From Candidatus Parcubacteria bacterium (lineage in GTDB: Bacteria > Patescibacteriota > Minisyncoccia > Phycocordibacterales > Zambryskibacteraceae), in contig JAIFWJ010000007.1 in assembly GCA_019661865.1 (NCBI GenBank), positions 1 to 36,249 on the forward strand: a DNA stretch of 36,249 bases, in the 5' to 3' direction. This document shows positions 1 through 36,249 of the stretch, piece after piece. The translations under genes and the position numbers were made by a program. Numbering within the stretch: position 1 is the stretch's first letter; each line of letters begins with the position of its first letter. The notes under the pieces are model-generated. The model was not told the DNA's origin, did no database searches, and saw only the letters and a list, made by a program, of their open reading frames with translations.

Positions 1-196
1 GGCTGTAACTAGCATTCGTATCGAAGTATATTTCTGCAGAAGCACGGAGGCCCGAAAGTTGAGCCTTAACTTTAGCATCGTTACCCTTGCCTCTTGCAGT
101 GTTGAGCGATGCCAAGACTACAGAGGACAATATGCCGATGATTGCAATCACGACGAGGAGCTCGATAAGGGTGAAGCCTCTCTCTCTTTTAAGCAT
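1..196 (-). CDS. Type IV pilin, N-terminal part (truncated by window edge)
   Basis: Minus-strand translation from ATG at 196: MLKRERGFTLIELLVVIAIIGILSSVVLASLNTARGKGNDAKVKAQLSGLRASAEIYFDTNASYS; classic prepilin GFTLIE cleavage motif and hydrophobic helix. Not in the ORF list because it is open at the window edge. Confidence 0.92.
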   Translation of the reverse strand, partial: MLKRERGFTLIELLVVIAIIGILSSVVLASLNTARGKGNDAKVKAQLSGLRASAEIYFDTNASYS

Positions 197-303
197 AATT
201 TAAGATTAATCTTTTTAACTTATAAATCCTATTCGAAATTAGGAATGGATATATTATACGCCTCGAGCCCAGAAGGAAGAAATAGATTGTGGATAACCTG
301 GGA

Positions 304-1512
304 CTAAGATCCCGCTGAATTAGCAATGTTGTAGATAGGTATGAGAACCGATGCCAAGAGAGTACCAACGCCGAGACCAAGAAATACGATCATGATCGGC
401 TCAATAAGAGAAACCAGAGTGTCAACCGCATTTATAACTTCTCGCTGATAGAAGCGTGCCATGGTCTTAAGAATAGATCCTAGCTCCCCTGTCTCCTCAC
501 CCACTCGGATCATTTGGAGAAGGATTCCTGGAATCTCTTCATACTGTGCTAGAGACTGTGAGAAAGAGCTTCCCCCTTTCACTGCTATAAGAGATTCCTC
601 TAGAATCTGGGCATAAACCTCATTACCCACCACCTGACCTGTGACCTCTATAGCACGAGTCATAGGGATGCCAGACTGGACCATGGTGTTCATGTTGTCT
701 GAGATGATGGAAAGATAAAGCTTCTTATAAAGGTCACCGACATACGGCACTTGGAGTTTAAAACGAGCAAGAGCGTGACCTCCTTCAGGAGTGCGAACGT
801 ATCTAAATGAGAAGAAACCCACCACCACAATAGCCGCTAGGAAGAGAATACCATAATGGATGAGCGCGTCAGAAATACCGAACACAATCTTGGTATAAAT
901 AGGTATCTCCTGACCAGATTCCTTAAGAATGACACTAATCTTAGGAATGATGACCGTAAACATTAGTATCATAACTGCGAAAAAGACGGTAATGACGAAG
1001 GCTGGATATATAAGAGCGTTCTTAGCCTTGGAAACTACTTCATAGTTACGATCCAGATAATCTGCTAGGTAGTTAAATGTATCATTCAACTTTCCAGTTT
1101 CTTCTCCTGCGCGCACCATGTTTATATAAAACTCCGAGAAGATGTCAGGATGCTTGGAAAGGGCTGCAGAGATTGAACTTCCCCCCTTAAGATCATCGGC
1201 AATTTCTACCAAACTTTTACGGAGATGAGTGTTCTCAACTTCAGCAGCAAGAAGAGAAAAAATCTTAAGAGCTGAAACCTGCGCTTCGAAGAGCGTTGCC
1301 ATCTGACGACTCAATATGACGATGTCTTTATTAGAAACCTTGGCTCCAAAGGAGAATTGCGAGAGCCAGGATTCTTGCTCGGCTGGGTCTATCTGGGCAA
1401 TAATAAGGCCTCTCTTCTGTAAACTCTCTATAGCAATATCTACAGAGATGGCGTCTATGGAGCCATCCTTGTGGGCACCGGAATTATCTATGGCCTTGTA
1501 GTTATAGAGCAT
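304..1512 (-). CDS. pilC: Type IV pilus inner-membrane platform protein PilC/GspF family
   Basis: 402 aa with duplicated GspF domain (LSRQMATLFEAQV..., MVRAGEETGKL..., MIRVGEETGELGSILKTMARFYQREV). Confidence 0.93.
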   Translation of the reverse strand: MLYNYKAIDNSGAHKDGSIDAISVDIAIESLQKRGLIIAQIDPAEQESWLSQFSFGAKVSNKDIVILSRQMATLFEAQVSALKIFSLLAAEVENTHLRKSLVEIADDLKGGSSISAALSKHPDIFSEFYINMVRAGEETGKLNDTFNYLADYLDRNYEVVSKAKNALIYPAFVITVFFAVMILMFTVIIPKISVILKESGQEIPIYTKIVFGISDALIHYGILFLAAIVVVGFFSFRYVRTPEGGHALARFKLQVPYVGDLYKKLYLSIISDNMNTMVQSGIPMTRAIEVTGQVVGNEVYAQILEESLIAVKGGSSFSQSLAQYEEIPGILLQMIRVGEETGELGSILKTMARFYQREVINAVDTLVSLIEPIMIVFLGLGVGTLLASVLIPIYNIANSAGS

Positions 1513-1522
1513 AAGTTCAGAG

Positions 1523-2584
1523 TTAAATCATCCTTTCCAATACTCGAGGATTAGTCGAATAGAGAAAAGCATTCTCTGCAGTGATCTCTCCGTCTTTAAC
1601 GAGCTTAGCCAGAGAGCGGTTCAGATCTATCATCCCCTCTTCTGAAGAAGTTTCTATAACCGATGCAATTTCCTGAGTCCTCTTCTCACGGATAAGATTC
1701 GAGACAGCGTTGTTATTTATCAGAAGTTCATATGCAGGTATAAGTCCTCCAGAAATGCGAGGTATAAGGCGCTGAGAGAATATGCCCAGAAGAGAGCCCG
1801 AGAGCTGGATTCTAATCTGGTCTTGTCCTTCTGCAGCGAAGGAGTCGATGATACGGTCGACCGACTGAGCGGCGGTGTTGGTGTGGAGAGTAGAGAAGAT
1901 GAGGTGACCTGTCTCGGCGGCAGTTACAGCAGTAGAGACTGTCTCTGGGTCACGCATTTCTCCCACCATGATAACATCGGCGTCTTGTCTGAAGACTCCC
2001 CAGAGTGCGGTGTGGAAGTCTGGAGTGTCAGTCTTGATCTCACGCTGGTCGATGATAGCTTTCTTCGGTTCGAAAATGTACTCGATAGGATCTTCGATGG
2101 TTATAATGTGCTCGAGTCTCTCACTGTTTATAACATCTATCATGGTTGCAAGTGTGGTGGACTTACCTTGCCCCGCTGGACCCACTACCAGGAAGAACCC
2201 CTGCTGACGCTTAGCAAATGTCTCAAGTATGGGAGGAAGATTAAGTTCGGCGAAACTCCTAATGTCTGATGGTATGAGGCGTAGTGCAATGTTTAACTTG
2301 CCTAGCCCGATAAATGCATTACCTCTAAATCTCCCCACATCCTTCCTACCGTAGCCGAAGTTAACTTCTTTAAAATCTTCAAACTCTTTCTTATTTGTCG
2401 GAGAAAGGAAAACATCTAGAAGGCCCTGTAGATCGTCCTTATTAAGAATAGGTTCCTTAACAAGTGGTATGAGAAATCCAGATACGCGTATTACTGGCGG
2501 TCGACCCTCTGCCAAGTGGAGGTCTGATGCTCCTTCCTTAACCACGATCTCTATTAAGTGCTGAAGTAAAGTCTGAGATGACAT
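1523..2584 (-). CDS. pilT: Type IV pilus retraction ATPase PilT
   Basis: 353 aa; Walker A GPAGQGKSTT, Asp box, VGEMRDPET, GHLIFSTLHTN motifs typical of PilT. Confidence 0.94.
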   Translation of the reverse strand: MSSQTLLQHLIEIVVKEGASDLHLAEGRPPVIRVSGFLIPLVKEPILNKDDLQGLLDVFLSPTNKKEFEDFKEVNFGYGRKDVGRFRGNAFIGLGKLNIALRLIPSDIRSFAELNLPPILETFAKRQQGFFLVVGPAGQGKSTTLATMIDVINSERLEHIITIEDPIEYIFEPKKAIIDQREIKTDTPDFHTALWGVFRQDADVIMVGEMRDPETVSTAVTAAETGHLIFSTLHTNTAAQSVDRIIDSFAAEGQDQIRIQLSGSLLGIFSQRLIPRISGGLIPAYELLINNNAVSNLIREKRTQEIASVIETSSEEGMIDLNRSLAKLVKDGEITAENAFLYSTNPRVLERMI

Positions 2585-2585
2585 A

Positions 2586-2975
2586 TTATTTTGTATGTTG
2601 ATCGGCTATACGAACAATTTCTTCTACCACCTCGGATGGAACTGTCGTTGCCTTTACAATATAACCTTCAACACCAAGAGATTTTGCCTTCTCTACTGTT
2701 TCTGGTTTGCTTTCGTTTGTAAGCATGACAATGATCGCATTTGGTGCGAGATTTTCCTTACGGATCGTCTCCACCAACTCTAAACCATCCATCTTTGGCA
2801 TGATAATATCACAGACAAGCACATCTGGCGTCTGTCCTCCACGCAGTTTCTCCAGAGTTTCTTGGCCAGAAGTGGCAATGTCTGGAGTAATCTTAAGACC
2901 TTCGAACTTTTTGCGGTACATTTCAAGCAGGAACTTGTCGTCATCAACTATGAGTACGGTATATGCTTTATTCAT
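2586..2975 (-). CDS. CheY-like single-domain response regulator
   Basis: 129 aa receiver domain: VLIVDDDKFLLEMYRKKF, DVLVCDIIMPKMDGLELV, VMLTNES, VEGYIVKA; no output domain. Confidence 0.92.
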   Translation of the reverse strand: MNKAYTVLIVDDDKFLLEMYRKKFEGLKITPDIATSGQETLEKLRGGQTPDVLVCDIIMPKMDGLELVETIRKENLAPNAIIVMLTNESKPETVEKAKSLGVEGYIVKATTVPSEVVEEIVRIADQHTK

Positions 2976-2983
2976 GAACTTTA

Positions 2984-4711
2984 TTATAACGCATTCACTT
3001 CTTCGAATGGAATTACTCGTTTAAAGGCCTTAAGAATGGCATCCTCTTTCATCCTGAGCATGCCTTTAGCGCGTACTAACTTCTGAAGGTCCACTTCTGA
3101 GGCACCTTTCAGAATGATAGTTTCTATATCTTTATCCATATGCAAGAGTTCCATGACTGCAGTTCTACCCGATGTGCCATTTAGACAATCTGGAGTTGGA
3201 GAAATCTTGTACATTTCTTTCCCGAACTTAATGGCCTTCCTAAATTCTGGTGGCAGGTCTGAAAACTCCTTTTCCACCATAGCTTCGAGAGATCCGTCGA
3301 GTGGTACAGGAGTTCCCGCACCAGGACAGAGAGTCTTCACCAGACGCTGAGCAATGGCGAGGATCAGCGTTGGAGCGATGAGGTATGGGTCCACACCCAT
3401 GTCGATGAGACGCGGGATAACACCCACAGCATTGTTCGTGTGGATGGTCGACAAGACCAAGTGACCAGTCAGGGCAGCTTGTATGGCTAGCTGAGCGGTC
3501 TCCTTGTCTCGGATCTCACCGACCATAATGATGTCAGGGTCTTGACGCAGGGTCGTGCGGAGACCCGTTGCGAAGGTGTAATCAATCTCAGGATGCACTT
3601 GAGATTGTGAGACTCCGTCCATGTTGTACTCCACTGGATCTTCGAGCGAGAGTACGTTTTTATGATCACGGTCTACTTCATTAAGCATGGAGTAGAGAGT
3701 AGTGGACTTACCAGACCCAGTAGGACCTGATATAAGAATTAATCCGTAAGGACGCTTTATAGCCTCCTTGATGAGTTCGTAGTGTGATTCAGACAGACCC
3801 ATATCAGTAAGCTTCCTCACAGACCTACTCTGATCTAGGATTCTCATCACGATCTTCTCACCGTAGTAAGTTGGAAAGGTGGAAACACGGAAGTCTATCT
3901 TCCTGTTCTCAATAGTGGCAGAGAAGCGACCGTCTTGTGGCTTGCGCTTTTCGTCGAGGCGCATATTACAAAGAATTTTTATACGAGCCACCACGGCAGA
4001 GTGAACCTTGTTCGGTAGGGTAAGTGATGTATTAAGTACACCATCGACACGGAACCTGACACGCACATTCTCTCGCATAGGTTCGATGTGGATGTCTGAT
4101 GCATTGCCATCTGAGGCGTAACTAAGTATGGTGGCCACAATCTTCGTTACCGGAGCATCCTCGACAATCTTGGTTTCGTCTACCTTTTCCTCACCTTCTT
4201 TCTTATCACCCTTTTGGGCCTGGGCGGCTATACTAGTAGAAAGTTCTGTTTCGAGTTCTGAGAGTGCCTTAGTTACGTCTCCTGAGAGAGACTTGTAGAG
4301 TTCCACCACTCTCTCATAATCCTCACGAGTAATGAGGAAGACCTTATAAGGCATGCCGACCTTCGAAGAAATGAAGTTCAATGCGTCTCTACCTTCCAGA
4401 TCATTTGGATCCACAATTCCCACCTCAAGCACTCCTTCCTTAATTCCTAAAGGGACCAGGTGGTAATGTTCTGCCGACTCACGAGGAATATACTCAAGAA
4501 TCTTTCCAGGAATATTTAAGTTACTTTTAAGGGCACGCGTGGGTATGGAAAGTTCTTCTCCCTTACCCTTGAGAATTTCTTCAGGAGGAACACCCTTAGA
4601 GACTAAGACTTGTTCTAGGGAGAGACCTGTGCGTTCGGATTCGGCAGTGATTTGGGGGATGTCCTCGGCATTAATTATTTTTCTATCCGCAAGTACATCT
4701 AGGATACTCAT
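2984..4711 (-). CDS. pilB: Type IV pilus assembly ATPase PilB/GspE
   Basis: 575 aa; N-terminal GspE-N-like domain, ASDIHIEP, GPTGSGKSTTLY, LEDPVEY, VGEIRDKETAQLA. Confidence 0.95.
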   Translation of the reverse strand: MSILDVLADRKIINAEDIPQITAESERTGLSLEQVLVSKGVPPEEILKGKGEELSIPTRALKSNLNIPGKILEYIPRESAEHYHLVPLGIKEGVLEVGIVDPNDLEGRDALNFISSKVGMPYKVFLITREDYERVVELYKSLSGDVTKALSELETELSTSIAAQAQKGDKKEGEEKVDETKIVEDAPVTKIVATILSYASDGNASDIHIEPMRENVRVRFRVDGVLNTSLTLPNKVHSAVVARIKILCNMRLDEKRKPQDGRFSATIENRKIDFRVSTFPTYYGEKIVMRILDQSRSVRKLTDMGLSESHYELIKEAIKRPYGLILISGPTGSGKSTTLYSMLNEVDRDHKNVLSLEDPVEYNMDGVSQSQVHPEIDYTFATGLRTTLRQDPDIIMVGEIRDKETAQLAIQAALTGHLVLSTIHTNNAVGVIPRLIDMGVDPYLIAPTLILAIAQRLVKTLCPGAGTPVPLDGSLEAMVEKEFSDLPPEFRKAIKFGKEMYKISPTPDCLNGTSGRTAVMELLHMDKDIETIILKGASEVDLQKLVRAKGMLRMKEDAILKAFKRVIPFEEVNAL

Positions 4712-5001
4712 GGGGTAATTCTATCAAAAGGATTATTTCTTCCGACGGGTTGACTGGTGACTGGTACACCCAGAGCAGTAAAGTCGATGAGAGCTCTGTA
4801 GTTAGAATCACTGAAGAGTGAAGTGTCTAATGTCACTGACTGGAAACCGCTATACAAGTCGACAACTGTCTTTCCTACTCCCTCGGCCGTCACATCATTC
4901 TGAGTAACATCACTTTGGAAAAATGTTTTGTAACTAAACACCACTATCACCACCAGTATGACCGTTATGATTATTCCTGCGTTGTTTTGAAAAGATTTCA
5001 T
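4708..5001 (-). CDS. Small single-TM protein in pilus operon, function unknown
   Basis: 97 aa, N-terminal TM helix (IIITVILVVIVVFSYKTFF), overlaps pilB start by 4 nt; C-terminus ends GRNNPFDRITP. Confidence 0.75.
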   Translation of the reverse strand: MKSFQNNAGIIITVILVVIVVFSYKTFFQSDVTQNDVTAEGVGKTVVDLYSGFQSVTLDTSLFSDSNYRALIDFTALGVPVTSQPVGRNNPFDRITP

Positions 5002-5006
5002 ATTAC

Positions 5007-5543
5007 TTATTTAACCCAATAGGTTTTTACTGATAGGCTGTACTGATTCACACCCGTATCGCTAGCAGAAAAGTTCACTATGGTGACATCCACAAGGCGC
5101 AGACTCTTCTCTAGATCATCAAGAAACCTTCGGAAATTATCATAAGTAGCGACGATGCTGAATTCCACTTGGGTGGTCTCGTAAGTATTACTTGAAGGCT
5201 GGACGATGGTGGCACTCTGATCACCTCCTTCTGCGGTTCTAATACTCCTTATGGTTATGCCGTATCTAGAGGCAATGTTATCGAGAGCCACTGCAAGTTT
5301 AACAGTGTCGGTGTTGTTCGGAAGGGCGGTGTTTAGTCTGGTGATTTCGTTTGGAGAGATACTCTTAAACTTACTCTGAAGATTACTTCTCTTTTCATCT
5401 AGAGCTGAGACACTTCCTAAGACGTCATCATACTGACTCTTCTCGGCCTGAAGAACTTTAACCTTCTGATATTCCGGATCGATAAATGTGTAGAAGAGAC
5501 CGGCAGAAATGAGAAGAAGGACGATGGCTGAAGAGTTTTTCAT
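5007..5543 (-). CDS. PilO-like type IV pilus assembly protein
   Basis: 178 aa; N-terminal TM, coiled coil, C-terminal FSIVATYDNFRRFLDDLEKSLRLVDVTIVNF typical of PilO; position between pilN- and pilB-like genes. Confidence 0.75.
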   Translation of the reverse strand: MKNSSAIVLLLISAGLFYTFIDPEYQKVKVLQAEKSQYDDVLGSVSALDEKRSNLQSKFKSISPNEITRLNTALPNNTDTVKLAVALDNIASRYGITIRSIRTAEGGDQSATIVQPSSNTYETTQVEFSIVATYDNFRRFLDDLEKSLRLVDVTIVNFSASDTGVNQYSLSVKTYWVK

Positions 5544-5555
5544 ATTTTTTTCATA

Positions 5556-6260
5556 TTAGTGGGTGGTTGTTTTAGATGTAGAAGAGGTCTTTAAAGTGCT
5601 CGTGGCGGTAGATGTGGCTACAAAGGGTGAAGTAGAGGATGTAGAGATATTTGGAGTTGTGGTTTGTGGAGAAATTCGGCCTGGCTGTAAGGTAACTAAT
5701 GAAGAATCTATATCAGCGCTAAAAACGAAGGTGACATTACCTCTCTCATCTAGAGAAAGATCAGAGAAAATCACGTTTTTAAGGTAATTACTCTTATTAA
5801 AGATATCTGACTGCTGTGCTACCGATGCGTAACCTCGTGCCAAGCCTCTCATCTGGAGTTTAATCTGGCCATTGGTGGTATTGTATCCAAAGTCAGTGAA
5901 GCGCACAGTCCTCAAAGTGTTGGCCTCCAAGAATTCAAACAGTTTGGAAACAACAGTATGTCTACCCAGAAGTTGTTTTACCGATACTATACGTGTATTT
6001 AAACGAGAAAGATCTTTAATAGAGTCTAGCTGAAGAGAAGCTTGGGCGGAATCAAGCTCTGCACCCTTTTTACCTATCTCAGAACTAAGATAAAACTTGT
6101 ACCCAAAGACTCCGAGTGACGCAAGCACAGCTAAAGTAAATACAAGACCGCCGATAAATCCTAAGAGGGACCCCTGTTTATGAGGTCTTAGACTATTGAG
6201 TGTAGCGCTGGAGGCTAAAGGCCCCTTAGGAATGAAAGATGATTGAAATTTCGGATCCAT
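5556..6260 (-). CDS. PilN-like type IV pilus assembly protein
   Basis: 234 aa; cytoplasmic N-terminus, one TM, coiled coil, Ser/Thr-rich C-terminus; downstream of pilM. Confidence 0.65.
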   Translation of the reverse strand: MDPKFQSSFIPKGPLASSATLNSLRPHKQGSLLGFIGGLVFTLAVLASLGVFGYKFYLSSEIGKKGAELDSAQASLQLDSIKDLSRLNTRIVSVKQLLGRHTVVSKLFEFLEANTLRTVRFTDFGYNTTNGQIKLQMRGLARGYASVAQQSDIFNKSNYLKNVIFSDLSLDERGNVTFVFSADIDSSLVTLQPGRISPQTTTPNISTSSTSPFVATSTATSTLKTSSTSKTTTH

Positions 6261-6320
6261 CTGCTGGAATTATAAGTCTAAAAAGCGTTTTGCGAAAGGC
6301 GGACTAGAGTAATGTGTGGA

Positions 6321-7433
6321 CTATTCCTCTTCGGAGAGTCGCCTTAGGGCCAGGCCCACAGCAACAGCGAACTCTGGACCGGTATCTCGAAGAACTTCTT
6401 CAATAAATGCAGGCGCGGAGAGTTTAGAAAATGGATTTCCCGCAAATGTTTCTATCTTTAGCGAGTTTTGGGCGATAGGAGCAAGACCCTTAAGCGCCGC
6501 TCCCCCTCCTACCAGTATGGCTTTAGATATAGGCTTATTATATTTCTTCTCGAAGGAGAGGATTATGCGATTCGCCTCTGAGAAAATGTACTCCAGGATT
6601 AAGTTAATAATCTCAAGAAGAGTTTTATCTTCCCCAGAGGCGCCCACTCGCCTCTTCATTACCTCTGCATCCTGGACAGATATGCCTAAGGACTTAGAAA
6701 TGGTCTGGGTTATGTCCTGAGCACCACGGTTTATAGTATGAGAGGTCTTAACGATCCCACGCTCCACAATGTAAAGCTTGGTGGAAGCTGCACCCATATC
6801 CATAATGAGAACTGGCTTAATCGATTCATCCAGAATGGCTCGCATAGAGCTAAATATCTCTATTTCGAAGAAACCTGCATCGAGATGCGACCGCTCTACA
6901 ATATCCTTATACCTGGCAATGGTCTCGTTGTGTATGGCCACCACTAGAATGTCTACCTTGGGGATATTGGGCACTCCAACTTTCCTAGCCTCTTCCTCTT
7001 CAAGACTAGGTCGAGTGTCAGACTTGGGGATCACAGACCAGTCGAGCATCACTTCAGTTATGGGCACGGGTATATACTTTCTCGCCTCAATGGGTACCAT
7101 AACTGCAAGCTGCTTCGGACTTACTGCAGGCATCTCGATTACAGACATAAGCGATGATCCGAAGGGTATGGATATGCCACACATGGCAGTGGTGACTGAG
7201 ACTTCCTTCTCATTCATAAGATTAACAAGCGCTTCAGCCACCTTTTCTTGGGGAAGAACTGTGGCCTGGCCTATGGTGGCGTTACCGTAGGGACCAAGAG
7301 CAAGTTCTCCATAGGTCTCGAGTACCGCTTGGCCATTTTTCTTCCTGATTTGGACAACCTTTATGGCAGAAGAGCCGATATCCACACCTAAAACTGAGTT
7401 TTCTTCCTTGCTAAACAGAGACAGAAAGGACAT
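6321..7433 (-). CDS. pilM: Type IV pilus assembly protein PilM (actin-like ATPase)
   Basis: 370 aa; LGVDIGSSAIKVVQI, LIMDMGAASTKLYIVERGIV, AILVGGGAALKGL. Confidence 0.93.
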   Translation of the reverse strand: MSFLSLFSKEENSVLGVDIGSSAIKVVQIRKKNGQAVLETYGELALGPYGNATIGQATVLPQEKVAEALVNLMNEKEVSVTTAMCGISIPFGSSLMSVIEMPAVSPKQLAVMVPIEARKYIPVPITEVMLDWSVIPKSDTRPSLEEEEARKVGVPNIPKVDILVVAIHNETIARYKDIVERSHLDAGFFEIEIFSSMRAILDESIKPVLIMDMGAASTKLYIVERGIVKTSHTINRGAQDITQTISKSLGISVQDAEVMKRRVGASGEDKTLLEIINLILEYIFSEANRIILSFEKKYNKPISKAILVGGGAALKGLAPIAQNSLKIETFAGNPFSKLSAPAFIEEVLRDTGPEFAVAVGLALRRLSEEE

Positions 7434-7445
7434 CGCTAAATTATA
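7434..7445 (-). promoter_or_regulatory. pilM -10 box TATAAT placed 6 nt before ATG (putative leaderless promoter)
   Basis: Minus strand: TATAAT-ttagcg-ATG; TATAAT = 7445..7440. Confidence 0.6.
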
Positions 7446-7469
7446 ACCTGATTTCGGCTTAAATTGTCT

Positions 7470-7481
7470 TAAAATAGATAT
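7470..7481 (+). promoter_or_regulatory. comF -10 box TAAAAT placed 6 nt before ATG (putative leaderless promoter)
   Basis: TAAAAT (7470-7475)-agatat-ATG (7482). Confidence 0.5.
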
Positions 7482-8126
7482 ATGCTGGTAAAATTACGAG
7501 ACATCTTCCTTGATTTCCTCTTTCCTAAAGGTGAAGCTCTTTTAAATCTTGAATCTTTAAGCTCTGGAGACATCCTTAAAACACTTCCTTCTCCAGAAGA
7601 AGATACTGATGAGGTCATAACTCTATTCAGTTATAAAGACGAGAGAGTTAAATCCTTGATTTGGGAGTTGAAATATAAAGGCCAGAGAGAAATTGCTCAC
7701 ACTCTGGCTGAGATTATCTTCGATGTGCTTAAGCACGAACTCCTTGAGCGATCATTTACAGAAAATTTCAAGGATCCACTCCTCATACCAGTACCCACAT
7801 CTGAGTCAAGGCGCAGAGAAAGAGGTTTTAATCAGATTGAGATACTTTGTGAGGAAGTTAAGAAGCTCGATACTGAAAATATACTTACATATGAAAAAAA
7901 CATTTTATTTAAAACTCATCACACTGAAAGCCAGACTCAAACGCACACAAGGAATGAACGCATGAAAAATATTCAGAACTCCATGGAAGCTCACACTACT
8001 CTAAAGAATACTTGCGCAGTGGTCTTAGACGATGTGTTTACCACTGGAGCTACGATGCATGAGGCCAAGAGAGCTCTTAAAGAAGCTGGGATAAAGAAAA
8101 TACTTTGTATCGCAATTGCTCACTAA
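7482..8126 (+). CDS. comF: ComF family phosphoribosyltransferase-like protein
   Basis: 214 aa; LIPVPTSESRRRERGFNQIEIL, and PRPP-binding loop CAVVLDDVFTTGATMHEAKRAL. Confidence 0.9.
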   Translation: MLVKLRDIFLDFLFPKGEALLNLESLSSGDILKTLPSPEEDTDEVITLFSYKDERVKSLIWELKYKGQREIAHTLAEIIFDVLKHELLERSFTENFKDPLLIPVPTSESRRRERGFNQIEILCEEVKKLDTENILTYEKNILFKTHHTESQTQTHTRNERMKNIQNSMEAHTTLKNTCAVVLDDVFTTGATMHEAKRALKEAGIKKILCIAIAH

Positions 8127-8163
8127 CAAATCTAAAGATTCTTATAAATATTTAAGTAAGTAT

Positions 8164-8577
8164 TTAAGCTTTTTTCAAAATTCTAACTTTCATCACGCCG
8201 AATATGTCGAAGATCTTAGACTCTTCTGAAGTGGTAGAGGCAGGCTCTAGGACTCCGATCATTCTAATCTTGTCCTCTGGATTAATATCTGCATCTCCTC
8301 CTTGGAGAGCGGTGGTGTTGAGCGCGTAGACATTGCCATCATCACCTTTTATACCCAGGACACAGTCAGTTTTATTACCGCTAGTCTTATATGGTAGACA
8401 TGCGAAGCTTCCAACCACTTGAGTCTCTCCTGCCTGGACTACATCTGAATCATTGAGACCATTGTCTCTATTTCTAAAGAGTGATACTCCAGCGATAACC
8501 ACAACCACCGCCAGAGCAAGCATTAGCCATTTGTTCTTATAGAACTTCTCATCCATATTTCCAAAGACGAGATGCAT
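8164..8577 (-). CDS. Hypothetical single-TM protein
   Basis: 137 aa (alternative start at 8556, MDEKFYKNKW); N-terminal TM WLMLALAVVVVIAGVSLF, then soluble domain. Confidence 0.65.
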   Translation of the reverse strand: MHLVFGNMDEKFYKNKWLMLALAVVVVIAGVSLFRNRDNGLNDSDVVQAGETQVVGSFACLPYKTSGNKTDCVLGIKGDDGNVYALNTTALQGGDADINPEDKIRMIGVLEPASTTSEESKIFDIFGVMKVRILKKA

Positions 8578-8598
8578 TGCAGTTCTTTACATCAGTAC

Positions 8599-8684
8599 GG
8601 AGAGTGTGGGATTCGAACCCACGAGGGCTTTTAGACCCTACCTCGTTAGCAGTGAGGCGCTTTCGACCACTCAGCCAACTCTCC
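8599..8684 (-). tRNA. tRNA-Ser(GCU)
   Basis: Minus strand GGAGAGTTGGCTGAGTGGTCGAAAGCGCCTCACTGCTAACGAGGTAGGGTCTAAAAGCCCTCGTGGGTTCGAATCCCACACTCTCC; type II tRNA with variable arm, anticodon loop CTGCTAA. Confidence 0.96.
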
Positions 8685-8751
8685 AAATATACTTCGTATT
8701 TGTCGTCCTCCGGAACATTGGCCTCGTGTTCGCCACCCTCGCTCTGCTCGC

Positions 8752-8781
8752 GGATAAATAAGGAGCAGTCCTTATTTATCC
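8752..8781. repeat. Perfect 13-bp inverted repeat (hairpin, 4-nt loop)
   Basis: GGATAAATAAGGA gcag TCCTTATTTATCC. Confidence 0.9.
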
Positions 8782-8799
8782 CACTCAGCCAACTCTCCA
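8781..8799 (-). repeat. Duplicated fragment of the tRNA-Ser 5' end (direct repeat of 8667..8685)
   Basis: CCACTCAGCCAACTCTCCA occurs at 8667-8685 (inside tRNA-Ser) and again at 8781-8799. Confidence 0.9.
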
Positions 8800-8842
8800 G
8801 ATTGGGCCAATTTATCATATTTCGCATTGTTTTCATATTCAT

Positions 8843-8869
8843 ATAAAAACCAGTGACTCGCGTCACTGG
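8843..8869 (-). terminator. Rho-independent terminator after 8871..9308
   Basis: Minus: CCAGTGAC GCGA GTCACTGG TTTTTAT, immediately after the stop codon. Confidence 0.85.
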
Positions 8870-8870
8870 C

Positions 8871-9308
8871 TCAGTAATCAAATAAACTTATTTCTTCAAC
8901 TGGACAAGGAACTTCTGTCTCCAGAAGAACACTCTCACATCTAGAGCATCGCTCTTGCTCACTCCTTCTCCATTCACTCAGGAATTGATACGGAGGTCTG
9001 TTCACCCGGACACGTCCGAAGGTAAGTCTCGCACATACTAGACAGTGCCAGCATGGGCAATAGGAATAGAAACCTCCCGCCCTTAGTCTGTTTCTGAATG
9101 CACGGAACGCGAGATAAACCCCTAAGCACATCACCATCCACTGAGCTGATGGATAGACCAAAGGAGTGATGACGACAGTGATGGCAAGTACTGCTCCTCC
9201 ACATGCCATGGCTGTACTTGAGACTGAAAGCCGAGACTCTCCAGGTTCTTGTAGTGCTGCCCAGATGCTCAAAACGGCTCCAAGTATCATTATCAGATTT
9301 AGGATCAT
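8871..9308 (-). CDS. Hypothetical membrane protein with Cys-rich (zinc-ribbon-like) C-terminus
   Basis: 145 aa; SD GGAGGA upstream of ATG, two or more TM segments, then CPCWHCLVC ... CSRCESVLLETEVPCP; terminator follows. Confidence 0.7.
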   Translation of the reverse strand: MILNLIMILGAVLSIWAALQEPGESRLSVSSTAMACGGAVLAITVVITPLVYPSAQWMVMCLGVYLAFRAFRNRLRAGGFYSYCPCWHCLVCARLTFGRVRVNRPPYQFLSEWRRSEQERCSRCESVLLETEVPCPVEEISLFDY

Positions 9309-9374
9309 ATTTCCTCCAGTTAAGTTTGAATGAGCTCTTCAAACATTCAACGCTTCTCTGTAGATAAAGTCAAT

Positions 9375-9400
9375 TAAAAAGCCGGCGACGAATCACCGGC
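9375..9400 (-). terminator. Rho-independent terminator after 9401..9694
   Basis: Minus: GCCGG...CCGGC stem followed by TTTTT, adjacent to the stop codon. Confidence 0.85.
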
Positions 9401-9694
9401 CTACTCCAACTTCAGAGTCTTGCGTCTCTTATTCGCACCTCGCTTGTCGAACCATTGTAGGATTCTTGGGGCAAGGTAGTAAGACGCCGCTGCGAGAGCC
9501 ACTCCTACCATGATTACCTTCCACCCACTCAAGGGTGGGACGAAGTAGAAGAGAAAGTACCCAGTGAAGAGGAGAGAGGTCCCACTTCCCTGTAAGGCTC
9601 TACTAGACCTGCACTCACCTCGATCGTCTTGAACCAGAGCAGCGAAAGATACCACTACTCCAACCCCCATGACTAGAACTCTAATCCAGTTCAT
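9401..9694 (-). CDS. Small hypothetical membrane protein
   Basis: 97 aa; strong SD (CGGAGG) before ATG, hydrophobic segments, terminator follows. Confidence 0.7.
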   Translation of the reverse strand: MNWIRVLVMGVGVVVSFAALVQDDRGECRSSRALQGSGTSLLFTGYFLFYFVPPLSGWKVIMVGVALAAASYYLAPRILQWFDKRGANKRRKTLKLE

Positions 9695-9802
9695 GCCGCC
9701 TCCGAGTACCTAGTAGATAACAATTCTTTATTTAAAATATAACGATTGAGGCCGAATGTCAAATCGGCCTTCAGACTTCTTGGTGTTAGAATGTTTTAAG
9801 CG

Positions 9803-10450
9803 GTGAAAATATTTTTAAATACACTTGTTAGGAATTTTATAGACAGTTTTAGAGGCAAGAAACTTCTTTGGCACCTCTTGGCTATCATACTTACAGTCAT
9901 CGTCGTTAAAACGGGTTTCGACTGGTGGTACTTCTCCGAGTTTAAGACTATCTCATGGAGCCCACTCGTCTTCCCAGCCCTCTCACTCGGTGGACTGATA
10001 CCTATACTCCTGCCTATTGGACTTATCTCCTACGGATCATTACACAGACACCCACGTCTACGACTTGTAGGCTGGGCCTTGGGACAAGCAGCATTACTTG
10101 GCTCTGCTGTCTCTTCTTTATACAAGGCATTTACTGGTCGTCTGCAGCCTGACCATATCAATTCTCTAGTGGATTCAAGTCATTTGTGGAACTTCGGAAT
10201 CTTAAAGCATGGCATCTTCTGGGGCTGGCCATCTTCACACACTACTATCGCCTTCTCCATGGCACTTTGTCTCATCGCACTCTTCCCGAAGAATAAACTC
10301 CTGATCTTCATCTCATTTATATATGCACTTTACATTGGTCTCTCAGTATCAGTAAGCATTCACTGGTTCTCAGAATTTATGGCCGGAACCATTATCGGGT
10401 CAGTCATAGGTACGACCGTCGGTAAGAGTTGGAAACACTTAATGAGTTAG
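9803..10450 (+). CDS. PAP2-family (phosphatidic acid phosphatase type 2) membrane protein
   Basis: 215 aa, GTG start; KAFTGRLQP, GWPSSHTTIAFSMA, SVSIHWFSEFMAGTIIG = PAP2 motifs. Confidence 0.82.
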   Translation: MKIFLNTLVRNFIDSFRGKKLLWHLLAIILTVIVVKTGFDWWYFSEFKTISWSPLVFPALSLGGLIPILLPIGLISYGSLHRHPRLRLVGWALGQAALLGSAVSSLYKAFTGRLQPDHINSLVDSSHLWNFGILKHGIFWGWPSSHTTIAFSMALCLIALFPKNKLLIFISFIYALYIGLSVSVSIHWFSEFMAGTIIGSVIGTTVGKSWKHLMS

Positions 10451-10518
10451 TTTGCAAAATGTTTAAAACAGGTCCATGCTGATTTGAGATCCTGCTCTTC
10501 ACATTACTAGGAGGTCTT

Positions 10519-11151
10519 ATGGCAACGGTACTGCGTTACCAGACGGCTCGACAAGAACACTTGACGGGGCTTACAAGTGAAGAGCTCTGTGACCTACTGG
10601 CCGACGGGCATGAACCAGCTCTCGGAGTACTCATGAATCGACACCTCGATCGGCTTCGTAAATTCATCGTTTGTCGGGTCAATGGTGATGGTATGGCTGC
10701 GGATGACATTGTCCAAATCACCTTCATCAAAATTTACGAACGAGCAGGAACCAGAAAGAGAAACAATAGCTTCCGCGCATGGATGATGACTATCGCAGTA
10801 CATCTAGCGATAGATCACATCAAAGGTATTCGATACAAGGGCAGGAGGTCCTTAGAGTGGGTACAAACTTTAGGGTACCAGAACCCCTACTCCGCTCATC
10901 CATTCCAAGACCCCCATACTGACCTTGAGAAAGAAATGGAATCGAAGGATGAACTTGATCATGTGTATAAGGACCTAGGAGACTTACCGCCTGAGATGAG
11001 ACGAGCATTAAGGCTCCGTTTCCAAGGTGGTATGAAATACAAAGAGATCTCGGATGTCACCGGTAAGACTGTCGGAGCTCTCAAGATGGACATTCATCGA
11101 GGACGTGACTATCTCAAAGTCCGTCGTCAGAATCGAGACCACCAAACCTAG
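10519..11151 (+). CDS. Sigma-70 family (ECF-like) RNA polymerase sigma factor
   Basis: 210 aa; region 2 ADDIVQITFIKIYERAGTRKRNNSFRAWMMTIAVHLAIDHIKG, region 4 LPPEMRRALRLRFQGGMKYKEISDVTGKTVGALKMDIHRGRDYL; SD AGGAGG. Confidence 0.9.
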   Translation: MATVLRYQTARQEHLTGLTSEELCDLLADGHEPALGVLMNRHLDRLRKFIVCRVNGDGMAADDIVQITFIKIYERAGTRKRNNSFRAWMMTIAVHLAIDHIKGIRYKGRRSLEWVQTLGYQNPYSAHPFQDPHTDLEKEMESKDELDHVYKDLGDLPPEMRRALRLRFQGGMKYKEISDVTGKTVGALKMDIHRGRDYLKVRRQNRDHQT

Positions 11152-11166
11152 GTTGGTGGTTTTTTA
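11138..11166 (+). terminator. Rho-independent terminator of sigma factor gene
   Basis: ACCACCAA acctagg TTGGTGGT TTTTTT. Confidence 0.9.
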
Positions 11167-11174
11167 ATCCAGTT

Positions 11175-12149
11175 TTAATCACTGAAGTCTTGTGTAAACA
11201 TCTTGCCGTATATACCACCATCTACGACTCCTATACCCACTCTTCTAAATGCAGGATCTAAAATATTTTTCTTATGTCCGGGTGAATTCATAAGTCCTTC
11301 ATGTGCACGTTCCACAGTACGGGCTAGTGCCAAGTTCTCTCCCGCCGCGCCGAAGGTGATGCCGGCTTTCCGCATACGGTCGAACGGTGAATTACCATCT
11401 GGGTCGGTATGGGCGAAGTAAGATCTCTGCCACATATCACTCGAGTGCGCGCGGGCCACCGCTACAATACTTTTATCCATAACAAGTGGTCTTGCACCAA
11501 CTTTCGCTCGCTCTTCATTTATAAGTTCGAGCATTCTCGTCTCAGACTCTTCATCAACCGAAAGCCTGGTTGCGGTGAAGGGTAGTTTAAGAGATGTTCC
11601 CTCCTCTGGCTCGACGGTGAGGAAACCCAGAGTCTCTTGAGTAGCCTGGCCGAAGATTCTGTCTAGGTAGACTTCGAGATCCGAAGCCTGATTTACTAAA
11701 GCATTGCCCAAGTGTGAATTCTCTATAGGCTTCTTCACTGACTGGAAGAAAGGTAGAACAACAAGTATAAAAAGAATAAGTGAGGTAAGTATAAGCCCGT
11801 CTATAAGTGCCGGGAGTATAGCTAGAATTCTGGAGGTCTTGGAATAGTGGACATGAGGCGGAATGAAGGAGAAGACCCAAGTGAGAAGAATCTTCAGTAT
11901 GCCTCTCACAATCATGAAGATTATAAGAAAACTTATTGCATCCATGATCCCCGTCGGCCAAGTGAAGTAGTTTGAAATAAAGTGCGAGATTCTGTTGTAT
12001 AAAAGGAAGGCCGTACATGCGGCGAAGACAAGTGAGGTGAGCTTCTCAGTAAGCCAGAAGAAACCTTCACTTACATGCAGATAGATGTATAAGGCAATCA
12101 TCACCACCACACAGACATCTACCACAATGGGGTGTAAGAAAATATCCAT
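11175..12149 (-). CDS. CvpA-like membrane domain fused to CAP/SCP (YkwD-like) domain
   Basis: 324 aa; N-terminal multi-TM CvpA-like region, C-terminal MLELINEERAKVGARPLVMDKSIVAVARAHSSDMWQRSYFAHTDPDGNSPFDRM...AGENLA...GLMNSPGHKKNILDP. Confidence 0.85.
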   Translation of the reverse strand: MDIFLHPIVVDVCVVVMIALYIYLHVSEGFFWLTEKLTSLVFAACTAFLLYNRISHFISNYFTWPTGIMDAISFLIIFMIVRGILKILLTWVFSFIPPHVHYSKTSRILAILPALIDGLILTSLILFILVVLPFFQSVKKPIENSHLGNALVNQASDLEVYLDRIFGQATQETLGFLTVEPEEGTSLKLPFTATRLSVDEESETRMLELINEERAKVGARPLVMDKSIVAVARAHSSDMWQRSYFAHTDPDGNSPFDRMRKAGITFGAAGENLALARTVERAHEGLMNSPGHKKNILDPAFRRVGIGVVDGGIYGKMFTQDFSD

Positions 12150-12211
12150 ACCTTAACTCTACAATAGACGAGCCCGAGTTACGATTCATTCAATAATACG
12201 TCTAAGTTACT

Positions 12212-13165
12212 ATGGCAATACGAGATTTATTTAAAAGATTTAAAAAGCCCGAGGCCCCTATATACTTTCGAGTTGGGCATTTACTTCAGTGGGTGAAGAC
12301 TGTAGGCCTCGTTACGGGATCAGTGATAGTTCTATTATTTATATTGGTCTTTTACCAATTCCGCCTAACTCAGAGCCTTAAGACTCAAGTAGGCACTCTA
12401 GAGAATAAGCTCTCTATGCTCGCCACCTCTCCCTCACTGGTGTCGACCTCTACAAGTGACGACTTAACGCGTGCTGTAGCCAAGGTCTCTCCAGGAGTAG
12501 TGTCTATCGTCATCTCCCAAGATGTACCCAAGATGCAAGTGCAATACATTAATCCATTTGGTAGTAGTCCAGAGTATCGTAATTCTCGCCTGCGCATACC
12601 TGTATATAAGCAAGTTGGTACAGAGAAGCAGGATACCGGCGCTGGTAGTGGCTTCATCGTGCGATCTGATGGATACATTATTACCAACAGTCACGTAGTT
12701 GAGGATGATACTGCCACATATACAGTGCTTCTCTCAAGTGGTGAAGAGAAGGTGGCACATGTAGTGAGCCTCGACCAAGCCGACGACATTGCAGTTATAA
12801 AGATAGATGCTTCAAACCTTCCTACAGTACCTTTGGGTGAGTCATCGAACTTAGTCCTGGGGCAGACTGTAGCAGCTATAGGTAATGCTCTGGGTGAGTA
12901 CAGTAACTCAGTCTCTGTAGGTATAGTCTCAGGGCTCGACCGTACCATAGAAGCCGGAGATTATGATGGCAATGTAGAAACTCTTTCCGGAGTGATACAA
13001 ACCGATGCAGCTATAAACCCTGGTAACTCCGGCGGACCACTCCTTGACCTTAATGGCGAGGTAACGGGAGTAAATGTGGCCACAGTCCGGGGGTCGAACA
13101 ACATTTCCTTCGCTGTACCTATAGATGTGGTGAAAAATATTTTGAAAAATTTAAATATTAAATAA
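12212..13165 (+). CDS. Membrane-anchored HtrA/DegP-like trypsin-type serine protease without PDZ domain
   Basis: 317 aa; N-terminal TM, GSGFIVRSDGYIITNSHVV, DDIAVIKID, QTDAAINPGNSGGPLLDLNGEVTGVN; ends just after the protease domain. Confidence 0.93.
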   Translation: MAIRDLFKRFKKPEAPIYFRVGHLLQWVKTVGLVTGSVIVLLFILVFYQFRLTQSLKTQVGTLENKLSMLATSPSLVSTSTSDDLTRAVAKVSPGVVSIVISQDVPKMQVQYINPFGSSPEYRNSRLRIPVYKQVGTEKQDTGAGSGFIVRSDGYIITNSHVVEDDTATYTVLLSSGEEKVAHVVSLDQADDIAVIKIDASNLPTVPLGESSNLVLGQTVAAIGNALGEYSNSVSVGIVSGLDRTIEAGDYDGNVETLSGVIQTDAAINPGNSGGPLLDLNGEVTGVNVATVRGSNNISFAVPIDVVKNILKNLNIK

Positions 13166-13176
13166 AAAACTAAAAC

Positions 13177-13482
13177 ATGAAAGACTTCTTACACTTCCTT
13201 CGTACTCAAGGTGTCATAGCATTAGCCATAGCCTTCATCATTGGTGCGGCTGCACAAGACTTCGTGAAGTCACTATCTAGTGATCTCATCACCCCTACCA
13301 TAGGTCTCATTGCTGGACGCTTCGGAGATTTGCAGAATGCATCTTCTACTATCTCTGGAGTTACATATGGTTGGGGTCACATAATATACGCATTAGTAAA
13401 CTTAATCCTTGTGGCACTCGTCATATATCTCATAGTAAAGACCACACATATAGATAAGATAGACGAGAAGAAAGAAGGCTAG
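13177..13482 (+). CDS. mscL: Large-conductance mechanosensitive channel MscL
   Basis: 101 aa; FLRTQGVIALAIAFIIGAAAQDFVKSLSSDLITP, second TM and basic tail. Confidence 0.88.
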   Translation: MKDFLHFLRTQGVIALAIAFIIGAAAQDFVKSLSSDLITPTIGLIAGRFGDLQNASSTISGVTYGWGHIIYALVNLILVALVIYLIVKTTHIDKIDEKKEG

Positions 13483-13501
13483 AAGAAGTATGTAGGAAGT
13501 G

Positions 13502-13513
13502 TAAAATGGCGGG
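13502..13513 (+). promoter_or_regulatory. recG -10 box TAAAAT placed 6 nt before ATG
   Basis: TAAAAT (13502-13507)-ggcggg-ATG (13514). Confidence 0.5.
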
Positions 13514-15691
13514 ATGAATCTTATTGATCCGCTCACACAACACTTCCGCATAGTGCCAGTCCAAGCTGCTGCACTGAAGCGTCTGGGTTTACATAGTATT
13601 GAAGATCTCCTGTATCACTTTCCTGTGCGTTATGGAGATACGGCGGAAATTATAAATATAGAAAGTCTTAAGAAGGGCGATACTGGAGTAGTCTTCGGCC
13701 GTATAAGCGGACTTAAAACTTCCAAGGCCTTCAAGAAGAAGATCTCCATGTCCGAGGCCTGGGTCGAAGATGATACAGGCAGAGTGAAGATTGTTTGGTT
13801 CCATCAAGCATACATGGCCAAGATCTACCGTGAGGGTGCGCTCGTAAGAGTGGAGGGGAAAATTTCTGAGAAGAAAAGTCTGTCTGCCGGTAGGCCAGGA
13901 GAAATTTACTTTTCTAACCCGCACATAGAGACAGTCGGGAAGCTTCCCATAGCAGTGGGTAACTCACTCTTCGGTGATGCTGGCGAGGCCCACTCACTCT
14001 ACCCAGTCTATCCAGAGACTAGAGGCCTCACGTCCAACTGGATCACACACAAAGTTCAGACGATATTTTCCTCTGGAGTCCTAGATGGCATTCATGACCC
14101 AATCCCAGAAAATATTTTAAAAACTTATAATCTCCCCTCACTTAAGACCGCTCTTATATGGATCCACACTCCACAGAAGAAAGAACATGCGGAGATGGCC
14201 AGAAAGAGGTTCGCATTCGAAGAAATTTTCTTCATCCAACTAGAGAAGCAGAAGTCGAGATTTGAATTCAAAGAGCGCAATGCATTTGTAATTGAAAAAT
14301 CCATAGATGATATAGAGAACTTTATCGATAGATTTCCTTTCCAAGCCACATCTGCTCAGAGACGAACTATAGAAGAAGCTCTCTTTGACTTCCGCCGTGG
14401 ACATCCCATGGCAAGACTCCTTGAAGGTGATGTGGGGTCAGGTAAGACTGCTGTCGCAGCTGCCATAGCATATGCAATCACTACATCGAAACCTAAAAAT
14501 CAAACTTTCGGAACTTTGCAGACAGCATATATGGTACCTACAGAAATACTGGCTCAACAACATTTCGAATCATTCATAAAATATTTCCGACATCTGCCTA
14601 TAAACATTGGTCTCATTACAGGAAGTGGTGCGAGGAAGTTCCCATCCAAAGTTAATCCTTCTGGTTGGACCGATATCTCACGTGCACAACTCCTGCGTTG
14701 GGTGGCTTCTGGCGAGATCTCCATACTCATCGGCACCCATGCGCTTATACAGAAGTCGGTGAAGTTTAAACATTTAGCACTCGCTATCATAGACGAGCAA
14801 CATCGCTTCGGCACCGCACAAAGGCAGAAATTCGCCACCAAGGAATCTGTCACTCCACATCTCATGTCTATGACGGCCACACCCATACCTCGTACACTCT
14901 CTCTCACTCTATACGGAGACCTCGACCTCTCACTACTTGATGAAATGCCGGCGGGCAGGAAACAAATCATTACAGAGATAGTGCTCCCGAACAAGCGAGA
15001 TGAAACTTATGAGAAATTGCGCGGAGAATTAAAGAACGGCAGACAAATGTATGTCATATGTCCGCGTATAAATGAACCCGATCCAGATAAAGAGAATGTA
15101 TTACTTGCAAAGTCGGTGAAGGAAGAGGCCAAGAGACTCAAGGAAAAAATTTTCCCAGAATATAGAATCGGCATCCTCCACTCCAAGATGACCCCTGCGG
15201 AGAAGGAGCGTGTGATGATTGAGTTTAAGGATAAGAAGATTGATATATTAGTAGCTACATCTGTGGTAGAAGTGGGGGTAAATGTAGAGAATGCATCGCT
15301 TATCGTCATTGAGGGTGCAGAGCGCTTCGGACTCTCACAACTTCACCAACTTCGTGGGCGTGTCCTACGAGGTACTCACCAGCCATACTGCTTCGTCTTC
15401 CCTGAGACTACAAGTGCGAAGACTGTGGAGAGGCTAAAGGCTTTAAAGACCGCCAAGAATGGCTTCGAACTTGCGGAGTTCGACCTACAGCAGCGTGGTG
15501 CCGGAGAGTTGTATGGTAGGAAGCAGTGGGGCATCTCAGACCTCGCCATGGAAGCCATAAAGAACCTACGCATGGTTGAGGCCGCACGCACAGAAGCCAC
15601 TAAGATTATTGAAGGTGACCCAACTCTCTCCAAGCATCCTGACATTAAACACCACCTAGAAACCACTTCCCAAAGGATCCATTTTGAATAA
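13514..15691 (+). CDS. recG: ATP-dependent DNA helicase RecG
   Basis: 725 aa; wedge OB domain, LLEGDVGSGKTAVA, IIDEQHRFG, MTATPIPRTL, QLRGRVLRG. Confidence 0.96.
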   Translation: MNLIDPLTQHFRIVPVQAAALKRLGLHSIEDLLYHFPVRYGDTAEIINIESLKKGDTGVVFGRISGLKTSKAFKKKISMSEAWVEDDTGRVKIVWFHQAYMAKIYREGALVRVEGKISEKKSLSAGRPGEIYFSNPHIETVGKLPIAVGNSLFGDAGEAHSLYPVYPETRGLTSNWITHKVQTIFSSGVLDGIHDPIPENILKTYNLPSLKTALIWIHTPQKKEHAEMARKRFAFEEIFFIQLEKQKSRFEFKERNAFVIEKSIDDIENFIDRFPFQATSAQRRTIEEALFDFRRGHPMARLLEGDVGSGKTAVAAAIAYAITTSKPKNQTFGTLQTAYMVPTEILAQQHFESFIKYFRHLPINIGLITGSGARKFPSKVNPSGWTDISRAQLLRWVASGEISILIGTHALIQKSVKFKHLALAIIDEQHRFGTAQRQKFATKESVTPHLMSMTATPIPRTLSLTLYGDLDLSLLDEMPAGRKQIITEIVLPNKRDETYEKLRGELKNGRQMYVICPRINEPDPDKENVLLAKSVKEEAKRLKEKIFPEYRIGILHSKMTPAEKERVMIEFKDKKIDILVATSVVEVGVNVENASLIVIEGAERFGLSQLHQLRGRVLRGTHQPYCFVFPETTSAKTVERLKALKTAKNGFELAEFDLQQRGAGELYGRKQWGISDLAMEAIKNLRMVEAARTEATKIIEGDPTLSKHPDIKHHLETTSQRIHFE

Positions 15692-15721
15692 CTCCCGATT
15701 TTGTTATAGTGTAGGCCTAAA

Positions 15722-15795
15722 CCGCCCTTAGCTCAGTTGGTTAGAGCACAGAGCTTATACCTCTGGGGTCCTTGGTTCGAATCCAAGAGGGCGGA
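15722..15795 (+). tRNA. tRNA-Ile(UAU)
   Basis: CCGCCCT TA GCTC AGTTGGTTA GAGC A CAGAG CTTATAC CTCTG GGGTC CTTGG TTCGAAT CCAAG AGGGCGG A; anticodon TAT; no encoded CCA. Confidence 0.92.
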
Positions 15796-15873
15796 TTCTC
15801 TGAACGTGGACAACTGGATTGGCGCTTGTTCTGTAGTTGTTATACTTAAAGATAGTTATTAATAACAATTAAT

Positions 15874-16086
15874 ATGAAATTACACACGATTGCGTTTATT
15901 CTTTTGGTTATTGGAGGTCTTAACTGGCTCTTGGTTGCTATCTGGCCTTCATGGGATCTAGGCATGTACATCACTCCGATGATTGCTAGGATCGTTTATG
16001 CACTAGTAGGTGTCTCAGCTATAGTTGAAGCAGCAGGCCATAAGAAACTTTGTAGGAACTGTAACCCAAGTGGTCAACAAATGTAA
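15874..16086 (+). CDS. DUF378 family small membrane protein
   Basis: 70 aa; LLVIGGLNWLLVAIW ... IVYALVGVSAIVEA. Confidence 0.85.
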   Translation: MKLHTIAFILLVIGGLNWLLVAIWPSWDLGMYITPMIARIVYALVGVSAIVEAAGHKKLCRNCNPSGQQM

Positions 16087-16121
16087 TATGGGAAGTGACT
16101 AACAAGTAACTCATAACTAAA

Positions 16122-16154
16122 AAACCGCTCGATCACTCGAGCGGTTTTTGTTTT
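16122..16154. terminator. Bidirectional rho-independent terminator
   Basis: AAACCGCTCGA TCAC TCGAGCGGTTT with T-run on + and A-run upstream. Confidence 0.9.
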
Positions 16155-16171
16155 ATAAGTTATTTTATAAG

Positions 16172-16489
16172 TTATACAGAAGCTGTAGGACTTGAGGTAG
16201 TGGGCATTGGCTGTCTCTTTACTGCGAAGTAATAGATGATAGCGCCCAAGACTCCAGCAAATATCATGACAAGGATCCAGAGAGGCTTGTGCTCGATAGG
16301 ATGCTTGATGGCATGCACGAGCATCATAATCCAGAAGACAGTGGTAAGTAATGAGATAAGTATAAAGACTGCAAATACTCCTGCTCCCCAACCGAAGACT
16401 GTCTTCAGCACTCCGGTCAACTGCTCACACGGCACAACCTGGCCATTTAACTTACACGTTGCTTCATTAACTGCTGCAATTAAGTCCAT
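16172..16489 (-). CDS. PLDc_N-like small membrane protein
   Basis: 105 aa; VFWIMMLVHAIKHPIEHKPLWILVMIFAGVLGAIIYYFAVKR. Confidence 0.75.
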   Translation of the reverse strand: MDLIAAVNEATCKLNGQVVPCEQLTGVLKTVFGWGAGVFAVFILISLLTTVFWIMMLVHAIKHPIEHKPLWILVMIFAGVLGAIIYYFAVKRQPMPTTSSPTASV

Positions 16490-16535
16490 ATTTTAAAATT
16501 ATTTGTATTATTTATATGGACTAATTATCTAACAC

Positions 16536-18482
16536 TTATTCTTGGTGTTCAATGTCTTTCTTCTTCTTCAAGGGGATACCGTGGTGGACCAAGATGTCCT
16601 CGAACTCCTTCTGCTCTATGGTCTCCACTTCTATAAGTCGAGTGGCTATGGCATCAAGGAGCTTCCTATGCTCCACGATGAGCTCCTCAGCCTTAGTCAT
16701 AGCACCTGTCATGATCTTTGAAACTTCTGCATCTATCTCAGCACCCACTCGCTCCGAGTACTCCCTGTCATCTAGTGAAGCTCCGTAGAGAGGCTTCCCA
16801 CCCTGGCCCTCAAGAGCCACCGGTCCAAGCTTCTCAGACATGCCGTACTTGGTCACCATGTCACGCGCGAGAGCGGTAGAAACTTGGAGATCATTTGACG
16901 GACCAGTGGTGAGGTCACCGAAAAGATTCTTCTCCACTACGTATCCTCCTAAGGCTACGGTGATATCATCGATAAATTCTTTCCTAGATTGCAGTTTCTT
17001 ATCTTCAATCGGTAATTTCAAAACATATCCTGCTGCGCGACCACGAGAGATGATAGATATCTTGTGCACCGGGTCTGCATACTGAAGAACAGATGCTACA
17101 ACTGCATGACCAGCCTCGTGATATGCCGTAAGTCTCTTCTCAGTCTTCGAGAGTATATGGCTTCTCCTCTCTGGACCGAGCATGACTTTCTCTATAGATC
17201 GTATGAGGTCAAACTGGAAGACCTTGTTCCTGTTCTCACGCGCAGCAAGTATTGCTGCTTCATTCATAAGAGAGTAAAGGTCTGCTCCGGAGAAGCCTGG
17301 CGTGCGCTCTGCTATGAGTGGAAGGTTTACATCTTCTGCGAAGGGCTTGCGCCTAGCGTGGATGAGTAAGATCTCTTCTCTATCCTTCCTGTCTGGAAGA
17401 TCGAGAGTTACTCGGCGGTCAAATCTTCCCGGGCGGAGAAGTGCAGGATCTAGTACATCGGGGCGGTTCGTCGCAGCCATGACTATAACCTTCTCATTGG
17501 GCTCGAAGCCGTCCATCTCTACAAGTATCTGATTTAAAGTTTGTTCACGCTCATCGTTTCCACCCCCCACACCGGTGCCTCGCACCCGTCCGACAGCATC
17601 TATCTCGTCGACGAAGATGATAGCCGGTGCAGCACGCTTAGCCATGTCGAATAAGTCTCGTACCCGTGAGGCTCCCACACCTACGAACATCTCTACGAAT
17701 TCAGAACCTGATATAGAGAAGAAGGACACTCCTGCTTCTCCTGCTACAGCACGAGCAAGAAGTGTCTTACCTGTGCCTGGTGCACCCATGAGAAGTATTC
17801 CTTTAGGAATACGCGCCCCAATTTCAAGAAACTTTTTCGGATTCTTTAAGAAATCCACAATCTCTGCGAGCTCCTCCTTAGCTTCCTTGGCACCTGCCAC
17901 ATCCTTGAAGGTCACCTTCTGAGACTTGTCGTCCGGTGAGATCATACGCGCTTTAGATTGCCCGAATGTAAATGCCTGTACTCCTGCACCCTTCACCTGA
18001 CGAGAGAGAAACCACAAGAAGAAGACGACAAATAAAATAGGCAAGATTATAGGTGCAAGTGAGAGTATCCAGTAGCCGAAGCCCTGGTCACTTACTACAC
18101 TTATCTTCACCTTACTCAACTGTTCACCTGTCACACCGTAATTCTTAAGAGTAGTGGTAAGAGCAGTGTTTTCCTCCTTCTTACTCACCTTAATGGTGTT
18201 GTCTCCGTACTTAACTGAAAGATCATTCCCTTTTACCTCCACAGATGTGACTAATCCCTGATTTATCTGGTTCGAAAGATCCGAGAGAGAAATTTCTTCT
18301 GTCTTACTTCCTAGACCAGAGAGTGCAGAATAAATACTAATAAGGAGTAAGAAGATAATGAGCGCCAAGATGCCTTGATTCATAAGTCCTCCGCCACCTG
18401 GTCCCCTCTTTTTTATAATGATCTTGAGAGGCTTTTTATTCTTTTGTGATTCTTTATCTGGTTGCTTGTCTTGAGGTGCCAT
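16536..18482 (-). CDS. ftsH: ATP-dependent zinc metalloprotease FtsH
   Basis: 648 aa; [26 protein letters not shown] region, HEAGH zinc motif. Confidence 0.97.
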
Positions 18483-18534
18483 ATGCGAATAAGACGTATT
18501 AGATGCCCATTATATCCAAATGTTAGTATTTTGC

Positions 18535-18546
18535 TATTATCTTCTT
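18535..18546 (+). promoter_or_regulatory. smpB extended -10 (TGC-TATTAT) placed 6 nt before ATG
   Basis: TATTAT (18535-18540)-cttctt-ATG (18547). Confidence 0.55.
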
Positions 18547-18990
18547 ATGACTACATTTGCCGATAACAAGAAGGCCAGGTTCGACTATGAAATCCTCGAG
18601 ACTCTCTCGGCAGGGCTTGAGCTTCTTGGTAGTGAAGTGAAGTCCGTAAAGCTCGGGAAAATTTCTCTTAATGGATCTTTCATCGGTGTGCGAGGCAAAG
18701 AGGCATATCTCTTAGGAGCTGAAATCTCTCCCTACCAGCCTGGAAACAGCTCTTCGGAGATTGACCGAGAGAGACCCAAGAAACTTCTCTTATCTAAGGA
18801 AGAGATTATACGCTTAAGTGAGGCCGAAAATACCAAAGGCTTGACAATAGTGCCTCTTAAGGTGTATAATAAAGGTAGATTTCTGAAGCTCGATCTCGGC
18901 ATAGCTCGTGGTAGACGCAAGTTCGACAAACGAGAGAGTATAAAGAAGCGAGATACTGAGCGAGACATAAAAAGATCTTTGAAAGGATAA
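18547..18990 (+). CDS. smpB: SsrA-binding protein SmpB
   Basis: MTTFADNKKARFDYEILETLSAGLELLGSEVKSVKLGKISLNGSFI...RGRRKFDKRESIKKRDTERDI; ORF track extends to 18520 but ATG at 18547 fits homologs. Confidence 0.95.
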   Translation: MTTFADNKKARFDYEILETLSAGLELLGSEVKSVKLGKISLNGSFIGVRGKEAYLLGAEISPYQPGNSSSEIDRERPKKLLLSKEEIIRLSEAENTKGLTIVPLKVYNKGRFLKLDLGIARGRRKFDKRESIKKRDTERDIKRSLKG

Positions 18991-19030
18991 ACCGCTTCCC
19001 TTTTTGTTCGTGATTCGTCGTTAATAAAGA

Positions 19031-19432
19031 GGGGATGTCAGTTTTGACATAAGGATTCTCACCATTCGTGCAAAGCGGAGCTCCAAGAACTCCTTAAAAG
19101 CTTGGAAACATAAGTGCAAACACATTTGTTGCACGAGCTAAATCAGTTCTCTCTCCATATTTTGGAATGAACGATTTAACTTTCGCTTACGCTAGAGCTT
19201 AACCGCTCACGTTTCGAACATTTTTCTTCTTGTTGTTTAGTCCGGGTAGAAAAATGCTAATTGGCTAAACTGTAACTCCGATGCTGCTCACCTCGGTGCC
19301 AAACATTCGAGCTCTGGAGAATATTCGTTTCGTCTAACTTTTAGACTACTCTCCGAAAACACAAGTTAGTCTATGCTTTGTAGATTCGTTTAGTGATTCT
19401 TTATGGACGTGGGTTCAATCTCACCATCTCCA
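19031..19432 (+). ncRNA. ssrA: tmRNA (SsrA)
   Basis: 5' GGGGATG pairs with 3' CATCTCC; T-arm GGGTTCAATC; resume codon context taagtGCAAAC; tag reading frame 19116-19202 ending TAA; directly downstream of smpB; terminator follows. Confidence 0.92.
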
Positions 19433-19448
19433 CAACAAACTGATTAAC

Positions 19449-19479
19449 AAAACCACTCTACGCAGAGTGGTTTTGTTTT
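19449..19479 (+). terminator. Rho-independent terminator of ssrA
   Basis: AAACCACTCT ACGC AGAGTGGTTT TGTTTT. Confidence 0.9.
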
Positions 19480-19481
19480 AT

Positions 19482-20030
19482 TTATCTTAATTCACTCAAG
19501 ACACTTGCACGACGGAAGAAGAAGGCTGAGGTCAAAAACATTAGAGCGAAAATTCCGTTCAAAATAAACACTCCTACTACACCTGGAGGCTTTTCTGTAA
19601 TTTGTGGAGCGGCAATCACAAGTATGATGACGGGTACAAGCATCTGAGCCACTGCCATACTAAATGCCGCCCGAGACATGCCGGTAGGCTTAAAGTGTCC
19701 AATAAATGCTCCAATGAATCCAGTAACTATCACTCCTAGGTACATAAGATTCGCAGTCATGTATCCATCTCCGATGATACCTACCGCAGCATTTATCCAA
19801 ACTAGAAGAAGACTTGCCACAGCTGCTACTCCCACTGCCCGACGGTAATCGGTAGTAGAACCTTGTCTGGCGATGTAAAGATATGCGAGACCCGTACCGA
19901 AAATAAGAGAGCCCATAAAGACGAAGTCGAAGATGCTCCAGTTCCAATTGCTCGAAAACTTCATCATTACTAGAGGGATGAGGAGTATGGCCAGAGTCAG
20001 GAGGGCAAGGCGGATAATACTTTTCTTCAT
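19482..20030 (-). CDS. Hypothetical polytopic membrane protein
   Basis: 182 aa, several hydrophobic helices; SD agagga; TATAAT upstream. Confidence 0.7.
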   Translation of the reverse strand: MKKSIIRLALLTLAILLIPLVMMKFSSNWNWSIFDFVFMGSLIFGTGLAYLYIARQGSTTDYRRAVGVAAVASLLLVWINAAVGIIGDGYMTANLMYLGVIVTGFIGAFIGHFKPTGMSRAAFSMAVAQMLVPVIILVIAAPQITEKPPGVVGVFILNGIFALMFLTSAFFFRRASVLSELR

Positions 20031-20153
20031 AAGTCCTCTAATAATTCCAAATTATAACCACTCTGTCCACTAAGAGAATAAGATTATTCTAGTCATATTT
20101 GCATTCTTTTGGCAAAGGTATAAGGTTTTTCTAGACACTAAACAGGAGTACAT

Positions 20154-20600
20154 ATGGGCAATCGCGGTACGACCCCGAATTGGGACGACGAGCAGATCTC
20201 CAAGTACGGAATATTCGGGCATTTCCGAATGGTATCTGCGCCCGCTAGGGCTGAACGAGCCCGCAGGGATGCCAAGCTTGTAGAAGAAAACATCGGTCAG
20301 GTGCTCTCTCTTCTCAACGACACATCTCTCGACACACTAGTGAGGGCGACATACGCTATTCCATGTCTAGCAAAAAGCCTCTTGTTACCAGAAGATCTCA
20401 GATTGAAGAACTGGCGCGAGCTTGTAGCTAGGGAGATCTACGAAGACTGGTTCCAAAATACTAAGCAATGGGGACCTGCGCCTCCCTTCGAAATCCTTTC
20501 CACGGAAGATCAAGAGCCTTTCTACAAAGTAGTGGAAGCCACAGTAGAAGCACTTCGGATGGAAGTCACGATGGCTGAGCTCCGGGGCGCCTGTGAATGA
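20154..20600 (+). CDS. Hypothetical soluble protein
   Basis: 148 aa; SD caggag upstream of ATG, terminator downstream; no recognised family. Confidence 0.65.
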   Translation: MGNRGTTPNWDDEQISKYGIFGHFRMVSAPARAERARRDAKLVEENIGQVLSLLNDTSLDTLVRATYAIPCLAKSLLLPEDLRLKNWRELVAREIYEDWFQNTKQWGPAPPFEILSTEDQEPFYKVVEATVEALRMEVTMAELRGACE

Positions 20601-20614
20601 AAACTTAGTCCTTC

Positions 20615-20634
20615 ACCGCCTCGGCGGTTTTTAT
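20615..20634 (+). terminator. Rho-independent terminator
   Basis: ACCGCC TC GGCGGT TTTTATTT. Confidence 0.85.
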
Positions 20635-20690
20635 TTGCAAAAAGATTCTTCTGACGTAAGATTCTCCCAGACTAATACCGGAGAGATCCA

Positions 20691-21248
20691 ATGGATAACT
20701 CTGCCTACATCGCGAAAGCACGCATCTTCGCTAAGAAGGCTCACGGGTCACAGACTCGTGCAAGTGGCAAAACTTATACCAGTGACCACTGTCTACGGGT
20801 TGCAATACAGGTCAGGAGGTATGGAGGTGACACGGAATGTATAGTAGCCGCCTTTCTGCATGACGTAGTAGAGGATACTCCAGTAACCATAGAAGAGATT
20901 CGAAGGAAGTTCGGGGATGATGTGGGAAATCTTGTCCTGGCTCTTACTGACTCAAACGAGATCACAAATCTGCCCATCGCTCAAAGGAAACAGAAGCAGG
21001 CAGAGCATATACGACTCTGTGATAGTCGAGTTAAATTAGTGAAAGTTTGTGATCAGCTCGACAATGTGGAGTCCATCATTAATGATAACCCTGGCTGGGA
21101 TGCGGAGAGGTGTCTGGATTATGCTAACGGTGCCATGAGCATAGTCAACGAGTGTCAGGATGTAATACCTCTGAGCCTGTGGAACCGCTTCCGGAGTGTC
21201 CATTCGCAAGTTCTTCAGTTATATTCAGGGACACATACCGAGCCATGA
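20691..21248 (+). CDS. HD-domain phosphohydrolase (RelA/SpoT-HD / MESH1-like)
   Basis: 185 aa; AKKAHGSQTRASGKTYTSDHCLRVA, AAFLHDVVEDTPVTIEEIRRKFGDDVGNLVLALTDSNE. Confidence 0.82.
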   Translation: MDNSAYIAKARIFAKKAHGSQTRASGKTYTSDHCLRVAIQVRRYGGDTECIVAAFLHDVVEDTPVTIEEIRRKFGDDVGNLVLALTDSNEITNLPIAQRKQKQAEHIRLCDSRVKLVKVCDQLDNVESIINDNPGWDAERCLDYANGAMSIVNECQDVIPLSLWNRFRSVHSQVLQLYSGTHTEP

Positions 21249-21261
21249 TCTCGGTTTTTTA
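21237..21261 (+). terminator. Rho-independent terminator overlapping the HD gene stop codon
   Basis: ACCGAG ccatgat CTCGGT TTTTTATTTTT; the TGA lies in the loop. Confidence 0.85.
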
Positions 21262-21294
21262 TTTTTATTAAAATTTTGGTCTATAATATAGATA

Positions 21295-22344
21295 ATGAAA
21301 AAATTTTGGTTCGCACTTATTTCTCTACTAGCAATTATTTCTCCATTGTTCGTAAGTGCTCATGAAGCGTATGTACTCACCACCAAGGAGTGGGACTACG
21401 GCATCATGCATCCAGGTGCTGGGCGCTTGCTAGGAGCTCTAACGCCCGAGAACTTTAAGGTCATTGTAGTTATTACTCTCTCCATTGTTGCGGCTCTTAT
21501 CTTCACCTTCTTCTTCAGACTCACTTCGATAGCTGGGTTTCTAGGTAGGCAGGTAGAAAGGCTTTCCGTAATAGGGCCGATCATCGTGCGTCTCACCTTC
21601 GCCACAGCACTCTTTTTCTCTGCTCACACTGATCATATACTTGGACCGGAGTTGCCGCTAAGTGTTTTACCCTATGATCACCTTCTCAGGGCTACTCTTT
21701 ATATCGCGAGCATATGTATTGCACTTGGATTTCTTACAGAGATCATGGCACTCGCATCACTCGCCATATTTATACTCGCAGCCAGAGAATACGGAGCATA
21801 CATTATTACTTATCTCAATTACTTAGGAGAAATTATTGTTCTTCTACTCTTCGGCTCAAGAGAATGGTCTATAGATAGAAAAATCTTCGGTCCACTTAAA
21901 CGCTTAAGGAACTGGAGCAATTATAAGACTGTCATTGTGCGCATATGTTACGGTTTAGCACTTATTTATGCTGCCGTAAATATAAAATTGTTTCATCCTC
22001 TTCTCACCATCCAAGTAGTAAACGACTATCATTTAAACCAGTTCCACTGGCTCTTCCCCCATGACCCGTTACTTATCGCTCTGGGCGCGGCCATTACAGA
22101 GATAGTTATAGGATTATTTATAATTTTTGGATTCGAGATGAGGCTGACAGTTCTGGTAAGTGTTTTCTACATAACACTTTCACTCCTCTTCTTCCGTGAA
22201 GCGGTTTGGCCACACTTACTTCTCTATGGCATTTCATTTAACCTACTGGTTGAACCAGAAGTATTTACACTGGATCATTTAGTAGAAAATAGATTTAAAG
22301 GTGGTTTCCTTAAGGGACTATTCAGACACGGCTCTCCTACTTAA
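21295..22344 (+). CDS. DoxX-like polytopic membrane protein
   Basis: 349 aa; signal peptide-like N-terminus and two DoxX-like repeats (VRLTFATALFFSAHTDHI..., VRICYGLALIYAAVNIKLFHP...). Confidence 0.6.
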   Translation: MKKFWFALISLLAIISPLFVSAHEAYVLTTKEWDYGIMHPGAGRLLGALTPENFKVIVVITLSIVAALIFTFFFRLTSIAGFLGRQVERLSVIGPIIVRLTFATALFFSAHTDHILGPELPLSVLPYDHLLRATLYIASICIALGFLTEIMALASLAIFILAAREYGAYIITYLNYLGEIIVLLLFGSREWSIDRKIFGPLKRLRNWSNYKTVIVRICYGLALIYAAVNIKLFHPLLTIQVVNDYHLNQFHWLFPHDPLLIALGAAITEIVIGLFIIFGFEMRLTVLVSVFYITLSLLFFREAVWPHLLLYGISFNLLVEPEVFTLDHLVENRFKGGFLKGLFRHGSPT

Positions 22345-22355
22345 CTTTATTTAAC

Positions 22356-22817
22356 TTAACTTTTTTCAGTCTTCTTTAAAATCTCAAGCAGAAGTTCGTT
22401 CTGATTCTCCAAGTGGGCGATGACGGTCTCGATCTCCTTCTCTGCCTTTTCATTGATATGAAAGTCTGCTTCTGCACGCATATCGGCGAATCTGCTTTCC
22501 AAGTTCTGCCCAACCATAATGAGTGGCAGAAGTATGAGCTGAATCATATTAGATATAAAAAGCCAGACCACGAAGGCTGGCGCTGGATCGAAACGAAACT
22601 CGTGCGGCGCAAGAAGGTTCCAAAGTAACCACCCTAATGTCCATATAAACAAAACTAGGAAGAATCCCATCGAGCCCACATGGTGAGTGATAAAGACGGC
22701 GAACTCCTCTAAGGGGCTGAGTGCTACATGCGTATCCTTTATCACTCCTCGTACTGGGCGGCGACTTGCCTTTAACTCCTCAAGTGAAGGCAACTTATGT
22801 TTATACTCTACGGTCAT
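22356..22817 (-). CDS. DUF1003 family membrane protein
   Basis: 153 aa; FAVFITHHVGSMGFFLVLFIWTLGWLLWN...NMIQLILLPLIMVGQN...AEADFHINEKAEKEI. Confidence 0.88.
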   Translation of the reverse strand: MTVEYKHKLPSLEELKASRRPVRGVIKDTHVALSPLEEFAVFITHHVGSMGFFLVLFIWTLGWLLWNLLAPHEFRFDPAPAFVVWLFISNMIQLILLPLIMVGQNLESRFADMRAEADFHINEKAEKEIETVIAHLENQNELLLEILKKTEKS

Positions 22818-22879
22818 ATCTTGTTATGTATGAAAATTATACACCGTGTGCTATAATACATCTAATAAAGAAAAACGAA

Positions 22880-23389
22880 TTGCAGACCCCTCGTACTAAC
22901 CACGCCATCCGAGTACGCGAACTACGCGTCATCGGGCCAAAAGGAGAAAATTTCGGAGTCCTAACCTTAGAAGAAGCCCTTAAGAAAGCCGAGGAATTTA
23001 GCCTGGATCTTATAGAGATATCTCCTAATGCTAACCCTCCCGTGGCCAAGATCACAGACCTCGGTAAGTACATGTATGAGGAGAACAAGAAGCAGAAAGC
23101 CTCCAAGGGTAAGGCCCATTCAGTAGAGGTAAAGACTGTTCAAGTAAAGCTCGGTACAGGAGATCATGACCTCGGTCTCAAGGCTAAGAAGGCCAGCACC
23201 TGGCTTGGTGAGGGCAATAGAGTAAAGATTGACTTATTCTTACCCGGCCGAGCCAAGTACCTAGATGAAAAGTTCCTCCGGGAACGTATAGACCGGATCT
23301 TGAAGCTCCTTACTGTCCCTTATACCATTGCCGACCCAGCTAAGAAGAGTCCCAAGGGCATGACAGTCATAATTGAGCGTGCTCGCTAG
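22880..23389 (+). CDS. infC: Translation initiation factor IF-3 (non-ATG start; TTG at 22880 or ATA at 22865)
   Basis: NHAIRVRELRVIGPKGENFGVLTLEEALKKAEEFSLDLIEISPNANPPVAKITDLGKYMYE...; no plausible in-frame ATG at the N-terminus. Confidence 0.92.
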   Translation: MQTPRTNHAIRVRELRVIGPKGENFGVLTLEEALKKAEEFSLDLIEISPNANPPVAKITDLGKYMYEENKKQKASKGKAHSVEVKTVQVKLGTGDHDLGLKAKKASTWLGEGNRVKIDLFLPGRAKYLDEKFLRERIDRILKLLTVPYTIADPAKKSPKGMTVIIERAR

Positions 23390-23427
23390 ACAAATTCGCC
23401 GAAACCTGTAGTATATAGGCCCTATCT

Positions 23428-23622
23428 ATGTCAATGAAGACCAATAAGTCCTACGCGAAACGCCTCAAAGTTACCAAGACTGGCAAGCTTATAGCACGTA
23501 AGACTGGCCAGAACCACTTCAACTCTAAGGAGTCGAGTAAGGAGAGGTTCCAGAAGGGTCGTAACTCCGAGTTCCATATGTCCAACAAGGAGCGCTCTCG
23601 CTTCCTAGTAAATATTAAATAA
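23428..23622 (+). CDS. rpmI: 50S ribosomal protein L35
   Basis: 64 aa; KTNKSYAKRLKVTKTGKLIARKTGQNHFNSKESS; follows infC. Confidence 0.92.
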   Translation: MSMKTNKSYAKRLKVTKTGKLIARKTGQNHFNSKESSKERFQKGRNSEFHMSNKERSRFLVNIK

Positions 23623-23627
23623 TTGTC

Positions 23628-23972
23628 ATGACCAGAGTTAAGAAAGGAGTTAATGCGCTGAAGTGGAGGAGAAACCTGCTTTCCCGCACTAAGGGTTACC
23701 GCCATGGTAGGAAGTCCAAGGAGCGTGCAGCTACCGAGGCACTTTTTCATGCTGGTGCATACGCTTTCGCTCACAGACGAGACAAGAAGGGTGACTTCCG
23801 TCGCCTCTGGAATGTCCGCCTTTCTGCGGCCCTTAAGGCTGAAGGGTTAAGCTACTCTAAATTCATTCCTGCATTGAAGAAGAAGGGTATCGCACTCGAC
23901 CGTAAGATCCTCTCCGAGATTGCTGGTAACCACCCAGAAGTCTTCAGGAAGCTCCTAGCAGAAGTTAAGTAG
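23628..23972 (+). CDS. rplT: 50S ribosomal protein L20
   Basis: 114 aa; TRVKKGVNALKWRRNLLSRTKGYRHGRKSKERAATEALFHAGAYAFAHRRDKKGDFRRLW. Confidence 0.95.
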   Translation: MTRVKKGVNALKWRRNLLSRTKGYRHGRKSKERAATEALFHAGAYAFAHRRDKKGDFRRLWNVRLSAALKAEGLSYSKFIPALKKKGIALDRKILSEIAGNHPEVFRKLLAEVK

Positions 23973-23983
23973 AACTATAAGAT

Positions 23984-25342
23984 CTATAAATCGAGTTCGT
24001 ATTCCTTGAGTCTTTCTGGGACAATAGCATTTACCTTTTGTTCTTCATGGAGGCGTTCGGCAAGAAATTCTGAAGTCTTGGTCTCTCCCATTGTTATAAA
24101 GACTTGGTCTAAGGTGTTTTTAGATTCACTTACGAAGTCCACCAAGTGATCCGAGTCCATATGCCCAGAGAATCCTTCTATGGATACTACTCGTGCACGG
24201 ACATCTACTTCTTGTCCATGGATTGAAACTTTTTTCTTCCCTTCATATATCTCTCTACCCAGTGTGGCCGGTGCTTGGTAACCGACGAGGAGAACAGTGG
24301 CATTCGGATCAGGAAGATAGCGAGCTTCATGATTTAAAATACGTCCTGCAGTAGACATCCCAGATCCGGCTAGAATAATTTTCGGATTCTCTGCTTCAAA
24401 TATTTCATGTGCATCACGAGCTCGTACTAGTTCATGAAGTTTCGGGAAATTAAAAATATCATCGTGCTTAAGCTCATCCTTAGCAGATGAGTTAAAGAAT
24501 CTCGCCCCTACATGTTCATAAACTTTAGTTATATTTATAGCAAGTGGTGAGTCTAGGAAGACAGGAACTGGTTTTAAATCTGCTTCGAATAATTTATTAA
24601 GTTCATAAAGTATGATCTGGGTCCTTTCAAGAGAAAATATGGGGATCATAAGCACGCCCTTACTCTCTATAGTTTCTCTAACTACTTCTTTAAACTTTCT
24701 GTCTCTCTCATCTACCGGCTCATGGTTTCTATCTCCATATACAGACTCCATCAGTATGTAGCTTGCACCCGCAGGCTTCTCTGGATCTGGCAAGATAAGT
24801 GAAGGAGCGTTACCCAAGTCTCCGGTAAAAAAGATTGATTTCCCAGAGGGAAATGTAAATTTATACATAGCAGATCCCAAGATATGCCCAGAGTTAAAGA
24901 GCTCCAGAGTGAAGTCTTGGAAGTCCGTTTTAGCATGATACTCAAGTGTTTGCCATAGGCTCATTGCTCTTTCAACTTCTTTCTCCGTATAAAGTGGCTC
25001 TTCTCCCTTGGCCTCTGCTCCGACTTGAGTTAAGTGAGCACTATCAAGAAGCATGAGATGCGAGAGCTCTTTAGTGGGTTCTGTGGAAAATATCTTTCCA
25101 CTAAAGCCCCTCTTTATAAGCAGTGGAATCTTACCTATGTGATCTGCATGGGCGTGAGTAACGAAGAGGGTGTGAATCTCCCTCGGCTCGTAGTCGAAGG
25201 TTGCATTTATTTTTTCTGAACCTTCGACTCCTTGGAGAATTCCGCAATCAATTAAATATTTTTTGCCTCTGACTTCTAACTGAAAATTGGCACCAGTCAC
25301 GGCACCTACTCCACCGAACGCTGTAAGAACCGGTTTACTCAC
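23984..25342 (-). CDS. MBL-fold / beta-CASP RNA metallo-hydrolase
   Basis: 452 aa; THAHADHIGKIP, FFTGDLG, SGMSTAGRILNH, GFSGHMDSDHL motifs. Confidence 0.93.
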   Translation of the reverse strand: MSKPVLTAFGGVGAVTGANFQLEVRGKKYLIDCGILQGVEGSEKINATFDYEPREIHTLFVTHAHADHIGKIPLLIKRGFSGKIFSTEPTKELSHLMLLDSAHLTQVGAEAKGEEPLYTEKEVERAMSLWQTLEYHAKTDFQDFTLELFNSGHILGSAMYKFTFPSGKSIFFTGDLGNAPSLILPDPEKPAGASYILMESVYGDRNHEPVDERDRKFKEVVRETIESKGVLMIPIFSLERTQIILYELNKLFEADLKPVPVFLDSPLAINITKVYEHVGARFFNSSAKDELKHDDIFNFPKLHELVRARDAHEIFEAENPKIILAGSGMSTAGRILNHEARYLPDPNATVLLVGYQAPATLGREIYEGKKKVSIHGQEVDVRARVVSIEGFSGHMDSDHLVDFVSESKNTLDQVFITMGETKTSEFLAERLHEEQKVNAIVPERLKEYELDL

Positions 25343-25343
25343 A

Positions 25344-25751
25344 TCAATTTATGTAAAAATTCTGTTTTCTCCCCACCAGTCCTGCAATGGACGCTCCTAC
25401 CATATCTGCTAAGAGGTCGAGGAAAGTATCTTGTCCATAAGTTTCCCCATATGCAGGGTTCGCCATTCCATATACGAGTTCGAAGAACTCCCACGCCACT
25501 CCCGCCACGAGTACAAATACGAAGGCGGTAATGAAAGCTTGTCTCATGCTGGGTCGAAACTTGCCAAAGAGTCCCGAGTCCCACCAGAGCCAGATACCGA
25601 AAAATCCTAGTGAGATTCCAGCTAAGAAATGTATAAACTTATCGAAATATGGCACCGACCAGTACCAGTAAAAGAGACTAGCCATGTAATGCAAGACTCC
25701 TAAGATGATTAGAATTCCGAAGGTTGAGTATAGAAGTGAACGTTTCTTCAT
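25344..25751 (-). CDS. DUF2238/VanZ-like small membrane protein
   Basis: ATG at 25751 (MKKRSLLYSTFGIL...) preferred over the upstream TTG; FDKFIHFLAGISLGFFGIWLWW, ...DTFLDLLADMVGASIAGLV. Confidence 0.78.
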   Translation of the reverse strand: MKKRSLLYSTFGILIILGVLHYMASLFYWYWSVPYFDKFIHFLAGISLGFFGIWLWWDSGLFGKFRPSMRQAFITAFVFVLVAGVAWEFFELVYGMANPAYGETYGQDTFLDLLADMVGASIAGLVGRKQNFYIN

Positions 25752-25763
25752 CCAGACATTATA
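25752..25763 (-). promoter_or_regulatory. -10 box TATAAT placed 6 nt before ATG of 25344..25751
   Basis: Minus: TATAAT-gtctgg-ATG. Confidence 0.6.
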
Positions 25764-25780
25764 CAAACAGAATTATGCCA

Positions 25781-25812
25781 ATGGAAATCCCCACTTGCGT
25801 GGGGATTTCCAT
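25781..25812. repeat. Perfect 14-bp inverted repeat with 4-nt loop (GCAA on minus strand)
   Basis: ATGGAAATCCCCAC TTGC GTGGGGATTTCCAT. Confidence 0.92.
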
Positions 25813-25823
25813 TAGGGCTATTC

Positions 25824-25952
25824 CGGTATACCCTAGTTAAAATAACTAGGTGGGTGCTCGCAGTCCTGAGCCAAGACTCAAGATGATATAGAACTCCCTG
25901 TAAAAGTATTAGCTAGATAATACCTGGAACAACCCTGGTTGTTATTATACCG
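25824..25952. ncRNA. Candidate structured RNA or cis-regulatory element (strand uncertain)
   Basis: Closing pairing CGGTATA (25824-25830)/TATACCG (25946-25952) enclosing hairpins CCTAGTTA-AAA-TAACTAGG, GTATTA-gctaga-TAATAC and AACAACC-CT-GGTTGTT; no ORF. Confidence 0.35.
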
Positions 25953-26034
25953 CACATACACAAATGTAAATAACCTAGTTACTAATTTATCCCCACTTTT
26001 TAGAAAATGACTCTACAGAGAGACAAATACGAAA

Positions 26035-26652
26035 CTACTCTAGGATGCCGTCAATGTTTATATCATAAAGAATCTTCTCCTGGATAGAGTTCCAATTGAC
26101 GATTTCCTGACTATTGAACCAAATCTTTATCTCTCTTTCTGCTTCTTCTGGCTTATCTGAGCAGTGTATGAGATTCCTAACCGCCCTGCCGTCCACATTG
26201 GAGAGATCATACGAGTCCAGAGTGAAGTCTCCTCGGATGGTACCCACATCTGAGGTGGTAGGCTCTGTGCCTCCCACAAGCTTCTTAATTATAGCTACGG
26301 CCTGGTTGCCTTCTATCACCATACCAACTACGGGACCCAGAGTGAAGTATGCGTAGAGGGCCTTAAGAACATCCTTCCCATACTCCAGAGCTAACTTCTC
26401 CGGCGTCTTCCCCTGGTTTTTCATATTCTCTATTGTCCTCTCGCCCACCTTAGTACACCAGGCGTCATCCTTGCCATAGTGCTCTACAGTCCTCTCCATG
26501 TCTGGCACAAACATTTTCAAAGCGACGATCTTCAGTCCTGTTCTCTCAATCCTTCTTATGATTTCTCCCACAAGTCCTCTCTGCACTCCGTCGTGCTTCA
26601 CAGCTACGAACGACCTCTCCTTCTTTAAGTTTCTTTGGGGATGACTTGTCAT
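26035..26652 (-). CDS. ndk: Nucleoside diphosphate kinase
   Basis: 205 aa; FVAVKHDGVQRGLVGEIIRRIERTGLKIVALKM, GTIRGDF, NLIHCSDKPEEAEREI. Confidence 0.92.
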   Translation of the reverse strand: MTSHPQRNLKKERSFVAVKHDGVQRGLVGEIIRRIERTGLKIVALKMFVPDMERTVEHYGKDDAWCTKVGERTIENMKNQGKTPEKLALEYGKDVLKALYAYFTLGPVVGMVIEGNQAVAIIKKLVGGTEPTTSDVGTIRGDFTLDSYDLSNVDGRAVRNLIHCSDKPEEAEREIKIWFNSQEIVNWNSIQEKILYDINIDGILE

Positions 26653-26685
26653 ATTATTAAATTAGAAAAAGAGTATAACAGATTA

Positions 26686-27714
26686 TTATCTACCTTTGAA
26701 CTGCTCCAAATTATCCAATAATTCCTCTAAGTCACAGGTAGCTAGAGATATAACGGTGTCCGCCGAACCATAATATACATAGAGTTCATCTTTAACAATT
26801 ACCGCTCCAGAGGGAAAGGTCACGTTTGGCACAATACCGTCTCTCTCAAACGGCTCAACCGATTGAAGAATATAACCAGGAGTTCTCGCAATTAACTTAT
26901 GAGGTTCGTTTAAGTCTGACAGAGCCGCACCTATAGTCCAGGATTCAGACATAGATTCAGCAGAGAAGATAAAAAGCCAACCCTTAGAGGTTTTCACTGG
27001 AGGTGCTCCTAATTCTGGCCCCCTCTGAAGCCACCAGTAAGTCCCAAGCAATGCAGTATCTTTAGAGTTCTTTATAAATTTCTCCCAACTTCCTGGAACT
27101 GGATTTATAAGATCTTGAATGGAATCGTAATATCGTACAGCAATATGTGAATTCTCTGAATCAGAAGAAATAGTCAGAGCCAAAGCTATTTTTCCACCAT
27201 TAACCTTCTCTGGAAAGAGGGCAGCGGCCTTGGAAGTCTCTGGTGGACCTATTACTCCGTGCTTAATTACTGTTTTGAAATCTTTTGTGGTCGCGAGGGC
27301 TATGCGAACATCTGGCTTCTGACTTTTATCCCATAGAGGCTTGTCTATGGCAGTATAAGTAATGTAGAAAGTGTCACCAATTTTGGTCACCCGTGGATCT
27401 TCCACCCCAAATTTATCGAATTCTTTATCTGGTGAAATTAAGGGTGTATCCCTCTGTATAAATTTCTTACCGTCTTTACTTTCTGCGTATCCAATATAGG
27501 AAATATTTCCTTTCAGTCTATACCCAGGGCGTTTTCCGCGCTCTCCGGTAAATTCTAGACCTTTAGGATATGTGCGATAAAGCATTTTAAAAATCCCCTT
27601 GTCTAATATCACAGCGGGGTTAAAAACGGCCTTGGCTTCCCATTCTATATTTGGTCTAGGAGTAAGTACAGGATTACCAGGAAATCGTTTGAGTTGAAAA
27701 GTTTTTCTAGACAT
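26686..27714 (-). CDS. Glycoside hydrolase family 130-like (mannoside phosphorylase-type) protein
   Basis: 342 aa; NPVLTPRPNIEWEAKAVFNPAVI, GVEDPRVTKIGDTFYITYTA, VPNVTFPSGAVIVKDELYVYYGSADTVISLAT. Confidence 0.85.
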   Translation of the reverse strand: MSRKTFQLKRFPGNPVLTPRPNIEWEAKAVFNPAVILDKGIFKMLYRTYPKGLEFTGERGKRPGYRLKGNISYIGYAESKDGKKFIQRDTPLISPDKEFDKFGVEDPRVTKIGDTFYITYTAIDKPLWDKSQKPDVRIALATTKDFKTVIKHGVIGPPETSKAAALFPEKVNGGKIALALTISSDSENSHIAVRYYDSIQDLINPVPGSWEKFIKNSKDTALLGTYWWLQRGPELGAPPVKTSKGWLFIFSAESMSESWTIGAALSDLNEPHKLIARTPGYILQSVEPFERDGIVPNVTFPSGAVIVKDELYVYYGSADTVISLATCDLEELLDNLEQFKGR

Positions 27715-27719
27715 TTATA

Positions 27720-28490
27720 TTATTCTTCAGTTAGTACAAGATTTCCGTCCTCCATTATAGCTACCGTATGTTCGAAGTGGGCAGAGCGCGAGCCGTCACG
27801 TGTCTTAATAGTATATCCATCATCCATAAGTTTTATCCCAGGTTTACCTACATTTACCATAGGCTCTATAGCTATAACCATACCAGGTCGGAGTTCCTCA
27901 GCAGTACCAGCACGACCTGCGTTCGGCACATATGGATCTTCATGTATAGAGTATCCTACTCCGTGTCCGACCAGATCCTCAGCTAGGGAAAAGCCTGAGG
28001 CTTCTACTACATCGTTAATAGCTTCACCAATGTCGCCGATATGATTCCCGGGCTTAGCTGCCTTAATACCAGCCTTAAGTGCTTCCTGAGTCACTTTCAA
28101 GAGTCGCCTCGACTCATCGTCAGTCTCTCCTACTGAGACAGTGACAGCTGAGTCAGTAATCATACCTTTATGAATTAAAGCAAGATCAATAGATACAATG
28201 TCTCCTTGATTTAAAATTCTTGGTGCTTCGTTCGGTATCCCATGCACAATCTCATCATTTATAGATACACACAAGACTGCTGGGAAGGGACGCCTAGCTC
28301 CACGAGGCTGGTAACCCAGGTGAGCCGGTTTATCACCGTGAGCCTTCACAAGTCTAAGAGCCTCTTCTTCAAGCACAAGTGTAGACATCCCGGGTGTAAC
28401 CATCTCTCCTAGAGCACGAAGAATCTCGGCATGTCTCTTGCCGCCTTCTCTTAAAATATTTATTTCCTCTTGAGATTTATATTTAATCAT
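27720..28490 (-). CDS. map: Methionine aminopeptidase type I
   Basis: 256 aa; NDEIVHGIPNEAPRILNQGDIVSIDLALIHKGMITDSAVTV, GHGVGYSIHEDPYVPN. Confidence 0.95.
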   Translation of the reverse strand: MIKYKSQEEINILREGGKRHAEILRALGEMVTPGMSTLVLEEEALRLVKAHGDKPAHLGYQPRGARRPFPAVLCVSINDEIVHGIPNEAPRILNQGDIVSIDLALIHKGMITDSAVTVSVGETDDESRRLLKVTQEALKAGIKAAKPGNHIGDIGEAINDVVEASGFSLAEDLVGHGVGYSIHEDPYVPNAGRAGTAEELRPGMVIAIEPMVNVGKPGIKLMDDGYTIKTRDGSRSAHFEHTVAIMEDGNLVLTEE

Positions 28491-29089
28491 TAGTCTGCAT
28501 AATACTTCTCCATTATCTCGTCGTGCACATCTTCTATAGACTGCATGCCGTTTATATCAAGAACTTTATAGTAAGGATTATTCCTGAAGAATTCGATGGT
28601 AGGCATAACATCCGTATCGAACCAATCCAGTCTCTTATCTATATCGGCCAAGGTCTTATCATCTACTCTTCCTCTAGCAAGTAGCTTTTCTTCAGACCAC
28701 TTGCGTGATACTTCTAGATTAATAATGATTGGACTCTCACGTTTGTAGAACTCGAGGGCTGTAGCCAAGAGCTTAGCTTCTGTCACTGATCTTGGCGAGC
28801 CGTCGAAGAAGAGATGCATATTCTCTCCCAATTCTGTTATGAGGGTATCCGCCCACATATAACATGCCAGGAAGTCAGGCTGTCTCCTACCAACTCGACT
28901 AGCTTCTTCTGAAAGAGCTGCAGAGTAAGAATCACTTTGAATAAAGCCTCTGAACCTATCCCCCGTCTCTATATGGACGATTTGATTCTTCTCTGGATCC
29001 CTCTTATGTATAACATCCTTAAGGAGTGCAGCCTGCGTACCTTTGCCGCATCCTGAGCGGCCGATAAATATAACTGTGTGAAGGAGCAT
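28490..29089 (-). CDS. adk: Adenylate kinase
   Basis: 199 aa; GRSGCGKGTQAALL, FFDGSPRSVTEA, RGRVDD; between map and secY. Confidence 0.88.
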   Translation of the reverse strand: MLLHTVIFIGRSGCGKGTQAALLKDVIHKRDPEKNQIVHIETGDRFRGFIQSDSYSAALSEEASRVGRRQPDFLACYMWADTLITELGENMHLFFDGSPRSVTEAKLLATALEFYKRESPIIINLEVSRKWSEEKLLARGRVDDKTLADIDKRLDWFDTDVMPTIEFFRNNPYYKVLDINGMQSIEDVHDEIMEKYYAD

Positions 29090-29092
29090 TCT

Positions 29093-30367
29093 CTAATACT
29101 CTCTCACAGTGATCTGTGCGTCAATCTTCTTTATAAGATCGATGATAACTGTGACAACGATGAGAAGTGCCGTACCACCTATGGCAAGCGACTGTATACC
29201 AGTAACAGCACGGAGGATGAGCGGTAAGACAGCGATGAATCCAAGGAAGAGTGCACCTACTAGAGTAAGACGAGTTAAGACCTTCGATATGTACTCGGAA
29301 GTAGGCTCTCCTGGACGTACGCCGGGCACGAAGGCACCTGATTTCTGAAGATTCTCCGCAATCTGGTCCGGATCGAATGTCACTGCTGTGTAGAAATATG
29401 TGAAGAGGAAAACGAGCACGAAATAGGAGATGTCATAGAACCATTGATTGGCTAACAGATTTAATATAAATCTTGAAGTTGATTGTAATGCTACGATACT
29501 TGATGTGGTGAAGAATTGGAAAATCATCTGAGGGAAGAGAAGTATCGAGAGCGCGAAAATGATAGGGATTACTCCAGCTTGGTTAAGTCTAAGTGGAAGG
29601 TATGTGGAAGTACCACCATATACAGTATTACCTCTTGTTTGCTTAGAATAAGTTATGGGTATGGGTCTCTCAGCCTCTGTGATGATCACCACTCCGAATA
29701 CTACCAAGACCGCTACTACTATGCCGACCAAGTAGACTGGAATCTGCGATGGATCAAATGTATAAAGCAGTTGCCCAATGTTTGACGGAAGGCGCGAGAC
29801 GATACCAGCGAAGATGATGAGTGAGACACCATTACCTGCACCGAATTCAGAAATAAGTTCTCCAATCCAGACCAGAAGCATTGAACCTGCAGTAATGATG
29901 AGTAGATCCAGGCCTAGAGCGGTTGTACTCAATTGAGGCAAGACGTTTTGTCTTTGGAAAAGTACGATAAACGCATAGCCTTGGAGAAGTGCCAAGGGAA
30001 TGGTTAAGAGTCGAGAGTACTGAGCGAACTTTCTGCGGCCTGCTTCACCTTCATCCTGATAAAGAGCTTTAAGACGAGGAACCATCATGGTCATGAGCTG
30101 CATAATGATGGAAGCTGTGATGTATGGACCTACACCGAGCATAACTATCGAAAGTGAAGAGAGTCCTCCGCCAGAGAAAATGTTTAAGAGTGAAAGGAAC
30201 TGACTACCAGAGAAAAGTGAGGCGATCCTCGAGTGATCTACTCCAGGAATAGGGATAATGGCCAGTATCCTACTCAGAACAAGTAATCCCAAAGTGAAAT
30301 AAATGCGGGAACGCAAGTCAGGATCTCCGAAGGTGAGACGTATTTTCTGTACGAAAGTTTGAATCAT
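29093..30367 (-). CDS. secY: Preprotein translocase subunit SecY
   Basis: 424 aa; IPIPGVDH, NIFSGGGLSSLSIVMLGVGPYITASIIMQL, GVRPGEPTSEYI. Confidence 0.96.
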   Translation of the reverse strand: MIQTFVQKIRLTFGDPDLRSRIYFTLGLLVLSRILAIIPIPGVDHSRIASLFSGSQFLSLLNIFSGGGLSSLSIVMLGVGPYITASIIMQLMTMMVPRLKALYQDEGEAGRRKFAQYSRLLTIPLALLQGYAFIVLFQRQNVLPQLSTTALGLDLLIITAGSMLLVWIGELISEFGAGNGVSLIIFAGIVSRLPSNIGQLLYTFDPSQIPVYLVGIVVAVLVVFGVVIITEAERPIPITYSKQTRGNTVYGGTSTYLPLRLNQAGVIPIIFALSILLFPQMIFQFFTTSSIVALQSTSRFILNLLANQWFYDISYFVLVFLFTYFYTAVTFDPDQIAENLQKSGAFVPGVRPGEPTSEYISKVLTRLTLVGALFLGFIAVLPLILRAVTGIQSLAIGGTALLIVVTVIIDLIKKIDAQITVREY

Positions 30368-30369
30368 AA

Positions 30370-30810
30370 TTATTTTACCTCCCCACCGGCTGCCTCTATC
30401 TTCTTCTTGGCTTCACCTGATGTTTCGATACCCTGTATGGTGAGCCTCTTCGAAATTTCTCCTGTGCCTAAGATCTTTACTTTAGGAATTCTTCCTTTCT
30501 CTGCATTTATCACTCGTTTAGCTAAGAGAACTTCCTTGGTGACTACGTCACCGGCGGTGAAGATAGTCTCGAGTGTCGAGACATTTACCGCTACTGGTTT
30601 ATTTTGAATAGATTTAAATGGAGAAACACCTCGTCCACGGAGCTTGGGAAAACGTTTTATAAAGTCACGGAGTTCTGGACGCTTCTTTCTTCCGGCACGA
30701 GCATTCTGACCCTTAGTACCACGGCCCGAGGTCTTACCTCGAGTACCACCACGACCCACTTGGCGGGCTTTCTTCCTCTTGGTTTTCGACTTTAGTGTGT
30801 GAGACTGCAT
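30370..30810 (-). CDS. rplO: 50S ribosomal protein L15
   Basis: 146 aa; KKARQVGRGGTRGKTSGRGTKGQNARAG. Confidence 0.95.
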   Translation of the reverse strand: MQSHTLKSKTKRKKARQVGRGGTRGKTSGRGTKGQNARAGRKKRPELRDFIKRFPKLRGRGVSPFKSIQNKPVAVNVSTLETIFTAGDVVTKEVLLAKRVINAEKGRIPKVKILGTGEISKRLTIQGIETSGEAKKKIEAAGGEVK

Positions 30811-30836
30811 AAAATTATTTATACTCTTTATTTATG

Positions 30837-31457
30837 TTATTTATGCCTGGATTTTAACTCAGTTCGGGAGAGCTTTTCTAGTGCCTTCACTGCTACGTAG
30901 GCATTGTTAATACTGTTCTTAGATCTAGAGAGAAGCTTGGCAGACACTTCTCTAAGTCCTGCTAGTTCGAGCACTGCACGGACCGAGGAACCGGCGAGGA
31001 TTCCCTTACCCGGAGCTGGCATGATCTTAACACGAGATGCAGCATACTTAGCCTCAATTTCATGAGGGACTGACATGGTACGAGTAGCATTTATGCTAAT
31101 CATATTCTTCCTTGCATCTCTGAAAGCCTTTTCTATGGCTAGCGGAGTGTCTGTAGCCTTGCCTTGACCGACTCCCACCATACCCTTCCTGTTTCCTGCC
31201 ACAACACATACCGAGAAGGCGAAACGTCTACCTCCTGCTACCACACGAGTCACACGCCTAAGGCTCACAATCTTCTGATCGAACTCTGGCTTCTGACGAT
31301 TCTCGCGCCTAGGACCCCTTCTGTTACCACCTCGGCCACGACCCTTACCGTCTCTATTGTCGCGCTGTGGTCTAGCTGTATTTACTGGAGCTTGAACAGG
31401 AGCCGCTACTTGAGGACTTGTCTCTGCATTTATTTGATTTTCTACTGTTGTTTCCAT
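30837..31457 (-). CDS. rpsE: 30S ribosomal protein S5 with Arg/Gly-rich N-terminal extension
   Basis: VVAGGRRFAFSVCVVAGNRKGMVGVGQGKATDTPLAIEKAFRDARKNM...; ORF track begins at a TTG at 31466, ATG at 31457. Confidence 0.95.
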   Translation of the reverse strand: METTVENQINAETSPQVAAPVQAPVNTARPQRDNRDGKGRGRGGNRRGPRRENRQKPEFDQKIVSLRRVTRVVAGGRRFAFSVCVVAGNRKGMVGVGQGKATDTPLAIEKAFRDARKNMISINATRTMSVPHEIEAKYAASRVKIMPAPGKGILAGSSVRAVLELAGLREVSAKLLSRSKNSINNAYVAVKALEKLSRTELKSRHK

Positions 31458-31468
31458 AAATTCCAAAA

Positions 31469-31783
31469 TTAAAATTTAAGTCCGGCCTCTCGAGCTGCTT
31501 CTGCAAGCTCACGAACTTTACCAGTAAAGATATAACCTCCTCGGTCGAACACTACCCTCTCAATCTTCTTAACCTTAGCGTGCTTAGCTAGCTCGGTACC
31601 AACTTTCTTAGCATCCTTGCCTCGAGCCGCTGCAAGAGTTACTCCACTCTCATCATTAATCACTTGAGCGTAGATAGTGGTGTTCGACTTAAATATTGAA
31701 AGTCGTGGACGAGTAGAAGTACCAGAAATTTTACTTCTGATCTTCTTTCGCTTTCTATCTCTACTTTGAGTTCGGGTATTCAT
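31469..31783 (-). CDS. rplR: 50S ribosomal protein L18
   Basis: 104 aa; [57 protein letters not shown]. Confidence 0.95.
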
Positions 31784-31800
31784 ATAATTTATAAAGTCTC

Positions 31801-32334
31801 CTATGCTGCTTTCTTACCTTGCTTACGACGGATAACTTCGTCAGCGTAACGCATGCCTTTACCCTTGTAAGGCTCAGGCTTCTTGAGTGCTCGAAGCTTG
31901 GCAGTGAACTCTCCGACAAGTTCTTTATCTATACCTGAGACAGTGATGTTGTTCTTCTCGGCAGTGACCTTAAGGCCGGTAGGAATACTGACTTCAACAG
32001 GATGAGAAAATCCTAAAGCGAAAACAATTTTATCTCCTCTGACTTCAGACTTGTATCCAATACCTTCAAGGATAAGTTTCTTCTCGAAGGGCTTGTTCAC
32101 GCCACTAACCATGTTTTTAATATGGGCAGCATATGTACCCCAGAGAGCCTTACTCTCGAGAGTTTCTCTCTTAGGCAGAAGCTTTACTTCGTTTCCTACT
32201 ATACTTACTTGAATTATTGGCTCTACATGACGAGAAATTTCTCCCAAAGGTCCCTTAACCACCACAGAGTTACCTGAGAATTTAACTTCAGTTTTTTCCG
32301 GAATGCTTATAACTTGTTTGCCGATGCGTGACAT
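31801..32334 (-). CDS. rplF: 50S ribosomal protein L6
   Basis: 177 aa; [41 protein letters not shown]. Confidence 0.96.
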
Positions 32335-32360
32335 GATTTATGATGATTTGAGATTTTGAA

Positions 32361-32747
32361 TTACCAAATTGTGAAGAGTATTTCGCCACCAAGTTTTCCC
32401 TTCTTGGCATCTCTGCCACTCATAATGCCTTTAGGAGTAGAGATAACTAGTGCTCCGTAACCTTGTTTAACTGGACGGAGTTCTGCTGACTTCTTATATA
32501 GACGCTTACTGGTCTTCGAAATTCTTTTAACTCCTTGAACCTTAGGGGTTCTGCCGTCAAGCACTAGTGTGATATTCAGTGCAGGATGACCCTTAGATGT
32601 CCCCTTAGAATAATCTTTAATGAATCCTTCAGCCTTCAAGACCTTCAGGATGTTTTCCTTCACCTTAGAGTAACTTACGGTAATAGTCTCCCTGCCAGCA
32701 TCGCCAGCGTTCTTCAGACTTACAATTAGGTTTGAGATAGGGTCCAT
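32361..32747 (-). CDS. rpsH: 30S ribosomal protein S8
   Basis: 128 aa; MDPISNLIVSLKNA, GYGALVISTPKGIMSGRDAKKGKLGGEILFTIW. Confidence 0.95.
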   Translation of the reverse strand: MDPISNLIVSLKNAGDAGRETITVSYSKVKENILKVLKAEGFIKDYSKGTSKGHPALNITLVLDGRTPKVQGVKRISKTSKRLYKKSAELRPVKQGYGALVISTPKGIMSGRDAKKGKLGGEILFTIW

Positions 32748-32755
32748 ATAGCTTG

Positions 32756-32941
32756 TTACCAGGAAGACTTTTTAACTCCAGGGATCTTACCTTCGTTGGC
32801 AAGCTCGCGGAAGCATATGCGGCAAAGGCCAAAGTCTCTCATAAACCCACGCTTTCTACCGCAGCGGAAGCAACGGTTAGTAGCCCGAGTGGAGAACTTG
32901 GGCTTTTTCTGGGATCTTGCGATGACTGACGTTTTGGCCAT
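32756..32941 (-). CDS. rpsN: 30S ribosomal protein S14, type Z (zinc-binding)
   Basis: 61 aa; [38 protein letters not shown]. Confidence 0.95.
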
Positions 32942-32956
32942 AAGTACCAGTAGATA

Positions 32957-33012
32957 ATAAAAAGGCTCGAAAGCCGTGGGCCAAGCTTATCAGCTTAAAA
33001 TGGCTATGTCAA
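32957..33012 (-). promoter_or_regulatory. Candidate internal promoter (TTGACA-17-TAAGCT) followed by terminator-like hairpin, between rplE and rpsN
   Basis: Minus: TTGACA (33012-33007), 17-nt spacer, TAAGCT (32989-32984), then GGCT TTCG AGCC TTTTTATT (32975-32957). Confidence 0.5.
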
Positions 33013-33021
33013 ACCTTATTT

Positions 33022-33549
33022 TTACTTTTTGAATGGGAAGCCGAGATACTCGAGGAACTCCTGGGCTTCTGGCTTAGACTTAGCGGTTGTAACCACAGTC
33101 ACTGCCATGCCGAAGACATCTTTAAGCTCTTCATCAGAAGTTTCTGGGAAGATGGTGTTCTCTTTTATACCGAGAGTGTAATTACCCATCTCATCTGTGG
33201 CATCTCTAGAGATACCTCTGAAGTCCTTGGTGCGAGGAAGGGCAATGTGAAGGAGGCGTTCAAGGAAGTCATACATACGAGGCCCTCGGAGAGTCACCTG
33301 ATAACCCACCACATCTCCCTCTCGACTCTTAAAGTTAGCAATGGAGATCTTGGCTCCGCGCGAGCTCGGCTTCTGACCAGTGATGCGGAGGAGCCTGTCC
33401 TCTACGACCTTCATCTTATTCTTATCGCGGAAAGAGCCTACTCCGACAGAGATGACAACCTTAACCAGTCTCGGTGATTGCATCTTGTTTTTCTTACCGA
33501 GTTTCTTATATCCGTTATTTACCTTTTCCTTAAGAGTTTCCATAATCAT
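33022..33549 (-). CDS. rplE: 50S ribosomal protein L5
   Basis: 175 aa; LVKVVISVGVGSFRDKNKM, TGQKPSSRGAKISIANFKSREGDVVGYQVTLRG. Confidence 0.96.
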   Translation of the reverse strand: MIMETLKEKVNNGYKKLGKKNKMQSPRLVKVVISVGVGSFRDKNKMKVVEDRLLRITGQKPSSRGAKISIANFKSREGDVVGYQVTLRGPRMYDFLERLLHIALPRTKDFRGISRDATDEMGNYTLGIKENTIFPETSDEELKDVFGMAVTVVTTAKSKPEAQEFLEYLGFPFKK

Positions 33550-33797
33550 TAACTTTTAGCTTCTTGCTTCTTGGTTTTAGTCTGAACAATCTTCACATTG
33601 GAAACATGAAGAGGGTACGCCTTCTCCACAATCTGACCCTTGCTTCCCTGCTTCTTCCCGCGCTCATGAACTTTCTTAATATTTACTCCTTCTACAAGCA
33701 CACGATCTAGCTTAGGAAATGCACGGAGAATCTTGCCGGATCTTCCTTTATCCTTACCAGTGATAACTATTACGTTGTCTCCTTTCTTTACATGCAT
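33549..33797 (-). CDS. rplX: 50S ribosomal protein L24
   Basis: 82 aa; KKGDNVIVITGKDKGRSGKILRAFPKLDRVLVEGVNIKKVHER. Confidence 0.95.
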   Translation of the reverse strand: MHVKKGDNVIVITGKDKGRSGKILRAFPKLDRVLVEGVNIKKVHERGKKQGSKGQIVEKAYPLHVSNVKIVQTKTKKQEAKS

Positions 33798-33821
33798 GTC
33801 TTTATTTAGCTCGCAAGCTCG

Positions 33822-34193
33822 TTATACCACTTCTGGAGCTAGAGATATAATTTTCTGGAATCCTCTTTCACCAATCTCACGAGGAATGGGTCCGAAGACA
33901 CGTCCTGCAGTTGGCTCCTCCTTAGCATTATCAAGTATTACTACTGCGTTCTCATCGAAGCGGATGTATGATCCATCATTTCTACGGAATGGAGCACGAC
34001 TGCGTACTACTACTGCATAAAGCACATCCTTCTTCTTCACTGTCTTACGAGGCTCTGCTTTCTGCACTGAGAGTACGACGACGTCTCCAATGCGTGCATA
34101 ACGCTTCTTGGAACTTCCAAGTACTTTAAAGATTCTGCCAATCTTGGCTCCGGAGTTATCTGCTATTTCAACTATAGAACGTGGCTGGATCAT
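33822..34193 (-). CDS. rplN: 50S ribosomal protein L14
   Basis: 123 aa; MIQPRSIVEIADNSGAKIGRIFKVLG, VFGPIPREIGERGFQKIISLAPEVV. Confidence 0.96.
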   Translation of the reverse strand: MIQPRSIVEIADNSGAKIGRIFKVLGSSKKRYARIGDVVVLSVQKAEPRKTVKKKDVLYAVVVRSRAPFRRNDGSYIRFDENAVVILDNAKEEPTAGRVFGPIPREIGERGFQKIISLAPEVV

Positions 34194-34196
34194 AAA

Positions 34197-34448
34197 TTAT
34201 TTTAAAACAATGAAATGCTTATCTTTAGAAATTGGTTTAGTCTCTACGATGTCCACCTTGTCACCAATCTTCATGGTATTCCCTGCATCATGGGCCTTGA
34301 ACTTCTTGTGACGCTTTATGAACTTCTCATACTTAGGATGCTTCTCATAGCGGTTAACAAGCACTACTACTGTGTCCTTCATCTTGTCTGACACCACAAC
34401 ACCACTTAGAACTTTTCCAGATTTAATTGTTGTCTGTTTGGCATTCAT
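34197..34448 (-). CDS. rpsQ: 30S ribosomal protein S17
   Basis: 83 aa; [41 protein letters not shown]. Confidence 0.94.
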
Positions 34449-34453
34449 ATTAT

Positions 34454-34873
34454 TTATATACGTGGGACAATCTTAGTTTTGACTGGGAGCTTGGTACCGG
34501 CCTTTCTAAGCGCTTCCTTAGCTTCAGCTTCATTAATACCGTCGACCTCGAAGAGGACTCTTCCGGCCTTCACCGGTGCTACGTATCCCTGGAGATCACC
34601 CTTACCTTTACCGAGCTTCACCTCAGCTGGCTTAGAGGTATAAGGCATATCTGGGAAAATACGAATCCAGAGTCTACCAGACTTTCCTATGGAGCGCGAG
34701 AGAACCTTGCGAGCTGCCTCGATCTGGTTTGATTTTATGCGGGCAGGAGCAGTGGCTTTAAGGCCGAAGGAGCCGAAGGCCACCGTAACGCCACGAGTGG
34801 CCACACCGACCTTTTTTGGATTCTCTCTCATGGTGTGCCACTTGCGATATTTAACTTTCTTAGGGAATAACAT
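34454..34873 (-). CDS. rplP: 50S ribosomal protein L16
   Basis: 139 aa; [63 protein letters not shown]. Confidence 0.96.
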
Positions 34874-34882
34874 GATAATGAA

Positions 34883-35581
34883 TTATTTGTTAGATTCCCC
34901 CATCTTTCCCTGCCTGCCGGCAGGCAGGTCGAAGATGTCTCCTCTATATATCCAGACCTTCACCCCAATGGTCCCATAAGGCATAATCGCCTTAGTAGAT
35001 GAGTAATCTACATCTGCGCGGAAAGTTTGAAGAGGTATGCGTCCGAGCTTTCTGTCCTCGGTACGACTCATAGTGGCGCCACCGAGGCGGCCAGCTAGGA
35101 AGATACGCACACCCAAGACATCACGGTTGGCCATAACTTTCTCCATCATCTGCTTGACCACGCGACGGAATGGAAGTCTCTTCTCAAGACCCTCCACTAC
35201 CATCTGGGAGACTATAGTTGCATTAGATTCTGGAGACTTAATTTCTTTTATATCGAGCTTTAGATCGAGGTTATTGCCCAGGAGTTTGCGCTTCTTAAGA
35301 AGTGAAATCATAGACTCACGGAGTTTCTGTGCTCCATCTCCCTGACGACCAATGATCATGCCAGGACGTGAGGTAGAAATAATTATATGAATTGCTTTCT
35401 GACTTCTCTCAATCTCTACATCAGAAACATAAAAACCCTTAAGTCTCTTTTCTAAATACTCTCTTATTAAGACATCAGTCCGCAAGAACTCCGGAAACTT
35501 ACCCTTAGGAGAAAACCACCTCGACTTCCAGTCGCGCAGTATTCCAAGTCTATGTGAATATGGATGAACTGTATGTGTCAT
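34883..35581 (-). CDS. rpsC: 30S ribosomal protein S3
   Basis: 232 aa; RPGMIIGRQGDGAQKLRESM, GVRIFLAGRLGGATMSRTE, GVKVWIYRGDIFDLPAGRQGKMGESNK. Confidence 0.96.
   Translation of the reverse strand: MTHTVHPYSHRLGILRDWKSRWFSPKGKFPEFLRTDVLIREYLEKRLKGFYVSDVEIERSQKAIHIIISTSRPGMIIGRQGDGAQKLRESMISLLKKRKLLGNNLDLKLDIKEIKSPESNATIVSQMVVEGLEKRLPFRRVVKQMMEKVMANRDVLGVRIFLAGRLGGATMSRTEDRKLGRIPLQTFRADVDYSSTKAIMPYGTIGVKVWIYRGDIFDLPAGRQGKMGESNK
34909..34928. repeat. Perfect 20-bp palindrome inside rpsC encoding LPAGRQ
   Basis: CCTGCCTGCCGGCAGGCAGG equals its own reverse complement. Confidence 0.95.
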
Positions 35582-35582
35582 A

Positions 35583-35933
35583 TTATTTTTTAGCCTTCAG
35601 CTTAGCTTCTGCGAGAACAATATCCACATGCGAAGTCCTCTTTCTCATAGAAAATGCTCGGCCGCGTGACATAGGTAAGCTTCTGTATAAAGTCTTTCCT
35701 GGATCCACGCTAATCTTCTTCACGATGAGATTATCTGTAGAGAGTGAAAGGTTCTTAGCGTTTGAAACTGCAGAGGCAAGGAGTTTCTTCAGTGGAAGTC
35801 CTGCACGCTTAGGAACGTAAGTAAGTATAGATAAAGCATCATCTACTTTTTTTCCACGTACCATGTTAGCCACAAGGCGAACTTTCCTTGGTGATTGTCG
35901 ATAGTTAGAAAGTGTAGCTTTAGCTTCGGCCAT
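35583..35933 (-). CDS. rplV: 50S ribosomal protein L22
   Basis: 116 aa; LSNYRQSPRKVRLVANMVRGKKVDDALSILTYVPKRAGLPLKKLLASAVSNA. Confidence 0.95.
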   Translation of the reverse strand: MAEAKATLSNYRQSPRKVRLVANMVRGKKVDDALSILTYVPKRAGLPLKKLLASAVSNAKNLSLSTDNLIVKKISVDPGKTLYRSLPMSRGRAFSMRKRTSHVDIVLAEAKLKAKK

Positions 35934-35944
35934 GTAATTATTAT

Positions 35945-36249
35945 TTATTTTTTGGCTGTCTCGGTAGAAGCCTTAGCTGCTTTAGCGGCAGATACTTCTG
36001 CTTCTTTCTTCTTAGTCTCAAGCTCCTTCTGCATCTTACCACCGTGCTTTATGAACTTGCGTGTAAGAGAAAACTCACCGAGCCTATGTCCGACCATGTC
36101 CTCAGTAACGAAGACTTCAGGATGATCCTTGCCGTTATGAACTCCGAAGGTGAAGCCCACCATCTCGGGAGCAATCTGCGAAGCTCTGGCCCATGTCTTA
36201 ATAACCCCAGTATTACCCGGTTTCTTGCCCTCAATCTTCTTAAGTAGAC
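35945..36249 (-). CDS. rpsS: 30S ribosomal protein S19 (N-terminus beyond window)
   Basis: Frame stays open to window edge: [71 protein letters not shown]..., C-terminal Lys/Ala-rich tail. Confidence 0.94.

What the first reader, a model, noticed from the sequence alone, without database searches (positions are those of the whole stretch)
7434..25763. Recurrent -10 box exactly 6 nt before ATG: likely leaderless genes
Five unlinked genes carry TANNNT-N6-ATG: pilM (TATAAT-ttagcg-ATG, minus), comF (TAAAAT-agatat-ATG), recG (TAAAAT-ggcggg-ATG), smpB (TGC-TATTAT-cttctt-ATG), and the 25751 gene (TATAAT-gtctgg-ATG, minus). Near-matches are N7 before the response regulator at 2975 and before the gene at 21295, and N8 before pilN at 6260. 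Because transcription usually starts about 7 nt downstream of the -10 box, these mRNAs would begin at or next to the start codon with no Shine-Dalgarno site. Constant spacing at five loci on both strands is unlikely by chance and suggests leaderless initiation is a normal mode here. -35 boxes are weak or absent.
Basis: partly seen in the sequence, partly recalled or inferred. Interest (0 to 1): 0.7.

Follow-up and report, generated by a model that had tools for sequence, protein, structure and literature searches.

The report
Leaderless genes in anti-Shine-Dalgarno-less Parcubacteria
In this tiny parasitic-type bacterium, and across its whole order, many genes have the promoter so close to the start codon that the messenger RNA would begin with AUG itself, and the ribosomal RNA has lost the sequence that bacteria normally use to find gene starts.

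Summary
The source is a 0.6-Mb Paceibacterota (Parcubacteria, CPR) MAG. In a 246-kb sample of its genome, TANNNT-N6-ATG precedes 43 of 179 ATG genes. Dinucleotide shuffles give a mean of 5.1 (maximum 11). The peak sits at exactly N6 and is confined to ATG starts. The element is an extended -10 promoter (TGnTAnAAT) with no -35 enrichment. The exact N6 spacing is kept in 29 of 57 recG orthologues. Promoters this close place +1 at or next to the AUG, so leaderless initiation is very likely; no RNA data were available.

The 16S rRNA 3' tail lacks the anti-Shine-Dalgarno CCUCC: it reads GTGGAGTAATTCAATTTGA. None of 52 visible tails from the order has CCTCC, whereas every 16S tail displayed for other classes of the phylum has it. 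Upstream regions in this order show no SD enrichment, while other classes do. A minority of odd, mostly accessory genes keep perfect SDs.

TANNNT-type leaderless genes are known (Actinobacteria, Deinococcus), and anti-SD loss was tabulated for single CPR genomes in 2024. The order-wide pairing of the two was not found in the papers searched. I rate it a new variant of a known kind.

The parts
7431..7445 (-). pilM leaderless promoter: -10 TATAAT (7445-7440), 6-nt gap, ATG (7433-7431)
7470..7484 (+). comF leaderless promoter: -10 TAAAAT (7470-7475), 6-nt gap, ATG 7482; only 48 bp separate the comF and pilM start codons
   Evidence: comF orthologues with N6 or near-N6 elements
13502..13516 (+). 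recG leaderless promoter: TAAAAT-GGCGGG-ATG; exact N6 kept in 29 of 57 orthologues, N7 in 10
18532..18549 (+). smpB leaderless promoter, extended -10 TGC-TATTAT-CTTCTT-ATG; start codon 18547
25749..25763 (-). promoter of the 25344-25751 gene (no Pfam or NCBIfam match): TATAAT-GTCTGG-ATG
12147..12161 (-).
16487..16501 (-). N6 element TAATTT before the gene starting at 16489; weak hexamer, could be chance
26650..26664 (-). N6 element TAATTT before the gene starting at 26652; weak hexamer, could be chance
2973..2988 (-). response regulator: TATAAT at N7, predicted 1-nt leader
21282..21297 (+). gene 21295-22344: TATAAT at N7, predicted 1-nt leader
6258..6274 (-). pilN: TATAAT at N8, predicted 2-nt leader
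22826..23389 (+). translation initiation factor IF-3 (PF00707 match at 23123-23377, E 4.9e-11): the factor is retained

Best explanation
These are extended -10 (TGnTAnAAT) promoters of the housekeeping sigma factor, fixed 6 bp upstream of the start codon. RNA polymerase should start at the A of the AUG (0-3 nt leader when the gap is N6-N9), giving leaderless or near-leaderless mRNAs. The ribosome of this lineage has lost the 16S anti-SD, so it cannot use SD pairing. The first gene of a transcript would be selected by a 5'-terminal AUG pairing with initiator tRNA. Downstream genes in operons would be reached through short or overlapping gene junctions (spacing -4, -8 or +1) and A/U-rich, purine-run-poor upstream sequence. 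Shown here: element, spacing, conservation, SD absence, and anti-SD loss at sequence level. Inferred: the transcription start position, leaderless translation, and re-initiation inside operons.
For: N6 peak 43/179 ATG genes against 5.1 in shuffles (maximum 11 of 300); TGNTANNNT at N6 18 against 0.27. Pooled own genome plus genus: TGNTANNNT at N6 38/370 against 0.72 background; 1/44 before GTG starts, 0/55 before TTG starts and 0/2322 before internal Met codons. T-15 and G-14 are enriched although not part of the selection; no -35 enrichment. 43/84 first genes have TANNNT at N6-N9 against 10.7 expected. recG orthologues: 29/57 at N6 and 10 at N7; comF orthologues similar. Half of the divergent gaps are 90 bp or less. 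16S tail without CCTCC, no CCTCC within the sequence read downstream, up to 3 kb, 0/52 tails in the order; canonical pattern in 1/148 genomes, whose other 16S lacks it. No SD enrichment in this genome (16 against 14.0) and depletion in relatives, against 36 versus 17.3 in anti-SD-bearing classes; AGGAG enriched only there. RpoD regions 3.0 (PVHMVET) and 4.2 are intact.
Against: There are no RNA 5' ends. About half of the first genes have no recognisable close -10, so other start modes exist. N6 elements also occur before operon-internal genes (12/76), which requires internal promoters. The enrichment also exists in anti-SD-bearing classes (31/212, 3.9x), so leaderless use is not tied one-to-one to anti-SD loss. 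About 20 ORFs in the sample keep perfect SDs, and SDs recur on three related sigma genes in relatives. The gene caller is home-made and found 28 of 42 E. coli starts exactly.
Confidence: 0.85

Rival explanations
1. Chance: AT-rich upstream DNA often yields TANNNT, and the reader selected the N6 cases.
For: The pattern TANNNTN6ATG as such is not over-represented in the window as a whole (20 matches against 20.2 expected).
Against: At gene starts N6 exceeds every other gap and all 300 dinucleotide shuffles, outside the window as well; other ATGs have it at 0.4-0.9%; spacing is conserved in orthologues.
Confidence: 0.01
2. The motif is a translation-level A/U-rich ribosome-binding or unfolding signal inside a leader, not a promoter.
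For: Upstream regions of genes without an N6 element are A/U-rich and poor in purine runs; SD is absent, so another cis signal is needed.
Against: The fixed TGnTAnAAT shape with single-base positional precision is the sigma-70 extended -10 consensus; it is stronger on first genes, and nearly absent before GTG and TTG starts. RpoD region 3.0 that reads TG is intact.
Confidence: 0.06
3. The -10 elements are real but transcription starts at variable sites, and the true start codons lie further downstream, so the mRNAs have ordinary leaders and the ATGs are mis-annotated.
For: N6-proximal ATGs can be mis-annotated; Deinococcus annotations had start errors of the opposite kind (PMC12340547).
Against: recG orthologues align from residue 1 at the N6 ATG; unambiguous-start genes show the same peak (27/119).
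Confidence: 0.05
4. Leaderless genes exist, but the absence of the anti-SD is an artefact (rRNA intron, misassembly) and SD initiation is normal for the rest.
For: CPR rRNA genes carry many insertions (PMC11270868, abstract); a minority of genes have perfect SDs; one genome (G265) has a second, canonical 16S.
Against: Own tail and 52 tails from about 50 genomes all lack it and share a conserved GGA(A/U)UA.UUCAA tail; no CCTCC found downstream in the own genome (up to 3 kb searched); SD is not enriched before host-like genes; Era, which binds GAUCACCUCC, passes cut-off in 0/41 relatives.
Confidence: 0.05

Closest known systems
TA-led (TANNNT) leaderless genes of Actinobacteria and Deinococcus-Thermus (Zheng et al. 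2011, PMC3160421; Deinococcus -10-motif, PMC12340547; Mycobacterium tuberculosis, PMC3898074)
   Same: A -10-like TANNNT about 12 bp before the start codon, -35 dispensable, no SD, about 20-40% of genes; TG-extended forms already noted in Lactococcus in PMC3160421
   Different: Those phyla are described with RBS/SD genes alongside (e.g. the RBS-motif of Deinococcus); here the ribosome has lost the anti-SD. Zheng et al. used RefSeq genomes of 2010 and do not list this lineage
[quoted passage not shown]
   Same: 16S tail without CCUCC and few SDs; single Parcubacteria genomes are already listed
   Different: In the section read, that study offers no promoter or start mechanism for the bacteria on the list, and it has single CPR genomes; here the loss spans an order, is mosaic over the class, and is paired with leaderless promoters
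Mammalian mitochondrial ribosomes and Nanoarchaeota (leaderless mRNAs, no anti-SD; PMC10582724, PMC9881170, PMC10783764)
   Same: Combination of leaderless mRNAs with loss of the anti-SD
   Different: These are an organelle and archaea; here a bacterial lineage with sigma-70 promoters, operons and IF-3
Sigma-70 extended -10 promoters
   Same: TGnTATAAT, -35-independent; sigma regions 3.0 and 4.2 conserved
   Different: Placed so that the transcription start coincides with the start codon

Membership tests
TA-led leaderless genes (PMC3160421) | TANNNT-like signal about 10-12 bp upstream of the start codon | tested here: met
   N6 peak, first T at -12, 43/179
TA-led leaderless genes (PMC3160421) | Count exceeds dinucleotide-shuffled upstream sequences | tested here: met
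   43 against maximum 11 in 300 shuffles
TA-led leaderless genes (PMC3160421) | No SD between the signal and the start codon | tested here: met
   A 6-nt gap leaves no room; SD 4-mers 16/179 against 14.0 control
TA-led leaderless genes (PMC3160421) | Transcript 5' end at the start codon | not testable with these tools
   No transcriptome data at hand
SD-scarce organisms lacking CCUCC (PMC10783764) | 16S 3' tail lacks CCUCC | tested here: met
   Own tail; 0/52 in the order
SD-scarce organisms lacking CCUCC (PMC10783764) | Close relatives share the variant tail (argues against sequencing error) | tested here: met
   Conserved GTGGA(A/T)TA.TTCAA across families
SD-scarce organisms lacking CCUCC (PMC10783764) | Few mRNAs with SD | tested here: met
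   4-9% with an SD 4-mer, not above control; a minority of odd ORFs have perfect SDs
Sigma-70 extended -10 promoter | TG one base upstream of the -10 hexamer | tested here: met
   T-15 59%, G-14 63% in N6 genes, not selected for
Sigma-70 extended -10 promoter | -35 element dispensable or absent | tested here: met
   No TTGACA enrichment at spacers 10-24
Sigma-70 extended -10 promoter | Promoter activity in a reporter | not testable with these tools
   Bench experiment

The most novel reading that the evidence does not exclude
A whole bacterial order has abandoned Shine-Dalgarno initiation. Leaderless 5'-AUG recognition from extended -10 promoters is its main way to start a transcript's first gene. 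The anti-SD has been replaced by a conserved A/U-rich 16S tail (GGA-WUAWUUCAA) with an unknown new role in initiation or rRNA maturation, after Era and canonical bS21, which contact the anti-SD, were lost or diverged.
Probability: 0.35. Interest if true: 0.85.

Novelty: new variant of a known kind. Interest (0 to 1): 0.72.

Why it matters
Bacterial gene finders and expression designs assume an SD. Here an entire order of CPR bacteria appears to work without one, so starts are best predicted from a -10 box at N6. It gives a bacterial counterpart of the mitochondrial situation (no anti-SD, leaderless mRNAs). The class contains genomes with intact, one-base-off and absent anti-SD, so how a lineage gives up SD pairing can be followed step by step. 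It may also help explain why Era can be lost, and it tells anyone building genetic tools for these organisms what a 5' region should look like.

Tried and rejected

A test that N6 genes lack the A-rich, G-poor region just upstream of the AUG was significant for all genes but not within first genes, so it is not used as evidence.

I looked for an alternative anti-SD pairing to the new 16S tail: no consistent enrichment of 5-mers complementary to it before starts.

I considered degeneration of sigma region 4.2 as the cause of missing -35 boxes: the region is intact.

I considered an rRNA intron hiding the anti-SD: no CCTCC found downstream, up to 3 kb searched.

bS21 loss cannot be claimed firmly: no match in this genome, but seven relatives have weak sub-cut-off matches. 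Weak Era matches in all relatives are partial GTPase-domain hits, none over cut-off.

Four anti-SD-bearing genomes of the same class show no N6 peak but an N7 excess (11/79) without the TG signature; I could not explain it.

No paper was found that links leaderless promoters with CPR bacteria. The library lacks most subscription papers, Tsurumaki et al. 2022 could not be read, and the domain-wide motif scan in PMC12340547 Fig S7 may include this phylum.
Full report
Source. The window is contig C9 (bases 1-36249) of a 0.6-Mb, 9-contig, 97% complete genome. recG relatives place it with Zambryskibacteria and Taylorbacteria in the Parcubacteria / Paceibacterota, CPR.

Observation in the window. 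All five N6 sites and the N7/N8 cases are there. Counting all 47 curated ATG starts, nine have TANNNT at N6 against 1.3 expected (P about 5e-6), while the other 1187 ATGs of the window have it at 0.9%. The bare pattern is not over-represented in the window as a whole (20 against 20.2); the signal is specific to gene starts.

Beyond the window. A gene caller that uses only codon-pair statistics, never upstream motifs, was run on 246 kb of this genome. TANNNT by gap length gives 43 at N6 and 2-12 at each other gap below 20 for 179 ATG genes. Dinucleotide shuffles of the same upstream regions give a mean of 5.1, maximum 11 in 300. Leaving out the window, 35 of 141 (background 3.9). Genes with unambiguous starts show the same peak (27/119). 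In congeners the enrichment is 9.5x, in the family 5.7x, in the order 3.7x. E. coli has 0 of 42 annotated starts.

Nature of the element. In 78 N6 genes of this genome and its genus, T at -15 (59%) and G at -14 (63%) are enriched although not selected for, and the hexamer is TAnAAT-like; no TTGACA-like box is enriched at any spacer from 10 to 24. TGNTANNNT at N6 occurs 38 times in 370 ATG genes against 0.72 per gap, once in 44 GTG genes, never in 55 TTG genes and never before 2322 internal Met codons. This is the sigma-70 extended -10 element. The housekeeping sigma (L214:1018-2226) keeps region 3.0 (RVPVHMVET) and region 4.2 (VTRERIRQIEAKA), so the missing -35 is a property of the promoters, not of a damaged sigma. 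From established knowledge, +1 lies about 7 nt after the -10 hexamer, which is the A of the AUG at N6. In this genome 43 of 84 first genes have TANNNT at N6-N9 against 10.7 in control windows. Half of the divergent gene pairs lie 90 bp or less apart, leaving little room for two promoters with leaders; pilM and comF share 48 bp.

Conservation. In 57 recG orthologues (55-77% identity) the upstream DNA has diverged, yet 29 keep TANNNT at exactly N6 and 10 at N7. comF orthologues keep N6 or nearby elements as well.

Why no SD. The 16S 3' end reads GTCGTAACAAGGCACGGGTAGCGGAAGCTGCTCGTGGAGTAATTCAATTTGAAAATG: helix 45 is present, CACCTCC is absent, and there is no CCTCC downstream (up to 3 kb searched). 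In the order, the canonical pattern is found in 1 of 148 genomes, and that genome also has an anti-SD-less 16S on another contig, so the canonical copy may be foreign. A search for the region just upstream of the tail hits 138 of 197 genomes of the order; none of the 52 tails displayed has even CTCC, and they share GTGGA(A/T)TA.TTCAA. In the wider class 29 of 83 tails are canonical, 11 are one base off and 43 have none. All 16S tails displayed for other classes of the phylum carry CCTCC (the listing was cut). SD 4-mers before starts are not above control here (16 against 14.0) and are depleted in relatives, but are enriched in the anti-SD-bearing classes (36 against 17.3); AGGAG is among the top enriched 5-mers only in the latter. 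Era, which binds GAUCACCUCC (PMC10582724), reaches its cut-off in 0 of 41 relatives, in line with PMC12641178. bS21 reaches it in 1 of 41, with weak matches in others. IF-3 is present and lies in this window.

Mechanism, with status. Shown: an extended -10 at fixed N6; its conservation; no SD enrichment; no anti-SD. Inferred: +1 at AUG; 5'-AUG recognition by initiator tRNA on 30S or 70S ribosomes; re-initiation inside operons, where gene junctions cluster at -4, -8 and +1. N6 enrichment also exists in anti-SD-bearing classes (31/212), so a plausible order of events is that leaderless starts came first and made the anti-SD expendable.

Exceptions. The genome contains roughly 20 ORFs (in the sample) with perfect SDs at N3-N6 and often unusual codon scores. 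In the window they lie near tRNA-Ser and tmRNA. They may be imported genes keeping donor SDs, since congeners sampled lack the peak. However, three related sigma-factor genes in relatives also carry an SD, so a special role cannot be excluded.

What is known. TANNNT about 12 bp before starts marks leaderless genes in many bacteria (PMC3160421), tested experimentally in Deinococcus (PMC12340547). Campbellbacteria and Wolfebacteria were listed as SD-scarce and lacking CCUCC (PMC10783764). I found no paper joining the two for CPR, but the library is incomplete.

Limits. No RNA data; MAGs only; a home-made gene caller (28 of 42 exact starts on a 50-kb E. coli test); 40-kb samples for many relatives; tail listings cut by the tool.

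Noticed in passing
window 8871-9308 (-), 9401-9694 (-), 10519-11151 (+), 19482-20030 (-), 20154-20600 (+), 20691-21248 (+): Genes with strong Shine-Dalgarno sequences in a genome without an anti-SD, mostly with un-host-like codon scores, near tRNA-Ser (8597-8685) and tmRNA (19031-19433). One is a sigma factor (Sigma70_r2 + r4_2), one an HD_4 protein. Possibly imported genes keeping donor SDs.
   Followed up: partly
L218, L220, L221 (homologues of window 10519-11151): Distant sigma-factor homologues (27-32% identity) in two congeners and another family also carry an SD (AGGAGG, CGGAGG, AGGAG), so the SD on this gene type recurs in anti-SD-less genomes.
   Followed up: partly
L101:16547-17629, L106:12386-13795, L104:10449-10826: Further SD-bearing ORFs of this genome with lipoprotein-like signal peptides, including a subtilase (PF00082) and a HELTH-motif putative metalloprotease; possible acquisitions from a bacterial host.
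   Followed up: partly
G265 contigs C2 and C6 (L152): One genome of the order has two 16S genes, one without and one with the canonical anti-SD; contamination or two kinds of ribosome.
   Followed up: no
class-level 16S tails: Tails one base off (CATCTCC, TTTCTCC) and fully lost tails are interspersed with canonical ones, suggesting several independent losses.
   Followed up: partly
16S tail of the order: The replacement tail GTGGA(A/T)TA.TTCAA.TTGAA is itself conserved across families, suggesting a function such as rRNA processing.
   Followed up: partly
L173-L180 (anti-SD-bearing genomes of the same class): TANNNT excess at N7 (11/79) instead of N6 (1/79), without the TG signature; unexplained.
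   Followed up: no
G059 (same order): One of two genomes among 117 without an IF3_C match despite 100% completeness.
   Followed up: no
window 19031-19433: tmRNA with an unusually long predicted tag (28 aa, ANTFVARAKSVLSPYFGMNDLTFAYARA), directly after smpB.
   Followed up: no
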